Below, in pieces: positions 1 through 64,000 of a DNA stretch of 64,000 nt. Below the pieces are notes generated by a model. That model saw only the letters and a list, made by a program, of their open reading frames with translations, was not told the origin of the DNA and ran no database searches. Both the position numbers and the translations under genes were made by a program. This stretch comes from Terriglobia bacterium (GTDB lineage: Bacteria > Acidobacteriota > Terriglobia > Bryobacterales > Bryobacteraceae), in NCBI GenBank assembly GCA_020073345.1, contig JAIQFI010000029.1, positions 62,001-126,000 on the forward strand. The letters run 5' to 3'. Positions within the stretch are counted from its first letter, which is position 1. Each line of letters starts with the position of its first letter.

Positions 1-736
1 GCCGATGTCCAGATCGAAGGCAGGACGCGCAAGGTCATCATGCAGGCTCCCAAGAGCGGCGTATTCTACATCCTGGACCGCACCAATGGACAGTTCATCT
101 CGGCCGAGCCCTTCGTCCCGGTGAACTGGGTTACGGGCTTCGATAAGAAGAACAACGGCAAGCCGATCATCAATCAGGACGCCTACTACGATCAGACGAA
201 TTCGGTGGTGATCTACCCGGGCGGCGGCGGCGCACACAATTGGGCGCCGATGTCCTACAACCCGAACGCCGGGTTGGTTTACCTTCCCTACTCCGCGGGC
301 AGTTACACCTTCAACGCCGCCAAGGAACCCGATCCCAAGGCCGGTGGGGGCGCGCATGGGTTGGGTCGCGGTGGTCAGGATAAGAGGACGACCCCCATGC
401 CGATCTGTTGGCGGCGGCACGCTGACCACGGCCAGCAACCTCCTGTTCCAGGTTGCGGGCAATACGCTGTACGCCTACAAGGCGGATACGGGTGACGAAC
501 TGTTGGCGCTGCCGTTCAACCTCGGTGGTGGGGCTCCTCCGATCACCTACATGATCGACAACACGCAGTACGTCGGGTTTGCGACCGGCACCCAGTTCCT
601 GGCTATGAAGGTCGGTGGCACGGCTCAAATGCCTCTGGCTCCGCCGCCGGGTCAGTTTGGTCGAGGTGGCAAGGGTGGTCCGCCGCCCGCAGCGCCAAAA
701 TCCGCGGCTCCGCCGGCCCAAGAGCCGCACAAGTAA
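1..736 (+). pseudogene. PQQ-dependent dehydrogenase, C-terminal part, frameshifted
   Basis: This is the C-terminal part of a periplasmic quinoprotein dehydrogenase of the eight-bladed propeller (PQQ alcohol/glucose dehydrogenase) family; the 5' end lies outside the window. Seen: the frame open from base 1 reads GVFYILDRTNGQFISAEPF, then PFVPVNWVTGFD and GGGGAHNWAPMSYNP, which are conserved blocks of this family. After about base 390 the family match moves to another frame (SVGGGTLTTASNLLFQVAG, then GGGAPPITYMIDNTQYVGF), which runs to TAA at 734-736. The usual block between these (a substrate-processing 'AWDP' segment) is poorly preserved. A frameshift, possibly with a small deletion, near 350-410 explains this. 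It may be a real pseudogene or a sequencing error. Confidence 0.75.
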
Positions 737-2332
737 TTGGGCGAAGTGCCCCTGTCAAGAATAGGCCCAAAGGTTGCGGTCGACCGCGATCTCCCGTTCC
801 ACGAAAGCCTGGTCCACATGCTGTGGCATGCGGTCGAGGCCAAGCCGGATAGCGTGGGGGTGATTTATCAGGACCGTTCCATCACATACCGGGAGTTCGG
901 CCGCGCAAGCAATGGGCTGACGGCGCTGCTCGAGTCCCTCGGGCTAGAACCAGGGCCGATCGTCATCATGACGCCTAACTCCATTGAGATGGACGTGGCG
1001 CTAATGGCGGTGATGAGCGTGGGCGCGCAGGTCGCGCCGGTCAACCCATTCCTTACCGTCGCGGAGATCTGCAAGGTGCTCGATGGCTTCGGCGCGAAAG
1101 CCATCGTCTGCGATCAGAGCACGCTGGACAAAGCGAATGCCGTCGCCGCAAAGATCGGCGTCACTGATGTGGTCACGGTCGGAGAAGGCGGCGAGTCCTT
1201 ATCGCAATGGACCACAGACTCGCACCTCGACGTGCGGCCAGCGAAGATGCCGCGGGCCGACGATCTTGCACTTTCGATTTTCACCGGCGGCACTACCGGC
1301 GTTCCGAAAGGCGTCGACCATACGCATCGCGGCCTGATGTGGGGCCTGATTCAGCACGTCAGTGTCTGGCCGATCGCCTTCGGTGAAGGCGTCTTTCTGA
1401 ATGTTGCGCCGATGTTTCATATCTGGGGTCTGACGTATGCGACCTGGGTGCCGATCTTCACTGCCGGGACCCTGGTCATGATTCCGAAGTACGATCCCGA
1501 CGAGGTGGTGAGAGGACTGGCCGAGCATCGTGTCAGCATCTTTGCCGGTGGACCGGCACCTATTTACATGGGACTACTGAGAAGCCCGTTGTTCGATACG
1601 GTCGACCTTTCAGCGTTGAAATACTGCCCTTCGGGCGGCGCACCTTGTCCCGAGGACCTGCATCGAGAATGGCTTGAACGAACGGGCTGCCCGTTGCTGG
1701 AGGGCTGGGGCATGTCCGAAGGCGCTCCGTTTTGTCTCAATCTCTATGACGGCGAGCGCAAGCTCCTGTCGGTGGGCAATCCGGTGCCCGAGACCGAGGT
1801 CGAGGTGGTCGATCTCGAAACCGGAACGCGCGTCTTGCCGATGGGGGAACGAGGCGAGGTGCGAGTACGCGGGCCGCAAATGATGATCGGGTATCACAAT
1901 AAGCCCGAGGAGACGGCGTTCGCGCTCCGCGGCGGCTACATGTACACCGGCGATATCGGATATGTCGACCAGGACGGGTTTTTGTTTCTGGTCGACCGCA
2001 AGAAGGAGATGATTATCGTGGGCGGCTACAACGTTTATCCCCGCGAGATCGACGAGGTGCTGTTCAACCATCCGGCGATCCGCGAGGCGGCAACGGTCGG
2101 CACGCGAGACGATCGGCTGGGCGAGGTCGTGATTGCTTTTGTTGCGTTGAAGACGGGAGCCGAACTGGACAAAGAAGGATTCTTTGCCTACTGCAAGGAA
2201 AACCTGGTCAAGTATAAGCGGCCGGTGGAAGTCACGTTCATCGACGCGTTGCCGCGTACCGGCACGAACAAGATCGACCGCATCACCCTAAGAGCGATGG
2301 CAGCCGCCAGGGGCGATCGTCGTCTACTCTAG
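737..2332 (+). CDS. AMP-binding acyl-CoA ligase (long-chain fatty-acid-CoA ligase type)
   Basis: Adenylate-forming enzyme that activates a carboxylic acid with ATP and joins it to CoA in the cytoplasm. The 531 residues are full length for the family. Seen: the P-loop-like motif FTGGTTGVPKG at about residues 181-191, LLEGWGMSEG (A5 region), YMYTGDIGYVDQDGFLFLVD with the hinge DRKKEMIIVGGYNVYP, and the catalytic Lys region RTGTNKIDRI near the C-terminus. The TTG start directly follows the preceding stop; an internal ATG at 818 is an alternative. Its stop overlaps the stop of the convergent oxidoreductase gene. The acid substrate cannot be told from the sequence. Confidence 0.9.
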   Translation: MGEVPLSRIGPKVAVDRDLPFHESLVHMLWHAVEAKPDSVGVIYQDRSITYREFGRASNGLTALLESLGLEPGPIVIMTPNSIEMDVALMAVMSVGAQVAPVNPFLTVAEICKVLDGFGAKAIVCDQSTLDKANAVAAKIGVTDVVTVGEGGESLSQWTTDSHLDVRPAKMPRADDLALSIFTGGTTGVPKGVDHTHRGLMWGLIQHVSVWPIAFGEGVFLNVAPMFHIWGLTYATWVPIFTAGTLVMIPKYDPDEVVRGLAEHRVSIFAGGPAPIYMGLLRSPLFDTVDLSALKYCPSGGAPCPEDLHREWLERTGCPLLEGWGMSEGAPFCLNLYDGERKLLSVGNPVPETEVEVVDLETGTRVLPMGERGEVRVRGPQMMIGYHNKPEETAFALRGGYMYTGDIGYVDQDGFLFLVDRKKEMIIVGGYNVYPREIDEVLFNHPAIREAATVGTRDDRLGEVVIAFVALKTGAELDKEGFFAYCKENLVKYKRPVEVTFIDALPRTGTNKIDRITLRAMAAARGDRRLL

Positions 2333-3285
2333 ACTCGGCCGATATTCATGACGACGTGTCCTTTCTTGTGACCGGCCTCTGCATAATGGAAAGCCTCGGC
2401 GACGTCGTCGAGTGAGTAGCGTCTATCGATCACGGTCCTCAGCTCCCCGGCTTCGATCAGGCCCTTGAGAAAAGCTAGATCGCCGGGGGCGATGCGCGGC
2501 AAGCCGCCGACAAGTTTCGCGGCGCCCGTGATGGAAATCCACTGCTGTCGAACGATGTCGCCAAGTATCGACAACAGCCCGCCAGAAATCGTGATCAGCA
2601 CCAAGGGACCGCCTCGCTTAAGGGATTTCAGGCAGCGCGAGTAGCCGGCCTTCCCGACCGTCTCGACGACCATGTCATAGACCTGGCCGGCTCTCGAGAA
2701 ATCCTCCTTGGTATAGTCGATCACCTCATCCGCGCCGAGCGATTTCACCAGCTCCAGATTGGCGGTACTGCATACGCCTGTGACGCGCGCCCCGAAATGC
2801 TTCGCGAGCTGAACCGCGAAGACACCCACACTCCCGGACGCGCCATAGACCAGCACGTTTTGTCCGGACTGTATCTTTGCTTGCCGCAGGAAGCACAGCG
2901 CGGTCAGCCCGCCAAACATGACCGCAGCGGCTTCTTCAAGCGTCATATTGACCGGCTTCATTTCCAGCCGGCTTTCGAGCGGACATGCATACTCGGCGTG
3001 CGTGCCGAGCTTGAATCCAGTCCCTCCGAATACCTGGTCGCCGGGGCGGAACCTAGTCACGGCTTGGCCCACCGATTCCACTGTTCCGGACAACTCCATC
3101 CCAAGGATCTTGCCCTTCCTCAGGCCAATGAGCATCGCGAAGATGCGTGGAAAGTTTTTGAGCCGATAGTCCGCGGCGCAGATCGTGGAAGCGTGTATGC
3201 GAACCAGGACTTCGTTGTCCTTGGGAACAGGCTTTTTGACGTCCTGGATTTGGACATCGCCTCCGCTATAGACAGCGGCTTTCAT
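2329..3285 (-). CDS. NAD(P)-dependent MDR oxidoreductase (quinone oxidoreductase-like)
   Basis: Medium-chain dehydrogenase/reductase of the zinc-independent quinone reductase type, expected to use NADPH to reduce quinones or enones in the cytoplasm. Seen: the GroES-like N-terminal domain (EVLVRIHASTICAADYRLK, GMELSGTVESVG, RFRPGDQVFG) and the Rossmann nucleotide-binding motif VYGASGSVGVFAVQLAKHFG at about residues 146-165. The Cys ligands of structural-zinc alcohol dehydrogenases are absent. Length 318 residues is normal. Its ATG overlaps the stop of the upstream TIGR03435-type gene by one base (TGATG), so the two are probably translated from one message. Confidence 0.9.
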   Translation of the reverse strand: MKAAVYSGGDVQIQDVKKPVPKDNEVLVRIHASTICAADYRLKNFPRIFAMLIGLRKGKILGMELSGTVESVGQAVTRFRPGDQVFGGTGFKLGTHAEYACPLESRLEMKPVNMTLEEAAAVMFGGLTALCFLRQAKIQSGQNVLVYGASGSVGVFAVQLAKHFGARVTGVCSTANLELVKSLGADEVIDYTKEDFSRAGQVYDMVVETVGKAGYSRCLKSLKRGGPLVLITISGGLLSILGDIVRQQWISITGAAKLVGGLPRIAPGDLAFLKGLIEAGELRTVIDRRYSLDDVAEAFHYAEAGHKKGHVVMNIGRV

Positions 3286-4103
3286 CAGTTCTCGCTGGGC
3301 TGCCGCTCGACGCGATCGATCACCAAGACCTCCTCCTGATCCCGTTGCGACTCGAGCTTGAGTCCCAGTTGCTCCCGGACGGCTGTGTATATGGAAGGTC
3401 CACTCGGATCGGCAGGGGGGCCCGGGATGTTTGCGCCTGCCGGGATCGGTTGTTCTGGAGTAAACGTGAGGTCTATATCGTAACGGCCGGTCAGGCCCGT
3501 CTTGTCGACGACCGTACGACTGAGCATCAAGCCAAGCAGGGCAGTAAATTGCTGGATCGGGGTCCCCGTGAGAATGAGTCTGCCGGCGCCGCCGGTTTTC
3601 GGTCCGCAGATGGGTGTTTGAGCGCCCGCCGATGCCGCCTCTTTGGCGGCTGCACTACCTGGCGCGACGCACCCTTTCGATTCCAATAAATTCTTGCCCA
3701 GCTTCCCGTCGCTTCGAGCCAGCATGAGCGCAAGGACGGAGACTTCACGCTTTTCCAGCCGCGCCACCAGCCTGAATCGGTCCGCGAGCAAGGCTTGCAG
3801 CATCAAACGCCGCTCCTCAAGGGTTGCTGGTCCTGCCGCCCGAGCATTGATATCGTACCGCGCGGTGACCGCCCACTCGGGGACGCCGGAGAGTTTCGAT
3901 GGCTGGTTGATGCCGTAGGCAAATTGGATGATGGCACGCAACGGAAGGTTGACGAAGTTGACGCCGTTCGGCAGCATACCAATGTTGGCTTGCGTCGTTT
4001 CAGACTTGTTCAGTTTAACTGAGGCGACTTCAAAGGCGGGCGGGGCCTGGGCTATTAGTGCCGCGGCTGACAACGCAAAGAGTAATGAGAGGTAGGAGCG
4101 CAT
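3285..4103 (-). CDS. TIGR03435-family secreted protein
   Basis: Secreted protein of the TIGR03435 family, which is strongly expanded in Solibacter-type acidobacteria and has no firmly known function. Seen: signal peptide MRSYLSLLFALSAAALIA cleaved before QAPPAFEVASVKLNKSE, the family's PNGVNFVNLPLRAIIQFAYG block, and the C-terminal VVDKTGLTGRYDIDLTFTPE followed by REQLGLKLESQRDQEEVLVID. The start at 4101-4103 was chosen because AAGGAG sits 7 bases upstream; the open frame extends further but reads as noncoding. The downstream MDR gene is coupled by a TGATG overlap. A tandem repeat upstream may control it. Confidence 0.88.
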   Translation of the reverse strand: MRSYLSLLFALSAAALIAQAPPAFEVASVKLNKSETTQANIGMLPNGVNFVNLPLRAIIQFAYGINQPSKLSGVPEWAVTARYDINARAAGPATLEERRLMLQALLADRFRLVARLEKREVSVLALMLARSDGKLGKNLLESKGCVAPGSAAAKEAASAGAQTPICGPKTGGAGRLILTGTPIQQFTALLGLMLSRTVVDKTGLTGRYDIDLTFTPEQPIPAGANIPGPPADPSGPSIYTAVREQLGLKLESQRDQEEVLVIDRVERQPSEN

Positions 4104-4142
4104 CGAAATTCTCCTTATCATCATGCCGATATCGCGATGATA

Positions 4143-4180
4143 CCTAGAACATCGACAATTATGCCTAGACCATCGACAAT
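4143..4180. promoter_or_regulatory. Tandem 17-bp repeat in divergent promoter region, probable operator
   Basis: CCTAGAACATCGACAAT (4143-4159) and CCTAGACCATCGACAAT (4164-4180) match at 16 of 17 positions with a period of 21 bp, two helical turns. They lie between the divergent TIGR03435-type gene (start 4103) and the DUF1592 cytochrome gene (start 4311), about 40-80 bp before the former. Two sites on one helix face suggest cooperative binding by a repressor or activator. The regulator is not identified. Confidence 0.5.
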
Positions 4181-4310
4181 CGTCAAGGGGCGTTGCTGAC
4201 GGGCGGTGCCTTCGAGCCCTGTTACCGTTCAGGTTTTTGTGATAAAACAGGAGTGCTCCTATGGTGAACATCCGACTGCAAATCGTTGATAAACCGATGA
4301 GTTGCAATAT

Positions 4311-6767
4311 ATGAAGCGTTTCATTTGTGCGAGTGCTCTTGTGGTTCTGATCGCCTCTCTGGCGGTTTTCGGAAACAGGGCCGTGGGGCAGACTCCTGCC
4401 GCAAGCGGGCCGGATCAACATCGCGCGATGTTGAACACCTACTGCGTCGGCTGCCACAACACTCGTGTGAAGACGGGCGGCCTCGCGCTGGATGGCCTGA
4501 ATCTCCAAGCCGCTGCCGACGACGCGCAGATTTGGGAGAAGGCCTTGCGCAAGCTGCGCGGGCGTTTGATGCCGCCGCCGGGCGCGCCCCAGCCGCCGCA
4601 GAAGGATATCGATTCCTTCATGGCCTGGATGGAAAACAACATCGATTCCCATGCCGCCGACTCGCATAGCAAAGCCCCGAAGGCGGGCTATGTGCCGGTC
4701 CAGCGTCTGAACCGAACGGAGTACGCCGCAACGGTGAAAGCGCTGGTGGGCGTGGACGTGAAGGCCAAGGACGTGCTGCCGCAGGACATCCAGGTGGGGG
4801 GCTTCGACAACATCGCGACCGCCTTGAGCGTATCCCCTTCGTTCCTGGATCAGTACATCACCGCTGCCCGGCAGGTGGCGAAACTCGCGGTCGGCAATCC
4901 CAATCCTCGTGTTTCGAACGTCAAGTACTCCATCGCTGCCAACCAAAACCCTGACGAGCCACTGCCTTTGGGCACGCGCGGCGGCATTAAGTTTAAACAC
5001 AATTTCCCGGCCGACGGGGAGTATCGCATCAACATCGACGACCTTTCGGTGGGCCTGTACACCGGCTCGGTGGAGAACCAAAGCACGCTGGTCGGCATGA
5101 TCGACGGCAAGATCGTGTTCCGCAAACCCATTGGAGGTCCAGCGGATCAGGCTCTGGCGGATCGCAAGGGAGCGGATGGACGCGCCCTGATCATGGAACG
5201 CTTCCAGAAAATCCCCGTCCAGGTTCAAGCCGGCGTGCGCGACGTGGTCATTGCTTTCATCGACCGTTCCCACGTAGAGTCCGACGAGAACGTCGCAGCC
5301 CAACCCGTCTTCAACGGCCTGACCGGCGGCACTGCGGTCGCCGGGCGCATGCCGCGTCTAGTCAACGGCGTCGAAATCGTAGGACCCTATAATCCGACAG
5401 GCGTTTCGAAAACCACCAGCCGCGCCCTTATTTTTGTCTGCGATCCTAAACCGGCCGAGGAACTCTCGTGCGCTCGCCAGATCACCGAAAACCTGTCGCG
5501 CCGGGCTTTTCGACGACCAGTGACCACAGAAGACGTGACCCGCCTCATGCCGTTCTATGAAGCTGGACGTCAGGGCGGAGGGAGCTTCGATCAGGGAGTC
5601 GAGCAGGTGGTGGCTGCCGTGCTGGCCAGTCCCGAGTTCCTCTATCGTTCGATACGGGGTCCTAAGGGCGCATCTCCGAACACCGAGTTCGGGCTCACGG
5701 ATCTGGAATTGGCGTCTCGTCTTTCATTCTTCCTATGGAATAGCGGTCCCGACGATGAGCTCCTGAAGCTGGCCGCGGCGGGCGGCTTGACCAAGCCCGG
5801 GGCGCCTGGAAAGGAAGCAATGGAAAAGCAGGTGCGGCGCATGATGGCCGATCCCAAGGCCTCCAGCCTGGTCACCAGCTTTGCGATGAAGTGGCTGAAT
5901 ATCGCCGATCTCGACGCCGTGAAGCCCGACCCGGCGTTGTTCCCGGGATTCAACGATCAGTTGCGGCACGACTTTTCGATCGAAGCCGAAGAATTCATCA
6001 GCAGCATCTTTTCGGAAGACCGCAACGTCGTGGATCTCCTGACGGCCGACCACACCTTCTTGAACGACCGTTTGGCTCGCCACTACGGTATTTCCGGAGT
6101 CGCCGGTTCGCAGTTCCGCAGGGTCACGCTGGCTGAGAAAGAGCGCTGGGGCATACTGGGCAAGGCCGCGGTGCAACTGAAGACCTCTTACGGCGATCGC
6201 ACGTCTCCGGTCTTGCGCGGAGCGTGGGTCCTCGACAAACTGATGGGCACGCCGCCGTCGCCTCCGCCCCCAGACACCGCAACCGACCTTTCGCAAAAGG
6301 CAGGGGAGCAGCCGAAAACGGTCCGGGCGCGCCTGGAGCAACATCGCGAAAAGGCCGTGTGCAGGCAGTGCCATGGCGTGATCGATCCGGTCGGCTTGCC
6401 GCTGGAATCTTTCGATGCGATCGGGCAGTTCCGGACCACGGACCGCCAGGCGAACAATGCCCCCATCGATGCCAGCACGGTGCTGCCGAATGGCGTTCCG
6501 ATCAACGGTCCGGTGGACCTGAGGACGCAGCTGGCGCAGCGGCCGGAAATGTTCGCTCAGGCTCTCACGGAGAAACTGATGATGTACGCGCTCAACCGGG
6601 AGCTGGAGTATTTCGATATGCCCCAGGTTCGCGCAGTGGTTCACGGGGCGGCGAAGGACAATTACAAGTTCTCTTCCATCGTTTTGGGAATCGTAAATGC
6701 GGATGCGTTCCGTAAGCAGGGCCTGGCTCCGAAGGCCAGCGGAGTGAAGTCTGGCGCAGCCAATTAA
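4311..6767 (+). CDS. DUF1592/DUF1588/DUF1585-type c-type cytochrome protein (PSD1-like)
   Basis: Large secreted c-type cytochrome of the family found widely in Planctomycetes and Acidobacteria, usually beside a DUF1552 protein; its exact reaction is unknown. Seen: signal peptide MKRFICASALVVLIASLAVF ending near AVGQ, a heme site CVGCH at about residue 46, the DUF1587-like VQRLNRTEYAATVKALVGVD, an internal beta-rich middle, the DUF1592 block ELASRLSFFLWNSGPDDELL, the DUF1588 block LTADHTFLNDRLARHYGI, and a C-terminal CRQCHGVIDPVGLPLESFDA, which is a second CxxCH. The start is the ATG at 4311 because the signal peptide begins there. The DUF1552 gene follows at 24 bp, likely in one operon. Confidence 0.9.
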   Translation: MKRFICASALVVLIASLAVFGNRAVGQTPAASGPDQHRAMLNTYCVGCHNTRVKTGGLALDGLNLQAAADDAQIWEKALRKLRGRLMPPPGAPQPPQKDIDSFMAWMENNIDSHAADSHSKAPKAGYVPVQRLNRTEYAATVKALVGVDVKAKDVLPQDIQVGGFDNIATALSVSPSFLDQYITAARQVAKLAVGNPNPRVSNVKYSIAANQNPDEPLPLGTRGGIKFKHNFPADGEYRINIDDLSVGLYTGSVENQSTLVGMIDGKIVFRKPIGGPADQALADRKGADGRALIMERFQKIPVQVQAGVRDVVIAFIDRSHVESDENVAAQPVFNGLTGGTAVAGRMPRLVNGVEIVGPYNPTGVSKTTSRALIFVCDPKPAEELSCARQITENLSRRAFRRPVTTEDVTRLMPFYEAGRQGGGSFDQGVEQVVAAVLASPEFLYRSIRGPKGASPNTEFGLTDLELASRLSFFLWNSGPDDELLKLAAAGGLTKPGAPGKEAMEKQVRRMMADPKASSLVTSFAMKWLNIADLDAVKPDPALFPGFNDQLRHDFSIEAEEFISSIFSEDRNVVDLLTADHTFLNDRLARHYGISGVAGSQFRRVTLAEKERWGILGKAAVQLKTSYGDRTSPVLRGAWVLDKLMGTPPSPPPPDTATDLSQKAGEQPKTVRARLEQHREKAVCRQCHGVIDPVGLPLESFDAIGQFRTTDRQANNAPIDASTVLPNGVPINGPVDLRTQLAQRPEMFAQALTEKLMMYALNRELEYFDMPQVRAVVHGAAKDNYKFSSIVLGIVNADAFRKQGLAPKASGVKSGAAN

Positions 6768-6791
6768 TTGTTGGTGGTAAAAGGAGATCAC

Positions 6792-8129
6792 ATGTTCATC
6801 ACGAAGAAGCATATTTCCCGCAGAACGGTGCTGAGGGGCGCGGGAGTGAGCCTGGCCTTGCCGTTCCTGGATGCCATGGTCCCCGCCAGCACGGCTTTAG
6901 CCCAGACCGCCGCGGCGCCCAAGCTGCGGACGGGCTTTTTTTACCTTCCCCACGGTGCGATCATGGGCAACACCTCGCATGGGCCATCCATGGATAAATG
7001 GACGCCCAGCGGTTCCGGCGCCGATTTCAAGCTAAGCCCGATTCTTTCCTCCCTCGAACCGCACAAAAAGTACGTTTCGTCTTTCGGGAATCTGGAGAAC
7101 GCCGCCACCGCGGGCTCGGTTCATACGTTCACTCCGGCGACGTGGCTGAGCGCCACGCGACCGGACACCGGCGGCCCTAAGGCGCATATGGCCACGACTC
7201 TCGATCAGGTGATCGCGAAAGTCATCAGCCAGGACACCCCGCTTCCATCCCTCGAAGTCTCCTCGGAGACGATCGTTCAGCAGGCGGCGGGCGGCGGCGG
7301 CTCCTATACAACGCTGTCGTTCCGCGACGCAGAATCGCCGCTGCCCATGGAATCCAATCCGCGGAAAATCTTCCTGCAATTGTTTGGTGAAGGCGACACT
7401 CCCCAGGAGCGGGCAGCCATCAGCCACCAGACCAACAGCATCCTGGACCTGATCCTCGACCGCACGAAGAAGCTTCAGGGCGAATTGGGTGGTAGTGACC
7501 GCGCCGTTCTCGACGGGTATCTGGAAAGTGTTCGCGAAATCGAGCGGCGTGCGCAAAAGGCCGGCGGAAAGGATCTTTCGGCCTTCAAGATTCCCGAGGC
7601 TCCCATCGGGGAGCTGGAAGACTTCGCCGAGCAGGTGAAGTTGATGTTCGACCTGCTCGCCCTCGCCTATCAGGCCGATCTGACCCGCGTGGCTTCCTAC
7701 ATCATGGTGGCGGAAGGCACCAACCGGACCTATAACCACATCGGCGTTCCGGACGCCTTCCATCCCGTCTCGCACCACGCCAACGATCTGGAACGAATCA
7801 ACAAGCTGGTCAAGATCCAGAGCTGGCACGTGGAAAAGTTCGCGGAGTTTATCGCCAAGATGGCGGCGACGCCGGACGGCCAGGGCACCTTGCTCGACCA
7901 TTCGATCTTCATGTACGGGTCCAACATGAGCAACAGCGACCTGCATAACAACTATCCGGAGCCGAACATCATTGTGGGCGGCGGCAACGGAAAAGTGAAA
8001 CTCGGCGGCCAGCATATCGTGCTGCCGGATCGTACGCCGATCGCGAATCTGCACCTGACGCTGCTGCAAAAGGCGGGCGTGGAGCGCGATAAGTTCGGCG
8101 ACAGCACGGGCGTTATTTCGCAAGTGTAG
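6792..8129 (+). CDS. DUF1552 domain protein, Tat-exported
   Basis: Exported protein of the DUF1552 family, almost always found next to a DUF1592 cytochrome as here; biochemical role unknown. Seen: a twin-arginine signal ISRRTVLRGAGVSLALPFLD, then RTGFFYLPHGAIMGN and the C-terminal DHSIFMYGSNMSNSDLHN and VGGGNGKVKLGGQHI blocks typical of the family. The start at 6792 is chosen for AAAGGAG 5-6 bases upstream; an upstream TTG in frame lacks a ribosome site. Tat export suggests that it folds, perhaps with a cofactor, before crossing the membrane. It is followed by an MBL-fold gene at 13 bp. Confidence 0.88.
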   Translation: MFITKKHISRRTVLRGAGVSLALPFLDAMVPASTALAQTAAAPKLRTGFFYLPHGAIMGNTSHGPSMDKWTPSGSGADFKLSPILSSLEPHKKYVSSFGNLENAATAGSVHTFTPATWLSATRPDTGGPKAHMATTLDQVIAKVISQDTPLPSLEVSSETIVQQAAGGGGSYTTLSFRDAESPLPMESNPRKIFLQLFGEGDTPQERAAISHQTNSILDLILDRTKKLQGELGGSDRAVLDGYLESVREIERRAQKAGGKDLSAFKIPEAPIGELEDFAEQVKLMFDLLALAYQADLTRVASYIMVAEGTNRTYNHIGVPDAFHPVSHHANDLERINKLVKIQSWHVEKFAEFIAKMAATPDGQGTLLDHSIFMYGSNMSNSDLHNNYPEPNIIVGGGNGKVKLGGQHIVLPDRTPIANLHLTLLQKAGVERDKFGDSTGVISQV

Positions 8130-8142
8130 GAGCCGGAGCCAA

Positions 8143-9051
8143 GTGGTCAACCGCAGACAATTCTTTCAGTCGGGTGCGCTCGCTCTGTGGGCAGCTCCGC
8201 GCATTCTCAAAGGCCAGCAGACCGGCGCCGGCCGCCTACCAGATAGGTTCGCCATATTCGACGGAGGCGGCGCCAATGTACTGGTCTTCTCCACCGGTGA
8301 GGGGCTCATGTTGGTGGACAGCGGCGCTCCAAAATCGGGTGACATGCTCATGGCGAATCTGGATAATTTTGGCGGCGGCAAGAAGGTGCAGACCCTGTTC
8401 AACACCCACTATCACCTCGATCAGACCGGCAACAACGAAGTTTTCGCGGCGGCGGGGGCAAAGATCATCGCGCACGAACGCACCCGCCAGTGGATGTCCA
8501 CCGACTACTGGGTTGAGGCCGAAGAACGTTATGAGAAGGCCCGCCCCAAAGCCGCCCGCCCCACCGAGACGTTCCTGACCACCGGTTCCTTGAAAGCAGG
8601 TGCCGAACAGATCGACTACGGCTACCTGACTCTGGCCCACACCAGCGGCGACATTTACGTCTTCTTCAAGACTTCGAATGTTCTTGCGGTAGGCGACGTC
8701 GCATCACCTCTGCGTGATCCGGCGCTCGACTATTACACCGGAGCGTGGATCGGAGGCCGCGTGGACGCAATGGATATCCTGCTCGCGCTCGCGAATGAAC
8801 AGACCAGGATCGTGCCCGCGTATGGTCCCATCATGACCCGCGCCGAATTTAAGGCGGAGCGCGACATGATGGAAGAGGTTCGGGCACGCCTTTTCAAACA
8901 GGTTCGGGAAGGCGACGGCCCCAAGGACATGTTGGAGGGCGGCGTCATGAAGGGCCTCGCCCGAACGTGGAAAGACTCCTACAAGTTCCTGTATGACGCG
9001 GCCAAGGGTTGCTGGGCTCACCATGACAAAATGGACCCCAATGTTGTTTAG
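8143..9051 (+). CDS. MBL-fold metallo-hydrolase, Tat-exported
   Basis: Metallo-beta-lactamase-fold hydrolase, probably periplasmic. Seen: N-terminal NRRQFFQSGALALWA, a twin-arginine-type signal, and the metal-binding motif NTHYHLDQTGNNE (HxHxD form) at about residues 85-97, with the later His in LAHTSGDIYVFF and the Asp in AVGDVA completing the site. GTG start at 8143, preceded by GGAG. It sits in the DUF1592-DUF1552-MBL-ankyrin run (gaps 13 and 9 bp), which suggests a shared task, but the substrate is unknown. Confidence 0.85.
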   Translation: MVNRRQFFQSGALALWAAPRILKGQQTGAGRLPDRFAIFDGGGANVLVFSTGEGLMLVDSGAPKSGDMLMANLDNFGGGKKVQTLFNTHYHLDQTGNNEVFAAAGAKIIAHERTRQWMSTDYWVEAEERYEKARPKAARPTETFLTTGSLKAGAEQIDYGYLTLAHTSGDIYVFFKTSNVLAVGDVASPLRDPALDYYTGAWIGGRVDAMDILLALANEQTRIVPAYGPIMTRAEFKAERDMMEEVRARLFKQVREGDGPKDMLEGGVMKGLARTWKDSYKFLYDAAKGCWAHHDKMDPNVV

Positions 9052-9060
9052 GAGGAAAGC

Positions 9061-10773
9061 GTGAAACGCTCGATTCTCGCGGTTTTCAGTGTGGTCGCGG
9101 CTACTGCTTCAGTCTGGGCGCAGACCAAGCCGGATTCCCTTGCCAGTCTCATCCAGGCCGGAAACCGCAAGGCGGCGCTGGAAAGAATTCGCGTCGGCGC
9201 GGATGTGAATGAGGCGCAACCCGACGGCACCCGCCCGGTGCATTGGGCGGTCTACCGGGTAGATTACGAGTTGCTCGACGCGCTGATCGCGAAGAAGGCG
9301 AAAGTGGACGTCGCCAATGAGTTCGGATCCTACCCACTGACGGAAGCCGTCAAGCTGGCCGACGCCAGGATCGTGAAAACGCTGTTGGACGCCGGTGCGG
9401 CACCCGAGAGCGCCAACCAGGATGGTGAGACGGCTTTAATGCTGGCGATTAAGACGGGGGAGCTGCCCATCGTCGAGATGTTGATCAAAGCCGGCGCCGA
9501 TGTAAACGTGGTCGAGAAATTTCACAATCAAACGCCGTTGATGTATGCTGCCGACGCACCAAAAAGTGCGGGCGAGATCGTAAAGCTGCTGCTTTCTAAA
9601 GACGCCAGCGTCACGCCCCGGGCGCTGTATAGCGACTGGCCGAGCCAGATTACATCGGAGCCCCGTGCGCAATATCGTCCCGTTGGCGGACTGACCGCAT
9701 TGCTGTATGCGGCACGCGCCGGCTGCTATGGCTGCGTCGAGGCCATGATCGCGGCCGGCGCCAATGTGAATACGCCAACTCCGGAAGGCGTGACTCCTCT
9801 GATGACCGCCCTGGATAACGACCATTACGACGTCGCCAAACTGTTGCTCGATCGCGGAGCGAATCCCCATCTCTGGGATTGGTGGGGGCGCACGGCCCTC
9901 TACATCGCCGTCGATAGAAAGGCCGGCGGCAGTAGCGGCGGTTTGCGCCTTGGAGCGGCTGCGCTCGGTGGCGCTGGGCGCGGCGGGGTTCGCGTCGCGG
10001 CTCGCGGTGCGGGGGGAGTTTCCCCCATGGACATCATCAACGCCCTGCTGGCTGCGGATGTCGATCCCAACCCGGAGCTCAATATGCATCGCCCCAGCCG
10101 CGGAGGCAACAGCGGGCGTTTCATCGAGAACCTTCGGAGCACAGGCGCCACGCCCTTGTCGCGCGCGGTCGAGAGCGGCGATATCGAAGTGGCGCGCCTC
10201 CTGCTGGCTAAGGGCGCCGATCCCAACGTCAACGACATGGGGTTGACGCCATTCCTGCTCGCGGCCGGCGTTGGACCTGGTAGCCGCGGCGGAACTGGTC
10301 TTGCGGCACAGGGCGCCGCTGGCGGCGCCGCCAATACGGCGCTCATGGACTTGTTACTGGAGCACGGGGCTGATGTGAACGCCCAGGTCACCGGCACCAA
10401 GACTTACTCCATGCGCGTTTCCCGCGCTCCATCGGCGAACGAAAGCCTGTCGGCTCTCCACGTAGCGGTACAAGCGGGCAGGGCGGATCTGGTGCGCTAC
10501 CTGCTTCAGAAAGGCGCGAATCCCGAGCTCGCCGATGCCATCGGTCGCAAGCCGATCGACATGCTGAGCGCCGGGGGACGAGGTGGAGCTGCTCCAGCGC
10601 CTACCTTTGCAGGGGGTAATGCGCCGCCTGCAACATCAGCGGGAACGCCTCCTGCTGCTACGGAGCGCCCTGGAGCTGGTGCAGTGCGCGGCGGCCCTGG
10701 AGGGGGAGGCGTCGACCCGGCTGCCGTAGCCGAGATTCGCACCCTTCTACAGAACGCGGCCAAGAACAAGTAA
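9061..10773 (+). CDS. Secreted ankyrin-repeat protein
   Basis: Protein-binding repeat protein, exported. Seen: signal peptide ending in ATASVWAQ, followed by ankyrin repeats through most of the 570 residues (for example DGETALMLAIKTGELPIVEM, EGVTPLMTALDNDHYDVAKL, SLSALHVAVQAGRADLVRYL). Gly/Ala/Arg-rich low-complexity inserts interrupt the repeats at about 295-320 and 400-420, and the tail after residue 500 is Gly/Pro/Ala-rich. GTG start with GGAGG 5 bases before. It is last in the likely operon that begins with the DUF1592 cytochrome and may serve as a periplasmic scaffold; partners are unknown. Confidence 0.88.
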   Translation: MKRSILAVFSVVAATASVWAQTKPDSLASLIQAGNRKAALERIRVGADVNEAQPDGTRPVHWAVYRVDYELLDALIAKKAKVDVANEFGSYPLTEAVKLADARIVKTLLDAGAAPESANQDGETALMLAIKTGELPIVEMLIKAGADVNVVEKFHNQTPLMYAADAPKSAGEIVKLLLSKDASVTPRALYSDWPSQITSEPRAQYRPVGGLTALLYAARAGCYGCVEAMIAAGANVNTPTPEGVTPLMTALDNDHYDVAKLLLDRGANPHLWDWWGRTALYIAVDRKAGGSSGGLRLGAAALGGAGRGGVRVAARGAGGVSPMDIINALLAADVDPNPELNMHRPSRGGNSGRFIENLRSTGATPLSRAVESGDIEVARLLLAKGADPNVNDMGLTPFLLAAGVGPGSRGGTGLAAQGAAGGAANTALMDLLLEHGADVNAQVTGTKTYSMRVSRAPSANESLSALHVAVQAGRADLVRYLLQKGANPELADAIGRKPIDMLSAGGRGGAAPAPTFAGGNAPPATSAGTPPAATERPGAGAVRGGPGGGGVDPAAVAEIRTLLQNAAKNK

Positions 10774-10810
10774 TATACTCGCTACCCGTTCTCGCGATAG
10801 AATGGGCGCC

Positions 10811-10918
10811 GTGAAACGAATAATCATTCTCTTCCTCGGTCTCTCCGTGGCGAGCACGGCTTTCGCCGCCGATACGTGTGATCGTCAGTGCTTGCGGGTG
10901 AAATATGATCCACTATAG
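10811..10918 (+). pseudogene. Truncated N-terminus of a small secreted protein
   Basis: A 35-codon frame from GTG encodes a convincing signal peptide, VKRIIILFLGLSVASTAFAA, followed by DTCDRQCLR and then an early stop after VKYDPL. The 'CDRxCL' start of the mature part resembles the N-terminus of longer acidobacterial secreted proteins. The frame therefore looks like the 5' remnant of a larger gene, broken at about 10898, rather than a finished small protein. It overlaps the first 14 bases of the sugar dehydrogenase gene in another frame and may now act only as a leader. Confidence 0.5.
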
Positions 10919-12116
10919 AAACCGCTGGGCCGTTTGGCATGGTGCCGTCCTATTGTTCTTGTTGGCCGCTCCTGGCAGTTCCCAGCAGGCTCCACCGAAC
11001 ACCAGTTCCCAGGTGCTGGACGTACAGGGCGGAAAGATCCGTGTCGTAACCGTAGCCAGCGGGCTCGTGCATCCATGGGGCCTGGCATTCCTGCCGGACG
11101 GGCGGCTTCTTGTGACGGAAAAGAATGGCCGGCTGCGGATGATCCGGAACGGCCTCCTGGAGCCCGATCCGGTGTGGACTTCTCCCACGCCGCCTGGCCA
11201 GGGCGGTGACGCGCTCCACTTCGTGGCCGCCCACCCGCAGTTCGCGCAAAACAGGCTGGTGTACGTGTCCTATCCGAAGCAGGGCGACGGCGGATTCACA
11301 CTGGCTGTCGCACGCGGGCGTGTGAACAGCAGCAAGCTCGAGGACGTTCGGGAAATTTTCGTCGCGGACGCGTGGGAGACTGGGGGCAACCTCGCGGGAC
11401 GAATCTTCTTCAGCCCGGACGCCATGCTCTACGTGACCATCGGCGACCGCGACCGGATCTGTTGCAATGGCAGCGAGGACAACAGCCTGCGGATGAAGGC
11501 GCAGAAGCTGGACAACCACGTGGGCAAAACTCTGCGCCTGCGCGACGACGGCAGCGTGCCGCCGGATAATCCGTTCGTGGGGCGCGATGGGGCGAAGCCT
11601 GAAATCTTCACCTACGGCCATAGGAATGGTTACGGACTCGCGATTCATCCCGAGACGGGCTCACTGTGGCAGGCCGAGATCGGTCCGATGGGCGGCGACG
11701 AAGTGAATATCCTTCAGCCGGGCCACAACTACGGCTGGCCGCTGGTTTCGATGGGACGGAACTACACCGGCTCGCTGGTATCCGACCAGCCCTGGGCGCG
11801 GCCCGGCATGGATAATCCGCGAATCTTCTGGGTGCCCTCGATCAGCCCGTCCAGCATTATCTTCTACACCGGCGACAAGTTCCCGCGGTGGAAGAACAAC
11901 CTGTTCATTGGATCCCTCACCCAGCAGCAGTTGGTGCGCATGGCCTTCAACCAGCCCTCGCAGGCGGAGCGCCGTGAAGGACTGCTGATCCCTCTGCAAT
12001 GGCGAATTCGCGACGTCCAGCAGAGTCCGGACGGCTACATATATGTGGCCACGGAACGCAGATCCGCGGGAAACGATGCCGATGGAGCCGTGCTGCGTAT
12101 CGAGCCGGCGGAATAG
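10905..12116 (+). CDS. PQQ-dependent sugar dehydrogenase (soluble aldose dehydrogenase type)
   Basis: Secreted six-bladed propeller that oxidises aldoses with PQQ as cofactor (family of soluble glucose dehydrogenase/YliI). Seen: signal peptide AVLLFLLAAPGSSQ, then GLVHPWGLAFLPDGRLLVTE with the conserved His, YVTIGDRDRICC, YGHRNGYGLAIHPETGSLWQ and EIGPMGGDEVNILQPGHNYG, the usual active-site and PQQ-contact blocks. 403 residues, normal length. The ATG lies inside the end of the truncated leader frame. Electrons would pass to a c-type cytochrome; candidates are encoded nearby. Confidence 0.88.
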   Translation: MIHYRNRWAVWHGAVLLFLLAAPGSSQQAPPNTSSQVLDVQGGKIRVVTVASGLVHPWGLAFLPDGRLLVTEKNGRLRMIRNGLLEPDPVWTSPTPPGQGGDALHFVAAHPQFAQNRLVYVSYPKQGDGGFTLAVARGRVNSSKLEDVREIFVADAWETGGNLAGRIFFSPDAMLYVTIGDRDRICCNGSEDNSLRMKAQKLDNHVGKTLRLRDDGSVPPDNPFVGRDGAKPEIFTYGHRNGYGLAIHPETGSLWQAEIGPMGGDEVNILQPGHNYGWPLVSMGRNYTGSLVSDQPWARPGMDNPRIFWVPSISPSSIIFYTGDKFPRWKNNLFIGSLTQQQLVRMAFNQPSQAERREGLLIPLQWRIRDVQQSPDGYIYVATERRSAGNDADGAVLRIEPAE

Positions 12117-12146
12117 AAGCTTTCGTGCAGTTCTCTCGTCCTGCTA

Positions 12147-13013
12147 CTACTCGTAGAACGCCGGCGCCTTCTTCAACATCGTAAAAGTGGCGAGATCGTG
12201 TTCGATCCACAATCGGGCGCCGGTCTGCTGTACGAACGCTTCGACCTTCGCGCGTGAGGCAGCCGATTGCTCCTTGTCAAATTCGAAGGTCGGAAATCGA
12301 TGCATGGTGATTTCCTGGGGCAGGTGGTAGAGATCGCCCGCTATGAGGATCGGTCCGGATTGCTTCAGCCTCAGGAACAGAATCTGATGACCAGGCGTGT
12401 GGCCTGGAGCATACTGGATTACCACCGTTCCGTCTCCGAATACGTCGTAATCCTTGTCGGTAAGAATCGTCGTCTTACTGTCCTTCAGCTTCATGTAGGT
12501 AGCGGACGCCATCGGGCCTCCACCACCCCGGCCGCCTGCCGGCGCTGGCGCGAACATAGCATCGCGCTCATTCTGGTGAACCAGCCAGGTGGAGCCCGCG
12601 AAGTCATTGGCGTTAGCCGTGTGATCGGAGTGCAGATGGGAGAGAGCCAGGTAATTGATATCGGCGGCCGAATAGCCAACCTCCGCCAACTGCGACTTCA
12701 AAGTTTTCGTGACCGTTGAGATTCCCTGCGCAGTCCCGTTGACCTGGCTGTCCGGGATCACGCCCACGTCCCACATCAACGTGCCTTTCGGATGCACGAC
12801 CAGATAGCAAGGCACGGCAAAAGGCTGTTTCTCGCCGATCTCTTCTTTTGTGAATCCGAAAGTGGCTGGCGCGCTCATGGTCAGGACACCGCAATCGAAC
12901 ACATACAGACGGACGGATTTCGGCGGTTTCGCCTTGTTCTGCGGCGTTGCAGCGGGCGTGATCAGTAAGGCCAGCGCCAATGCAGCGGTAGCCGCCAGGG
13001 CAAGTCGTTTCAT
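12147..13013 (-). CDS. MBL-fold hydrolase of the N-acyl homoserine lactonase type
   Basis: Secreted metallo-beta-lactamase-fold enzyme most like AHL lactonases (AttM/AiiA group). Seen: signal peptide MKRLALAATAALALALLI, then the dinuclear metal motif LSHLHSDHTANANDF (HxHxDH), PGHTPGHQILFLRL with the next His ligand, and AGDLYHLPQEIT with the bridging Asp. Length 288 residues. AAGGAG precedes the ATG by 5 bases. A role in quorum quenching is possible by family, but lactonases of this group also act on other lactones. Its 3' end converges on the sugar dehydrogenase gene. Confidence 0.82.
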   Translation of the reverse strand: MKRLALAATAALALALLITPAATPQNKAKPPKSVRLYVFDCGVLTMSAPATFGFTKEEIGEKQPFAVPCYLVVHPKGTLMWDVGVIPDSQVNGTAQGISTVTKTLKSQLAEVGYSAADINYLALSHLHSDHTANANDFAGSTWLVHQNERDAMFAPAPAGGRGGGGPMASATYMKLKDSKTTILTDKDYDVFGDGTVVIQYAPGHTPGHQILFLRLKQSGPILIAGDLYHLPQEITMHRFPTFEFDKEQSAASRAKVEAFVQQTGARLWIEHDLATFTMLKKAPAFYE

Positions 13014-13137
13014 ATCGCTCCTTTTTTACCATCCCCGATTGTATGTCAGTTGATAGGCTTCAGGGCCCTGCGCTCCGCCGACTGCCGAGAAACTGCCGAC
13101 AGCTTGGAGCCCATACTTCAGGTTGTGGCGTCGCGAC

Positions 13138-14499
13138 CTATTCTGTTGCAAGCAGTTTCGTCCGCACGACGGCCGCGATGAGATCGGACCAGCGGGGCTT
13201 CTGCGTGTTGCGCAGAATCTGTCGCGCCCGGATCAGGGTTTCAGGCGTTCCGCTGGATGGGGCGACCGACCCGGTGGACGAGTAGGAGAGCAGTTTTTCG
13301 GTGATCGTTGTACGAAATGCGTCGGGGCGTTCGAGCAAGACCTGGCGTAGTTCGACGACTCCGTTAGATGACGTGCCGTCCACGAAAGCGCCCGAAGCGT
13401 CGACCGGACCCACTTGGTCGTGAGTGCGCCAGCGGCCCAGCGGATCGAAGTTCTCGAGCGCATAGCCGAGCGGAAAGAAGTTGCGATGGCAGGTTGTGCA
13501 GGGGTCGGCGGGCAGAGCGCGCACTTGGCCGGCGATCGGTAACTCGGGCTTCACGGGCTCGGCGTTGGGAAACGGATTCGGCGGGGGCACTCCCAGAAAG
13601 TGCATGCGAAGCCACTTGCTTCGCGTAGCGGGCGATGTGTAAGCGGCGTCGACGCCGTGCTGATGTTTCGAGGTCAGCATCAGGATGCTCCCTTGGCCGA
13701 GGAGACCGGCTCGCTCTGGCATAGGCAACGGAACACGGCGGAATTGCGGGCCCCTAATTTCGGCAATGGCGTTGGGGATGTCGTAGTGCTTGGCCAGCTG
13801 CTCGTTGAGGAACGTGTAGTTTGCGCTCCAGAGTTCGATAGGATCGCGGTCGTCACGCAGTTGACTGAGCAGGAACAGCTCGGTTTCTTTGGCGAGGGAA
13901 TCGCGCAAGGAAACGTCGTAATCGGGAAAGTACTTCTTGTCCGGATCGGAATTGCCGAGCTTGTCGAGTTGCAACCACGGGAAGAAGAAGCGCGAGACGA
14001 AGGCTTGGGCACGATCGTCCGCGAGCATTCGGTGGATCTGGCGCTCGAGAGTGGCGGGATCGCTCAGGCGGTTGCGCTGCGCGTCTTGAAGTAGTGAGGC
14101 ATCGGGGGCGCCATTCCATAAGAGGGCTGCGAGGCGCGTGGCGATCTCATTGCTGTTGGCAGCGCCGTTGGCGGCTGCGGGCGGTTTCGCGTCCATGTTT
14201 GCGGTCAGGGCCTGCTCAATGGAGGTGAGTACAGCGTCGTAGGTCGCTCGATCCGGCCGGGGCGCACCGGCGGGCGGCATCGTGCCCGCCTGAAGCTGGC
14301 GGTAGGCTCGCGACCAGATGTCCAGGCTCGCCGAGATACGTGCCACATCGAACTGATCGAGCAAGACATTCGATGGCGATCGCATCCGGCCGTTGTGGCA
14401 CCCGGAGCAGTAGGTGTCGATCACCTTCGACACGTTGACGCCCGTCTGCCCCCACAGGCTGTTCAGACAGAGCAGCGGGACCAGGTAGCGGCTGTTCAT
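13138..14499 (-). CDS. Short DUF1592/DUF1588/DUF1585-type cytochrome protein
   Basis: Second member of the DUF1592 cytochrome family in the window, shorter (453 residues versus 819) because the DUF1587 and middle beta domains are missing. Seen: signal sequence SRYLVPLLCLNSLWG, heme motif CSGCHN, LAALLWNGAPDASLL (DUF1592), WSANYTFLNEQLAKHYDI (DUF1588), and a C-terminal CTTCHRNFFPLGYALENFDP (DUF1585). The start at 14497-14499 is chosen for GAGGAG 8 bases upstream. No DUF1552 partner adjoins this copy. It may transfer electrons in the periplasm; the role is otherwise unknown. Confidence 0.85.
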   Translation of the reverse strand: MNSRYLVPLLCLNSLWGQTGVNVSKVIDTYCSGCHNGRMRSPSNVLLDQFDVARISASLDIWSRAYRQLQAGTMPPAGAPRPDRATYDAVLTSIEQALTANMDAKPPAAANGAANSNEIATRLAALLWNGAPDASLLQDAQRNRLSDPATLERQIHRMLADDRAQAFVSRFFFPWLQLDKLGNSDPDKKYFPDYDVSLRDSLAKETELFLLSQLRDDRDPIELWSANYTFLNEQLAKHYDIPNAIAEIRGPQFRRVPLPMPERAGLLGQGSILMLTSKHQHGVDAAYTSPATRSKWLRMHFLGVPPPNPFPNAEPVKPELPIAGQVRALPADPCTTCHRNFFPLGYALENFDPLGRWRTHDQVGPVDASGAFVDGTSSNGVVELRQVLLERPDAFRTTITEKLLSYSSTGSVAPSSGTPETLIRARQILRNTQKPRWSDLIAAVVRTKLLATE

Positions 14500-14598
14500 A
14501 ATCAGGCTCCTCATCCGTTCAAGACGAATAAGAGCAGGCATTTCTTCCCTGAACTTGCGCCCCTGGGCGCCCGCCGTTTTTCGACCGAAGATTACCGC

Positions 14599-16089
14599 TT
14601 ATTTCCCCACGGCTTTCAACACATCCGCCTTCGACTGCGGGGCAGCGGAGGCGTGCACGTTGATATAGCGGTCATAGTCCAGGTTGAGCTTCTCGAGAAT
14701 GGGGGCCAGAGCTTTGAGGTGATCGTTAGCCGGTTGCCCGGGAGTCACCGTGAAGTCGCCCTGGAACAGGATCTTCTCCTTGGGGATGTACGCGATCATC
14801 AAGCCGTTGGAGTGAGGAACCGGAGAGACGTGGTACAACTCCACGGTTCGCTTTCCATCCGAGTAGACTTTCTTCTCGGCAACGGCTTCGAATTTGGCTC
14901 TTTTCGGATTCTTGGCGAGAGTGTCGTCCAGCAGCGTTCTGGGAGTGTTGAGCGCTTTGTCCAAGAACTCCACGTTGTTCTTCTGCGTGATGATGGTTGC
15001 GCCTTCGGCCACCAGCACCGGCAGCCCTCCCGTGTGATCTGCGTGGGGATGCGTATTCATGACGTAACGGATCGGCTTGTTGGGAATCAGCTTCTTCGTC
15101 TCGGCGACGTACGCCAGAGCGCGATTCTCCAGCGGGTTGGTTCCCTGTCCGGCCTCCAGCATCATGATGTAGTCCTTGAACTCGACGATCACCGAATCGT
15201 AACTGCCGTTCCCGGTGGTGAGCCTGTAGAGGCCGTCGCCCAGCTTTTCGGAAGTGACCACCAGAGCAGGTGGCGCTGCGGGAGCTCCTCCGCCCGGACC
15301 GCCTTTACCTTTGCCTGCGACGGGCGCAGGTGCAGGAACCAGCGTCGCGACATCGGGAGGATTGCCCTTCGCCGCCGTCACATTGACCTCAAAGAAGGGC
15401 CATCCGCCGCGCGTCTGCACGATCTTCGCAGGAGCCATGACGCCGCCGAAGTCCTTCCAACCGGAGTAGATGGCGAGGATGTGCATGTCGCCCATAATGT
15501 TGTCCCCGTACCATGTCTCGACCCTATCGACGATGTTCTTATCGTCGACGTAGCCGTTGATGACGTAGTTCTTTCCGGAAGGCGCCTTGACGGTCGGGCT
15601 CCAGGTCAGGACGGTGTAGTTCTTGCCATCGACTTTCTTTTTGCTGACGGTCGCGTTGTTCGCAGCCGCGCCTTTCAGGAAGCCCCAGGGAGTGATGTAA
15701 AGCTCCAAAGAATTGTTCCAGGCTAGCGAAACATCGGCCTGTTGAGCCGTGATGTTCTGAAAGAACGTTCCGGGCATCGGCTGCGTTGCGCCGCCGCCCG
15801 CGGGATTGTTCGTGGCTCCCGTGGCACGCGAGGCCGGAGCCGTCAGATCGATCACGCGGACGTAGTTGTTGATCGGCCGCATGGGATCGTGCGTTCCCCT
15901 GCAATTCATGTCGGCGGCGTTGGATCCACACTGCTGGAACGCCACATCCTTCGCCGATCCCGAATACGTGATGGATTTCAAATCGCCCATTGCCTTTTGC
16001 GCATTGGCGATTACGGTCTTGGCATCCTGCGCCATGGCGCTCGCACACAGGGACGCCAGGCAGATTGCGACTACGGCAAGTTTTTTCAA
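14599..16089 (-). CDS. Secreted MBL-fold hydrolase with N-terminal lipoprotein-carrier-like region
   Basis: Two-part secreted protein. The first about 200 residues after the signal peptide (LKKLAVVAICLASLCASAMA) contain AQKAMGDLKSITYSGSAKDV and resemble outer-membrane lipoprotein-sorting-like folds. The C-terminal half is an MBL-fold hydrolase with the metal motif MNTHPHADHTGGLP (HxHxDH) and VSPVPHSNGLMIAYIP with the next His. A Gly/Pro/Ala linker near residue 260 separates them. GAGGAG lies 6 bases before a TTG start at 16087-16089; a GTG one codon upstream is the alternative. Substrate unknown. Confidence 0.8.
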   Translation of the reverse strand: MKKLAVVAICLASLCASAMAQDAKTVIANAQKAMGDLKSITYSGSAKDVAFQQCGSNAADMNCRGTHDPMRPINNYVRVIDLTAPASRATGATNNPAGGGATQPMPGTFFQNITAQQADVSLAWNNSLELYITPWGFLKGAAANNATVSKKKVDGKNYTVLTWSPTVKAPSGKNYVINGYVDDKNIVDRVETWYGDNIMGDMHILAIYSGWKDFGGVMAPAKIVQTRGGWPFFEVNVTAAKGNPPDVATLVPAPAPVAGKGKGGPGGGAPAAPPALVVTSEKLGDGLYRLTTGNGSYDSVIVEFKDYIMMLEAGQGTNPLENRALAYVAETKKLIPNKPIRYVMNTHPHADHTGGLPVLVAEGATIITQKNNVEFLDKALNTPRTLLDDTLAKNPKRAKFEAVAEKKVYSDGKRTVELYHVSPVPHSNGLMIAYIPKEKILFQGDFTVTPGQPANDHLKALAPILEKLNLDYDRYINVHASAAPQSKADVLKAVGK

Positions 16090-16893
16090 CACGGTCTCCT
16101 CATTATCAACGTCTGGTGATTCGGTAGAACGCACCCGTCCTGGATATTCTATCTCCACTCGGTCTCCCGTGGGCCTACGACTCTATGTTCACGAACGTGC
16201 CGTGTGGGCGGCGTCTCGTCAACTTGCCGAATAACGTTCTACTGGAAGACTTGACTTGACGAAAAGGAAAATAGGAAGTTTAGAAGGGAGTGACACTCCG
16301 AACGGCTCTTCATAAGAACCTTCCAGGCGCCATCGTCGTGCGCATTCCGCGCTGCACTCTGATGTGCTCAAATCCGGCGCCTAGCGGTTCTCAACTGCAT
16401 CCGAGCCGTTCAAAATCCGCCACTCCCCCATGCTTGTTTGGTTCCGTTGAGAACCTCCCTTGCAATTGCGCAATTATAAGAGCAATCGAAATGCCAGGAT
16501 GTCTTATCGGACATGTGTTGAAAGCAATACTCATCAGAACCACGCCAAACCCAGCTGCGCCTTTTCACTAGATTGACGCCCTTTCTCTCGGGGGAAAACA
16601 CCCCTTTGGACGCAACGGCCGTTCCTCGCCAATGTCTTGGCGCATGCACGACTGCACTTGAAGAAAATGGCCTGGATCTACTCTTCCATGTCTCGCTTTC
16701 TCCTTCCCTTCGTCCGATTATCGGACCTTGAGTGGGCGGATTACGGGGGAGGTCAGTAACGTACTATACGTAACGAAAAAAGACACTTATTCGCAAATGG
16801 CTGGTCGCAACGGACGCAGCCTGGTATATACTCATCGTGATAAATCAAGACGGAAATCAAGGGTTACAAAAAGCGTTTGCCCGGAGGAGACAG
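16090..16893. other. 804-bp intergenic region with a possible operator
   Basis: No credible gene is seen; open frames here lack ribosome sites and family-like sequence. Near the right end GTAACGTActaTACGTAAC (16756-16774) is an inverted repeat with one mismatch pair, and a TATATACT-like -10 lies near 16826, so promoter functions for the downstream PEP-CTERM gene probably sit here. The rest is unexplained. Confidence 0.5.
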
Positions 16894-17751
16894 ATGAGAC
16901 CTAACCAAGTTTTCAAGACTATCGCGATGGTTTTAACGCTCGCCGGTGGACTGGCTGGCTCTCCAATCACGATCGCGGACACCGGAAACGTAAGCAATCT
17001 GATGGCAGCGGCTTCCCGCCCTGATTCGGGGGGCGGAGTCTTTGAGATTGAGTCGGCGGATGATTTTGTCATCAACGCTGGCGGGGCCCTGATCACCAAT
17101 GGCACCTTCACGGGACTACTTTCGGGGAGCGTGGCGGTTCCATCGGTTCAGAACGTCATCATCGAGGTCTACCGGGTGTTTCCGTTGGATTCGAATACGG
17201 TACGGACTCCGAACGTGGTGACCCGAACGAACTCTCCCTCGGATGTCGCTCTTCTTACCCGGGACGCCTCGCTGTTGGACTTCTCCTTCAGCACAACCAC
17301 CCTGGCACCCACGTTTACAGCGCTCAATAGCGTTCAGGCGGGCGGCGTTCACCCGTTTCCCAACCAGACCACCGGCGGGGACGGGGTGGTAACGGGCATA
17401 GAGACGAGTTTCTCTTTCAACTTCGTGAATCCGTTTTTCCTTCCGGAGGGACATTACTTCTTTGTCCCCCAGGTCGAGGTCAGCGGCGGCAGCTTCTATT
17501 GGCTCTCCGCGGAGCGTCCTATCACAACCGGCCTGAGCTTCGCACCCGACTTGCAAGCATGGACTCGGGATGCTTTTCTCGACCCGGATTGGTCGCGTGT
17601 GGGCATGGACATCGTGGGGGGAGGCAGTCCCCCGGCATTCAACATGGCGTTCACATTGGATGGAGTAGCAGTGCCCGAGCCGTCCACCCTGGGCTTTTGC
17701 CTCGTCGCTCTCGGAGCCTTTGGCTGGAGAATACGGAGCCTCAGGAAATAA
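16894..17751 (+). CDS. PEP-CTERM sorting-domain protein
   Basis: Exported protein anchored by the PEP-CTERM/exosortase system. Seen: a signal peptide in FKTIAMVLTLAGGLAG, a Ser/Thr/Gly-rich beta-type mature part, and a C-terminal VPEPSTLGFCLVALGAFG followed by the basic WRIRSLRK, the classic PEP motif, transmembrane helix and positive tail. ATG at 16894 preceded by GGAGGA. Such proteins are usually linked to extracellular polysaccharide. No exosortase is in the window. Mature function unknown. Confidence 0.87.
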   Translation: MRPNQVFKTIAMVLTLAGGLAGSPITIADTGNVSNLMAAASRPDSGGGVFEIESADDFVINAGGALITNGTFTGLLSGSVAVPSVQNVIIEVYRVFPLDSNTVRTPNVVTRTNSPSDVALLTRDASLLDFSFSTTTLAPTFTALNSVQAGGVHPFPNQTTGGDGVVTGIETSFSFNFVNPFFLPEGHYFFVPQVEVSGGSFYWLSAERPITTGLSFAPDLQAWTRDAFLDPDWSRVGMDIVGGGSPPAFNMAFTLDGVAVPEPSTLGFCLVALGAFGWRIRSLRK

Positions 17752-17948
17752 CTACGGCCGGTAAGTCGCTCTCTGGATGTAGGTCTCCCACACGCGAACT
17801 TCGTGTATGTGAAACAGGTACGGGATTCGAGCCTAGCCCGCTCGACATCTGCTGATAAAGATACCAACCGGATAAGTTCGCGCGTGTAGGTTCACGTTGA
17901 AGCCCATCTGATAGAATCAATCCGATCTTCCGGAAAGCGAGGTGCGCG

Positions 17949-18197
17949 GTGGAGGAGCTGGTTCCGGTCATAAGTGGCATTCTGCTCGGGTCATTCCTGG
18001 GCTATCTGCGTCCCGCGAGGCGGCTGCGTATCGGGGCAATTCTGGCGATCCTCATGGGGATCTTGGCCACCGTCGCGAGCGGTGAGTTCCGTTTGAGCTG
18101 GGGATACCTTTTGGTCGATATCCCGCTGGTGGCTGGAGTCGCGGCGGTTTCGCTAATTTTGGTTCACCAGTTGCGCTGGGCGCGGTCACGGTCTTAG
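17949..18197 (+). CDS. Small membrane protein, unknown function
   Basis: An 82-residue frame from GTG with two or three hydrophobic helices: VPVISGILLGSFLGYL, RIGAILAILMGILATVA and LLVDIPLVAGVAAVSLILV, ending in a basic tail HQLRWARSRS that predicts a cytoplasmic C-terminus. No family is recognised. It lies 17 bp before the Asp-box propeller gene on the same strand, so the two may be cotranscribed. No strong ribosome site is seen. Confidence 0.5.
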   Translation: MEELVPVISGILLGSFLGYLRPARRLRIGAILAILMGILATVASGEFRLSWGYLLVDIPLVAGVAAVSLILVHQLRWARSRS

Positions 18198-18214
18198 CGG
18201 AGCAGAGGCGCTTA

Positions 18215-20410
18215 ATGGCGAAGAAAAAGATACCAGGCCAAAACCTGGCGGCCGGCCCTCGCAAGAAACGTCGCAAGGGACCGCCGGAAGCACGCAAGAG
18301 CACCCACAAACTGCGCGCTCAATGGTTTCGTGCACGAGCGGCGTGGCCGTATCGTGACGCAAGCGGCGAGCATCTGGCCACGCAGCGCGAAAAGATCAAG
18401 GCCCAGGCCTCCGCAGTGCCGACCGATCGCCAATGGGAACCCATCGGACCTACCAACATCGGCGGACGCCTCACCAGTCTGGCGGTCCATCCCGGAGACC
18501 CCGACGTATTCTGGGTGGGCGCTGCGGGAGGTGGCGTGTGGAAGACCGAAGACGGAGGGTCCACTTGGAAGAACCTGTGGCACAAGCAGGGGAGCTTGAA
18601 CATCGGCGCGCTCGCCGTCGACACAAAGGCGCCGGACACAGTTTATGCCGCGACGGGCGAGGCGGACCTTTCTGCGGATTCGTATCCAGGTGTCGGTATT
18701 TACAGGTCATCGGATGGCGGCGCAACGTGGACTCTATGGGCTCCCACCAAGCAGTTTCAGCTGCCGCGCCGCATCGGCGTGGTCTCGATTGATCCTTTCG
18801 ATTCGAAGCACATCCGCATCGGCGGTGTCAGCCACATCGAAACCGAACCCTCCGGTATGTTCGTCACCACCGACGGCGGGGTTACCTGGGCGCGCGACAA
18901 CTTCGTGTCTCCCTCGGGTTATTTCTGCCACGCGATCGTCTTTCATCCGAACAAACAGGGCGTGATCTTCGCTGGTGTTTTCGAACGTGGCGCTCAGAGC
19001 GGGATCTGGCGCACGACGGACGGCGGCGCAAATTGGACACACGTGACCACCGGACTCCCCAGTGCGGAATCGTTCCGCCGCACCAGTCTGGCCCTGGCGC
19101 CTTCAAAACCCGACACCATCTACGCAGTGGCGTCGGATGCGGATGAAGGCGTGTTGGGCGTGTTCGTCAGTAAGAACATGGGCAACACATGGGCCAGTAT
19201 TGGCGGCTCCCATTTCAGCGATGAAGGACAGATGTCCTACGGCAACACCATCGTGGTTCATCCCACGGATCCGGATCATGTCCTATGCGGCGGCGTGGAT
19301 TTACACGGAACCACGAACGGCGGATCCTCATGGAAACAGCTCACGCATTGGGATTTTGACCGGGGGGATGCCAAGTATGCGCACGCCGATCATCATTGTC
19401 TGGTGATGCCCGCAGGGGCTTCGGGCCGTGTGTACGATTGCAATGATGGCGGCCTGGATCGCTCCGATGACGGGGGCGAGACTTGGCAGAATCTCAGCAA
19501 CGGTCTGGCCGTAACCATGTTTTACGATCTGGATGTCGCCCCCAGTGACCCCCGCAACTTCGGGGGAGGCGCGCAGGACAACGGAACCAACGTGACCACG
19601 GATGGTAAGCCCGACACGCACTTCGAGATCCTGGGCGGTGACGGCGGGTGGATGGTCTATAACCCGCAGAGCGCCAGCAAGCTGTTCGCCTCCTATTACA
19701 ACTTCCGCATTTTCCGCTTCCGTGGATCGACTCCGCCGAAGAACGTCTCACCTCCCGCTCCGAGAAGCGAGCAGAACAGCGTTTGGATGTGTTACATCAC
19801 TTACGATCCAAACGAGCCGAAAACGATCTTCACGGGAACGTTCCGAGTGTGGAAGACCACCAACGAAGGAACCTCATGGAAGGCGGTTTCCGGGAACCTC
19901 GACGACAGCTCCATCACGGCGATTGAAGTGGCGCCGGCGAATTCTAATTTCGTTTACGTCGGGACGGAAAACGGCGGCTTGTTTCGAAGTCTGGACAGCG
20001 GAAAAACCTGGTCCGGCAACATAGCGGGTGCTACCTTGCCGGGACGCCAGATCACGCGCATCGAGACGCACCCCGCCAACGCTCAGACTGTATTCGTGAC
20101 CGTTGCCGGAACCGGCTCATCGCACGTCTTTCGCTCAGGCGACGGCGGTCTTACCTGGACTGACATCGATCAAGGTAAGCTCCCCGCGGTTCCGCACAGT
20201 GCCGCAGTCGTGCCTCCCGACGATGCGAATGCACTCTACGTGGCGAACGACGCCGGAGTTTACGTGACTAATGACGGCGGCGGCTCCTGGACCAATCTCA
20301 CGCGGAATCTTCCCAACGTAATGGTCGTGGATCTGGTGTATCACCAGGGCGAGGGTATACTTTGGGCGGCCACATACGGGCGCAGCATCTGGCGCATCAA
20401 GATCAAGTGA
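18215..20410 (+). CDS. Asp-box (BNR/sortilin-like) beta-propeller protein
   Basis: Large repeat protein of the sortilin/VPS10-like or glycosidase-like propeller type. Seen: at least nine Asp-box motifs (S/T-x-D-x-G-x-T-W pattern), for example TEDGGSTWKN, SDGGATWTL, TDGGVTWARD, DDGGETWQN, LDSGKTWSG and GDGGLTWTD, spread over the 731 residues, with repeated WVGAAGGGVWK-type strands. Unlike most relatives no signal peptide is visible: the N-terminus is MAKKKIPGQNLAAGPRKKRR, very basic. Catalytic residues of sialidases are not evident, so binding rather than hydrolysis is likelier. Confidence 0.83.
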   Translation: MAKKKIPGQNLAAGPRKKRRKGPPEARKSTHKLRAQWFRARAAWPYRDASGEHLATQREKIKAQASAVPTDRQWEPIGPTNIGGRLTSLAVHPGDPDVFWVGAAGGGVWKTEDGGSTWKNLWHKQGSLNIGALAVDTKAPDTVYAATGEADLSADSYPGVGIYRSSDGGATWTLWAPTKQFQLPRRIGVVSIDPFDSKHIRIGGVSHIETEPSGMFVTTDGGVTWARDNFVSPSGYFCHAIVFHPNKQGVIFAGVFERGAQSGIWRTTDGGANWTHVTTGLPSAESFRRTSLALAPSKPDTIYAVASDADEGVLGVFVSKNMGNTWASIGGSHFSDEGQMSYGNTIVVHPTDPDHVLCGGVDLHGTTNGGSSWKQLTHWDFDRGDAKYAHADHHCLVMPAGASGRVYDCNDGGLDRSDDGGETWQNLSNGLAVTMFYDLDVAPSDPRNFGGGAQDNGTNVTTDGKPDTHFEILGGDGGWMVYNPQSASKLFASYYNFRIFRFRGSTPPKNVSPPAPRSEQNSVWMCYITYDPNEPKTIFTGTFRVWKTTNEGTSWKAVSGNLDDSSITAIEVAPANSNFVYVGTENGGLFRSLDSGKTWSGNIAGATLPGRQITRIETHPANAQTVFVTVAGTGSSHVFRSGDGGLTWTDIDQGKLPAVPHSAAVVPPDDANALYVANDAGVYVTNDGGGSWTNLTRNLPNVMVVDLVYHQGEGILWAATYGRSIWRIKIK

Positions 20411-20535
20411 TGCATTAACGGACCCTTTTTTGAAACCACGCCGCGTGCTGCGCCGCCGAACCGGACCGGTCCGAGGCCAACTGTGCAGACTAAAGCACCC
20501 TGGCCTCTTGGTGCGTTCAGGATTAGAATGATCAA

Positions 20536-21090
20536 ATGCACAGAGTGGTTTTGCCTCTACTCATAATGCTGGTAGCGTTGGCCCCATGTTTGCCGGCGCA
20601 AACGGCTTCGAAAGGTGCGCAACCCTTACAACCGCCAACGGCAACGTTACAGGTTCAGTCCAATTTGAACCAGTTAATGCGGGGCGTCCTGTATCCGGCA
20701 TCAAACGTGGTTTTCTCCGCGCAAATCGACAATCCAGGGGACGTGAAGTTTGTCCCCGGGCGGGATCCCTCGATGGCGACAGATCCCTTGGTAAGCACCT
20801 TCGGAGGTTGGCAGGCCGTAGAGAACGCGGCCCTGGCGCTAACTGAGTCCACCAATCTGCTGTTGATCCCGGGACGAACTTGCGCGAATGGCTTGCCCGT
20901 CCCGATAAATAATCCTGACTGGTCGAAATTTGTTCAAGAGCTTCGGGATGCCGGAGTGAAGGCTTACAAGGCGGCCCAATCCAAGAACCAAGACCAGATG
21001 GTTGATGCCGCCGATACGCTGTCCGCGGCGTGTGCTGGCTGCCACAAGAAATGGCGCGAAAAGCCGAGGCTCGCAGACCGATGCAAATAG
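20536..21090 (+). CDS. Cytochrome c' / c-556-like protein
   Basis: Secreted monoheme cytochrome. Seen: signal peptide VLPLLIMLVALAPCLPAQ, then a mostly helical mature part with a single heme-binding motif CAGCHKKWRE near the C-terminus, the layout of the class II (four-helix bundle) cytochromes c'. 184 residues. It may accept electrons from the PQQ enzymes in the neighbourhood; this is inference. The 125 bp upstream contain a perfect 12-bp palindrome, CGGACCGGTCCG (20462-20473), of unknown role. Confidence 0.78.
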   Translation: MHRVVLPLLIMLVALAPCLPAQTASKGAQPLQPPTATLQVQSNLNQLMRGVLYPASNVVFSAQIDNPGDVKFVPGRDPSMATDPLVSTFGGWQAVENAALALTESTNLLLIPGRTCANGLPVPINNPDWSKFVQELRDAGVKAYKAAQSKNQDQMVDAADTLSAACAGCHKKWREKPRLADRCK

Positions 21091-21312
21091 ACGCAGCCTG
21101 TTCGAACATAGCAGCGGACCGCACAAGAAGATGGACGATCAGCAAGTGGGTAGCGCCCGAGTTACCGCGCATCCGGAAGTAATCCAACGTTGCGGAAACA
21201 CCTTCATTTGACACTAAAGTAGATGAGATTTTCCGGCCGCGTGCGTTCCCTTGAGAGCTCTCGGTATTGTAATCTGAGAAGGCTCGTAAACACACCAGGA
21301 GCATTGAGCGCT

Positions 21313-22818
21313 ATGAATCGTTTCCTAGAGAAGATCGCACTGACCGTCTTTTTCGCGGCGGCCAGCGTAATGACCGTTTCGGGCCAGTTGCCTATTCCAG
21401 TGCCCGGACAAAACCCGGCGCAAGGCGGCGCTCCGGCTGGAGCCCCCGGTGGCGGCCGGGGTGGACGCGGCGGAGGACGTGGCGCTCAGCCGGCTGCCGT
21501 ACCCGTGAAGCAAGTAGTCGCTCCCATACCGGCTGCCATCGAAGTTACCGGTCCCGGCCAGTTCTACGAGACCTTCATGGATGACTATGACGACGCAAAG
21601 AAAACCAACATCCCGCCGAAAGACACATACTCGAAATTCAATTATGAGGCGAGGGAATACTTCATTTCGGGCACGACCTCGAGCGGCATGCCTTATAAGA
21701 CCCGGATCGTCATCCGCAAACCTAAAGACAACGCAAAGTTCAACGGTCTAATACTTGGCGAATCGATGCACCCGAGCGGCAATCCTTGGGTGTTCCATTT
21801 CACGCAGGTTTACGCCATGACGACCGGGGTCATCGGGCTCGAGATCCTGACCACAACGCCGGCGGGACTCGCCGCGGCGAATGAGGCGCGCTACAAAGAC
21901 TTGGTCGTTCCGAACGGATCCACCAACGACATCCTGGCGCAGGTAGGGGCGCTCATCAAGTCAGACCACAAAGACAATCCGCTTAGCGGCTTCGCAGTGC
22001 GAAAGATGATCCTGGCCGGTTCATCGGCCTCGGCTGCCGTAGCGCAGAACTACCTCTCCAACGCCCACATGGCGCTAAGACTCGCGGACCTGAAGCCGAT
22101 TTACGACGGGTTCATGCCCACCAGCGCCAACGGTCAGATTCCGGTTATCGATGTCCCCACGATCCTGGTGCCCACCATGCGAGAGGCTTTCGCGGGGAAC
22201 GGGACCACGCAGCCCGACAATGACAAGCTTCGCGTATATGAATTTGCAGGCATGGCCCATATCGATGCTCGCGTCGCCGGTCAATACTACCCCGATCCCT
22301 GCAAATACCCGATCAGCAGGTATCCGCTGGGAGCGGAGATGGCCGTCGCACTCGACAAGCTTTTCGCATGGGTGGACAAAGGCATTGCGCCGCCCCATGC
22401 GGACAGATTTTATGTCGATTTCAATCCGGACAACAAACCGAAGCTCGACCGCGATAAGGGCGTTCTGCTCGCGCTGGATGAGTCTGGAAACGTCAAAGGC
22501 GGAATCCGCAACACCTACGTGGATGTGCCGGTGAAGAGCTACCACGTTCCAGACGAAGCCGCCGATCCACGGATTCCGAATCCCAATCATTTCATTGCCG
22601 AGCGGCGGACCGCCGGTCAGGATCCTGACGCTCAACTGTGCGGCTTGGGCAACTTCGAAAGCGCGCTTTCGAAGGATCAACTGAAGAAGCTCTACAAGAA
22701 TCCTAAGGACTACTACAACAAAGTCGCGCAGAGATACGATGAGCTGGTGAAAGAGGGCTGGGCGCTGCCGGTCTACAAAGAGATGGTCCTCGCCGAGGCA
22801 GCGCGCGTTACGTTTTAA
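21313..22818 (+). CDS. Secreted alpha/beta-hydrolase-domain protein
   Basis: Exported hydrolase-like protein of about 500 residues. Seen: signal peptide IALTVFFAAASVMTVSGQ, a Gly/Arg/Pro-rich linker at about residues 40-60, then an alpha/beta-hydrolase region with the nucleophile-elbow-like ILAGSSASAAVAQNYL and EFAGMAHIDARVAGQYY carrying a candidate catalytic His. It resembles the large uncharacterised 'alpha/beta hydrolase domain' proteins of acidobacteria and proteobacteria. ATG at 21313; an upstream in-frame ATG at 21223 precedes a noncoding-like stretch. Substrate unknown. Confidence 0.72.
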   Translation: MNRFLEKIALTVFFAAASVMTVSGQLPIPVPGQNPAQGGAPAGAPGGGRGGRGGGRGAQPAAVPVKQVVAPIPAAIEVTGPGQFYETFMDDYDDAKKTNIPPKDTYSKFNYEAREYFISGTTSSGMPYKTRIVIRKPKDNAKFNGLILGESMHPSGNPWVFHFTQVYAMTTGVIGLEILTTTPAGLAAANEARYKDLVVPNGSTNDILAQVGALIKSDHKDNPLSGFAVRKMILAGSSASAAVAQNYLSNAHMALRLADLKPIYDGFMPTSANGQIPVIDVPTILVPTMREAFAGNGTTQPDNDKLRVYEFAGMAHIDARVAGQYYPDPCKYPISRYPLGAEMAVALDKLFAWVDKGIAPPHADRFYVDFNPDNKPKLDRDKGVLLALDESGNVKGGIRNTYVDVPVKSYHVPDEAADPRIPNPNHFIAERRTAGQDPDAQLCGLGNFESALSKDQLKKLYKNPKDYYNKVAQRYDELVKEGWALPVYKEMVLAEAARVTF

Positions 22819-22899
22819 AGGCGGGGGAAACTCGCCGGGCCACCTGTTCGGAAACAGGCTCTCAGAGCAGGTCTACGCTTCGCGGTCAAGCGGGAGCCA

Positions 22900-23913
22900 T
22901 CACTGCGCTTGCTTACTCTTGCCCTGCGCGGCGGCACGCTCGAAGATTTCAAGGTTCATGCCATTCGGATCCTCCACAAAGATCGTATGCGTGCCTCCTC
23001 CGAAGTCCACGATCTCTCGATTGGTGGAGATGATATTCGTTCCGGCCGCCTTCATCTGACTGATGGTGGCAGTCAGGTCATTGACTTGGATGGCCATCGC
23101 GGGAGCGCCAGGGTCTCGAACGCGCAAGTGAAACTTGGTGCGCGGAACGCCCCGGAACTCAGTGAACTCCACGGAGGCCGGTGGGCCGGGAATCGCGCCC
23201 GACAGCTTCCGAAATTCAGTACCTGCGGGTGCGCCGACCAATTGCAGCATCGCGGGGTCCTTGGAGTACGTGGAAGCGCCCGCAAGCTCAATTCCCAGCT
23301 TCCCGGTGTAGAACGCGCGTGTTGCGTCGGCGTCTTCCATCGTGTAGGCGAGCGAAACCCGATACACATTTCCTTCGGGCGCACCTCCCGGAGGAGCGGT
23401 CTGAATCAGCTGAATAAAGAAGCCGTCCGGATCGCGGAGCATGACCGAACGGGCTTTGCCCGTCGCCGCGGCAATCTCGACCGGCGCGCCGCCCGTGGTC
23501 ACGATGGCCGCATTGGCCTTCTTGGCATTCGCCAGGGCTCCATCGATGTCGCGGACGTAGAATACGATGCTCGCCGCGCCGGGATCGGTGTACTTTGCCT
23601 GGGCCGGTTTGCGCTCCAGCCCCTTGAAGTGGGTCAGCTCAAATCGCATCCCGCCGGGCAGCGCGAGCATGGAAAGCCGCAACGTGACTCCCGGCGCATT
23701 CGTAAGCAGCGGTACAGCCGGGTTGGGAAAATCCTGCGGATTTCCGTTCAACCCGAACACGTTGCGATAGAACGCGAGCGTTGTGTCAAGATCGTCCACT
23801 GCATGGATGGCATGCGAAAAGGCCTTCGTCGGGGACGTAGATTGAGCCCCCACGTGCGTTACAGCCACCAGCGCGATCGCCGCTAAAGCCAGACTGAGTA
23901 CGAGTGTCTTCAT
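22900..23913 (-). CDS. Secreted tandem VOC-domain protein (glyoxalase/dioxygenase-like)
   Basis: Two vicinal-oxygen-chelate domains after a signal peptide (MKTLVLSLALAAIALVAVTH). Domain 1 starts FSHAIHAVDDLDTTLAFYRN and ends DPDGFFIQLIQ; domain 2 starts YRVSLAYTMEDADATRAFYT and ends FVEDPNGMNLEIFER. Metal ligands typical of the fold (His in the first strand, Glu in the last) are visible in domain 1 (HAIH) and in both domain ends. Export of a VOC enzyme is uncommon outside acidobacteria. The reaction cannot be inferred. Confidence 0.82.
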   Translation of the reverse strand: MKTLVLSLALAAIALVAVTHVGAQSTSPTKAFSHAIHAVDDLDTTLAFYRNVFGLNGNPQDFPNPAVPLLTNAPGVTLRLSMLALPGGMRFELTHFKGLERKPAQAKYTDPGAASIVFYVRDIDGALANAKKANAAIVTTGGAPVEIAAATGKARSVMLRDPDGFFIQLIQTAPPGGAPEGNVYRVSLAYTMEDADATRAFYTGKLGIELAGASTYSKDPAMLQLVGAPAGTEFRKLSGAIPGPPASVEFTEFRGVPRTKFHLRVRDPGAPAMAIQVNDLTATISQMKAAGTNIISTNREIVDFGGGTHTIFVEDPNGMNLEIFERAAAQGKSKQAQ

Positions 23914-23951
23914 GGCGTTATTCTCTCAGATCGCCTATGGGACGCTGCCGC

Positions 23952-24806
23952 TTACGCAGGCCGATGCGCCTTGAGGAAGGAATGAATCTGGCGCACCGCC
24001 AGGGGGATTCGCTCCTTGGGCTCTTTCCAAGGGAAGATGCTCACTTCGGCCTTTGGCGCGAGCATCGCGCACTCCATGGCGACGGCGTAGGGGTGCGCGG
24101 GGACCTCGTCCGGCAGGACCAGGATCGGGTTTTGGCAGCTACGCATGAAATCGCGTGTCACGGTGAAGAGGAAGTCAGGGTTGGTTTCAAACATTTTGGT
24201 CACGAACTGGTCGGCCGTTTGCACCGTGATCTCGGGTCGCTTGGCGGTTATCTGTGCAGGCCAGCCGCTCCAAAATGCGCCCTGGTATTTTCGGTCGCGC
24301 ATTTCCGGACGCCAGCCCACGGGCTGTGCAAGCACGGCGGCGACAACACGATTGGGTGCGCGCTTTAACAGACTCCCGATGAAGGGACCGCCGATGCAGA
24401 AACCCATCACCATAAACTTGTCGATCCCCAGGTGATCCATCAGGCCGAGCTGGTCGTCGGCATAGGATTCCCACGGCCGGTCGACTTCTACAGGGCCGGT
24501 GGACTGGCCGCTAGGGGCGTTGCGCAGGTCTGCCGTGATGCAGCGATATTCTCCCTTGAACTCGTCGATTGCGGGAAAGGGGTTGCCTCCCTTCAAGCCG
24601 GCGACAGTCGAGTTTAGCCCACCGCCGGGGAGCAGCATCAGCGGAACCCCGGAACCAGCCTCCTCATAGTAGATCCGGACCGGGCCGTTTTCATAAAACT
24701 TTCCGGTTCCCTGTGTTCCCGTCTGCTGAGAAAATACGCGCGGCACGGCGGCCGTTGCCGCTGCCGCAGCTCCCGCTGCTAATATGCTGCGTCTGGTCGA
24801 GCCCAT
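23952..24806 (-). CDS. Alpha/beta hydrolase with Cys at the nucleophile elbow, Tat-type signal
   Basis: Exported alpha/beta hydrolase. Seen: STRRSILAAGAAAAATAAV, a twin-arginine-type signal; VPLMLLPGGGLNST, the oxyanion region; FMVMGFCIGGPFIGSLL, the nucleophile elbow, which has Cys (GFCIGG) where most relatives have Ser, as in dienelactone hydrolase; and PILVLPDEVPAHPYAVAME with a candidate acid. The final catalytic His is not obvious (perhaps RQIHSFL). The start at 24806 is preceded by AAGGAGG; the longer open frame has no ribosome site. Likely in one unit with the minus-strand gene upstream (23-bp gap). Confidence 0.75.
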   Translation of the reverse strand: MGSTRRSILAAGAAAAATAAVPRVFSQQTGTQGTGKFYENGPVRIYYEEAGSGVPLMLLPGGGLNSTVAGLKGGNPFPAIDEFKGEYRCITADLRNAPSGQSTGPVEVDRPWESYADDQLGLMDHLGIDKFMVMGFCIGGPFIGSLLKRAPNRVVAAVLAQPVGWRPEMRDRKYQGAFWSGWPAQITAKRPEITVQTADQFVTKMFETNPDFLFTVTRDFMRSCQNPILVLPDEVPAHPYAVAMECAMLAPKAEVSIFPWKEPKERIPLAVRQIHSFLKAHRPA

Positions 24807-24829
24807 AATCGGCGTCCTCCTTGATAATT

Positions 24830-26593
24830 TTAGTGCCGGATCTGGGACGAGGCATTCCCCAACTCGGGAACGCTGCAGTCGCCTCGCTCTGCGATAAGGC
24901 CCGCGTCCGGATTCGGGTTGCGCGTCACCGTTCGTGTCGGCAGCACCCACGGCTCCACCAGCACCTCGGGGTCTTCGACCGTAACGTCATACAGGAGTGC
25001 ATCGCCTTGGCGCGTGAATCGCTCTACCACATGCATCTCGCCGGAGTGGAAGAAACCGCCGCGCCCCAGCCATGTCGCATCGGTGAACCCGACGGAGTCG
25101 AGAACCAGCGTGTCGCCCTCCCAGCGTCCCACGGTATCCCCCAAATAGGTGAACTCGAAATTCGGGTCTTTGCTGTGCTTGCGGCCGTCCGTCGGAATGA
25201 TGCGATACTCGCCGTATCCACCGCCGGCGTCACCACCGGTATAGATAAAGATCACGTCTTTGTCCGTCTGGATGATGCGGCGGGGTGGACCCTCGCGCGG
25301 CACTCCCAGGGGCTGGCAGGTCATGACCGGGTCATACTTGTTGGTCCACATATCGAGCTGTTGAACTTTGTCCCAGTGCTGCGGCTTGTACACCGGACGA
25401 CCCAAGCCGCCGAACCGCGAGGGCGAGTAGAGCTCGAAATCGTACGTCTGATTATCCTGCCGGGTGACGTCGGATTTCTGTGTCGGACCTCGCCGGCGTC
25501 CGCCGCCAGTCATGTAGTTCCCAATCCAGTCTGTATAGGTCCAGTTGCCCGTCAGATCCGGGTGCGCGCCCAACCGAGGCGTGGGCGTCGACTTGTCGAT
25601 TGCCGGTTCCGTCTTGGCGATCACGCCCCGCGGGAGTTGCCCCGTGACCTTGATGGCTGCCTGCACGCTTGCGGGCACGGGCGCGACCACATACACGTTG
25701 CCGGTCTCCGTCTGTTCCGTCGTCAGGTCGCGGACCACCGCGCCGTTCCGGCGCTCGACGAGCTTCCCAGCGTAGAACACTTCGATCTTGTTCAGCGGGT
25801 TGTTCCAGTCCTGATAGTCACTGTAGGCGAACTCCGTCGTCGTTGTTTCTTGACGTGAACCCTGTTTGACCACCACTCGCTCGGTCATGTATTTCGCATC
25901 CAGGGTGGCTGTTGCGGTCGCCCCCGGAACGCCCGGAATCGGGAACGTCACGACCGGCTTACCGGCCTCCCACGACACGGACGTCTGGCCCACCTTCGCG
26001 GTGCCGCCGTCGAAAAGAGTGCCTGGGTTAGCTCCCAGCCAAAATGTCTCGATCGTCCCTGCCATTGCGGCCTTGGGCGCGCCCTGAGGACTCGCCCAAA
26101 AGCGGATGAGCCGCTCCTCGACGGCCGCCGGCATCGGCGTCGCCTTGCCCTTCGCCGGACCGTTCGTTGTTCCAATCTGGGCACCGGGCGTATCTTCGTT
26201 CCAGGCGTACAGCCCGCTGACCACCTCGATGTTCGAGTACGTCTGTCCGTTTGGCCGCGTGCAGGCGTACTGAATCCGCTGACTGAAGGTCTGGTAGTTG
26301 GTGCTCGCACGATACTTCGTCAACGTGCAGGGCTGTCCGTCGACCTGGATCGTGCCTTTGCCCTGATATTCGAGCGATGCGACCATGTCGCGTTCATCGT
26401 GGCCTTTGAGCATGCCTGTGCTCCACATCCACCTGAAGAGCACGGCCTTCAGGTCTTTGGCGTCCGGTGCGGGTGTGTAGGGTTCGGCAACCGCACCGCG
26501 ACCACCCTGCGCATTGGCTGTCAACGACCCGCCGATCGTGAGAACGACTCCGATCGCGATCCGGGTCCAAACGATCCTTCGTCGAAACCCCAT
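24830..26593 (-). CDS. Secreted acidobacterial protein of unknown function
   Basis: 588-residue exported protein (signal IAIGVVLTIGGSLTANAQ). The N-terminal half is unrecognised. The C-terminal half has the DGRKHSKDPNFEFTYLGDTV, GRWEGDTLVLDSVGFTD, FHSGEMHVVERFTRQGDALL and DVTVEDPEVLVEPWV blocks, which I know as a very abundant, uncharacterised secreted family in Acidobacteria. Beta-rich; no catalytic motif can be pointed out. ATG at 26593 with AGGGGG upstream. The alpha/beta hydrolase gene follows on the same strand. Confidence 0.75.
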   Translation of the reverse strand: MGFRRRIVWTRIAIGVVLTIGGSLTANAQGGRGAVAEPYTPAPDAKDLKAVLFRWMWSTGMLKGHDERDMVASLEYQGKGTIQVDGQPCTLTKYRASTNYQTFSQRIQYACTRPNGQTYSNIEVVSGLYAWNEDTPGAQIGTTNGPAKGKATPMPAAVEERLIRFWASPQGAPKAAMAGTIETFWLGANPGTLFDGGTAKVGQTSVSWEAGKPVVTFPIPGVPGATATATLDAKYMTERVVVKQGSRQETTTTEFAYSDYQDWNNPLNKIEVFYAGKLVERRNGAVVRDLTTEQTETGNVYVVAPVPASVQAAIKVTGQLPRGVIAKTEPAIDKSTPTPRLGAHPDLTGNWTYTDWIGNYMTGGGRRRGPTQKSDVTRQDNQTYDFELYSPSRFGGLGRPVYKPQHWDKVQQLDMWTNKYDPVMTCQPLGVPREGPPRRIIQTDKDVIFIYTGGDAGGGYGEYRIIPTDGRKHSKDPNFEFTYLGDTVGRWEGDTLVLDSVGFTDATWLGRGGFFHSGEMHVVERFTRQGDALLYDVTVEDPEVLVEPWVLPTRTVTRNPNPDAGLIAERGDCSVPELGNASSQIRH

Positions 26594-27236
26594 GATGGTC
26601 CCCCTTTGGGTCAAGTTCCCAACGGAGACCGAGTGTATCACCCCGACCACTCCGATTCAAACCATCTGATTCCGATAACGATTCAACCACGCCATTGCGG
26701 CATCGAATCTAATCCCAATATGCGATCAGTCTTCCCATAACAGACGGGGTGGTCCAGAGGTTCAACGAGAGAATCGCGGCGACTTTGGCTTTGGTGGGGA
26801 TGACCATCGGCACAATTCTGGGCACAGTCCGATTTTGAACACGAGTTTGCAAATCGCAAACTTGCCCGTAAGTGGCTAACAATTTTGAGGTTAGTGGTGG
26901 CCCGGCATGACTCGAACACGCGAACCTTCTGGTTCGTCGTTAGGCATTCCGTCGTCCGCCTGATTCCACTGAGTATTGTTATGTTCAAGATACGGTCATG
27001 TTGCCGTGTCCGCATATCTCCACTGATTTCCGCCCGTTTGGCTGTCAAATTGGCTGTCAAACTTCGGAGATCCCGACGCGTCAAGCCCGGCCGTTAGGGC
27101 CGGATCTTGGGTTGATCGTCGACATAACGACAACACGTCCCTACCGAGCGTGGGAACCGGTCATCGCCCGCCACGAAGCGCAATTTTGGGACTACCGATC
27201 AGGCGAGCATGAACCTTGAAGTGGTATTTTTCTTGT
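26594..27236. other. 643-bp intergenic region, left border of accessory DNA
   Basis: Apart from the tRNA-derived fragment at 26895-26937 I see no gene. Open frames around 27000-27100 contain a direct repeat (TTGGCTGTCAAA, twice within 27040-27064) but no family-like protein. A related GCTGTCAAA occurs just left of the intact tRNA (about 29083), so this stretch may be the scar of an older insertion. Confidence 0.45.
26895..26937 (-). repeat. Degenerate tRNA-Arg 3' half (insertion scar)
   Basis: Read on the minus strand this has ACGAACCAGA (anticodon ACG plus 3' anticodon stem), the T-arm GCGTGTTCGAGTCATGC and an acceptor 3' strand ending CCACCA. It matches the 3' half of the intact tRNA-Arg at 29136-29212 closely, but one acceptor base is missing and the 5' half is not recognisable. 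It is therefore a remnant, as left at the far end of an island that once inserted at the 3' side of this tRNA. Confidence 0.65.
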
Positions 27237-28157
27237 GTGGACGAGGCTCAGCGGCTGTACGGAGTGGTCCTTGAATCGCTCGACGAAGAGCAGGATGCCC
27301 AGGGCCTCGCTCGCCGGGCTTATCGAAGCCGGACGCAGTTTTATCGGTTGTTCCGGGCAATGATCGAGGAGACGCCGGTTGCCATGCGCCGCAGGCTACT
27401 GTTGGAAAGAGCGGCATGGCAGTTGTCTCATACCCAACTCTCGGTAACAGACATCAGTCTGCACGCAAATTATGGCTCGCTCGAAGCCTTCGCCAGGGCC
27501 TTCCGAAAAGCGTTCCGCGTTTCACCGAGCCTATATCGCCGCATGGGGGCGACGTACAATCACCTGCACGCGACGAACGGGATTCATCACCATTCCGGTA
27601 AGGGTTACACGAAAGGAGTTGGTCAATTCATGGACCTCTTTGATATTTTCTCCGGCCAGGAGTCTTGGCACACCCGCCGTCTACTCGATCTGGCGAAGAC
27701 GCTCACCGATGAGCAGCTGGACCGGCCGTTGAACAATCAGGTGAAGGTCTTTCCGTGGGATAGCCCGGACCAGAGTATGCGCCAGATTCTAGACCGCATA
27801 GTGGCGACTAAGGAAGTCTGGGCCGCGGCGATTACGGGCGGCAGCATGCCCGCAATGGATAGTGCTCCGCCGGCGGAGCGCACTCCTTCGGCCATGCTGG
27901 CACGCCTCGAGAGAGCTGACGCGGAGTTCCACGGGGTACTCAAGGATGTGCGCAACCGCAGTGCCTGGGACGACATGTTTGTCGATGCGCTGTGCGAACC
28001 GCCGGAGACTTTTACCTTTGGCGGCATGTTCGCGCACGTGATTACATTCAATTCCTACAGGCGGATGCTCGCAATGGACGCGCTGCGACGCCTGGGAGTC
28101 AAAGTGGAAGGTTTTGGCTGTCCCAGCGAGTATCTCGCGAACCTTGCGAGCGCGTGA
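27237..28157 (+). CDS. AraC-type HTH fused to a DinB-like domain
   Basis: Two-domain protein of 306 residues. Residues 1-110: AraC/XylS DNA-binding domain with RRAYRSRTQFYRLFRAMIEE as first helix-turn-helix and SVTDISLHANYGSLEAFARA plus FRKAFRVSPSLYRR as second. Residues 125-300: helical DinB/YfiT-like domain, FDIFSGQESWHTRRLLDLAK and FAHVITFNSYRRMLAMDALR, which carries some of the His residues of that metal-binding fold. GTG at 27237 is chosen because the HTH begins directly after it; a TTG at 27216 is possible. Probably a ligand- or stress-responsive regulator; the target is unknown. Confidence 0.75.
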   Translation: MDEAQRLYGVVLESLDEEQDAQGLARRAYRSRTQFYRLFRAMIEETPVAMRRRLLLERAAWQLSHTQLSVTDISLHANYGSLEAFARAFRKAFRVSPSLYRRMGATYNHLHATNGIHHHSGKGYTKGVGQFMDLFDIFSGQESWHTRRLLDLAKTLTDEQLDRPLNNQVKVFPWDSPDQSMRQILDRIVATKEVWAAAITGGSMPAMDSAPPAERTPSAMLARLERADAEFHGVLKDVRNRSAWDDMFVDALCEPPETFTFGGMFAHVITFNSYRRMLAMDALRRLGVKVEGFGCPSEYLANLASA

Positions 28158-28180
28158 GACCGTTCAGGACCCGAAGCGTC

Positions 28181-28753
28181 ATGTCGAAGAACGACGGGAT
28201 CATCGGGGTATCGGATCACGGCGGTTGGGCGGTGCTGGTGACGGTGACACGCGACGGGACGCTACTCGACCGTCGCCGCGTCGAACTGGTGGACGAGGAC
28301 CTGCCGAAGATTCCGCACCACAGCGAAGGGCAGGCGCTTCCCCTTCATGAGGCCGTGGCGCTGGTGGAGCGCGTACGGGTGTCGGCGGAACGGCACGCTA
28401 AGCTCGCCCTGGACGCCGTCGCGATGACGGTGCCCGGGCGCATCCTCGGCGTCGCGCTTCGCCAGTGCCCCGCGCTGCCACCAACTATTGCCGAACGGAT
28501 CAAGGACTACCGGTCACAGAACGTCGCCGACTGGGTGATGTATCGCAAGGCGCTAGCCGCCGCGGCCGAGGCGCGCGGTTGGGCCGTCCACTGGTACGAC
28601 GCGAAGAAGGTGTTTGATGCAGCGAGCGAGGCGCTGCGCATCGAGGACCTCGATGCCCACTTCCTCCAGCTGAGGAGGTCCATCGGGTCGCCCTGGGGCA
28701 AGGATCACAAGGTCGCGATGGCAGCGGCGATCGTCGCGGCTAGGGCGCGCTAG
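28181..28753 (+). CDS. Conserved hypothetical protein
   Basis: 190 residues, start ATG at 28181, 23 bp after the AraC-DinB gene and so probably in its operon. Seen: an N-terminal GIIGVSDHGGWAVLVTVTRD that could be the first hairpin of an RNase H/actin-type fold, HAKLALDAVAMTVPGR in the middle and a helical, Trp-containing C-terminus (WGKDHKVAMAAAIVAARAR). No catalytic motif is convincing and I do not recognise the family. Soluble, no signal peptide. Confidence 0.6.
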   Translation: MSKNDGIIGVSDHGGWAVLVTVTRDGTLLDRRRVELVDEDLPKIPHHSEGQALPLHEAVALVERVRVSAERHAKLALDAVAMTVPGRILGVALRQCPALPPTIAERIKDYRSQNVADWVMYRKALAAAAEARGWAVHWYDAKKVFDAASEALRIEDLDAHFLQLRRSIGSPWGKDHKVAMAAAIVAARAR

Positions 28754-29135
28754 AGGTAGGCAGCAGGCTCGACGGAAAAGCCCGGCAAGTAACGTGTCTT
28801 GGAAGGGATCGTGCCCGATAAGTCCCGTAGTGTAGATCTATGTTGCGCCGTTTTGTGCGATCTACGTCTTTTGACGGGGTCGCCGAATGTATGGAGCGCC
28901 TAGTCTCACCCCAGCCGAGCCCCCGGGCGTCAATTTCCTTGCGAGGACGGCCGCCGGAAGTCTCATCTTTCGCTCTTCGATATGCGGGCCTCCCTTGCCG
29001 GTTGCAGTTATTTCTATGAGAGCCAGAGCGCGGCGCGCGCTATGGCCCGCGCGACAAACCGACCTGATTTTCAACCGTTTTGCTGTCAAACCAGATGCTG
29101 AGATCATCAACTAGCAGCTAAGTGCTTTTAGATTG
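28754..29135. other. 382-bp intergenic region left of tRNA-Arg
   Basis: No gene is supported; small open frames on both strands have no ribosome site. It includes an imperfect inverted repeat, GTAGATC at 28832-28838 and GATCTACG at 28859-28866. CAGCTAAGTGCTTTTA just before the tRNA 3' end recurs almost exactly at 30450-30465 inside the element. Confidence 0.4.
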
Positions 29136-29212
29136 TGGTGCGCCCGGCATGACTCGAACATGCGACCTTCTGGTTCGTAGCCAGACGCTCTATCCAACTG
29201 AGCTACGGGCGC
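29136..29212 (-). tRNA. tRNA-Arg (anticodon ACG)
   Basis: All arms are present on the minus strand: acceptor GCGCCCG/CGGGCGC, D-arm GCTCAGTTGGATAGAGC, anticodon stem TCTGG/CCAGA with loop CTACGAA (ACG), variable AGGTC, T-arm GCATGTTCGAGTCATGC, and an encoded CCA. It decodes CGN codons after A34-to-inosine editing. Its 5' half lies in a 46-bp sequence repeated at 50342-50387. The DNA upstream of the gene now belongs to the inserted element, so its promoter may be element-supplied. Confidence 0.95.
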
Positions 29213-29216
29213 GCGC
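29171..29216. repeat. attL-type core: 46-bp repeat covering the tRNA-Arg 5' half
   Basis: Identical over 46 bp to 50342-50387, starting TGGTTCGTAGCCAGACGCTC and ending ACGGGCGCGCGC. It covers the anticodon loop to the tRNA 5' end plus four upstream bases. The bases outside both ends differ between copies, which fixes the limits. Confidence 0.9.
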
Positions 29217-29340
29217 TTTCAATCACTTGCAGACCAGCGCTCAAATTTAGAGCATCTGGTTGTGGAACGTTGAAGCTCGTCGGTCGTGGTCTTCACGCTA
29301 CTCGTCTGACCTCGTCCCACAGTGTCAGCCTATCACAGCC

Positions 29341-30153
29341 GTGGACCAATTCACAGAGTTCCTCAAGGAGCGACGCTATCTTCTGAACGTCTCACCAGCG
29401 ACTATCGTGTACTACGAGTGCGCGTTCAAAGCGTGGCAGAAACACGGGAACGGAGATCCCAAGACCTGGATTGTCAACATGCGGCAGGCGGGCATTTCGC
29501 CCGTCTCGTGCAACACCTACATTTGCGCTCTTAACGCCTTTTGGAAGTGGGCCGGGGAGCCGCATCACCTGAGGTATCTCAAAGAGGAGGAAAAAGCGTT
29601 GGCGACCTTAAGCGCTGACCAAGTTCAACGCATTGTCCGCTTCAGGCCCAAGGGGTGCAACCTCTCACGAGCGCATCTACTGGCCCTCCTGCTGTTGGAC
29701 ACTGGCTTGCGCTTCGCAGAAGCTCTCAATCTGCGCTGGGAGGACATTGACCTTGAGAGCCTGCTGGTGAAGGTGGTCGGTAAGGGCGGGAAGCATCGTG
29801 TCGTACCAATTTCATTTGAGGGCCGGAAAGCGCTGTTCAAGTGGAAACAGCAGAGTAAATTCGATCATGTCTTTGCCACCAGGAACGGTACACTACCAAC
29901 CCAGCGCAATGTTGGCCGGGACTTCGCGCTGCTGGGGGAGCGGGCAGGCATTCAGGGTGTGAGATTCTCACCCCACACGTTCAGGCACACCTTCGCCGTG
30001 AGCTACCTGCGGGCTGGCGGCAACGTGCTGTACCTCCAGCGCATCCTTGGCCACAGCACTCTAGAGATGACCAGCAGGTATACGCGCAGCTTAGGGACGG
30101 AGGACCTTCAGGCGGTACATGATCGGTTGTCGCTGTTGAGTAGGAGGTGCTGA
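29341..30153 (+). CDS. Tyrosine recombinase/integrase (tRNA-proximal)
   Basis: Site-specific DNA recombinase, probably the integrase of the element. Seen: SAM-like core-binding domain (DQFTEFLKERRYLLNVSPAT to NAFWKWAG), then the catalytic domain with Arg in LDTGLRFAEALNLRW, Lys in VVGKGGKHRVVPIS, HTFRHTFAVSYLRAGG (HxxR), LGHSTLEMTSRYTRS with the final His and nucleophile Tyr. All six residues are present. The GTG at 29341 is chosen because the core-binding domain begins there; the frame is open to a TTG at 29260, but those residues look noncoding. It starts 125 bp from the tRNA-side repeat and reads inward. Confidence 0.88.
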   Translation: MDQFTEFLKERRYLLNVSPATIVYYECAFKAWQKHGNGDPKTWIVNMRQAGISPVSCNTYICALNAFWKWAGEPHHLRYLKEEEKALATLSADQVQRIVRFRPKGCNLSRAHLLALLLLDTGLRFAEALNLRWEDIDLESLLVKVVGKGGKHRVVPISFEGRKALFKWKQQSKFDHVFATRNGTLPTQRNVGRDFALLGERAGIQGVRFSPHTFRHTFAVSYLRAGGNVLYLQRILGHSTLEMTSRYTRSLGTEDLQAVHDRLSLLSRRC

Positions 30154-30671
30154 GCCTTTCGCACGCTTCGTGGGGCATTTTCTCACCCGGCGGCCGCCCT
30201 CGAACATGGCGACAACCATTCCGCGAGGTTTTTCGGGGGCTGTCGATGTGGAAGACGCTGCGCGGAACAACCCCACGCCTCTCGCACTTGTGAGTCTGTG
30301 TTTGCGTGTCAAAGACTCAGCAGGATGTGCTGTGTTTTCAATGCGCGAAAAAAAAGGCGTCTGCGATTTAACGCGACACCCCGCCGATGTGCCTTGGATG
30401 TGCTTCATTTTATTGAGCGCGAGTTTGTGATTTCATGTCACAGACTCGACCAGCTAAGTGCTTTATGCACAATGAGTTAGACTTGACGCCGCAGGAACTT
30501 TCTGCTACGATGGTTTCATCGTTTTGATGTCAGGTGGCTCGACGGAGCATGCTGGCATCCCAGCCGGAAGAAGGCCTTTTTCCGGTCATTTGAGCCTGTC
30601 GCAATCTCCACGGTGGAGGTGTGCGCGTGCTCACCCCATAGACCCTAAAACCGAAAGACAGGAGTATACGT
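30154..30671. other. 518-bp intergenic region with two hairpins sharing a half-site
   Basis: No gene is supported. Two inverted repeats carry the same arm: TGAGTCT/AGACTCA (30291-30297, 30313-30319) and AGTTTGTGA/TCACAGACT (30422-30446, 8 of 9 paired). They lie between the integrase and the excisionase-type HTH gene, where binding sites of a recombination directionality factor or of a repressor would be expected. CAGCTAAGTGCTTTA (about 30450) also occurs beside the tRNA at 29114. Confidence 0.45.
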
Positions 30672-30854
30672 GTGCAACAAATTGCTATCGGAGTGAAGGA
30701 GGCGGCCGCGCGCCTTGGCGTAAGCCATTGGGCTGTTCGGCAGTGGATCAAACAGGGGAAGCTGCGCGCCGTGAGGCTCGGCAGGCGGGTCCTCATTGAG
30801 CCAGCGGAGTTGGAGCGCCTTGTGGAACAAGGCAGAACGGAGGTGAAGCAATGA
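30672..30854 (+). CDS. Excisionase-family HTH DNA-binding protein
   Basis: 60-residue single-domain protein. IGVKEAAARLGVSHWAVRQW followed by IKQGKLRAVRLGRRVLIEPA is the winged MerR-like 'helix-turn-helix 17' (excisionase) fold. GTG start with AGGAG 7 bases before. In integrative elements such proteins steer the recombinase toward excision or repress the lytic-type operon; either is plausible here. The stop overlaps the next gene by ATGA, so it is first in a coupled operon. Confidence 0.85.
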   Translation: MQQIAIGVKEAAARLGVSHWAVRQWIKQGKLRAVRLGRRVLIEPAELERLVEQGRTEVKQ

Positions 30855-31030
30855 CGGCCTCCAATGAGAGCGCGATGGCGCTCATGACCGGCCTCGCCGA
30901 GCAAGGCTTCTGGGGTGTCTTGACCCTGAAGTTCCAGCGCGGCCAGATCGTGCACATCACGAAGGAAGAGAGTATTCAGCCAGTACCGAACAATCGGAGG
31001 AACCATGAACAACACGACAAGAGTAACTGA
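30851..31030 (+). CDS. DUF2292-like small protein
   Basis: 59 residues, too short for most gene callers. The core GFWGVLTLKFQRGQIVHITK followed by EESIQP matches the single hairpin-and-strand pattern of the DUF2292 (YezD-like) family, whose function is unknown. Its ATG overlaps the HTH stop (ATGA), and its 3' end overlaps the start of the P-loop gene by 26 bases in another frame; GGAGG within its coding sequence serves that next gene. The tight packing supports it being real. Confidence 0.7.
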   Translation: MTASNESAMALMTGLAEQGFWGVLTLKFQRGQIVHITKEESIQPVPNNRRNHEQHDKSN

Positions 31031-32303
31031 ACCTGGGCTGCATAACACCCAAAATGTGGAGCGCGGGGAAACGACCGTCAGGCGGACCGTCGATCTGGTG
31101 GTAAATCGCTTCTATCCCAACCTCCTCGAACCCGTCCATGCGTGCTTGGCGGTGTTTGGCGCGATGTCACTGAAGGGCCGGACCAAGCCGCTATCGCTTA
31201 TCTTCGAGACAGCTTCCGGCTACGGCAAGACGGCATGTTTGCAGATGGTGTTCCCGACACCGGGATCGCCAGTCAAGAATCACGTTTACCGGAGCGACAA
31301 GTTCTCGCCGAAGTCCTTTGTGACTCACGCGGCGGCCCTCGCATCCAACGAACTCGATGCGCGTGACCTCCTGCCCAGACTCGCAAACAAGGTGCTGGTG
31401 ACTAAAGAGCTTGCGCCGATCTTCCGGGGACGCGAAGAAGAATTGCAGAGCAACTTCTCGGTCCTCATCTCCGTCCTCGACGGCAAGGGGTTCACATCCG
31501 ACAGCGGAATGCGCGGCCAGCGGGGCTATGACACGCCAATTCTGTTTAACTGGCTGGGCGCAACCACGCCCCTACCCCCGACGACGCACCGTATGATGGC
31601 CCAGCTCGGCACGCGATTACTGTTCTACGAAGTTCCCGCCATTGAACCGACGGAAGAACAGCTCATGGACTACGCGGAGAAGGATGATGCCGGAGAAGCT
31701 GAGGTCGAATGCCAGAAAGCTGTTAACTCGTTTCTGGCGGACTTTTTCAGCCGCCACCCCGTCGGGAGCTACCCGGCGGACGACATGCCGATACCCGAGG
31801 AACTGTTGCGGCAAATCGTTCGATGGGCGAAACTCCTGGCCCACGGGCGCGCGGAGATCAAGTTCGAGAAGGTAGGCCCTGACTGGAGGCCCGTCGCCGT
31901 CGGTACGCCTGAAGGCCCGTTCAAGATCGTAAACTACCTGAAAGAAATTGCGAGGGGTCACGCCCTCATACACGACAGGACCGCCGTCAATGAGGCAGAC
32001 CTGGGGCTCGTCGCCGAGGTTGCGCTGTCCTCGCTGCCAGGCCACCTTCGGCCTATCGTGCGGCTACTGCGAAAGCAGGGATTCGCCGAAACGGGGGAGT
32101 GCGCCAAACGCTGCCGCGTGAGCCCACCAACCGTGAGGAACTACTTCAAGGAGCTTGATCTCCTGGGGATCGCGGCCCTTACAGAAGGAAGCCCGGAGTC
32201 CAACCAACCCCACCGACTGGCCCTCAGCCACCAATACGGTTGGATGCGCAACCTTGAAAGCAATGTGTACGTGTCGGTAGGAGGGGAAGAAGTGAGCAGT
32301 TAG
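31005..32303 (+). CDS. P-loop ATPase with C-terminal winged helix, probable replication/helper protein
   Basis: 432 residues. Walker A ASGYGKT at about residues 70-76, after SLIFET; a Walker-B-like strand KVLVTKELAPIF; sensor-like ILFNWLGATTPLPP. The C-terminus has a winged-helix pattern (FAETGECAKRCRVSPPTVRN, YFKELDLLGIAAL). No signal peptide. The layout recalls plasmid/phage helicase or DUF3987-like replication proteins, but no close family is recognised. It forms an operon with the HTH and DUF2292-like genes and ends before a terminator-like hairpin. Confidence 0.7.
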   Translation: MNNTTRVTEPGLHNTQNVERGETTVRRTVDLVVNRFYPNLLEPVHACLAVFGAMSLKGRTKPLSLIFETASGYGKTACLQMVFPTPGSPVKNHVYRSDKFSPKSFVTHAAALASNELDARDLLPRLANKVLVTKELAPIFRGREEELQSNFSVLISVLDGKGFTSDSGMRGQRGYDTPILFNWLGATTPLPPTTHRMMAQLGTRLLFYEVPAIEPTEEQLMDYAEKDDAGEAEVECQKAVNSFLADFFSRHPVGSYPADDMPIPEELLRQIVRWAKLLAHGRAEIKFEKVGPDWRPVAVGTPEGPFKIVNYLKEIARGHALIHDRTAVNEADLGLVAEVALSSLPGHLRPIVRLLRKQGFAETGECAKRCRVSPPTVRNYFKELDLLGIAALTEGSPESNQPHRLALSHQYGWMRNLESNVYVSVGGEEVSS

Positions 32304-32313
32304 GGGGACGAAC

Positions 32314-32343
32314 GCTGGGTGCACCCTGACAGGTGCACCCGGC
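32314..32343 (+). terminator. Terminator-like hairpin
   Basis: GCTGGGTGCACC-ctgaca-GGTGCACCCGGC forms a 12-bp stem with one G-U pair and a 6-base loop, 11 bp after the P-loop gene stop. Only a weak T-run (TTTC) follows, so intrinsic termination may be partial. The perfect inner arms could also be a protein-binding site. Confidence 0.55.
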
Positions 32344-32910
32344 TTTCAAGGTCCCCTTCGTATTGTTGGATGAGTTGGAGAGGGTGTCAGGGCTATTTCG
32401 GGGCAATTTCGGGCGATAATTCCCGCCAAGCGGTGCCACTCAATCCGACTCAGTGCACGTCGATGCGCCTGAGTGCTGGTGCGGGGGCGCGAACGGCGCG
32501 AAATAGGGCGCGAGCGGGCTCCAGGCACCAAAATCGACCTGTTGAGCGTCGGCTAGGCCGAACGGCCCTTCGGGCCTTCCGAAGCGTAAGCGGAGGAAGG
32601 TGGGTGCTCACTCCTTTCGCGCCAGGTCGGCCCAAGCCTGCCCCGGCATTCGTTGGCCTGCCGTGTCTCCAGGCCGGGACGGCCCCCGGCGCTTGCCGCA
32701 CCCGCCCGACCAGCCGTTCCCGCGTGGGGATGGCCTCTTCGGGCCGCGCGCTCCCGTCACAGTTCCGCCATTCATCTTCGACAAGTCCATGTCCAGTGTG
32801 GACGCCGGGACGCGCGTTCTCTCCGCGCTCACGAGAAGCGTACAATGGCTACCGTCCCCTGCCGATGGGGCAGCTAATATGGTGCCCATTTTCCGCCGAT
32901 TAGTGTTCAA
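32344..32910. other. 567-bp GC-rich intergenic region
   Basis: No gene is supported. There is a short hairpin, GGCCCTTCGGGCC (32567-32579), and GC-rich sequence with many CGCG-type repeats. Open frames on both strands are low-complexity Arg/Pro/Ser-rich and have no ribosome site. Confidence 0.35.
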
Positions 32911-34653
32911 ATGCCTGAATGCACTAAGTGCTTCGCCGAGCATAAGGAACTTTTCCTTGGCTCCGTCTGCGCCGATTGCGTCGATAACCTTGACCGGCGA
33001 TGGGCAGCTTGTACAGCGACGGATTGGGTGCTCATTTGCGGGTGGGGAGATCTCATTAGCTATCCGCCTTCGGTAGTCACCTTTTTGGGCGCGCTGCTCG
33101 AAATTCAGGGGTTTGGGGAACACGGTTCTTTTTGCGTCTTTGGGTCTTTTCCTCCTATCGATTCGTTACGCCTACCTAGCCCTGAAGCCGAGCGGTTCAG
33201 CGCAGAGCCGCGAGCGCGAGAAGTGCTCAGCCGCTACATCTACCGCAATACCACGTACGCAGAGATGAAGGCGCATTGGGCGACCATTCCCTTTGTTTCC
33301 GACCCGCCAAGTGACCGAGACATAGGGGGACCGTATCCCGATGATTTGCCACAAATGGGGATCACGACAGGTTGCGGAACGGTTACCGACATTGTTGATC
33401 GGATCATTCGACCAGCGAGGGCAGAGGAGATAACGCTAGCAGAGGCTCTGGAGCGGGACGCCCAGCGGCATCAGGAGAGCGCGAAAATCCTTGCAGGTTG
33501 GGGATTCAATGAGTACGGGAAGGTGCTCGATGTCGTCGTTGAGACACATGCGCAGCAACGGGCTGAGCGGGCTTGGGAAGAGACTAGAGCAAGGTTTGCA
33601 CAGCTAGGCTTGCTCAAAGGATCGCTTTTCGACTACGAGAAAGAAATCCAGGCGTTCTATTCGGAAGACATCCGAGCGCTTCAGAGATTCAAACACGAAC
33701 CCCACTATGTTCAACGCGCCGCCGCAATTCGGAGCCTGTGCGAATGGTCTAAGGAATACGCGGCCAGCGGTGGCCGAATCATGAGCCCGTTCGATGGGTA
33801 CATTCGTGTCCCCGTCACTCACTTAGTACGATTCTCAAAGGTCGGTGATACGGACCCCAGTCCACCGCGCGGCCTATCGCAAGTCGCGGGAATGGCGGAC
33901 CTGAAAGAACAGCTAGCACACGAAGTCATCGGGCCTTTCAAGGACCCCGAACTCTACCGCCGCTACCGTGTGTCGCTGCCGAACGGAATCCTCTTCTACG
34001 GCCCACCCGGCTGCGGCAAGACGTACATCGCACGGAGCTTGGCTGAAGAACTCGGCTGGTCCTTCCAGTACTGCCGTCCATCGGACGTGGCAAGCCCCTA
34101 CATCCACGACACCGTAAGCAGAATCCGCGCCGTCTTCGCCGCCGCTACTGAGAAGGCTCCGTCAATCGTGTTCATTGATGAGTTCGAGGCATTCGTACCG
34201 GCGCGTTCGGAACTCGGCGGCCATCAGCAGTACAAGGCCGAGGAAGTGAATGAGTTTTTGGCGAACCTGGAGGGTTGCGCCGAACGTAAGGTCCTGGTGA
34301 TCGCCGCAACGAACGAACCCGATAAGATCGATCCGGCTGTCCGCCGGAGCGGACGCTTTGACAAGCTGATTTTCATTGGGCCTCCCGACGCCGAGGCTCG
34401 CCGCGCCATGTTGGAGTTTCACCTTCACGACCGGCCAGTAGAGGCTTTGCTCGACGCCGCCGGTATCGCGACGGTTCTCGACGGCTATTCAGCAAGCGAC
34501 ATCAAACTGCTGGTGGATGAAGCCTCCCGCATGGCACTGAAACGGGCCGAGACCATCTCAACCAGCACCTTACTCGCGGCGCTGGAGCGCGTTCCCGCCT
34601 CCATCACTACAGACGACGTGCAGCGGTATTCCGCATTCCGCGCACGCGGCTAA
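32911..34653 (+). CDS. AAA+ ATPase with N-terminal zinc ribbon
   Basis: 580 residues. N-terminal four-Cys zinc site (C4, C7, C20, C23 in ECTKC...CADC), a unique region of about 300 residues with no recognised fold (starts DWVLICGWGDLISYPPSVVT), then an FtsH/Cdc48-class AAA+ domain: Walker A GPPGCGKT at about 364-371, Walker B IVFIDEFEAF, sensor 1 VLVIAATNEP and arginine-finger region VRRSGRFDKLIF. Proteins of this class remodel or unfold partners. No protease or membrane segment is attached. Within a mobile element it could be a defence or maintenance factor, but that is inference. Confidence 0.82.
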   Translation: MPECTKCFAEHKELFLGSVCADCVDNLDRRWAACTATDWVLICGWGDLISYPPSVVTFLGALLEIQGFGEHGSFCVFGSFPPIDSLRLPSPEAERFSAEPRAREVLSRYIYRNTTYAEMKAHWATIPFVSDPPSDRDIGGPYPDDLPQMGITTGCGTVTDIVDRIIRPARAEEITLAEALERDAQRHQESAKILAGWGFNEYGKVLDVVVETHAQQRAERAWEETRARFAQLGLLKGSLFDYEKEIQAFYSEDIRALQRFKHEPHYVQRAAAIRSLCEWSKEYAASGGRIMSPFDGYIRVPVTHLVRFSKVGDTDPSPPRGLSQVAGMADLKEQLAHEVIGPFKDPELYRRYRVSLPNGILFYGPPGCGKTYIARSLAEELGWSFQYCRPSDVASPYIHDTVSRIRAVFAAATEKAPSIVFIDEFEAFVPARSELGGHQQYKAEEVNEFLANLEGCAERKVLVIAATNEPDKIDPAVRRSGRFDKLIFIGPPDAEARRAMLEFHLHDRPVEALLDAAGIATVLDGYSASDIKLLVDEASRMALKRAETISTSTLLAALERVPASITTDDVQRYSAFRARG

Positions 34654-34666
34654 CCGCGACCGCCTA

Positions 34667-34924
34667 CTAAGCGGCTTTCGCCTTCCGCGCCGCCCACTTC
34701 TTCCGCTGCGCCGCAGCCATACGCTTTCGCGTGGCGGCACTGAAGCGCCTCCCATTCGGAACAGTTGATGTAGCGAGGCTGGCGTGGTCAATTGTTGATG
34801 CCATTCCCACTTTGGTGGGCGGCCTCTGCGCTTGCCCATGATTCACGTAGACGGCGGGCAATGCGGACTCTGCACCCACTTCGGGGAGACGCATCTTGGA
34901 AGGCGATGATAACGCTCCGCGCAT
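34667..34924 (-). CDS. Small basic protein with AAAQxKKWAA tail
   Basis: Short frame whose C-terminus, FSAATRKRMAAAQRKKWAAR, is a Lys/Arg/Ala helix very similar to the tail of the small protein at 39993-40103. Such tails look nucleic-acid binding. The start is uncertain: ATG at 34924 gives 85 residues, ATG at 34804 gives 45, and the latter covers the conserved part. It converges on the AAA+ gene. Function unknown. Confidence 0.5.
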   Translation of the reverse strand: MRGALSSPSKMRLPEVGAESALPAVYVNHGQAQRPPTKVGMASTIDHASLATSTVPNGRRFSAATRKRMAAAQRKKWAARKAKAA

Positions 34925-34928
34925 TGGG

Positions 34929-36044
34929 TTAGTTCAAGCCCGAGATGCGCGGCTTTGTGGGATCGACTTCCAGCTCGGCATTCACCGTGCGATCATCTCC
35001 CGCCGCCAGCTCGATTTTCCGCTCCCACGGTCTATAACCCGATTTCCTAACCGTGATCGTGTGCGTCCCGGCCTGTAACCGCTTTAGGTCAGCGGTTGGC
35101 GTGCTGCCCCAATAGTTGCCGTCCACGTCAATCTCGGCATTGGAAGGCGTCGAGGTGAAACGAACCGTAATGCCACTGACAGATGAGGAGGGGGAAACGA
35201 TCTCAGGTTTGGCGATCACGACTTTCGCGTCCGTTGTTCGGGCGGCAGGCGTGGGTTTCGCAACCGCGACATCAGCGTCAGACCGCTCATTCTGTGCCTT
35301 AGAGGCTTTCGTCATCGCCCGAATTACCTCATCGGAAAGGCCGGTGTTCTTTAAGTCGATCATCGACTGGGTGTCGAGTCGGTACGAACCGCTTGAGGCC
35401 CCAATCCTCCAAAGGATCAGGTCATCGGAATAGCCTGCCTTTTTGAGGGCGATAATGTTTTCATTATTCAATGCTGCTCCTTGGTCATTCGACGTGGTTG
35501 CTTTTGCAGGTGTTGAGCTAGTCGTTACCCTCGGCGCTGCGCCCTTCAGTGCGTAGGCTCTATCGGTGAAAACATCAAACGCCATACCCTTGTTAAAAAC
35601 GGTGTCCTTACCCTTCCGAAGCAGAACAAAAGGAGCTGCTGGCCAAAACACGACAGCGACGCCAGCGGTAATGATGCCGGTGCTAACCGCGTGGCTGCCG
35701 CCTTCCTTCTTCACTACCGAATACCGAACCGGTATTTTGCCGCCCTCCGGCAGCACTATGGTGTCAATGGAAAAATCGAGCTTACCCGTCCGACCCATAC
35801 GTCGCTTGCCAACAGCCTGCACTACGGTGCCGTTCACGACAGCGTCATGCGGGATGACGACCACATCATCGATTCTCACATCGTCGCTGACGGCGAACTG
35901 CACAGGCTGGCCTTCCTCTGCGGTAGCTGAAGAAAGCTGCTGCTCAAGTCGCACTCGTACTTTCGTCGCCTCTGGAATATCCTGAGCCACGGTGACTTCC
36001 AGGATAGATATGACCGAAATCACACTTAAGCACCGTCGAACCAT
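34929..36044 (-). CDS. Secreted PEGA-domain protein
   Basis: Exported (signal VRRCLSVISVISILEVTVAQ). The N-terminal half is an uncharacterised beta-rich domain (VRVRLEQQLSSATAEEGQPV). It is followed by two short helical repeats of the 'IALKKAGYSDDLILWRI' / 'MIDLKNTGLSDEVIRAM' kind often found in bacterial envelope proteins, and a C-terminal PEGA domain (FTSTPSNAEIDVDGNYWGST, then AGTHTITVRKSGYRPWERKI). PEGA domains are usually carbohydrate or cell-envelope associated. ATG at 36044 is chosen for the signal peptide. Confidence 0.75.
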   Translation of the reverse strand: MVRRCLSVISVISILEVTVAQDIPEATKVRVRLEQQLSSATAEEGQPVQFAVSDDVRIDDVVVIPHDAVVNGTVVQAVGKRRMGRTGKLDFSIDTIVLPEGGKIPVRYSVVKKEGGSHAVSTGIITAGVAVVFWPAAPFVLLRKGKDTVFNKGMAFDVFTDRAYALKGAAPRVTTSSTPAKATTSNDQGAALNNENIIALKKAGYSDDLILWRIGASSGSYRLDTQSMIDLKNTGLSDEVIRAMTKASKAQNERSDADVAVAKPTPAARTTDAKVVIAKPEIVSPSSSVSGITVRFTSTPSNAEIDVDGNYWGSTPTADLKRLQAGTHTITVRKSGYRPWERKIELAAGDDRTVNAELEVDPTKPRISGLN

Positions 36045-36153
36045 AAAGATTGTCCTCCACTTACCAAATAAATCGGCAGCGTTGCGCGGCGTCACTAGGT
36101 CTGCGCAACCACCTTTGCGTCGTGTTGGCCAAGGCGGGTAGAATAGTGTTCCA

Positions 36154-36420
36154 ATGCGGCGTTGTGACCGTAGTACTAGCGGTTACATTGTTCTAAGTGT
36201 TTTCATCGCCCGTGCTCTGGGGATCGCTTATTTACGTGGTCGGAGCGTGCCCCAAGACTACAGAGTGGCCGCCGAATGGCTGCGCAAATCGGCCGACCAA
36301 GGCGACGAATTAGGAGAAAGTGGCATTGCGAGGGCGCAAGCACTGGTGTGCGGCCATACGGGACCACCGAAACGCCTCGGCGTAATCCTGAGGAACACCC
36401 TCCCCCGCAGCGTACAGTAG
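36154..36420 (+). pseudogene. Sel1-repeat fragment (plus strand)
   Basis: The frame contains one Sel1-type repeat, LGIAYLRGRSVPQDYRVAAE followed by WLRKSADQGDE, without a proper signal or further repeats, then runs into unrelated residues after about 36305. It points head-on toward the minus-strand Sel1 gene, which is itself cut in mid-repeat in the same place. It is best read as a broken gene copy joined by an inversion or inverted duplication. Confidence 0.5.
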
Positions 36421-36666
36421 CCCAAGGTTGGCTTGTGCCTGTGGATGTCCTTGAAGCGCAGCCAGCCGGTACCACTTCGCGGCCCGCTCGTAATCTTGCT
36501 GGATTCCTTCGATGCCCCGGTCGTAGGCAAGACCTAATGTGAACTCCGCTTCGGCATCACCCGCTTGTACGCACTGTTGAACATGTTCATTCGAGTCCCA
36601 ACAGTTGGCTGGCTTCTGCGCAACGCAAAACAGCGCACCGAAGAAGAACGCGACCACGACTTTCAT
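36310..36666 (-). CDS. Secreted Sel1-repeat protein, probably truncated
   Basis: Signal peptide MKVVVAFFFGALFCVAQ, then Sel1 repeats AEFTLGLAYDRGIEGIQQDY, ERAAKWYRLAALQGHPQAQA and NLGLLYAAGEGVPQDYAEAF, after which RWSRMAAHQCLRPRNATFS* departs from the pattern. The last repeat is cut, apparently by the rearrangement that leaves the plus-strand fragment. Sel1 proteins mediate protein contacts. The signal peptide resembles that of the next gene upstream (ALAFFFGV), suggesting related neighbours. Confidence 0.65.
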   Translation of the reverse strand: MKVVVAFFFGALFCVAQKPANCWDSNEHVQQCVQAGDAEAEFTLGLAYDRGIEGIQQDYERAAKWYRLAALQGHPQAQANLGLLYAAGEGVPQDYAEAFRWSRMAAHQCLRPRNATFS

Positions 36667-36708
36667 CGCAGTTTGCCTTCCTTTCTCGCTGCCGCGTCCG
36701 CTACACAT

Positions 36709-37407
36709 TCAGTCAGCCTGCGCCTGATAATGCCCGGTCTGCACCACGCGCAAGTCATCGTCCATCGAATACTCGTACACGTGGAACGTGGGACCAGAGA
36801 TGTTTAGTTGCGCGTCTGCGTCCTTTTTCAGATCGGAAACGCTTTCGTAACTAGAACTCAACGGGTTGTATAGGCTACTCCGTACCACGACGAGGATCAC
36901 AGTCGCCTGGCGCAACCGCACTTCGGATACCCCGAGTTTGCCGACAATGTCACGGGCCAGTTCGGCGGTGGAAATCGAAGGCGCAATGACGGCCAGTCCG
37001 GGACCCGTGGAGGTTCCCGGCGTGACCGGCGTTGTGCTCGCTGTGCTGCTCGCCCCTTGTCTCAGCAGGTCGAGCCGTTGACTCTCGATCTCTAAGCGCC
37101 GTCTCTCGAACTCAGCCTGCTGCTGGAGTTGCCTGTTGCGAAGTGCCTGTTCCTGGGCTTGCCGGTAGGCGTCCATAAACGCCTGCCCCGGATCTTGTGC
37201 CGGAAACGGGGCCGTACCCGTCGGGCATCCCCACACCCAACGCCCGTTCATCCCGTTCTGACCCGCCACACAAACTGGCGCTGCATTAGAACAGTAAAGT
37301 GATAGCGGCTTGAACGGTATCAGTTGTGTTGCGCAAGCAGGCGGCGTCTGCGCCACCAACGGATTAAGTGCGACACCGAAGAAGAACGCTAGCGCGACTT
37401 TACTCAC
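36709..37407 (-). CDS. Secreted coiled-coil protein, unknown function
   Basis: GTG start with AAGGAAG upstream; signal VSKVALAFFFGVALNPLVAQ. The mature part starts with a Cys-containing, Trp-rich block (CATQLIP, YCSNAAPVCVAG, WVWGCPTG) and is followed by a charged coiled-coil (ALRNRQLQQQAEFERRRLEI) and a Thr/Ser/Pro linker. The C-terminal domain (VRLRQATVILVVVRSSLYNP ... GPTFHVYEYSMDDDLRVVQ) is unrecognised. It lies upstream of the Sel1 gene with a 42-bp gap, probably in one operon. Confidence 0.6.
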   Translation of the reverse strand: MSKVALAFFFGVALNPLVAQTPPACATQLIPFKPLSLYCSNAAPVCVAGQNGMNGRWVWGCPTGTAPFPAQDPGQAFMDAYRQAQEQALRNRQLQQQAEFERRRLEIESQRLDLLRQGASSTASTTPVTPGTSTGPGLAVIAPSISTAELARDIVGKLGVSEVRLRQATVILVVVRSSLYNPLSSSYESVSDLKKDADAQLNISGPTFHVYEYSMDDDLRVVQTGHYQAQAD

Positions 37408-37462
37408 ATGGCTTCCTTTCACTTTGCTAAATTCTCCATCGGCAGAAGAACGTTCACGTTCT

Positions 37463-39103
37463 TCATCGCTGTACAGTCGGAATAGAGGTGAAGGCTGCGC
37501 CATCGAAGCGCAGACCGAGCACCGCCACGTTTCCGGTAAGTGCGTTGAAGTCGGCAGACCCTCGACTGCCCGCCATCGCGGCCAAGCCCGGCAGATCCCG
37601 CAGCGCGCCAGCCGCCTTACCATTGCCGGGTAGAAAAACGGCCGACGTTCCAATCACTGTGCCCAGGGAATCCCGAGCTGTGACGACAATCGTGCTGCTG
37701 ACTGAACTCAAGTTGACGATGGCCGCCGCAGTGGTGAAGCCTGTGTCGTCCCAGACCATCGTGCTCATAGTGGAGGCCGCGCCAGCGAGCGGCACCACAG
37801 CCTCCTGGTCCGCACGTTGGGGCGCGCTCAGGCGGAACACGCCGTAGCCCGACACCCCACTCGGAAGCAGCACGGAGGCATAGCCCTGAGTCAGCGGTCC
37901 GGCGTTGGGTGCCTCTATCATGACCGTACCTCGCGGCGCTAGATTGACCGTGACCGAAGATCCACCCACCGATGGCACAATCATGGGTGCGCCATTGTCC
38001 CCGATGAAGTTCACTGGGAATGAGACTGCGCTGGTGCCCGTGTTGGTGAAATACAGCGCCGAGTACCAGCCTCCACCGAAAGCGAACTGCGGCAGAACTT
38101 GCTGAAGGGTAGACGATCCGCTCGTCAACGCCCCGACGGTGACAAGATCGAAACCAATACCGCTCGTGGCGGGGTTTCCCGTAACCATCTGGACAGTCAC
38201 CGATTGAAATGGGCCAATGCCGGTAAGCTCGAATTTCTGACCATTGCTGGTTTCGACATATGACACCGAAGTGATTAGCAGCCCTCCCGCGCCATATGCG
38301 GACAACACGACAGTGTTTCCGCTGTTGCCTGCTCTGTCCCCAGAGATTGAAAAGTAATCTGTGGAGCCAGCGAACGTAAAGGTGATGGGCGCTCTGTAAT
38401 CGATGGTGGAGTTCGTTCCAATCGGGGCGATTCCATAGATCCCGGATGTAGCGTGGCCTTGACCGAACGCCGCCAATGCCGCTCCGCTCATCACGACGTT
38501 CTGGTACTGATTGGTGATCCGGGCTCCTGAAGAAACGGGCGTCCCATTGATGTAGGAGTTCATCGGCTGTAAAGCTTGCGGGAACGGGGTCTCGAAATCT
38601 AATGTCGTTGTCGCCCCAGACGGTGTTTCAAGCCTCAGTTGGATGAGAATGTCTGAATCATTGTCATCCACGAGATAGGAGGCGGCATCATCCAGATGCA
38701 TGACCCAAGTACTCGAACTGGTTTGCTCAATGATGTTGATGACACTTCCACCCTTACTGCCGAACGCTACTTTTGACGCCTGATCTATTCCGCTTGTAAA
38801 CGCCCAGTACGTTTGCCCGCTCCACGTGGTGCGGATTCCGAACGATACGGCCTGTCCTGCGCTAACGGTTCCAGCGGGCACCTCGGCCGTTGGGCATGAA
38901 CTAGGCAAATTGCTCAGGTATGGCACGAAGTCTACGGGAGACGTGCCCATGCCGAATTGACTGGTCGCACCAGCACTTCCGCCAATGCACTTGAGGAAGA
39001 GTTTGCCGCTGAACGGCGCAATAACATTTTCCGCGTTGGCTTCTCTTTGAGAAACACACCCAATCAGGACGAGCATCCAGATAAGCGCAACGTGGCTTCG
39101 CAT
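37463..39103 (-). CDS. Secreted/lipoprotein beta-rich protein
   Basis: 546 residues. The N-terminus MRSHVALIWMLVLIGC has a lipobox-like LIGC, so a lipoprotein is possible. The C-terminal about 200 residues contain FGGGWYSALYFTNTGTSAVS and FRLSAPQRADQEAVVPLAGA, a beta-sandwich block found in many acidobacterial surface proteins. The middle (FSGDRAGN-like region) is unrecognised. No catalytic motif. An envelope protein carried as element cargo; role unknown. Confidence 0.65.
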   Translation of the reverse strand: MRSHVALIWMLVLIGCVSQREANAENVIAPFSGKLFLKCIGGSAGATSQFGMGTSPVDFVPYLSNLPSSCPTAEVPAGTVSAGQAVSFGIRTTWSGQTYWAFTSGIDQASKVAFGSKGGSVINIIEQTSSSTWVMHLDDAASYLVDDNDSDILIQLRLETPSGATTTLDFETPFPQALQPMNSYINGTPVSSGARITNQYQNVVMSGAALAAFGQGHATSGIYGIAPIGTNSTIDYRAPITFTFAGSTDYFSISGDRAGNSGNTVVLSAYGAGGLLITSVSYVETSNGQKFELTGIGPFQSVTVQMVTGNPATSGIGFDLVTVGALTSGSSTLQQVLPQFAFGGGWYSALYFTNTGTSAVSFPVNFIGDNGAPMIVPSVGGSSVTVNLAPRGTVMIEAPNAGPLTQGYASVLLPSGVSGYGVFRLSAPQRADQEAVVPLAGAASTMSTMVWDDTGFTTAAAIVNLSSVSSTIVVTARDSLGTVIGTSAVFLPGNGKAAGALRDLPGLAAMAGSRGSADFNALTGNVAVLGLRFDGAAFTSIPTVQR

Positions 39104-39496
39104 TTGTGGTCCTCTTCTCATTAGATCGACAGGACCAGATGCGCCACGAAAGTGCCTAAGGACACTAATTTGGGTCCAACTTTGACCTAGTACCCTGGCA
39201 TCTCTGGCCCAAAGGAGACCCTTTCAGTGAAAATAAGAGAGCTTTACCCAACAAATGCCAGTGAGGGGCGACGAAGGGGGGGTGAGTCTGCGGCGACGCA
39301 CCTCTCCGGCTAGAATGGCTTGCGGGTCGCGATCAACCGCTGAAGGCTTGCTGGAGGAGCGAGGCGAAGAGGTGCTTGGCCTGACGCAACTTCTCGGCTT
39401 GCATTTTGAAATCGGCGCCATCGCGTCAACCCTAGCGGGGGCGGCAGGATCATCGGGGATTTTTACCGCTGCGGTTTCGGAGAAGCGGCTGCCCAA
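39104..39496. other. 393-bp stretch without a supported gene
   Basis: Overlapping open frames exist on both strands (for example minus 39224-39496), but none has a ribosome site, signal or recognisable domain, and they are Ser/Pro/Arg-rich as expected by chance in GC-rich DNA. Promoter signals for the large minus-strand gene should lie just right of 39103. Confidence 0.35.
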
Positions 39497-39745
39497 TCAG
39501 CGCCGCCTAGCTCTCTCGATTTCCTGCACAGCATCCGGCGTGACCTGAAGGTCGCTGGCTGAGTGGGATCGGGAGCGGCAGAGCGCGAAGCTGACCAGCA
39601 GGACCGCAGCGACAATCAGCCACAGCAACGCGCGCTTCAGTCTTGCGATGCTACTCCATGTTGGTGTGCTCAGCGTGGGAGGCCGCAAGACACTGCACAG
39701 CGTTCCAAATCGCAGCCTTGCAGGCGACGCACAACCGGCTATCAT
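39497..39745 (-). CDS. Putative single-span membrane protein
   Basis: 82-residue frame with one strong transmembrane helix, RALLWLIVAAVLLVSFALC, preceded by basic residues and followed by a short soluble tail SDLQVTPDAVQEIERARRR. No family recognised and the true start is unclear; the first about 30 residues look noncoding. Low confidence. Confidence 0.3.
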   Translation of the reverse strand: MIAGCASPARLRFGTLCSVLRPPTLSTPTWSSIARLKRALLWLIVAAVLLVSFALCRSRSHSASDLQVTPDAVQEIERARRR

Positions 39746-39787
39746 TGCCCAGTCGGTATCGGCCCCATTGAAATTGCCGTAATACTA

Positions 39788-39976
39788 ATGGTCGGCATCC
39801 TGCCAGTGATTGCCTTCTGGAAAATCTTCGCAAAGGCGGGCCATTCCGGTGCTCTAGGGTTATTGTTGTTAGTACCGCTGGTCAACGTTGTGATGTTTTT
39901 CTTCCTAGCGTTCAGCGAGTGGCCGATACTGAAGGAGCTGGAAGCTCTGCGCCACAAGTCGCCATCATCCTTGTAA
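39788..39976 (+). CDS. Small membrane protein, two helices
   Basis: MVGILPVIAFWKIFAKAGHS, then GALGLLLLVPLVNVVMFFFL and AFSEWPILKEL resemble a widespread small inner-membrane family of the 'WKIxxKAGxxGxLGLLxLVPxxN' type with unknown role. In-frame residues before the ATG (GIGPIEIAVIL) also fit the family, so translation may begin further left from a non-ATG codon or from GTG at 39563. Confidence 0.5.
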   Translation: MVGILPVIAFWKIFAKAGHSGALGLLLLVPLVNVVMFFFLAFSEWPILKELEALRHKSPSSL

Positions 39977-39992
39977 CAAAATCGAAGCCTTC

Positions 39993-40103
39993 TCAGCGCC
40001 CTTTGGAGCGTTCACCCGCCCTCCTGGCCGCAGCCCACCTCCTCTGCTGAGCCGCAGCCATCTTCTTGCCGGTGGCCAGACTGAAGACATTTTCTTCGGC
40101 CAT
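39993..40103 (-). CDS. Small basic protein, paralogue of 34667-34924
   Basis: About 36 residues from ATG at 40103: MAEENVFSLATGKKMAAAQQ, then RRWAAARRAGERSKGR. The F-S-x-A-T-x-(K/R)2-M-A-A-A-Q-x-(K/R)2-W-A-A pattern is shared with the small protein at 34667-34924. Highly basic helix, likely nucleic-acid or membrane contacting. A longer frame to 40199 is possible. Confidence 0.45.
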   Translation of the reverse strand: MAEENVFSLATGKKMAAAQQRRWAAARRAGERSKGR

Positions 40104-40235
40104 TCTCCGGTGATGCTGCGCTGTTGGCCGGTGACATTCACGTGGGTGCCGGAATGCGGGGCCTGTGAGACACAGGCGGTGAGGCTGCCCTTCCGCCAAC
40201 GGCCAATCGCTACGACATTAGATCAACAACGCATT

Positions 40236-40406
40236 TCACTTTGAGCGGCGTTTACCCACAGTACGTTTTGGAGCGGATGTGTGATCCGGCGCTTGAGTGA
40301 GTGCAGATCCGGCCACGCTCTTGGCGATTTTGGAGGCGGTCCTGCTCCGCAAAATCTTGCTGGCCTCAGTAGCCACTCGCTTCGATGTCTTCTCATTGTT
40401 TGCCAT
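40236..40406 (-). CDS. Small conserved basic protein (SKIAKSxAGSAL type)
   Basis: 56 residues from ATG at 40406 with AGGAG upstream: NEKTSKRVATEASKILRSRT, ASKIAKSVAGSALTQAPDH and a basic tail. This matches a short protein I know as recurrent in proteobacterial and acidobacterial genomes, often in accessory regions; function unknown. The conserved block and ribosome site support it as real. Confidence 0.7.
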   Translation of the reverse strand: MANNEKTSKRVATEASKILRSRTASKIAKSVAGSALTQAPDHTSAPKRTVGKRRSK

Positions 40407-40633
40407 GTGGGGAAACTCCTCTGCAAACATGATTGCACCATTTTGTTGCGGTGGGAAAGGCCGGTCGCTGCCGCAGTGACGTGTGCGTACTCCTACCTCA
40501 TCGTGTTTTGCAGCCTGACACGCAAGTCCGGTACAGGAGCAATTACGGAATACCCGCTGATCTATCTCCGGTCTGCCCGTCACCAAGTCTCCATCGGGCT
40601 ACACTGGCCGTTGGAAGACGGAGGCCACGGACC

Positions 40634-41044
40634 ATGAGCGACAAGAAGCCCAAATCAATCCCGATCAAGAACCTTCGGCAAGAGGAAGGGGCCAGCGAAC
40701 TCGCAAGTTCGCCCGACATGGAGCCGTACCTGAAGCTGACGATGGCAGGAATGCAGCACGGAGCGGATATTAGTCCTCATATGGCAGAGATCGCCCAATT
40801 GCCTGTCGAGCGGCGTTATGTTTGGCGGGTTGCATCGGCGTTGAAGTGGGCCTTCGCTGACTTTGACAACGTCAATGTCACGGTGGATCGGCAGACGCTA
40901 AAGCAGGATGATATGGCCGAGGTGATGGAACTCTTGAAACATCGTCCACTTCAGTTCTGCATGTTCCTGAAGGCGCTCGTCGGGGCTGAGGGCATGGAGC
41001 GGCTCATGACTGAAGGCATCGCTATCGCCAAGCAGGTTGACTGA
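40634..41044 (+). CDS. Hypothetical protein
   Basis: 136 residues from ATG at 40634, with GGAGG about 9 bases before. Acidic, helical, no signal peptide; features include SDKKPKSIPIKNLRQEEGAS and a Trp-containing helix RRYVWRVASALKWAFADFDN. I recognise no family. It is flanked by minus-strand genes, so it is a single-gene unit. Confidence 0.55.
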   Translation: MSDKKPKSIPIKNLRQEEGASELASSPDMEPYLKLTMAGMQHGADISPHMAEIAQLPVERRYVWRVASALKWAFADFDNVNVTVDRQTLKQDDMAEVMELLKHRPLQFCMFLKALVGAEGMERLMTEGIAIAKQVD

Positions 41045-41104
41045 GGCCGCATCCGGCTAGTCAAGCGGCGGCGATTGGGGGTAGTGGGCTACTTTGAACC
41101 AGCT

Positions 41105-41320
41105 TTAGCGGAAAACCTGCCACCACCGGCGCTTCGCAAGCTTGAAGGTGACACAGGTTTTGAAGTTGTGGCTGATATTACAGCGCTCGCAGGAAACGAC
41201 CATCGTACGCGCGGGGTCAATGTCTTCTTCGATGCGAGCCGCATTCCCGCATTTTCTGCAGTGGGCTTGAAGATGACCTGTTGGGCTCGCTCCAAACTTA
41301 AATTCAGTCGTCGGCTTCAC
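41105..41320 (-). CDS. Zinc-ribbon microprotein
   Basis: 71 residues from GTG at 41320. Two CxxC knuckles (HCRKCGN and SCERCNI) 25 residues apart form a zinc ribbon; the rest is basic/aromatic (LAKRRWWQVFR). No other domain. Probably binds DNA, RNA or protein; function unknown. It is one of several tiny CxxC proteins in this part of the element. Confidence 0.55.
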   Translation of the reverse strand: MKPTTEFKFGASPTGHLQAHCRKCGNAARIEEDIDPARTMVVSCERCNISHNFKTCVTFKLAKRRWWQVFR

Positions 41321-41373
41321 GCGAGTAGATTATATCGCCGATCACTCTTTACGCCGCCCTTTCTAACCCCCGT

Positions 41374-42147
41374 TCAACAGACCGCCAAAATCCAACCCTC
41401 AAGGTCAGCAGTCTTCCTCTCCTCAGCGGTGAGCGGCGGATCAAAATATCGGGGGAGGAATCCTTGTGCGTCGCATTCACTCAGCCAGCGAGCAACAGCA
41501 TACGCAGCCTGTTGGTCTGCCGTGCGGCTTGCGCCTGGATACCGTCTAGTGAACAGGGATGGATAGACCTCGGCGATCACCGACTTCCCTTCAGGTACAG
41601 ACCAGCCATCGAACGGCCAGAAGTGGACCCTGCCTCCCACAGCTTGTTTGATTCGACGCAACCAAGGGATGCCTGCGTGGGTGGACTTCGCCACCTGGCC
41701 CTGAATATCAAACTGAAATACAGACTTCGCCGACGATGTCCACTTCTCGGTCAGCCGCAGCTCATTGGGGAATCCGGTGCGGGATGGCTTCTGATCGCGG
41801 ATGAAGTCAACGTACGTGTGATCGTCGTCCGTTTTCCAATATTGGGAGAAGTCGTCCAGGAAGCTCGGCCAACTCTTCAGACCATGTCGGAGGAAGTAGC
41901 TCGCCGGGAACGAGAAGCCATGATCAAGCCCGGCGATGAATCTGGCTTTAGCGTTAGCCCGTTCAATTAGCCAGTTGGCGATCTCCTTACGCGACCAGTT
42001 CCAATTGCCCGCCGGAGGGCAGGCGGGAGTGCGAACTTGTTGAGGCTCCCCGCCATTGGAAGCGGCGTAGACCTGTAGCGCGGATGTCCGTGAGGCGGGA
42101 GTCTCCCTGCCCGAGTAGTCTATGCCGATATGGAGATCAAAGATCAT
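41374..42147 (-). CDS. DUF429-like RNase H-fold protein (predicted nuclease)
   Basis: 257 residues. The N-terminal HIGIDYSGRETPASR has the Asp of an RNase H-like first strand; FIAGLDHGFSFPASYFLRHG supplies a second Asp, and VIAEVYPSLFTRRYP and YAVARWLSECDAQGF match the later blocks of DUF429-type predicted nucleases. Metal-dependent nuclease activity is inferred from fold only. The NTF2-like gene ends 3 bp upstream, so the two form an operon. Confidence 0.65.
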   Translation of the reverse strand: MIFDLHIGIDYSGRETPASRTSALQVYAASNGGEPQQVRTPACPPAGNWNWSRKEIANWLIERANAKARFIAGLDHGFSFPASYFLRHGLKSWPSFLDDFSQYWKTDDDHTYVDFIRDQKPSRTGFPNELRLTEKWTSSAKSVFQFDIQGQVAKSTHAGIPWLRRIKQAVGGRVHFWPFDGWSVPEGKSVIAEVYPSLFTRRYPGASRTADQQAAYAVARWLSECDAQGFLPRYFDPPLTAEERKTADLEGWILAVC

Positions 42148-42150
42148 CTT

Positions 42151-42555
42151 TCATCCGCCCGACTGTCCCTGGTCCCCGAGTTCCATATCCTCTGATCGGG
42201 GAGTCGACTCATCGCGCTGGAGAATAGGTCGAGGATCAAAAAAGCTCCTAACCTCTGCGATCAGCCCTCCTGAAATGCGGAACACCGAGCAGGCTGGCAT
42301 CGTACCCCACACCGTGTGGGCTTTCCACAATGTCGCCACATACTCGCCATCCACCAAGTGCCGCTCAATTTCAACAGCGTTGAATCCAGGCATTACTGAG
42401 AGCATGTACTCGGTGACGTTCTGCTTGCCCACAATCTTCCTGGGCGACAGCGGGTATTGGAGCGAAACATCTGGTGCCAGCAACGCGCAGCCAGGATCTT
42501 TCAACTGGTATGCCGCTAAGTAGGTTTCCGCGATCTGCTCATTGGTCGGCATCAT
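42151..42555 (-). CDS. NTF2/SnoaL-like protein
   Basis: 134 residues, the usual size of a single cone-shaped NTF2-like domain. N-terminal NEQIAETYLAAYQLKDPGC helices, then VSLQYPLSPRKIVGKQNVTE and a strand-rich C-terminus with EIERHLVDGEYVATLWKAHT and SVFRISGGLIAEVRSFFDPR. Members are isomerases, hydrolases or binding proteins; the activity cannot be assigned. First gene of a pair with the DUF429-like gene. Confidence 0.72.
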   Translation of the reverse strand: MMPTNEQIAETYLAAYQLKDPGCALLAPDVSLQYPLSPRKIVGKQNVTEYMLSVMPGFNAVEIERHLVDGEYVATLWKAHTVWGTMPACSVFRISGGLIAEVRSFFDPRPILQRDESTPRSEDMELGDQGQSGG

Positions 42556-42817
42556 GGTGCCTGCATGCTATCGCGGCGTGGTTCAGAACGCAAACCGAAC
42601 CTGAGTAAGTGGAATCCGCTTGCTAATGAGAACTCGGACCGGACCTTGGATCAGTCCGCTCTTGCCTGTCTTGAGAGCTGATGTCCCCGTTCGGCAACCG
42701 AATACGCTCTCTATTGTGGAGGTGTGCGTCCTTGCCTGCTCGGGAACGAAGGTCCGAAAGCGGTCCGGGCGCTAGGCGTAGGTCGTGCAAGTCCCTCGGT
42801 TTCGATCCTGCACGGCT

Positions 42818-42970
42818 TCACTCTTCCGTGTGCGTCTCAAGTATGAAGCGGCACTTCGCGCAGAGCACGTCATAGTCCGGCGGATCGTCAGAGCTAACAG
42901 CAGGATTGGGATCGGTGATCTCTTCGATCAGCTCTCCGCAGTTCTCGCAGCGAACTTCCATGGAGACCAT
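42818..42970 (-). CDS. Zinc-ribbon microprotein
   Basis: 50 residues: MVSMEVRCENCGELIEEIT at the start and YDVLCAKCRFILETHTEE at the end, so two CxxC knuckles form a zinc ribbon. A second ATG at 42961 is possible. It lies 35 bp after the metallothionein-like gene on the same strand, suggesting a joint transcript. Function unknown. Confidence 0.6.
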   Translation of the reverse strand: MVSMEVRCENCGELIEEITDPNPAVSSDDPPDYDVLCAKCRFILETHTEE

Positions 42971-43005
42971 TTTACCGTTGAGCGGTGACGGAGGCGCAAA
43001 AGTGC

Positions 43006-43170
43006 CTAACGTTCGTGTCTCCTGGTTCCGCCGCATTCGGGATGGCCGCAAAGGCAAACGATGTCCGAAGTCTTGGCCGCGCCCTCGCAGAAGGTGCTGC
43101 AATACTCCTCGCCATCCTTTACTAGGCAGAGACAACTCGGGTGAGCGCATTTCTCGGGGTGGGATACCAT
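43006..43170 (-). CDS. Metallothionein-like protein
   Basis: 54 residues with 8 Cys and several His: HPEKCAHPSCLCLVKDGEEY, CSTFCEGA, then IVCLCGHPECGGTRRHER. The spacing CxxxxCxC...YCSxxC...CxCGHxxC matches prokaryotic metallothioneins of the SmtA/BmtA type, which bind zinc or cadmium in a thiolate/imidazole cluster in the cytoplasm. ATG at 43170; the frame is short enough to be missed by gene callers. A 35-bp gap separates it from a zinc-ribbon gene, so the pair may handle metal. Confidence 0.75.
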   Translation of the reverse strand: MVSHPEKCAHPSCLCLVKDGEEYCSTFCEGAAKTSDIVCLCGHPECGGTRRHER

Positions 43171-43363
43171 GCCTTGTTCCTTCCATCCGAGAAATCAATG
43201 AAGCGAGCTTACGGGCCTGGCCGGGGTGAACCATGATCACGGCGGGCCATGCCTCTCGAATTTTCCCGTCCCGGCCAGCCCCCAAGGGCTCTACTCCCTG
43301 TCAGGCGGCAACGCAAGGCCCTTCCCTTTGGCCCGCGCCTTCACTAGAATCCGCTATTTCCAT

Positions 43364-43552
43364 ATGGGGCCATCCAACGATCACGAACTAGCAATAGCCA
43401 CGGAAGTAGACCGGCTGGATTCGCAAGACCAACTCAAAGCGGAAGCAGTGCCCGCGATACTGGCACTCCTGGACTTCAAGATTCCCGGCTAGGATGATGA
43501 GTTCTTAAAACGCTACATTCTATGGCGGATGGATAATCCGATTGTGAAGTAG
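43364..43552 (+). pseudogene. Small gene with in-frame amber codon
   Basis: From ATG at 43364 the frame reads GPSNDHELAIATEVDRLDSQ and AILALLDFKIPG, then TAG at 43490-43492, then in the same frame DDEFLKRYILWRMDNPIVK and a second TAG at 43550. The continuation has strong protein character (charged, aromatic), and the first TAG differs by one base from TGG (Trp). A nonsense mutation in a 62-codon gene is the simplest reading. Confidence 0.5.
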
Positions 43553-43962
43553 GTAGACTCCCGTGCAAACGAGTCGACGAGCCCAAGCCGCGCGGCGGGG
43601 GGCACACGCGGGCGGCCTCGCAGAACCCCCAAAAGAGTAGTGGGTCAAAGTAATCCGACCCACTACCTCGAAGGAAAACCGAGACCGCTCGGAGGAAGAC
43701 AGTCTGGGTTGGGGAACGTGCTCACCCCGGTCTTCTAAAATGGAACGTGAATACTATACCCGCAAAACCAGCGGAGTTCGACTAGGGTTTGCACGAAGAG
43801 AATCTGATTTCCACAGGCTTTCAACAGGTTTCTGCTTCGGACTTGCGGTTTAGAGGCGCGCGCCGGGCGATTCACAAACCCGCTTGTCCGTGGGGGACCA
43901 GCCCGCGCGGTGGCCGGACTCTATGCAGTTGCCATGCCCGAATCCTGGGCGTACTGTAGGGC
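43553..43962. other. 410-bp noncoding region with long hairpin and DnaA-box-like pair
   Basis: GTAGTGGGTC (43637-43646) and GACCCACTAC (43657-43666) form a perfect 10-bp stem with a 10-base loop; no T-run follows. At 43808-43828 TTTCCACAGGCTTTCAACAGG contains two 11-bp-spaced DnaA-box-like sites (TTTCCACA, TTTCAACA; consensus TTATNCACA). The stretch before them has locally AT-richer sequence. An origin, or simply a promoter/terminator region, are both possible. Confidence 0.4.
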
Positions 43963-44199
43963 GTGGCCGTGCAACCCAAAACTCATCTGCCGCCATGCGA
44001 CGAGAAGCAACAGTTACGCATTCTCTATAAGGTGGCAGCGAAGAGCTACGCCACCACCGTCAATGACGTGCTCGCCAGTCGGGGCAATACGTCTAAGCAG
44101 GAACATGATCGCGTCCGGGCGCTTATGGCGGAGGCTAGGGACGCCCGCAGCGCAGCCCGCCTAGCACTTCGACAGCACAGTCAGGAACATGGCTGCTGA
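43963..44199 (+). CDS. Small helical protein ending HGC
   Basis: 78 residues from GTG: KSYATTVNDVLASRGNTSKQ, EHDRVRALMAEARDARSAAR, LALRQHSQEHGC. A two-helix pattern ending in HxxEHGC matches a short protein family I have seen repeatedly in acidobacterial genomes; function unknown. No signal peptide. Confidence 0.6.
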   Translation: MAVQPKTHLPPCDEKQQLRILYKVAAKSYATTVNDVLASRGNTSKQEHDRVRALMAEARDARSAARLALRQHSQEHGC

Positions 44200-44235
44200 G
44201 CACTCTTGCTGCTGGCTGCTGCGCGAGCGCTGCTA

Positions 44236-44499
44236 TCAGAGCCGGCCTCGCGCTGAGGCTTCGCTTTGAACTGCACCTCTGGAACCCAGCTCATAGAGGG
44301 GGCGTCTCTCCATCTCCTTCATCACCGTTTCGTTGTTAGCCAACATCACGGCCCGAAGTTCATCAAGGTGTTCGGGCTTCATCCTGGGGATGAACCGAGC
44401 GAGCGCGGCGTCCAGGGTCGAGATGCAGTCCGGGAAACTGAGTTCGCGGTGGAGCAATCGATTCACCGCTCTTGTGGTCTCGCGCTTGTAGACCTTCAC
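44236..44499 (-). CDS. Conserved small acidobacterial protein
   Basis: 87 residues from GTG at 44499: RLLHRELSFPDCISTLDAAL, ARFIPRMKPEHLDELRAVML, ANNETVMKEMERR. This helical sequence is of a type recurrent in acidobacteria, often beside the 'HGC' protein family as here. Function unknown. An ATACT-AGA-AGTAT palindrome (44501-44513) lies directly upstream of the start and may be an operator. Confidence 0.6.
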   Translation of the reverse strand: MKVYKRETTRAVNRLLHRELSFPDCISTLDAALARFIPRMKPEHLDELRAVMLANNETVMKEMERRPLYELGSRGAVQSEASARGRL

Positions 44500-44682
44500 G
44501 ATACTAGAAGTATAGGTCCTGCTGACGGCGGGCTCGCCCCGGACCTGGGATCTAGGCCAGTGCTCTGCGCGGTCAGGCGCGCCATAGCCGTTGCTTGCGT
44601 ACTTCTACAGATGGCGCGTTTACCAGCCAAGTGTCTTCCGGGCTGCGTTGCGCGTATATCCCGCACGGGCTACAATGGCGGC

Positions 44683-45348
44683 GTGCGAAGTAGCATTATC
44701 GTGCTTCTTGTCAGTGCGGCAGCGGTAATGGCTCAAATGATCGGACTTCCTCAGGCTGAAGTAATCCTTGCCGGGACACCCACTGCTCCAGTAGTCATCA
44801 ACAACTCGTCTCATTGGATATTGGCGTACACGTTTGTTGATCAGGACGCGGCGGGACACGTGCGGCCACACACCTATGACATGATCGGCCAGCTCAGAAA
44901 TAACCCGCGAGCCGGGATCGCCCCAGGCGTGAGTTCCTCAGAGGCTCAGTCGCTAGTGCGACCCCAGATCCGCGATGCCAGGGGTGCGCCGCCTCCTCCT
45001 CCGACCCAGGTTTTTCTCGATAGCGTCCTCTTTGACAATGGTGTTCTGGTCGGGCCGGATAGGACCAACAGCTTTGACGCCATCACCGCCCGCTTGCAAG
45101 CGCAAAAAGACGTCAACTTGGCAGTTGAGGCTGGAGCGTGGTCGAAGCTCCAGCAGATCGCTGACGGAGGGAGTGCTGGCGCACCTGCGCTGGCCGGTTC
45201 CGAAATTTACCAGCGTAACTATCGGCAACGGATTGTCATCGCCGCCACGGAAATGCTCCGCGTCCGCGAAAGAACTGGCGACGCAGGGGCGCTCAAGCTC
45301 GCCGCCTCTATGGCGGTGTATCCGACGATCACTCGGGGCCAAAACTAG
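44683..45348 (+). CDS. Secreted hypothetical protein
   Basis: 221 residues from GTG at 44683; signal VRSSIIVLLVSAAAVMAQ. The mature part is partly beta-rich (NSSHWILAYTFVDQDAAGHV), has a Pro-run linker, then a long helical C-terminus (FDAITARLQAQKDVNLAVEA). No family recognised. Confidence 0.55.
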   Translation: MRSSIIVLLVSAAAVMAQMIGLPQAEVILAGTPTAPVVINNSSHWILAYTFVDQDAAGHVRPHTYDMIGQLRNNPRAGIAPGVSSSEAQSLVRPQIRDARGAPPPPPTQVFLDSVLFDNGVLVGPDRTNSFDAITARLQAQKDVNLAVEAGAWSKLQQIADGGSAGAPALAGSEIYQRNYRQRIVIAATEMLRVRERTGDAGALKLAASMAVYPTITRGQN

Positions 45349-45491
45349 CCGGGCGAGGGAGCGGTGTTTACGAGCCAATTGGATGTAACGTCGGCATCCC
45401 GGAGAACTGATCCGAACCGTTCCCGTGTGCTTCCCGTGCGACGATTCCCCTGGGTTCCCACGACACCAAGTAACTGAAGACTGCCCGCACC

Positions 45492-45525
45492 GTTGCAGCG
45501 TGGCAGTGGAAAACGGGAGAGACAC
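45492..45525 (+). repeat. 34-bp intergenic repeat, copy 1
   Basis: Matches 46199-46232 at 30 of 34 positions; the last 18 bases, GGAAAACGGGAGAGACAC, are identical. It lies between a plus-strand and a minus-strand gene. A weaker inverted copy seems to lie near 47100-47135. Possible regulatory or REP-like element. Confidence 0.5.
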
Positions 45526-45565
45526 GCGGGTAGCCGGATAAACTGACGGAAATCTTGCGTGGTGG

Positions 45566-45772
45566 CTACGTTGGATTTAAGAGATGTTCCAGCGCCTGAA
45601 GCAGTTCCGCATCGGTGGATCGACCTACACTGAGGGTTTTCTTGATTCCATCCTCGGAGTAACGCATATCCTCCGGTGGGTTCGAGTCCGTTCGTCCATT
45701 CCACACTTCACGGCCAGTCTCATCATCCACAATCCGAATGCGTGTTCCATTGCGTTCTACTTTTTTCGACAT
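45566..45772 (-). CDS. Hypothetical small protein
   Basis: 68 residues from ATG at 45772 with GAGGGA upstream. Short beta hairpin NGTRIRIVDDETGREVWNGR, then EDGIKKTLSVGRSTDAELLQ and a terminal helix ALEHLLNPT. No family recognised; the ribosome site and charge pattern support it. Confidence 0.5.
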   Translation of the reverse strand: MSKKVERNGTRIRIVDDETGREVWNGRTDSNPPEDMRYSEDGIKKTLSVGRSTDAELLQALEHLLNPT

Positions 45773-45836
45773 GCGCTCCCTCGATAACCCTTTGCTCCCG
45801 CTTGTGAATAGCAAGCCAGGCGACGGAGTACCGCCA

Positions 45837-46067
45837 TCACTGGGCCACTACAGTGACGGTTTGTAGAGGCTTGCTGTCGTAACGATCGCATGCGCAACAA
45901 TATCGAGCGTCCTTGCTCCGGAAGTCCTTGGGGGTGCGGGGATCTTTTCGATCACATTCCAGACATTTCCCGTGCCGCCGACTGCGGCCGGGAGGATAGT
46001 ACTCGCAACGTTTCGTGGCGATCTTGCAGATATCGCAGTATTCTGAAGCGGCTGAAAAAAGTGCCAT
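45837..46067 (-). CDS. Cys-rich zinc-binding small protein
   Basis: 76 residues from ATG at 46067. CDICKIATKRCEYYPPGRSR, HGKCLECDRKDP and DARYCCACDRYD give three CxxC pairs, as in treble-clef or HNH-like zinc folds; a catalytic His pattern for a nuclease is not clear. No signal. Function unknown. Confidence 0.55.
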   Translation of the reverse strand: MALFSAASEYCDICKIATKRCEYYPPGRSRRHGKCLECDRKDPRTPKDFRSKDARYCCACDRYDSKPLQTVTVVAQ

Positions 46068-46198
46068 TAGGGGACTCCACTTTCATGAAAGAGGGTCCCA
46101 GGTTCCTGTGCGGCGGCTCTCGGTTTGTATATCGGCTGAACGGGGCGAAACCAACCTAGGGCAAATAAAATGCCGCAGAACGCAGAGAAGCGGGCCCT

Positions 46199-46232
46199 GT
46201 TGCAGTGTTGCAAGGGAAAACGGGAGAGACAC
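46199..46232 (+). repeat. 34-bp intergenic repeat, copy 2
   Basis: Second copy of the repeat at 45492-45525 (30 of 34 identical), same orientation, 707 bp away, between the Cys-rich gene and the methyltransferase gene 3' end. Confidence 0.5.
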
Positions 46233-46285
46233 ACACTTTAGCCCTACGCGTCCGATAACTTTGACTGCTGTGCGTCCGCTAACGT

Positions 46286-46963
46286 TTAAAGTACCAGAGC
46301 CAATAACGCCGTTTTGCCGGCATTGATTTGATAACGCAGATCAAAACCGCAGCGGTAAGCCATCCCCGCAGCCTGCTCCGGGGAAAACCCCACTCCTACC
46401 CAAGTGTCATCGGGCCTCACGTTGGGAATAACACCGCCCTGTAACTGAAACTTGAACAAGGCGCCCGGGCGCAAAAGCCTGTAAACCTCCCGGACATAGT
46501 TCTCGATGATTTCATAGCTTGGAATGTGCTGGAAGACGTAATTCGAGTAAGCAAAATCAAATTGGAGTTGTGGCACAACGCTAAGATCCAAGCCGTTGTT
46601 TTGATAGATGTGCGCATTGGGAAAACTCTGCAAAGCCGCGCGCGCACACTCGACCATCGCTCCGCTAATGTCAACGGCATGAACTTCCCCGAAAACTCTG
46701 GCTAACGCCCTGGTGACCCGTCCGGCACCGCATCCGATCTCCAGGACGCGCAGTTCCCTAGGGTCCTTGCCTTGGCAAACATTACCCATATCGTTGAGGA
46801 TGTCGCCGCCAATCGCCATCTCACCGGACGCAAAAAAGTCTTCATCCGTCCAGTGGTCTTTGCCCGTGGCTACATAATGGCGGGCGTTCTCGCGTGCGCG
46901 TGCGTCCCAATCGCGCCGCATTTTATCCAGTTGATCCGCGACGGTAATCTTCTCAGACACCAC
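46286..46963 (-). CDS. Class I SAM-dependent methyltransferase
   Basis: 225 residues. Motif I VLEIGCGAGRVTRALA, post-I acidic EVHAVDISGAMVECARA, motif II-like FDFAYSNYVFQHIPSYEIIE and RLLRPGALFKFQL. Rossmann methyltransferase that transfers a methyl group from SAM. Most like generic small-molecule methyltransferases; no DNA-specific (DPPY) motif, so it is not an obvious restriction-modification partner. GTG start at 46963. Confidence 0.82.
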   Translation of the reverse strand: MVSEKITVADQLDKMRRDWDARARENARHYVATGKDHWTDEDFFASGEMAIGGDILNDMGNVCQGKDPRELRVLEIGCGAGRVTRALARVFGEVHAVDISGAMVECARAALQSFPNAHIYQNNGLDLSVVPQLQFDFAYSNYVFQHIPSYEIIENYVREVYRLLRPGALFKFQLQGGVIPNVRPDDTWVGVGFSPEQAAGMAYRCGFDLRYQINAGKTALLALVL

Positions 46964-47273
46964 TTCAGTTTACTCGCGAAGCGCGTACAGGGAAGCCTCG
47001 CCGCGCAAGACTAGCTCCCCCGAAGTTGGTACCTAGGAGATCGACGCCATGCGGTTGACATTAGGGAGATTCCAGCCCCGAAGCGTGAATACCTGCGCCT
47101 CTCCCCAATCTGACTGCAACACTGCAGCACCTCCGGTGGTTGGCCCCGATGGTTCGTGACTGGCCAGTCCTGCACCTTTTCCAAATTTTTTCGGCGCGGG
47201 CCAATTCGCGGTACCGCCCGGCCCGCCAGAGCGCGATTGCTACTTCGATTCGACCCGCCCCCGGCCTTCGGCC
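46964..47273. other. 310-bp stretch without a supported gene
   Basis: Only chance frames. A degenerate inverted copy of the 34-bp repeat is suggested near 47100-47135. Confidence 0.3.
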
Positions 47274-47474
47274 TTAACGCTTCCGCGCTTTGGCTTCCCT
47301 CGCAAGGCGCGCAGCCATGCGTTTCTTTGCGGCAGCGAGCGAGGCCTTCTTTGCGCGCGCGGAGCGCTCTGCGGCCGTCATGTTCTGGGCCGCCGTCTGT
47401 CCGCCGATCTTGCCGTACCGCTTGCCCTCAGCGCTCAGGTATGCCAGTACTTCGGGCGGCATTCGCTTCGCCAT
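47274..47474 (-). CDS. Small basic Lys/Ala-rich protein (KIGG type)
   Basis: 66 residues from ATG at 47474: RYGKIGGQTAAQNMTAAERS, ARAKKASLAAAKKRMAARLA and a basic tail. The 'KIGGxxAAxxMTxxERxxRAKKA' pattern belongs to a short family frequent in acidobacteria; it is nucleic-acid-binding-like and its function is unknown. Confidence 0.6.
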   Translation of the reverse strand: MAKRMPPEVLAYLSAEGKRYGKIGGQTAAQNMTAAERSARAKKASLAAAKKRMAARLAREAKARKR

Positions 47475-47671
47475 GACTCATAGTACCTTAGACCCCTAAG
47501 AGCTGTCAGACTAGGTGCGGATTTCGCTTGCAGCCTAGGGGGGTAAGGTGTATTCTGAGCCTGCTCCTGGTGTTCGATTATTAGAACGAATCGCACACTA
47601 GGGCGAATCGGGACCGCGCAAGGCGCCAACCTGGCACGGCCCCTAAACAACGCGAAAGGTTAAGTTTCACG

Positions 47672-48586
47672 ATGTCTACTTCTGACTCTACCGACAAACG
47701 GGACGTTTACGCTTGCGTGACCTCCCAAATCATCAACGCAATTGAGCGAGGCGTAGGAAACTGGCGGATGCCCTGGCATACCTCGGGGCGCTTCGCGTTC
47801 TCGCCGATCAATGTAACCAGCAAGAAGCCGTACAGGGGTATCAATACGGTTTGCTTGTGGGCCGCTGCGCAAGCCAAAGGATACGAGTCCGGGGAGTGGG
47901 CCACGTACCAACAATGGCAAGATCGGCGCGCGCAGGTTCGCAAGGGCGAGAAGGCCACGCTGGTCGTGTTCTGGAAGTTCGCGAACGATTCCGGCGAGTC
48001 CCAGAGCGATAGCGACACTCCCGCCAGCGGTTCCCGCCTCCTGTTCACAAAGGGCTATAGCGTTTTTAACGCCGCTCAGGTGGACGGCTATGCGCCGAAG
48101 GTGGACACGGATCGGCCGATGCCTGAGCGGATCGAGCAAGCGGAGGCGTTCTTTCGGGGCGCCGGGGCCGACGTACGCTACGGAGGGAATCAGGCGTTCT
48201 ATTCGCCTTCTGGCGACTATGTGCAGATGCCGCCGTTTGCTGCGTTCCGCGATGCGGTCTCGTACTATTCGACGCTGGCGCATGAGCACACGCATTGGAC
48301 AGCCAGCGCGGCGCGCTGCAATCGTGAGCTAGGCAAGCGGTTCGGCGACAATGCGTATGCCGCTGAAGAACTCATTGCGGAACTTGGGGCCGCCTTCACA
48401 TGCGCACACCTTGGATTGAGCACGGAACCGCGCGAGGATCACGCCCAGTATCTTCAGTCCTGGTTGCGCGTTCTGAAGGCTGATAAGCGGGCTATCTTCA
48501 CCGCCGCCAGTAAGGCGCAACAGGCAGCGGATTGGCTGACCGCGCGGGCCGCGCAAACGGCCCCCCAGCTGGAGGTGGCTGCATGA
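47672..48586 (+). CDS. ardC: ArdC-like antirestriction protein
   Basis: 304 residues. The N-terminal ArdC (DUF1738) domain, likely ssDNA-binding, reads VTSQIINAIERGVGNWRMPW, then YRGINTVCLWAAAQAKGYES, WATYQQWQ and RKGEKATLVVFWKF; a C-terminal zincin-like metallopeptidase domain has LAHEHTHWTASAARCNRELG (HExxH) and EELIAELGAAFTC (third ligand region). ArdC proteins protect incoming plasmid DNA from restriction. First gene of a four-gene operon in which each next start overlaps the previous stop as ATGA, ending in a recombinase gene. Confidence 0.87.
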   Translation: MSTSDSTDKRDVYACVTSQIINAIERGVGNWRMPWHTSGRFAFSPINVTSKKPYRGINTVCLWAAAQAKGYESGEWATYQQWQDRRAQVRKGEKATLVVFWKFANDSGESQSDSDTPASGSRLLFTKGYSVFNAAQVDGYAPKVDTDRPMPERIEQAEAFFRGAGADVRYGGNQAFYSPSGDYVQMPPFAAFRDAVSYYSTLAHEHTHWTASAARCNRELGKRFGDNAYAAEELIAELGAAFTCAHLGLSTEPREDHAQYLQSWLRVLKADKRAIFTAASKAQQAADWLTARAAQTAPQLEVAA

Positions 48587-48741
48587 CGCGCCCGGCTCTC
48601 GCGTCCGATCCGACGGCCCGGCCGGTGGCCGTGGTCTGCCTTGCTTGCGCTCAGGGCGATCATGAGCAAGCTCTGGTCAATGAGCGATGCCCATGTCCTT
48701 GCCACTCTTCGCCGAAGGCGGACAGTGAGGTAGCCTTATGA
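48583..48741 (+). CDS. Cys-rich microprotein
   Basis: 52 residues; ATG overlaps the ardC stop (ATGA). VVCLACAQGDHEQALVNERC followed by PCPCH gives a CxxC...CPCxCH cluster, a likely zinc site. Function unknown, but the coupling on both sides (ATGA again at 48738) shows that it belongs to the operon. Confidence 0.6.
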   Translation: MTRPALASDPTARPVAVVCLACAQGDHEQALVNERCPCPCHSSPKADSEVAL

Positions 48742-49235
48742 CCGGCCGCTACAAGATCACGCTCAGCTCATGGCGCACGTGGGAGCCTGAGAAGCGCACC
48801 GTTAAGCGTTGGTCGCTGTTCGTCAATACATGCCGCCTACTCGCACGCGATGGCCTCGATTACCGCGTCACCCTCGCCCTGGACGGCGATGATCCCCACA
48901 TACTGATAACCGCGTCCGGGACCGTCAAGCGCACGGCCAGGCAAACCAGCCTGCGTCACGGGATGATGCCGCCGGTGAAGCGCGAGCAATGCGCCGAGCG
49001 CGCTCTAGAGGCGGAGTGGTTTCTGCCTGAGAACGCCACCAAGCGGAACACCAATACGACGCACTGGCGACGGCGCGGCGCGCGCTATGCCGAGCTGAGC
49101 GCAATGGCCGAAGGCCATCTCCGGGCGGAGCTGGACTACTGGCGCGAGATGGAGCTGTTGAGCGGCCAGCGCCAGCACTTCAAGCCGGGCCTGACGGATG
49201 AGACGGCCTGGGCTGATGATGAGGTGGCGGCATGA
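48738..49235 (+). CDS. Hypothetical protein in ardC-recombinase operon
   Basis: 165 residues, ATGA-coupled at both ends. Basic N-terminus with beta character (RYKITLSSWRTWEPEKRTVK, YRVTLALDGDDPHILITASG) and a helical C-terminus (MAEGHLRAELDYWREMELLS). No family recognised. It could be a DNA-binding accessory of the recombinase; that is inference from position only. Confidence 0.6.
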   Translation: MTGRYKITLSSWRTWEPEKRTVKRWSLFVNTCRLLARDGLDYRVTLALDGDDPHILITASGTVKRTARQTSLRHGMMPPVKREQCAERALEAEWFLPENATKRNTNTTHWRRRGARYAELSAMAEGHLRAELDYWREMELLSGQRQHFKPGLTDETAWADDEVAA

Positions 49236-50209
49236 ATCCCGCCACCGATCTAACGCTGGTTCCCACGAACGGCAAGCGGGCGGACTTGGCTCCGCCCTCC
49301 CTCGACCGTGCACGCGAGTTCGCTCGGCAGAGTAAGGCCGAGAATACCCTGCGCGGCTACCGCGCTGACTGGCGGGACTTCTGCGCGTGGTGCGAGCTGA
49401 ACGGCCAGCGTCCCCTTCCGGCTTCGCCGGAGGCAGTCGCAGCCTACATTGCGGGGTGCGCCGGGCGGCTGAAGGTCGGCAGCATTCAGCGGCGCCTGAA
49501 CGCTATCGCGGAGGCGCACAAGGCCGTAGGCCTTGACTCGCCCACGGCGGCCGGAATCGTGAGGAATACCCTGAAGGGCATCCGGCGCACGCTTGGGACT
49601 GCGGCGGTTCAGAAGGCTCCGGCCTTGACGGCGGACATTCGCGCGATGGTGGAGCGTGCGGACGCGGGCCTGATCGGCGCGCGCGACCGCGCAATAGTAC
49701 TGCTCGGATTCGCGGGCGCATTCCGACGCGCGGAGATCGTAGGTCTCGACGCTGCGGACCTGGGGTTCGGGCGCGACGGCCTGACGGTCACGCTGCAGCG
49801 GTCGAAGACCGACCAGGAGGGAGCGGGGCGCAACGTCGGCATACCGTACGGATCGAATCCTGACACGTGCCCAGTGCGGACTCTTCAGACGTGGCTAGAG
49901 CAGGCCGGGATTGCCGACGGCGCGGTGTTCCGTTCACTCAATCGCCACGGACGGGTGCAGCCGGGCCGCCTCTCACCGGCCGACGTGGCGCGCGTGGTGA
50001 AGAAACTGGCGCAACGCGCAGGGCTGGACGCTGCTAGGTACGCGGGCCACAGTTTGCGCGCCGGGCATGCCACGAGTGCGGCAGCTTCCGGCGCGTCTGA
50101 GCGCTCGATCATGAATCAAACCGGCCATCGGTCAGTGCAGATGGTCCGGCGATACATACGGGAAGGCAATCTGTTCAGGGAGAATAGTGGAGGCAGGTTA
50201 GGTTTGTAG
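49232..50209 (+). CDS. Tyrosine recombinase (right end)
   Basis: 325 residues. The N-terminal core-binding domain (SKAENTLRGYRADWRDFCAW to LNAIAEAHKAVGL) is followed by a catalytic domain with Arg in FAGAFRRAEIVGLD, Lys in TLQRSKTDQEGAG, HSLRAGHATSAAASG (HxxR), TGHRSVQMVRRYIREGNLF with the final His and Tyr; complete. ATGA-coupled to the preceding gene; its stop is 132 bp from the right-hand 46-bp repeat. It belongs to the XerC-like group and is not closely similar to the left recombinase. Confidence 0.88.
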   Translation: MNPATDLTLVPTNGKRADLAPPSLDRAREFARQSKAENTLRGYRADWRDFCAWCELNGQRPLPASPEAVAAYIAGCAGRLKVGSIQRRLNAIAEAHKAVGLDSPTAAGIVRNTLKGIRRTLGTAAVQKAPALTADIRAMVERADAGLIGARDRAIVLLGFAGAFRRAEIVGLDAADLGFGRDGLTVTLQRSKTDQEGAGRNVGIPYGSNPDTCPVRTLQTWLEQAGIADGAVFRSLNRHGRVQPGRLSPADVARVVKKLAQRAGLDAARYAGHSLRAGHATSAAASGASERSIMNQTGHRSVQMVRRYIREGNLFRENSGGRLGL

Positions 50210-50437
50210 ACGCGCGGGCAACGGTAAAGGCCGCACGAGTCGGAGAGCGTGTTTTTGAGCCTCTGGGTGGAGAGATTGACTTATACTCTTTGAAGTATAA
50301 ATCGTTTATAATCAATAAGAAAGGAGAATGGCTTTCTTTTGTGGTTCGTAGCCAGACGCTCTATCCAACTGAGCTACGGGCGCGCGCGGTGAGACTCTTT
50401 GAACTTACCACAGCTTCCGCTCGCCCACCAATCATGA
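50210..50437. other. Right junction region with AT-rich hairpin
   Basis: TTATACT-ctttga-AGTATAA (50281-50300) is a perfect 7-bp stem in an AT-rich stretch just left of the 46-bp repeat, a candidate recombinase arm site or terminator. Right of the repeat, on the minus strand, TTGGTG and TAAGTT spaced by 18 bp look like the tRNA gene's original promoter, now separated from the intact tRNA. Confidence 0.45.
50342..50387. repeat. attR-type core: 46-bp copy of tRNA-Arg 5' half
   Basis: Identical to 29171-29216. It holds only the 5' half of tRNA-Arg (acceptor 5' strand, D-arm, most of the anticodon arm); no T-arm or 3' acceptor follows, so it is not a functional tRNA. Confidence 0.9.
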
Positions 50438-51313
50438 TCACCAATATGAAAGCGGCTCCGGCAGTTTCCTCCCGCAGGAGCACGTTCCAGCGCTCCGCTC
50501 ATGATCCGCCATGCGATGGCACGCAGCGCACCGCACCCAGCGCGTATTGACCCGGTCCGGCACCCACACGCTGGTGAATCCTCCCGCAGCGAGCTCCGTC
50601 CCGAAAAACTTCTTCATCGCATCCGCATGCCTGCCGCCGGTGAGCAGTTGCCTCGGATCCTTGGCGCTCTCCCAGGCGCTGATCGTCATCAGCCTCTTTC
50701 CCACCGTGACGCCGACGAATCCGAGGAATCCGTTCATCGCGAGCATCTCTTCCACGATCCCTTGCGACTGCCGCTCCACCGCCTGAGTCTCCTCAGGTGA
50801 TCGACCCTCCAGAACTGTAATACTAAACGCGCCCGGCTTAACGTTTTTGCCGCCCCAACACCGGGCCGCGTTGCCGAACGAAAATGGACCGATCTCCTTG
50901 GGCTGCACCAGGACCTGCAACCCGAGCTGGTCCGGAACGGCCCGCGAGTCGAAATATCCATCCACCGTTTGAATCTTGCCGCCATTGACGCGGATGAAAT
51001 CGGCGCCCGAAACTGTGACGGATTTCCCGGTGGGTGGCAGCCCCATCATGGATCCGGTGTTGGTGCCGCGCATGATCCACTGCGCGGCCACCAGATCCGG
51101 ACCCGCGGCACCGGCGCTCGCGATCTCAAAGGAAAGATCCGGGAACGCGGCCCATAGACCGCGCATGTAACCGGCGAGAGCTTCGCTGCCCAGGCGGCCG
51201 CCGCTCGCAGGATCGCAGTACGTTCCATCCGCGGCGAATGTCGCCAGAACCGCGGCTGCATCCCGGCGGTTCCAGGCATCGAAATACTGCTGAGCGATTT
51301 CCAAAGGATTCAT
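50438..51313 (-). CDS. SnoaL-like protein fused to a C-terminal zinc-site domain
   Basis: 291 residues. Residues 1-125: SnoaL/NTF2-like ([20 protein letters not shown], then [39 protein letters not shown]). Residues 150-255: ABM-like ferredoxin fold ([40 protein letters not shown]). C-terminal [20 protein letters not shown] is a zinc ribbon or CxxCH. The combination is unusual; no signal peptide, so heme attachment is unlikely. The first host gene right of the island, divergent from purQ. Confidence 0.72.
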
Positions 51314-51353
51314 AGTGAGACTTGTCTCTCATGTTACACTTGGATTTCCCTCT

Positions 51354-52028
51354 ATGCGATTCGGCGTCGTCGTGTTTCCGGGAAGCAATTGCGACCACGA
51401 CGCGTGGTACGCGCTCTCGCATAATCTGGGCCATCCGACCGAATTTATCTGGCACGATTCCAACTCGGTCGGCAACGCGGATGCGGTGATTCTGCCGGGC
51501 GGATTCTCCTACGGCGATTACCTGCGCTGCGGCGCCATTGCGAAATTTTCGCCGGTCATGGCCGCGGTGAAGAAATTCGCGCAGGAGGGCGGACTCGTTC
51601 TGGGCATCTGCAACGGATTCCAGATTTTGGTAGAAAGCGGCCTGCTTCCCGGCGCCTTGCTGCGTAACCGCAATCTCCGCTTCGTGTGCCGTCCTGTCAC
51701 CATCCGCGTGGAAACCACCAATACTCCGTTCACGTGTGCCGCGACCAGGGGACAACTGATCAAGGCGCCGGTCGCCCATGGCGAGGGATGTTACTTCGCG
51801 GATCAACGCACGCTCGACGCGCTCGAAGCCGAGGATCGGGTCGTGTTCCGGTACATGGATAACCCCAACGGCTCACTGCGCGACATCGCCGGCATCTGCA
51901 GCGAGGGCCGCAATGTGATGGGCATGATGCCGCATCCCGAGCGCGCGGCCGATCCCTTATTAGGACCTACCGATGGACGAGTCGTCCTCGAATCGATGGT
52001 CCGGTCAATGGTCGCGGCACACGCATGA
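51354..52028 (+). CDS. purQ: Phosphoribosylformylglycinamidine synthase, glutaminase subunit
   Basis: Type I glutamine amidotransferase that supplies ammonia to PurL in the fourth step of purine synthesis. Seen: [37 protein letters not shown], catalytic Cys in [14 protein letters not shown], and the His-Glu pair in [12 protein letters not shown]. 224 residues, normal. ATG at 51354; the longer frame has no support. ATGA overlap with purL. Confidence 0.95.
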
Positions 52029-54250
52029 GTGATCTGGCTCCCTCCGAGCTCGCGAAAGTCCGCGGGATCCTCGGCCGCGAGCCGAATCAAACCGAAACCG
52101 GCATCTTCACAGTGATGTGGAGCGAGCATTGCTCGTACAAAAGCTCGCGCCTGCACCTGAAGAAGCTCCCGACCAAGAGCGAGCGCGTGCTCGTGGGTCC
52201 CGGAGAAAACGCCGGCATTATCGATATCGGGCCCAATGAAAAAGGCGAGCGCTACGCGATCGCGTTCAAGATCGAATCCCACAACCACCCCAGCTTCATC
52301 GAGCCGTTCCAGGGTGCGGCCACCGGCGTCGGCGGCATTCTGCGCGACATCTTCACCATGGGCGCGCGCCCGATCGCGGTGCTGGACGCCATCCGGTTCG
52401 GCCCCTTGGACGATCCCGAGTGCGGCGACCGCAACCGGCGGATTCTGGAAGGCGTGGTCGAAGGCATCGCGCACTACGGCAACTGTTTTGGTGTGCCGAC
52501 AGTCGGCGGCGAGACTGTCTTCGAGCGGTGTTACAACGGCAATCCGCTGGTGAACGTGTTCGCGTTGGGCGTATTTCGCCACGATGAAATCTTCTTCGGC
52601 CGCGCTTCCGGCATCGGCAACCCGGTGATCTACGTAGGCGCCAAGACGGGCCGCGACGGGATTCATGGCGCGTCCATGGCTTCCGCCGAATTCACCGAGG
52701 AGTCCAAGCAGAAGCGTCCGAACGTGCAGGTGGGCGATCCGTTCATGGAAAAGCTCCTGCTCGAAGCCTGCCTGGAGGCGATGCACACGGGCGCGGTGGT
52801 CGGCATCCAGGATATGGGCGCCGCCGGCCTCACCTGCTCCACGTGCGAAATGGGGAGCCGAGCGGGAACCGGAGTCGAGATCGATCTGGCACGCGTGCCT
52901 CAGCGCGAATCCGGCATGACGCCGTACGAAATCATGCTGTCCGAATCGCAGGAGCGGATGCTGCTGGTCGCGGAAAAGGGACGCGAAGAAGAAGTGTTCG
53001 CCGTCTTCCGCAAGTGGGGCTTGGACGCGGTGACCATCGGAGAAGTGACCGGCGACGGCAAATTGCGCGTAAAGGATCACGGTGTGGTGGTCGCGGAGAT
53101 TCCCAACCGCGAACTGGCCGACGAAGCGCCTGTATATGACCGGCCGCACGGCGTTGCACCCTATCGCCCCGCGCCGATGGAGGCGCCGGAAATTCCGCGC
53201 AGTCGCGATCTGAACTCCGATCTTCTCGAGTTGCTCGGCTCGGGCGATCTGTGTTCCAAGCGCTGGATCTGGCAGCAGTATGACCAGTCGGTGCGAACCA
53301 ACACGCTGCAGGGTCCGGGCGGCGACGCGGCCATTGTCCGCATCAAGGAAACCGGAACCAGCGTGGCCATGTCGGTGGACGGAAACGGCCGCTATTGTGC
53401 GTTATCCCCGCGCGAAGGAGCGCGCTTGTTGGTGGCCGAATGCTGCCGCAACCTGTCCGCGGTGGGCGCGCTGCCAGTGGCGGCGACCAACAATCTGAAT
53501 TTCGGTAATCCCGAGCGTCCGGAGATCATGGCGCAATTGGTGGAAGCGATCGAGGGAATCACCGAGGCTTGCAAGCACTTCGAAACTCCTATTACCGGCG
53601 GTAACGTGAGCCTGTATAACGAAACCCTGGGCGAAGCCATCTGGCCGACGCCGGTGATGGGCATCGTGGGTCTGATGAAGACCGCGCCTCCGGTCACCAT
53701 TCCCTTTAAAGAGGGAGCCCGCAGCGTGATGTTGCTCGGTGGGCTCGGTACGGTGGACGCGACGCGTTTCGGCGGCACGCAGTACGCCAAGGTGGTCTTG
53801 AATAAGATGTGGGGACTGCCCCCGGCCCTCGACATGGATTACGAAAAACGCGTCCACACCGCGGTCCGCGAGGTGATCGCACAGGGGCTGGCGGAATCTT
53901 CGCACGATGTGGGTGAAGGCGGCCTGGCGGTGGCTTTGGCCGACTGTTGCGCGGAAGGCATCGGGGCCTCCATTTCCCTCGATACCGGCCTGCTGCCGGA
54001 ATTCGCGCTGTTTCACGAAGGGCCGTCCCGGATCCTGCTATCCACAAGCCAGCCTGAGGCCGTCGAGAAGATCGCGCGCGAAAACAATGTCGAGTGCCTG
54101 CGTTTGGGCGTTACAATGAAAGAGCGGTTACAAATCAGTAACAGTTCGGAAACGCCGGCCGAAAAATGGATCGATTGCCGCGTCGATCGCCTGCGCGAAG
54201 TTTGGGAAAACGCTTTGGAGAGTCTGCTGAATCCGGTTCCAGTCGGGTAA
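52025..54250 (+). CDS. purL: Phosphoribosylformylglycinamidine synthase, synthetase subunit
   Basis: Small-type PurL (741 residues) that converts FGAR to FGAM with ATP and ammonia from PurQ. Seen: [90 protein letters not shown], and a second half with [13 protein letters not shown] and [10 protein letters not shown]. The usual companion PurS is not seen in the window. Coupled to purQ by ATGA. Confidence 0.96.
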
Positions 54251-54257
54251 GGAGATC

Positions 54258-55673
54258 ATGTTCGACAAGCTCCATGAAGAGTGCGGGGTCTTCGCGATCT
54301 ACGGGCATCCCGAGGCCGCGAATCTTGCCTACCTGGGACTCTACGCCCTGCAACATCGCGGGCAGGAAAGCGCAGGGATCGCATCGAGCGATGGCCGCGC
54401 ACTCCACACTCATCGCGGCATGGGCCACGTAGCGGATCTGTTCACACCCGAAGTGCTGGGCGGTCTGCCCGGTGAGATGGCCATCGGCCACACCCGGTAT
54501 GCCACCGCGGGCGATGGCGGGATGCTCAACGCGCAGCCGTTCACTGTCACCTGCAACAAGGGCCGGATCGCCGTGGCCCACAACGGTAACATCACCAACG
54601 CCGCCGAGCTGCGCCGCGAGCTGGAACGCGAAGGCTCCATCTTCCAAGCCAACAGCGATACGGAAGTGATCCTGCATTTAGTGGCCCGGTCGCGTGAAAA
54701 GACGCTGCCCGCCGCATTGCGCGAGGCACTGCTGCAACTGGAAGGTGCGTTTTCTCTAGTGTTTTTAGCCGAGGATCGGATTCTGGTGGCGCGCGATCCG
54801 CATGGTTTCCGCCCGCTCGCTTTCGGCGAGATGGAACTTTCCGGCGGCCGCACCTGTAACGTATTCGCGTCGGAAACCTGCGCCTTCGACCTGATCAATG
54901 CCGCGTATCTGAACGATGTGGAACCCGGCGAAATGGTCATCGTAGGCCCCGAGGGCCTGACCCGCGAGCGCTATGCTCCGGTCCGCGACCACGCGCATTG
55001 CGTTTTCGAGCACGTGTATTTTTCGCGGCCGGATTCGGTCGTGTTTGGGCGTCCCGTGCAGCAATCCCGCGAGATGCTGGGCCGATTGCTCGCACGCGAA
55101 CATGCGGTGGACGCGGACGTCGTAGTTCCGGTTCCCGATTCGGGCGTCGCTGCCGCGATTGGTTACGCCTCCGAAGCTGGCATACCGTTCCGGCATGCGC
55201 TGATCCGCAATCATTACGTGGGCCGGACCTTTATTGAGCCCTCGCAGGCTATCCGCGATTTCGGCGTCAAGCTCAAACTCAACCCCGTGAGGCATCTGCT
55301 CGAAGGGAAGCGCGTGATCCTGGTGGATGACTCGCTGGTTCGCGGGACCACTTCACGCAAGATCGTCCGCATGGTGCGAGGCGCCGGTGCGCGCGAAGTC
55401 CACATGCGTATCTCTTGCCCGCCCACCGTTTCGCCGTGCTTCTACGGAGTCGATACCCCCAGCCTGGGTGAGCTGATCGCGGCCAATCATTCCGTCGAAG
55501 AGATCCGCCGATTTGTGGAGGCCGATTCGCTGGGGTATCTTTCGCTTGGGTCCTTGCGCGACGCCGTCCAGGACGATCGGCAGGATTACTGCTACGCCTG
55601 CTACACCGGCAACTATCCCACCGAGCTGATCAACATCGAAGAGCTGATGACGTCCCGCGATCGCCGCATTTAA
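54258..55673 (+). CDS. purF: Amidophosphoribosyltransferase
   Basis: First enzyme of purine synthesis (PRPP plus glutamine to phosphoribosylamine). Seen: a short propeptide before the nucleophile Cys (HEECGVFAIYGHPEAANLAY), glutamine site HTRYATAGDGGMLNAQPFTV, PRPP loop RVILVDDSLVRGTTSRKIV, and Fe-S type Cys (MRISCPPTVSPCFYGVDTP, CYACYTG). 471 residues. Seven bases after purL, preceded by AAGGAG; third gene of the operon. Confidence 0.95.
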   Translation: MFDKLHEECGVFAIYGHPEAANLAYLGLYALQHRGQESAGIASSDGRALHTHRGMGHVADLFTPEVLGGLPGEMAIGHTRYATAGDGGMLNAQPFTVTCNKGRIAVAHNGNITNAAELRRELEREGSIFQANSDTEVILHLVARSREKTLPAALREALLQLEGAFSLVFLAEDRILVARDPHGFRPLAFGEMELSGGRTCNVFASETCAFDLINAAYLNDVEPGEMVIVGPEGLTRERYAPVRDHAHCVFEHVYFSRPDSVVFGRPVQQSREMLGRLLAREHAVDADVVVPVPDSGVAAAIGYASEAGIPFRHALIRNHYVGRTFIEPSQAIRDFGVKLKLNPVRHLLEGKRVILVDDSLVRGTTSRKIVRMVRGAGAREVHMRISCPPTVSPCFYGVDTPSLGELIAANHSVEEIRRFVEADSLGYLSLGSLRDAVQDDRQDYCYACYTGNYPTELINIEELMTSRDRRI

Positions 55674-55700
55674 CGTGTTAAGCTACGTTCCGAGGTAGCC

Positions 55701-56630
55701 ATGACGTTCAAAAGGCTTAGTTTGCTGGCAATTTTCGCAGTCGTATTCGCTTCGGTCTATTTCACCCTCACTTTGTCCGCGCAAGCACCCGCTGCGGGAC
55801 AAGGAAAGGGGAAACAAGGTGGGGCGCCACGGTTGTACAACACAGCCAAGCAGAAGCTCCTGGAAGGTAAGCAAATCGTAGGCGTCACCATCTTCTCGCC
55901 CGATCAGAACATTTATTGTGCCGCGGCTAACTCCGGTTACGACTTCACCTGGATCGAGATGCAGCACAGCCCGCTGACGTACGGGGACGTGGCGAAAATG
56001 ATTTATGCCTGCCGCGGGGCATCGGCCATGCCGTTTATCCGCGTGCCGGACGCGACGGAGAGCGATATTCAGAAGGCCACCGACATCGGCGCTATGGGAA
56101 TCATCGTTCCGACCGTGGACACCGTGGAGAAGGCCGAAGCGGCGGTCAAGTGGTCCCGCTATCCCCCGCAAGGGCGCCGCAGCCAAGGCAACGGCCAATA
56201 CGGCGCGCTGTGGGGAAATGATTACCGCCAGACTGCGAACGACAACATGGTCGTAGTGGTGATGATCGAGACTCCTATCGGCGTGGCCAATGCGGAAAAG
56301 ATCGCCTCGGTCCCCGGAATCGACGTGATCTTCGCCGCCAGCACGGACTTGGGCAATTTTTCCAACACGCGCCAAGGCCAGCCCGAATACGAAGCCATGG
56401 TCACCAAGATTCATGACGTAGTGCTGGCCCACCACATCGCTCTGGGCGGGCCGCAGGCCTGGAAGGATCGTCCGGAACGCCCGGGGTTCACGTTCTTCCA
56501 AGGCCCGGGCGAAACCAACCTGATTCAGCAAGGCGCCCGCGTAAACTTGGGAACTGCGCCGGCAGCCGGGCGCGGGGCAGGCGGACGTGGTACCGGAGTT
56601 GCGCCGGTCGAAGGCCAGGAAGGCCGATAA
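55701..56630 (+). CDS. Exported HpcH/HpaI-type aldolase
   Basis: 309 residues with a signal peptide (LLAIFAVVFASVYFTLTLSA) on an HpcH/HpaI aldolase barrel: VGVTIFSPDQNIYCAAANSG, DFTWIEMQHSPLTYGDVAKM (with substrate/metal Glu), MPFIRVPDATESDIQKATDI, GAMGIIVPTVDTVEKAEAAV and MVVVVMIETPIGVANAEKIA (second Glu). The family normally cleaves 4-hydroxy-2-oxo acids in the cytoplasm; export is unusual. The Gly-rich tail is common in secreted acidobacterial proteins. Confidence 0.85.
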   Translation: MTFKRLSLLAIFAVVFASVYFTLTLSAQAPAAGQGKGKQGGAPRLYNTAKQKLLEGKQIVGVTIFSPDQNIYCAAANSGYDFTWIEMQHSPLTYGDVAKMIYACRGASAMPFIRVPDATESDIQKATDIGAMGIIVPTVDTVEKAEAAVKWSRYPPQGRRSQGNGQYGALWGNDYRQTANDNMVVVVMIETPIGVANAEKIASVPGIDVIFAASTDLGNFSNTRQGQPEYEAMVTKIHDVVLAHHIALGGPQAWKDRPERPGFTFFQGPGETNLIQQGARVNLGTAPAAGRGAGGRGTGVAPVEGQEGR

Positions 56631-56636
56631 CGGCTC

Positions 56637-57056
56637 TTAAGCAGCGATGGGAACCGCGGAAGTCGTAACTTCCACATCGATCCGTGGAGGATTCAGCAGA
56701 GTATTGTGGATCAGGCAGGCGTGGACTGCGCGCACGATGCCGTCGCGGTGACGTTGGTCCAGTTCCGTTAGGAATTCCAGCTCAATACGAAAGTCAGTCA
56801 AACGCGCCGGTGCTTTGGCCTTGTCCGCGGTGGTTCGAATGCGCAAGCCTTCCATGGGCAGTTTCCAAGCCTTCATGTATTGAACCGCGTAGTATCCGGC
56901 GCATGTCCCCAACGAGGCCAGCAGAAACTCAGCCGGCGTCATACCTTCATCGAATCCTCCGTTTTCCATCGGCTGGTCGCAGATAATTGAATGGCTCCGG
57001 GCTTTCACCTCGAATTGAACTTCCCCCAGATGATCCACTAGCACTTCAGTTCTCAT
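56637..57056 (-). CDS. OsmC-family peroxidase
   Basis: 139 residues from ATG at 57056. Catalytic Cys in ASLGTCAGYYAVQYMKAW and second Cys in VRAVHACLIHNTLLNPPR give the two-cysteine thiol site that reduces organic hydroperoxides. EGMTPAEFLLASLG is the usual family block. The longer frame to 57113 has no ribosome site. Confidence 0.88.
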   Translation of the reverse strand: MRTEVLVDHLGEVQFEVKARSHSIICDQPMENGGFDEGMTPAEFLLASLGTCAGYYAVQYMKAWKLPMEGLRIRTTADKAKAPARLTDFRIELEFLTELDQRHRDGIVRAVHACLIHNTLLNPPRIDVEVTTSAVPIAA

Positions 57057-57121
57057 AATGATGCAGTCTGGGGCAGTTGGTGACAGCCTGTCACCAAAGG
57101 CTTGAATCAGCATCCTCTAGG

Positions 57122-57763
57122 ATGAATGTGGTGGGTCACAAAGCTAACGCAGCGCAGGCGGATATCCAGCTCGCGCGGGACTTGCTGGCTGGGAAGCTGG
57201 AAGCGTTTGACCATTTTGTCACGGCTTACCACGACAAGATCTTTCGATACGGCTATGCGATGTGCGGACAGCGCGAGGATGCCGAAGAAATTGCCCAGGA
57301 GACGCTCATGAAGGTCTTCGAAAATCTGGGTCAGCTCCGCGAGCCCGAACGGCTGAAACCGTGGGTATTCCGGATCGCGAAGAACGCTTGTTTGATGAAG
57401 CGGCGCAAAAGTGTTTTTGCCCCCCATGCGGAGGTATCGCTCGATCAGTTGATGCCCTCGAAGAGCGGCGACGGTGACGGCGCCAGACTGGAAATCGCCG
57501 ATTGGTCGGGTTTGCCGGACCATCTCGCCATGGACGCGGAATTGCGCGAAAGACTGCGGATCGGCGTCCACGCGCTGCCGGAGACGTATCGTGCCGTGTT
57601 CCTGCTGCGGGACGTCGAGGGATTATCCACCGAAGAAGCCGCCGAGGTTCTGGGCGTCAGCACGGATGTGATAAAACAGCGTCTGCATCGCGGCCGCCTG
57701 ATCCTGCGTAAAGAACTGGACGATTATCTCCGTGCCGCCAAAGGAACGTTAAAACACCCATGA
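57122..57763 (+). CDS. ECF-type RNA polymerase sigma factor
   Basis: 213 residues. Region 2 KLEAFDHFVTAYHDKIFRYG, YAMCGQREDAEEIAQETLMK (-10 recognition) and WVFRIAKNACLMKRR; region 4 ALPETYRAVFLLRDVEGLST, EEAAEVLGVSTDVIKQRLHR (-35 helix-turn-helix). ATG at 57122 with a weak ribosome site. ATGA overlap with the anti-sigma gene. The signal sensed is unknown. Confidence 0.9.
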   Translation: MNVVGHKANAAQADIQLARDLLAGKLEAFDHFVTAYHDKIFRYGYAMCGQREDAEEIAQETLMKVFENLGQLREPERLKPWVFRIAKNACLMKRRKSVFAPHAEVSLDQLMPSKSGDGDGARLEIADWSGLPDHLAMDAELRERLRIGVHALPETYRAVFLLRDVEGLSTEEAAEVLGVSTDVIKQRLHRGRLILRKELDDYLRAAKGTLKHP

Positions 57764-58032
57764 AAGACCAGGACTGCGAAGTTGTTTTTGCCCGTTTGTC
57801 AGAATACCTGGATCAGGAGCTTCCTGCAGCTACCTGCGAAGAGTTGGTGCGTCATATTCAGGACTGCGCACCGTGCGTGGAGTTTGTAGACAGTCTGAGG
57901 AAGAGCGTCGGCTTGCATCGCTCCTACCGGCCGACGGATGATCTACCGGCGATTTCGCCCACGGTCAAACAGTCCCTGCGCGAAACGTACCGGCGGATGC
58001 TGGAAGCCCGTGCCTCCGGACGTACCGACTAG
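57760..58032 (+). CDS. Anti-sigma factor, zf-HC2 type
   Basis: 90 residues. EELVRHIQDCAPCVEFVDSL carries the HxxxCxxC zinc site of anti-sigma domains that hold the partner ECF sigma inactive. No transmembrane helix, so it is a soluble sensor, likely redox-responsive through its zinc site. Translationally coupled to the sigma gene. Confidence 0.88.
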   Translation: MKDQDCEVVFARLSEYLDQELPAATCEELVRHIQDCAPCVEFVDSLRKSVGLHRSYRPTDDLPAISPTVKQSLRETYRRMLEARASGRTD

Positions 58033-59040
58033 CGCGCATTATCGCGCTTCCAGATATTCGTTTCCTTGCCATCGGCGCCAATCGCTACAGCGTCCTCGCC
58101 GTTCCTGGAACGAATGCGCAGAACGGCGCCATTGCTATCGCCGACGCCTTCGCTCATGCCGACATCGATCAGAAAAATCAATCCGTGCCACTGGAAAATC
58201 TGGCCGGTTTTGCGCTGTTGCCCATCGTCGAAGAGAATCCTTTGATGTTGATGGCCCTGGACCAGGTGCGTCACGCCCAAAGCGGCCGTGTAGCGGGCCA
58301 GGAGTTGCTCAGCGCTTCGCAGGGGAGTCTCTACTTCAAACCAGGATTTCACCAGGTCCTTCCTCGCCGATCCGAGCCTCGAGCATGGAGTTCGCGTCAA
58401 TAAGCTGCGGGGTACCGAAGCCATCCTTGTCGACGCCCTTTTGGAAATCGGCAATCAGCTGCGAAATGGTCCGCCCGCCGGTGTTGCCTCCGTGCGAGAA
58501 GAACCAATCGCGCACCCGGACGCCGAAAGGCAGTGAGCACAGGAGCTGCCCCACGTCTTCACGACATGCCGCGACATCTGTGGGCATGAGGCCCGCGCCG
58601 CGAAGATCCTGCGCGAAATCCCGCACCTTCTTTTCCGTGGGATCCGCGAGGAACTCCGCTTCATGGTTGCCCATCAGGGTGATCACCTGACCGCCACTCG
58701 CGGCGGCCGCTTTGCGCAGAGAGGCAGCCAGTCTGACGACCTGGAGCGAATGCGGCCCCTTATCGATCAGATCGCCCGTGAACACCAGGACCGCTTTCCC
58801 GGCGATCCACCTGACTGTTTCCGGGTTTGCGGGACGTTCGACGATCTTCGCGGCTACCAGTAGTTTCAGCAGGCGGTGATAATCAGCGTGTACATCCCCG
58901 ATGGCGAAAATATCCTCGCCCGTGTCGATCTGCACGACGGCCGGATATTTCGCCCAGTCGCGGACGACTTTACTCCCGGCGAGCGTGTTCCGGGTCCCGA
59001 CGCAAAGCAGCAGGACCAGTGGCACACAGCGGAGCCGCAA
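58029..59040 (-). pseudogene. Metallophosphoesterase split by a frameshift
   Basis: Secreted calcineurin-like phosphoesterase. Frame 1 (start 59040): signal RCVPLVLLLCVGTRNTLAG, then IFAIGDVHADYHRLLKLL, LVFTGDLIDKGPHSLQVV, VITLMGNHEAEFLADP and WFFSHGGNTGGRTISQ, ending at a stop just after GEEGPGEILV (about 58336). The family-like sequence resumes in another frame, DLVKSWFEVETPLRSAEQLL, and THLVQGHQHQRILFDDGQ with the last metal His, to 58029. One extra G in GAAGGACC near 58357-58365 explains it. A pseudogene or a base error. Confidence 0.75.
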
Positions 59041-59043
59041 GGC

Positions 59044-61500
59044 TTATCTCTTGGGAGCGAAACCGACCGTCAAGGTGGCCATGACGCTGCGTCCGGGAAG
59101 CAGATAGAGAAGGTCGCCGCCGCTGGGTGTGAAAGGCACGTCCGATGTCGCCTTAATGGCCGGCGCGATGCTGGTAATGGCGTGGTTATCGAACAGATTG
59201 TTGACAGCCAGTCCAAGCTTGCTTCCTCTCAGGAACGAAGAATTCTTCACTGTGTAGTTGAGGAACACATTAGACACGCTCCAGGGAGCGATTGGAACGG
59301 CTTGATTCACACTGCCGTTGTCGTTGTACATCTTGCCGATGCGCTTACTCAGGAAGCCCAGGTCCCAGTTCTTTTCCTGCCAAGTCAGGCCCGCGGTTCC
59401 CGTGTAGCCCGGAGTGCTATCCACCCATAGACCCGTATCGGAGTACCTCGCGGAGCCCAGGGTTCCGTTTAGGTACAGGCTGAGTCCGCGACGAATGAAG
59501 ATCGTGCTCTCCGCTTCAATTCCCTTGGTATTCGAGGGGCCGGTAAGCACATAGATGAGCTCCGTTTGGCTGGTCGGATCGTTGATCGCCGCATAGGGGT
59601 TTTCGAAATGAATGAAGTACCCGTTCACGTCCAGAGTCCACCGGTTGAACTTCAATACGGAACCGATCTGGAAGGTCCTTGCCAAAGTCTGATTAGGCGG
59701 TGTCTTTACGCTACCGGCGGGCACATCGAATACGTTGGTGGGCGGAATTTGACTGCCTTCACCGTACTGGGCATAGACCGACCAGTTGTTTCGTACCCGG
59801 TAGCGCGCCGCGACCGACGGCAGCCAGCGGTCGTATTGGACACTGTGCGGGTAGAATTGTACGCCGCCGATGCAGGTCTTGGTTTTGTCGAGGACGCCGC
59901 CCAGGCAGCCGGCCTTACCAGTGTCTTGATATTGCTCGAAGTGCTGGTCGTAACGAGCGTCCTTTACGCCGCCGGTGACAATGAGCCGCGACGTTGCTCT
60001 CCATTCATACTCAGCGAACGGCTGGTAGATTTGGGTGATGAAGTGTTCGTGAAAGTTGGGGGTGGTGACGTTCGCCCAGGTAAAGGGAGAGGACGCGTAC
60101 TGATAGCGGTCTGTATAGGACCAGTCGTACCAAATGCCCGTACGGAAGGTCCCCCAACGAGACTCCTGACTCAGCGAAATAATGTCACCGATATGGTTCG
60201 CTCCGTTCAGCTTATCGACGCCGCTAGTCGAAGAGAGCTTCTTCAAATCCTTCTCCAGGTTTTGCTTATTCCAATACCGGTAGGTGTTGGCCTTGTTATC
60301 CAGCCGCCACCCGTGGCCCAGGTCCGTATTGAGACCGATGTATCCGAAGTCCGTCTGTATGTGGTAGAAACTATAGCCGTAGTAGAAGGGGCTGGTCGGA
60401 TCGCCATTCAACAGGAAGTTGTCTCCAAACTGCGCCACCTGGTCGCGACTCGGCTGGTTGGTGTCAGGGGTATTATTCCAAAGGTCGATCAGCCCGAAGA
60501 ACACCGTGAAGACGGTTTTGTCGCTGAGCTTGTACTGATACTTCGTCGACCCGGCGACCCGCTTCTGGTAGTTGTAGGTCTGATATCCATCGGACAACAA
60601 CTGATGAAGGTCGATCCAAAGGCTCGACTTTTTGTCTTTTCTCAAGCCAAACTGTCCGGAATCCAAGCTCAGATCAAACATGCGGGTGTTAAAGGAACCG
60701 TAGGAAGCTGTCGCCCTGATACCCGGGCTCGATTGCAAGTCCGGGGATAGCAGGTGGATCGATCCGCCGAAGTTCGCCGGACCAACCGAAGAGGCTCCCC
60801 CTGGGCTGCGGTCGAAGTCCGTTCCGCCAATCCACAGGCCGGGGAAAAACGCCCACGAGTGGTGCGAGGGGTCGTTCGTATCCTGGAACGGAATGCCGTC
60901 GTAGCTTATCGTGTATTGTTTGTCCGCGAATCCACGGAAAAACGTCTTGCCTTGACCGAGCCCCACTCCATTCGAGTTGACGCTGAACGTGCCAGGAGCC
61001 ATCTGGACCACTTCATTAAAGTCGGCCAGCGGTGACGTAAAGTTCTTGATGAATTGCCCGCTGATCTCCGTTTTGGCGGAAGTTGCGTCCAGCGTGTTTC
61101 CGGACGGCGCGAGTTCCGCGGCGAGGGAAGCAACCGCCTCGACAGTGATCGTCTGGGTCACGTTTCCAACGCTCAACGGAATGGTGATGTCCTCCGCTGC
61201 GCTCTCGGCAATTTGCTGCGCAGCCCGATGGGAAGTGGCGAATCCTGGTGCGGACGCGTCAATCGAATAACTCCCGGCAGACAAGCCCGCAGCCGAAAAT
61301 CGACCGTCCTGATCGGTTGTTAGAGTGCGAACGGTTCCGGTTGACTCGTTTTTCACGGCCACGGTTGCATTCGGGACGGCTTTCCCCGCCTGATCAAACA
61401 CAGTTCCAGCAAGGGACGCGGCACGTGATTGCTCAGGTAACCCAAAGGCACAGAGAAGTACAGCTAATGCAGATAGACACGACGAGTGGACGAATCGCAT
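59044..61500 (-). CDS. TonB-dependent receptor with carboxypeptidase-regulatory N-domain
   Basis: Outer-membrane 22-strand receptor, 818 residues. Signal SALAVLLCAFGLPEQSRA, then a CarboxypepD_reg beta-sandwich (LAGTVFDQAGKAVPNATVAV to GSYSIDASAPGFATS), plug domain (VVQMAPGTFSVNSNGVGLGQ, KTFFRGFADKQYTISYDGIP) and a long barrel ending LTVGFAPKR. Acidobacterial receptors of this kind import polymers or siderophores. No substrate can be read from the sequence. The frameshifted phosphoesterase gene starts 3 bp downstream of its stop. Confidence 0.88.
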   Translation of the reverse strand: MRFVHSSCLSALAVLLCAFGLPEQSRAASLAGTVFDQAGKAVPNATVAVKNESTGTVRTLTTDQDGRFSAAGLSAGSYSIDASAPGFATSHRAAQQIAESAAEDITIPLSVGNVTQTITVEAVASLAAELAPSGNTLDATSAKTEISGQFIKNFTSPLADFNEVVQMAPGTFSVNSNGVGLGQGKTFFRGFADKQYTISYDGIPFQDTNDPSHHSWAFFPGLWIGGTDFDRSPGGASSVGPANFGGSIHLLSPDLQSSPGIRATASYGSFNTRMFDLSLDSGQFGLRKDKKSSLWIDLHQLLSDGYQTYNYQKRVAGSTKYQYKLSDKTVFTVFFGLIDLWNNTPDTNQPSRDQVAQFGDNFLLNGDPTSPFYYGYSFYHIQTDFGYIGLNTDLGHGWRLDNKANTYRYWNKQNLEKDLKKLSSTSGVDKLNGANHIGDIISLSQESRWGTFRTGIWYDWSYTDRYQYASSPFTWANVTTPNFHEHFITQIYQPFAEYEWRATSRLIVTGGVKDARYDQHFEQYQDTGKAGCLGGVLDKTKTCIGGVQFYPHSVQYDRWLPSVAARYRVRNNWSVYAQYGEGSQIPPTNVFDVPAGSVKTPPNQTLARTFQIGSVLKFNRWTLDVNGYFIHFENPYAAINDPTSQTELIYVLTGPSNTKGIEAESTIFIRRGLSLYLNGTLGSARYSDTGLWVDSTPGYTGTAGLTWQEKNWDLGFLSKRIGKMYNDNGSVNQAVPIAPWSVSNVFLNYTVKNSSFLRGSKLGLAVNNLFDNHAITSIAPAIKATSDVPFTPSGGDLLYLLPGRSVMATLTVGFAPKR

Positions 61501-61606
61501 TATAAAGACTCCTAGAATTGGACTGGATGAAGGCGATGATAGCGGCTGGACGTTACAGGGAGCTTACAGCCGAGTGAAAGAGGCGTGAACGAGGCGTTAA
61601 GAGCTG

Positions 61607-62605
61607 TTATTGCTGCGGTGCGTAGTATCCCTTGCGATATTGAACGCGCACGCCGGCATCCGCGGGATCCGCAAGATCAAGCTTGACGCCCCTGTAGCGC
61701 CCGTCGCGTGATGCGTTCGTGGGGTTATATCCGAGCAGGTACCGGTTCCTCAGCAGTTGGCCGATTCGGGTGCTAACCTCGGGCAACGTCCCCAAATTCA
61801 ACACTGGGAAATGCCGGCCACCAGTGATTTCCGCCAGGTGATCGAGAACTTGCGGGCCTTCGGCCTCCTCACGCGAACCCTGCGAAGCACCCTCGGGATC
61901 GAAGATCCCCATCGCGTAGAGTTGAACGTCGGCTTCCAGCACATCGCCTTTGATCGCGGTGAAGGTGTGGCGGCTGCGATTGTCGCCGCCATCGGAAACG
62001 ATCACCAGCGCCTTCCGCTCGTGGCGAGCCTGCTTCATCACGCCCAGCGCCATGTGAATCGCGTCGAACAGGGACGTCCGTCCGTAAGGCCGGGCGTGGC
62101 TGATCTCGTGATACAGCAGGTCGGTGTCCTTAGTGAACGGAACCGCCAGTTTGGGACGTTCGTCGAACTCGATCAGGAAAAACTCGTCCTCCGAATTCGC
62201 GGTCTTGAAGAACGCTGCCGCGGCCTCGGATGACTTCTGCTTCTTGTTCCTCATGCTGCCGCTGGAGTCCAGCAGCAAGCCGATGGAAACCGGGGCATCG
62301 TCCTTCGCGAAATAGGTGATCTCCTGCTCCGCGCCGTCCTCGTAGATCCGGAAATCCTTCCGCTTGAGATCCATAAGGGGCGATCCCTCGCGAGTGGTAA
62401 CCTGCGCCGGAATCAGCACGAGCGAACTATCGACGCGAAGGGTCGACTCCGGAATAGCGAGGTCGCCCGGAGGACGATTCTCTGGCGGGGACGTACTTCG
62501 ACTGCGAATCAGTATGTTCGGACTATTCAGGTCGGACTGGAATGTTAAGGCAGGGAACAGCGGTAGGACGAACAACAACGAAGCTCGCAGGCACCTCACA
62601 AGCAT
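61607..62605 (-). CDS. Secreted VWA-domain protein (acidobacterial VWFA-related type)
   Basis: 332 residues. Signal LRASLLFVLPLFPALTF, a beta N-domain (QVTTREGSPLMDLKRKDFRI, YEDGAEQEITYF) and a von Willebrand A domain with the MIDAS motif LLLDSSGSMRNK, the Thr region GRTSLFDAIHMALGVMK and Asp in ALVIVSDGGDNRSRH. Matches the TIGR03436-type family of acidobacteria. Role in protein contacts at the surface; no partner assigned. Confidence 0.88.
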   Translation of the reverse strand: MLVRCLRASLLFVLPLFPALTFQSDLNSPNILIRSRSTSPPENRPPGDLAIPESTLRVDSSLVLIPAQVTTREGSPLMDLKRKDFRIYEDGAEQEITYFAKDDAPVSIGLLLDSSGSMRNKKQKSSEAAAAFFKTANSEDEFFLIEFDERPKLAVPFTKDTDLLYHEISHARPYGRTSLFDAIHMALGVMKQARHERKALVIVSDGGDNRSRHTFTAIKGDVLEADVQLYAMGIFDPEGASQGSREEAEGPQVLDHLAEITGGRHFPVLNLGTLPEVSTRIGQLLRNRYLLGYNPTNASRDGRYRGVKLDLADPADAGVRVQYRKGYYAPQQ

Positions 62606-62647
62606 TTCGTAATCCCGCTAGATTGTGACCAAGTATCATAGCACTTC

Positions 62648-64000
62648 TCACGTCACTTTAAAGAGCATTTTGAATCCATAGTCCATATGGAGTTGTTGGT
62701 GGCAATGAAAAAGTACTAGTCCCTCCATCGTGGGCGTGAAGTCTGCGTCGATCTTCTTAAATCCCTTGAGCGTCACGACGTCCTTCACCACGCCTCCCGT
62801 GGCTTTGCCGTGCACATTCGTCAACTCAAAGCTGTTCCGGTGCAGATGGACCGGATGCGCATCGTCGGTCTGATTGTCGAATGCCAGGCGGTATCGTTTC
62901 CCCTTGTGCAGGATCTTGGGCTCCGCCTTTTCATCGTAGACCTTGCCGTTGAGGGTCCACTGATTGAAACCACCGGTTCCGCCGTTAATCTTCCCGATCG
63001 CGATGGGAATCACTTCATCGGGCGCGGGAGCCGTCCGATTGTCGCCGAATAGTGTGTAATCCCAAACCTTCTTGGCCGGCTTGATCCAGCGCGGCTGGCC
63101 GGTCTTGTTGGCGTACTCGATCACGATCCCCATGCCATCGCGGCGGTCGTCGTCCTTGGGGGTCCCCAGAATCCACACGCCCGGATTCTTCATTTCCACC
63201 ACGGCATCGATCCGTTCGGCGGTTCCCAGATCGAGCGCTTCCATCGCCTGCGGGCGCGGAACCGGATTCCCATCGAGCGCGACAACCTGGAACATGTGGC
63301 CGGGTAGCGCGAGCTGAATATTCTCCGTTGCGCTCGCGTTCAAAAAGTGAAACAGGACGCGCTGTCCTTGCTTCACACGAACAGGCTCGCCGAAACCGAG
63401 ACATTTGCCGTTGATAGTGAAACGCTGGTAGCCGATTTCCCACCCATTCAGCTTTTCGTCTTTTTTTTGCGCGGCCATTCTGGCTTTCTGTTCCGCATCC
63501 ATCTCCTCACCTTCTTCCGCGGACGTGTAGAAGGGCTCCCATTCGTGCGTCGCCAGGAAGATTTCCTGATCGTAGGCACCGGGCTCACTTTTGGGCTCGA
63601 CGTAGACGAATCCGAACTGGCCGGTGTAAGTTCCGCGGCTCAAATCCGACATCGCCATCACGTGAGAGTGAACCCACCGCGCGCCGGCGGGCTGGGGAGT
63701 CAGCCGGTATCGCAAATGCCCGTTCGCCGGCACCACCAGACTCTTTTCCTCGGCCGCGCCATCGACGTCGGCCGGAATGATCTGGCCGTGCCAATGGACC
63801 AGCTCCGGCGCATCCGTGTCGTTGAACAGATCCACGGTGATCGGCACGCCTTCGCGCATCCGGATCAGCGGACCTGGAACGCTGCCGTTATATCCGATGG
63901 TGCTGATGGTATGGTCCTTGGCGATATCGACTAGCACCGGACCGATCCGGAGTGTAACATCGGCCGGGCCCGAGTCGGGCGTCGCGATGGTGTCGTGGAC
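62648..64000 (-). CDS. Multicopper oxidase (5' end outside window)
   Basis: Laccase-like multicopper oxidase, 451 residues visible; the frame stays open to base 64000, so the N-terminus and signal are missing. Copper sites: ELVHWHGQIIPADVDG (HxH), RWVHSHVMAMSDL (HxH), AHPVHLHRNSFEL (HxxHxH) and LFHCHQQLHMDYGFKMLF (HCHxxxH). The residue ten after the Cys, the axial position of the type 1 copper, is Phe. Oxidises phenols, metals or other donors with reduction of oxygen; substrate unknown. Confidence 0.9.
   Translation of the reverse strand, partial: VHDTIATPDSGPADVTLRIGPVLVDIAKDHTISTIGYNGSVPGPLIRMREGVPITVDLFNDTDAPELVHWHGQIIPADVDGAAEEKSLVVPANGHLRYRLTPQPAGARWVHSHVMAMSDLSRGTYTGQFGFVYVEPKSEPGAYDQEIFLATHEWEPFYTSAEEGEEMDAEQKARMAAQKKDEKLNGWEIGYQRFTINGKCLGFGEPVRVKQGQRVLFHFLNASATENIQLALPGHMFQVVALDGNPVPRPQAMEALDLGTAERIDAVVEMKNPGVWILGTPKDDDRRDGMGIVIEYANKTGQPRWIKPAKKVWDYTLFGDNRTAPAPDEVIPIAIGKINGGTGGFNQWTLNGKVYDEKAEPKILHKGKRYRLAFDNQTDDAHPVHLHRNSFELTNVHGKATGGVVKDVVTLKGFKKIDADFTPTMEGLVLFHCHQQLHMDYGFKMLFKVT

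What the first reader, a model, noticed from the sequence alone, without database searches (positions are those of the whole stretch)
29171..50387. Integrative element uses the 5' half of tRNA-Arg, replacing the tRNA's upstream DNA
A 46-bp perfect direct repeat covers the tRNA 5' half and stops in the anticodon arm. Most tRNA-targeting islands duplicate the 3' half, leaving the native promoter in place. Here the intact tRNA keeps its 3' half on the host side and now has element DNA upstream, while the probable original promoter lies at 50390-50437 next to a dead half-tRNA. The element must therefore supply tRNA expression, and the old promoter may produce a 5' tRNA fragment.
Basis: partly seen in the sequence, partly recalled or inferred. 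Interest (0 to 1): 0.75.

Follow-up and report, generated by a model that had tools for sequence, protein, structure and literature searches.

The report
tRNA gene rebuilt by two elements
In a soil acidobacterium, a mobile element has rebuilt the only detected gene for one arginine tRNA from its own copy of the gene's front half, leaving the original start region and its promoter 21 kb away, and what looks like an older element had already replaced the back half.

Summary
A 46-bp perfect repeat (29171-29216 / 50342-50387) covers tRNA-Arg(ACG) positions 1-42 plus 4 bp upstream. Three same-genus genomes have the uninterrupted tRNA joined directly to the homologue of 50388 onward, so 29217-50341 (element B, 21.1 kb) sits on the 5' side and parted the tRNA from its promoter. 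An extended -10 box (TGNTANNNT) found upstream of 15 of 18 tRNA-Arg(ACG) loci in the genus stayed with the half-tRNA; the intact tRNA lacks it.

The original 3' half, decayed, lies with its host flank at 26809-26937, beyond a 2.2-kb remnant (A) of a conventional 3'-half element. The working gene is therefore, most likely, a chimera of two elements' att sites.

B's integrase family uses either half: of 21 classified members, 6 are 5' type, 3 duplicate the whole tRNA, 12 are 3' type (9 of the 21 judged from one end only).

5'-half islands are known but rare (Islander: 159 of 3919), so this is a new variant, not a new kind. The element-side promoter was not identified, and whether the old promoter makes a tRNA fragment is untested.

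The parts
29136..29212 (-). Intact tRNA-Arg(ACG); 3' half continuous with element A, 5' half continuous with element B
   Evidence: 77 of 77 identical to the tRNA in G018, G019, G020
29171..29216 (-). att copy at the integrase end: tRNA 5' half (positions 1-42) plus 4 bp
50342..50387 (-). att copy at the far end: displaced original 5' half of the tRNA
50384..50437 (-). Original tRNA promoter region; extended -10 box TGGTAAGTT at 50402-50410
   Evidence: same box at -27 in G018, G019, G020; TGNTANNNT upstream of 15 of 18 genus loci
29217..50341 (.). Element B, 21,125 bp, 5'-half type
   Evidence: repeat ends, three sites without it, length
29341..30153 (+). Tyrosine integrase of B (270 aa from GTG), start faces the tRNA 5' end
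   Evidence: PF00589 E 4e-34 (scanned from the upstream TTG at 29260); PHROG 1 integrase; translation; alignments
29219..29230 (+). Integrase-side att motif TCAATCACTTGC (family form TCAATAACTTAC, 2 mismatches)
29246..29258 (-). Candidate arm-type site CAGATGCTCTAAA, integrase end
   Evidence: CAGANGCTCNAAA occurs only twice in 64 kb
50253..50265 (-). Candidate arm-type site CAGAGGCTCAAAA, far end
49232..50209 (+). Second tyrosine recombinase (325 aa), 132 bp from the far end
   Evidence: PF00589 E 3e-17; plasmid relatives, at most 52.6% identity among the 8 rows listed
47672..48586 (+). ArdC-like antirestriction protein (cargo of B)
   Evidence: PF08401 and PF18818
32911..34653 (+). AAA ATPase, IetA-like (cargo of B)
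   Evidence: PF00004; PADLOC IetA E 4e-33, but below the NCBIfam cut-off
26891..26937 (-). Displaced, decayed original 3' half of the tRNA; shared core TGGTTCGT at 26930-26937
26809..26890 (.). Original host 3' flank of the tRNA
   Evidence: 26809-26937 is 84% identical to G019 44-172, where it abuts the intact tRNA; 0 of 1000 shuffles
26938..29135 (.). Element A, 2,198 bp, probable remnant of a 3'-half-type element
   Evidence: its tRNA-side end 29077-29135 is homologous to the integrase-bearing element end beside the G005 tRNA-Arg(ACG); no integrase recognised in A itself

Best explanation
Two integrative elements entered the same tRNA-Arg(ACG) gene through the same anticodon-loop core, from opposite sides. 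Element A was a conventional element. It brought a 3' half, pushed the host's 3' half and 3' flank to 26809-26937, and has since decayed to 2.2 kb. Element B brought a 5' half beside its integrase gene, pushed the host's 5' half and native promoter to 50342-50437, and restored a complete tRNA at 29136-29212. Shown: the repeat, the sites without B, the displaced halves on both sides, the homology of both ends of B with a second 5'-type element, and the genus promoter box being on the displaced half. Inferred: that A was an integrative element, that B's integrase does the recombination, that the tRNA is now transcribed from B DNA, and the order A before B (A's displaced half is decayed, B's is perfect). 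The integrase family can use either half. In most members an arm motif on the integrase side keeps one orientation and a similar place whichever way the near-symmetric anticodon arm is read, so a flip of the tRNA relative to the integrase, or a change of which att arm carries the tRNA mimic, turns a 3'-type element into a 5'-type one.
For: 46-bp repeat. Sites without B in G018, G019, G020. Host 3' flank plus 3' half at 26809-26937 matches G019. End of A homologous to the end of the G005 3'-type element, which has its own integrase (PF00589) and a 45-nt 3' fragment. Second 5'-type element at tRNA-Arg(ACG) in G182: integrase 60% identical, intact tRNA with its 5' end facing the integrase, 47-bp 5' half 100% identical on another contig. 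Both att arms homologous between window and G182, 0 of 1000 base shuffles each. CAGANGCTCNAAA once at each end of B and nowhere else in the window, and once at each G182 end. Further 5'-type elements with both ends on one contig: G791 tRNA-Ser and L090 tRNA-Pro. Promoter box in 15 of 18 genus loci and on the displaced half, absent from the intact tRNA.
Against: No excised circle or junction was seen; the data are draft assemblies. The element-side promoter was not identified: 0 sigma-70-like sites in 29050-29450, but also 0 in the native region 50200-50600. Two other genus loci, G005 and G012, lack the box with no 5' fragment found, so lack of the box alone does not prove replacement; and of the six displaced 5' halves tested in the family only two (window, G791) have the box within 45 nt. 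In G182 the two ends are on different contigs, and none of 11 relatives' loci of its flank shows a tRNA. G018 is empty only of B: its tRNA 3' side reads by eye like an integrase remnant. The G791 integrase gene is broken by a stop. A has no recognised integrase. A second recombinase lies 132 bp from the far end and could be the active one. The att motif has no good match in 5 of 22 rows and a weak one in 3, and its consensus, like the arm pattern, was chosen by eye from the sequences it was then tested on.
Confidence: 0.83

Rival explanations
1. One 23.4-kb element (26938-50341) with a short 8-bp core (TGGTTCGT) split the host tRNA and carries a complete tRNA-Arg of its own, as in tRNA-dependent lysogeny.
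For: The two displaced host halves share exactly TGGTTCGT, the split is in the anticodon loop, and phages with about 10-bp cores and their own replacement tRNA exist (PMC10865867). The second recombinase lies 132 bp from the right end.
Against: Arm-type sites and homologous att arms flank the internal tRNA on B's side; the other side matches the end of a separate 3'-type element in G005; G182, G791 and L090 carry 5'-type elements in this integrase family. The left displaced half is decayed and the right one perfect, which suggests two events.
Confidence: 0.09
2. B first duplicated the whole tRNA (as in G555, G807, G889) and the far copy later lost its 3' half by a deletion between the ACCA of the anticodon arm and the ACCA of the 3' end.
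For: Whole-tRNA duplications exist in the family, and the perfect repeat ends in ACCA (tRNA sense).
Against: In G182 the far arm joins the 5' half at nearly the same position (43 bases against 42) and is homologous to the window's far arm, so the junction looks like an inherited attP feature rather than a local deletion.
Confidence: 0.05
3. Chance or assembly artefact: a pseudo-tRNA fragment with no integration.
For: Draft genome in 98 contigs.
Against: Three genomes without B, an integrase beside the repeat, arm sites at both ends, independent parallels.
Confidence: 0.01

Closest known systems
tDNA islands with a 5' fragment in Islander (PMC4383910; passages seen)
   Same: Integrase-bearing island between an intact tRNA and a displaced 5' fragment
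   Different: Islander lists 159 of 3919 islands with a 5' fragment. Here the same tRNA also has a displaced 3' fragment from another insertion, and the integrase family uses both halves
pTN3-type archaeal integrases (PMC8371274, section 18 read; PMC5495485, passages)
   Same: 5' half used; the restored tRNA is parted from its original promoter
   Different: pTN3 integration splits its integrase gene and the tRNA is said to use the integrase promoter. Here the integrase is intact and transcribed away from the tRNA
tRNA-dependent lysogeny (PMC10865867; abstract and passages)
   Same: An apparently single-copy tRNA expressed from element DNA; split in the anticodon loop if A and B are taken as one unit
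   Different: There attP and attB share about 10 bp and the phage carries a separate whole tRNA; here B restores the tRNA through a 46-bp half
Conventional 3'-half tRNA islands (e.g. the G005 element, L140)
   Same: Same target gene, anticodon-arm breakpoint
   Different: They keep the native upstream DNA on the intact tRNA; B does not

Membership tests
tRNA-targeted integrative element (genomic island) | Intact tDNA and displaced tDNA fragment in direct orientation bound the element | tested here: met
tRNA-targeted integrative element (genomic island) | Tyrosine integrase inside | tested here: met
   29341-30153, PF00589
tRNA-targeted integrative element (genomic island) | Site without the element in relatives | tested here: met
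   G018, G019, G020 for B
tRNA-targeted integrative element (genomic island) | Excision and transfer | not testable with these tools
   no reads, no excised form seen
5'-fragment island class | Fragment is the 5' end of the tDNA and lies upstream of the intact copy | tested here: met
   fragment positions 1-42
5'-fragment island class | Restored tRNA is no longer beside its native upstream DNA | tested here: met
   native upstream and genus promoter box stay with the half-tRNA
pTN3-type integration | Integrase gene is split by integration | tested here: not met
   integrase ORF uninterrupted, 270 aa
tRNA-dependent lysogeny | tRNA not reconstructed at either att junction | tested here: not met
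   taking B as the element, it is reconstructed at 29136-29212; met only if A plus B are taken as one unit
Conjugative element or prophage | Transfer, relaxase or virion genes in B | tested here: inconclusive
   none recognised among the ORFs scanned; not every ORF was scanned in every library

The most novel reading that the evidence does not exclude
Two-sided capture turns A plus B into one unit (26938-50341) that carries a whole, apparently single-copy tRNA gene and its new promoter between the two halves of the host gene, with an 8-bp common core. That is the layout of tRNA-dependent lysogeny, so this would be a natural route to it. In this integrase family the tRNA half used is a switchable trait, and whole-tRNA attP sites may be the step between the 3' and 5' types (G309, G555 and G791 show 3', whole and 5' forms at the same tRNA-Ser with related integrases).
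Probability: 0.3. Interest if true: 0.75.

Novelty: new variant of a known kind. Interest (0 to 1): 0.52.

Why it matters
If right, an apparently single-copy tRNA gene has both halves and its expression signals from mobile DNA, so losing the elements imprecisely would cost the host a needed tRNA. It also gives a set of related integrases, most with a shared att motif, that use the 3' half, the 5' half or the whole tRNA. That makes it possible to test what fixes the usual 3' bias and how elements come to own the promoter of a host tRNA.

Tried and rejected
A shared 3' flank between G018 and the window's far end (CAAAAGAAA) was considered as a trace of B. It was set aside because the G018 flank reads, by eye, like the end of another integrase gene, and because the far arm of B is shared with G182 instead. 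The sequence beside the intact tRNA (GCTCTAAA) was considered as its new -10 box. It was judged more likely part of an arm site, because it recurs, with small changes, at the other end in both elements. Promoter consensus scans found nothing beside the window's intact tRNA, its native region or the G182 tRNA, so the tool was not informative there; it did find TTGCCA-18-TATGAT beside the L090 tRNA. RNA folding of the half-tRNA transcript gave no signal (z -0.03). The search for G182's empty site matched 23 of 61 genomes, G182 among them, and the 11 relatives' loci scanned show no tRNA.

Literature searches returned no papers, with narrow terms. Searches (20 of 132 papers listed; 15 of 238; 1 of 1; 2 of 2; 10 of 16) listed none whose title or shown abstract start described a two-sided case or an integrase family alternating halves; these are partial listings. 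One search (tycheposons, 6 listed) was not followed up. Williams 2002 is not held and is cited only through other papers.

Rows dropped: of 16 genome-contig loci I classified L089, L090, L091, L093, L095 and L097; L088 and L092 are the G182 and G199 loci again. L098 (partial integrase) was in the motif test but not in the tree. L094, L096 and L099 to L103 were left out (weak or no tRNA fragment beside the integrase, cut contigs or distant integrases); L096 has a 3' fragment. Of 13 viral loci only L070 was classified.
Full report
Observation. The window holds one tRNA, tRNA-Arg(ACG), at 29136-29212 on the minus strand. A 46-bp perfect direct repeat lies at 29171-29216 and 50342-50387; extended to 49 bp it is 98%. 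It covers tRNA positions 1-42, into the anticodon stem, plus 4 bp upstream.

Sites without B. The right flank (50438-52400) was searched in 61 genomes: the window's own and 60 relatives. In G019 and G020 the whole flank is present, and in G018 its distal part (query 886-1963). In these three the complete tRNA-Arg(ACG) abuts the homologue of 50388 onward. BLAST gives the tRNA stretch at 100% over 81 bp (G020) and 84 bp (G018) and 97.8% over 92 bp (G019), with the flank match running from 50339 to 50414 in G018 and further in the others. So 29217-50341 (21,125 bp, element B) is inserted on the 5' side, and DNA from 50388 onward is the tRNA's native upstream. G018 is empty of B only: an 84-aa frame on its tRNA 3' side reads by eye like an integrase C-terminus.

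The promoter. In 23 genomes of the genus, 18 gave a tRNA-Arg(ACG) locus at E up to 1e-22. In the 45 nt upstream, an extended -10 box TGNTANNNT is present in 15 of 18, starting between -20 and -32. The three without it are the window's intact tRNA, G012 and G005. The window's displaced half has TGGTAAGTT at -27, as in G018, G019 and G020; base shuffles of that stretch have such a box in 2.5% of cases. Against this: no 5' fragment was found in G005 or G012, so absence of the box alone is not proof of replacement, and among six displaced 5' halves in the family only the window and G791 have the box within 45 nt (G182, L090, G035 and L070 do not). The promoter that now drives the intact tRNA was not found, but the same scan also misses the native region. 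The tRNA seems to be the only ACG gene. Of 10 matches in the own genome, eight have loci: the window tRNA, its 5' half, and six that were typed as Arg-TCG, Arg-CCG, two Val, Met, and no gene at the 3' fragment. Two weak matches were not typed. An anticodon-arm pattern occurs once. The genome is 97.5% complete in 98 contigs. That the host depends on this gene is from general knowledge of arginine decoding, not tested.

A second insertion on the other side. The own-genome search also hit window 26884-26937. This is a decayed 3' half (positions 35-77, 93%). Window 26809-26937 matches G019 44-172 at 84%, where that sequence runs straight into the intact tRNA (flank alignment 0 of 1000 base shuffles). 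So the host's own 3' half and 3' flank are at 26809-26937, and 26938-29135 (2,198 bp, A) is inserted. The end of A beside the tRNA (29077-29135) is homologous to the corresponding end in G005 (0 of 1000 base shuffles). There a 3'-type element sits at the same tRNA, with a 411-aa integrase (PF00589 E 4e-19) ending about 20 nt from the tRNA and a 45-nt 3' fragment about 7.3 kb away, identical to G005's own tRNA. The inner part of A matched none of the fetched loci and no integrase was recognised in it, so 'remnant' is an inference. The working tRNA is thus a 3' half continuous with A and a 5' half continuous with B. That A came first is inferred from the decay of its displaced half.

B is one of a family. 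The integrase at 29341-30153 was searched in 257 genomes of the order (6 with a match at E up to 1e-30) and 396 of the phylum (4 at 1e-40), and a 17-row profile in 399 of the class (11 at 1e-60); the window itself is one of the matches each time. Genome contigs gave 16 loci and viral contigs 13. Both att arms are homologous to those of B (0 of 1000 base shuffles each). The pattern CAGANGCTCNAAA, picked by eye from these arms, occurs twice in the 64-kb window, once at each end of B, and once in each of the two G182 end stretches examined.

Twenty-one members were classified. Six are 5' type: window, G182, G791, L090, G035, L070. Three carry the whole tRNA at both ends: G555, G807, G889. Twelve are 3' type. 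Both ends were seen in 12 of the 21 (window, G182, G791, L090; G555, G807, G889; G309, G783, L097, G233, G344); the other nine are inferred from the integrase end alone. The integrase is on the 5' side of the tRNA in 11 and on the 3' side in 10. On the integrase tree the fewest changes are 5 for the 5'/3' state among the 18 rows that have it, 8 if the whole-tRNA state is counted among 21, and 3 for the side among 21; 7 of 18 inner branches are well supported, and no shuffled control was made. The integrases of L097 (frameshift) and G791 and G012 (a stop each) are broken. The motif TCAATAACTTAC lies between the anticodon and the integrase start with at most 2 mismatches in 14 of 22 rows (the 21 plus L098), 29 to 55 nt from the anticodon, in one orientation relative to the integrase whichever way the tRNA runs. 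L090, L070, G889, G012 and L098 show no good match, and L093, G783 and L097 are weak. The consensus was chosen by eye from these sequences.

How it most likely works. The near-symmetric anticodon arm can be read in either direction (dyad symmetry of this region as an integrase site is described in PMC8371274). With the integrase-side arm fixed, the orientation of the tRNA and the arm that carries the tRNA mimic decide which half is duplicated. L090 shows an element that brings a consensus-like promoter with its 5' half (TTGCCA-18-TATGAT, 10 of 12), and G791 has TGTTATCTT at -43 on the element side (shuffled frequency 6%). No such site was found for the window or G182.

Comparison with the literature. 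Islander counts 159 islands with a 5' fragment against 3760 with a 3' fragment (PMC4383910, passages). A review says the restored bacterial tRNA keeps its original promoter with very few exceptions and that pTN3-type integrases are unique in archaea in using the 5' half (PMC8371274, section 18 read). A thaumarchaeal survey says 5' recombination is considerably less frequent and reports one case among 39 tRNA integrations (PMC6563490, passages). So the 5' type is known and rare. I saw no description of one tRNA rebuilt from both sides by two elements, nor of an integrase family alternating halves, in the listings of searches; these cover open PMC papers only, and for 20, 58 and 101 only part of the papers found was listed.

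Cargo. B carries an AAA ATPase near IetA (far below the NCBIfam cut-off), a PEGA protein and an ArdC-like protein, a Sel1 protein and a methyltransferase, and a second tyrosine recombinase. No virion or conjugation genes were recognised among the ORFs scanned. In 2-kb windows GC reaches 0.66 at 48-50 kb against 0.56-0.62 in the rest of B, so the right end may itself be a later import.

Verdict. The finding is real and its main reading is right, with one correction that makes it more interesting. It is a new variant of a known, rare kind.

Noticed in passing
47672-50209: ArdC-like gene, a 165-aa ORF and a plasmid-type tyrosine recombinase form a high-GC block (0.66) at the right end of B; relatives of the recombinase occur in 3169 plasmid records, all under 60% identity.
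   Followed up: partly
32911-34653: AAA ATPase resembling the antiphage ATPase IetA (PADLOC E 4e-33, below the NCBIfam cut-off), with two ORFs before it: 31005-32303 (weak helix-turn-helix match) and 32319-32903 (nothing recognised).
   Followed up: no
27216-28157: One ORF with an AraC-type helix-turn-helix and a DinB domain, inside the element A remnant.
   Followed up: no
45487-45525 and 46194-46232: A 39-bp direct repeat at 85% identity inside B; 36636-36670 and 37374-37408 is another, 35 bp at 83%.
   Followed up: no
L064 284-371 and 19024-19111; L158 9099-9175 and 19549-19625; L161 10092-10168 and 19467-19543: Elements of this integrase family that duplicate the whole tRNA (88 of 88, 76 of 77 and 76 of 77 identical), so each end has a complete or nearly identical gene.
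   Followed up: partly
L041 2646-2900 (-): In G018 an 84-aa frame on the 3' side of tRNA-Arg(ACG), running into the tRNA, reads by eye like the C-terminus of another integrase; with G005 and element A this makes the 3' side of this tRNA a repeated target in the genus.
   Followed up: partly
L160 469-1341 (+): The integrase gene of the 5'-type element in G791 is split into two frames by a stop, so that element may be stranded.
   Followed up: partly
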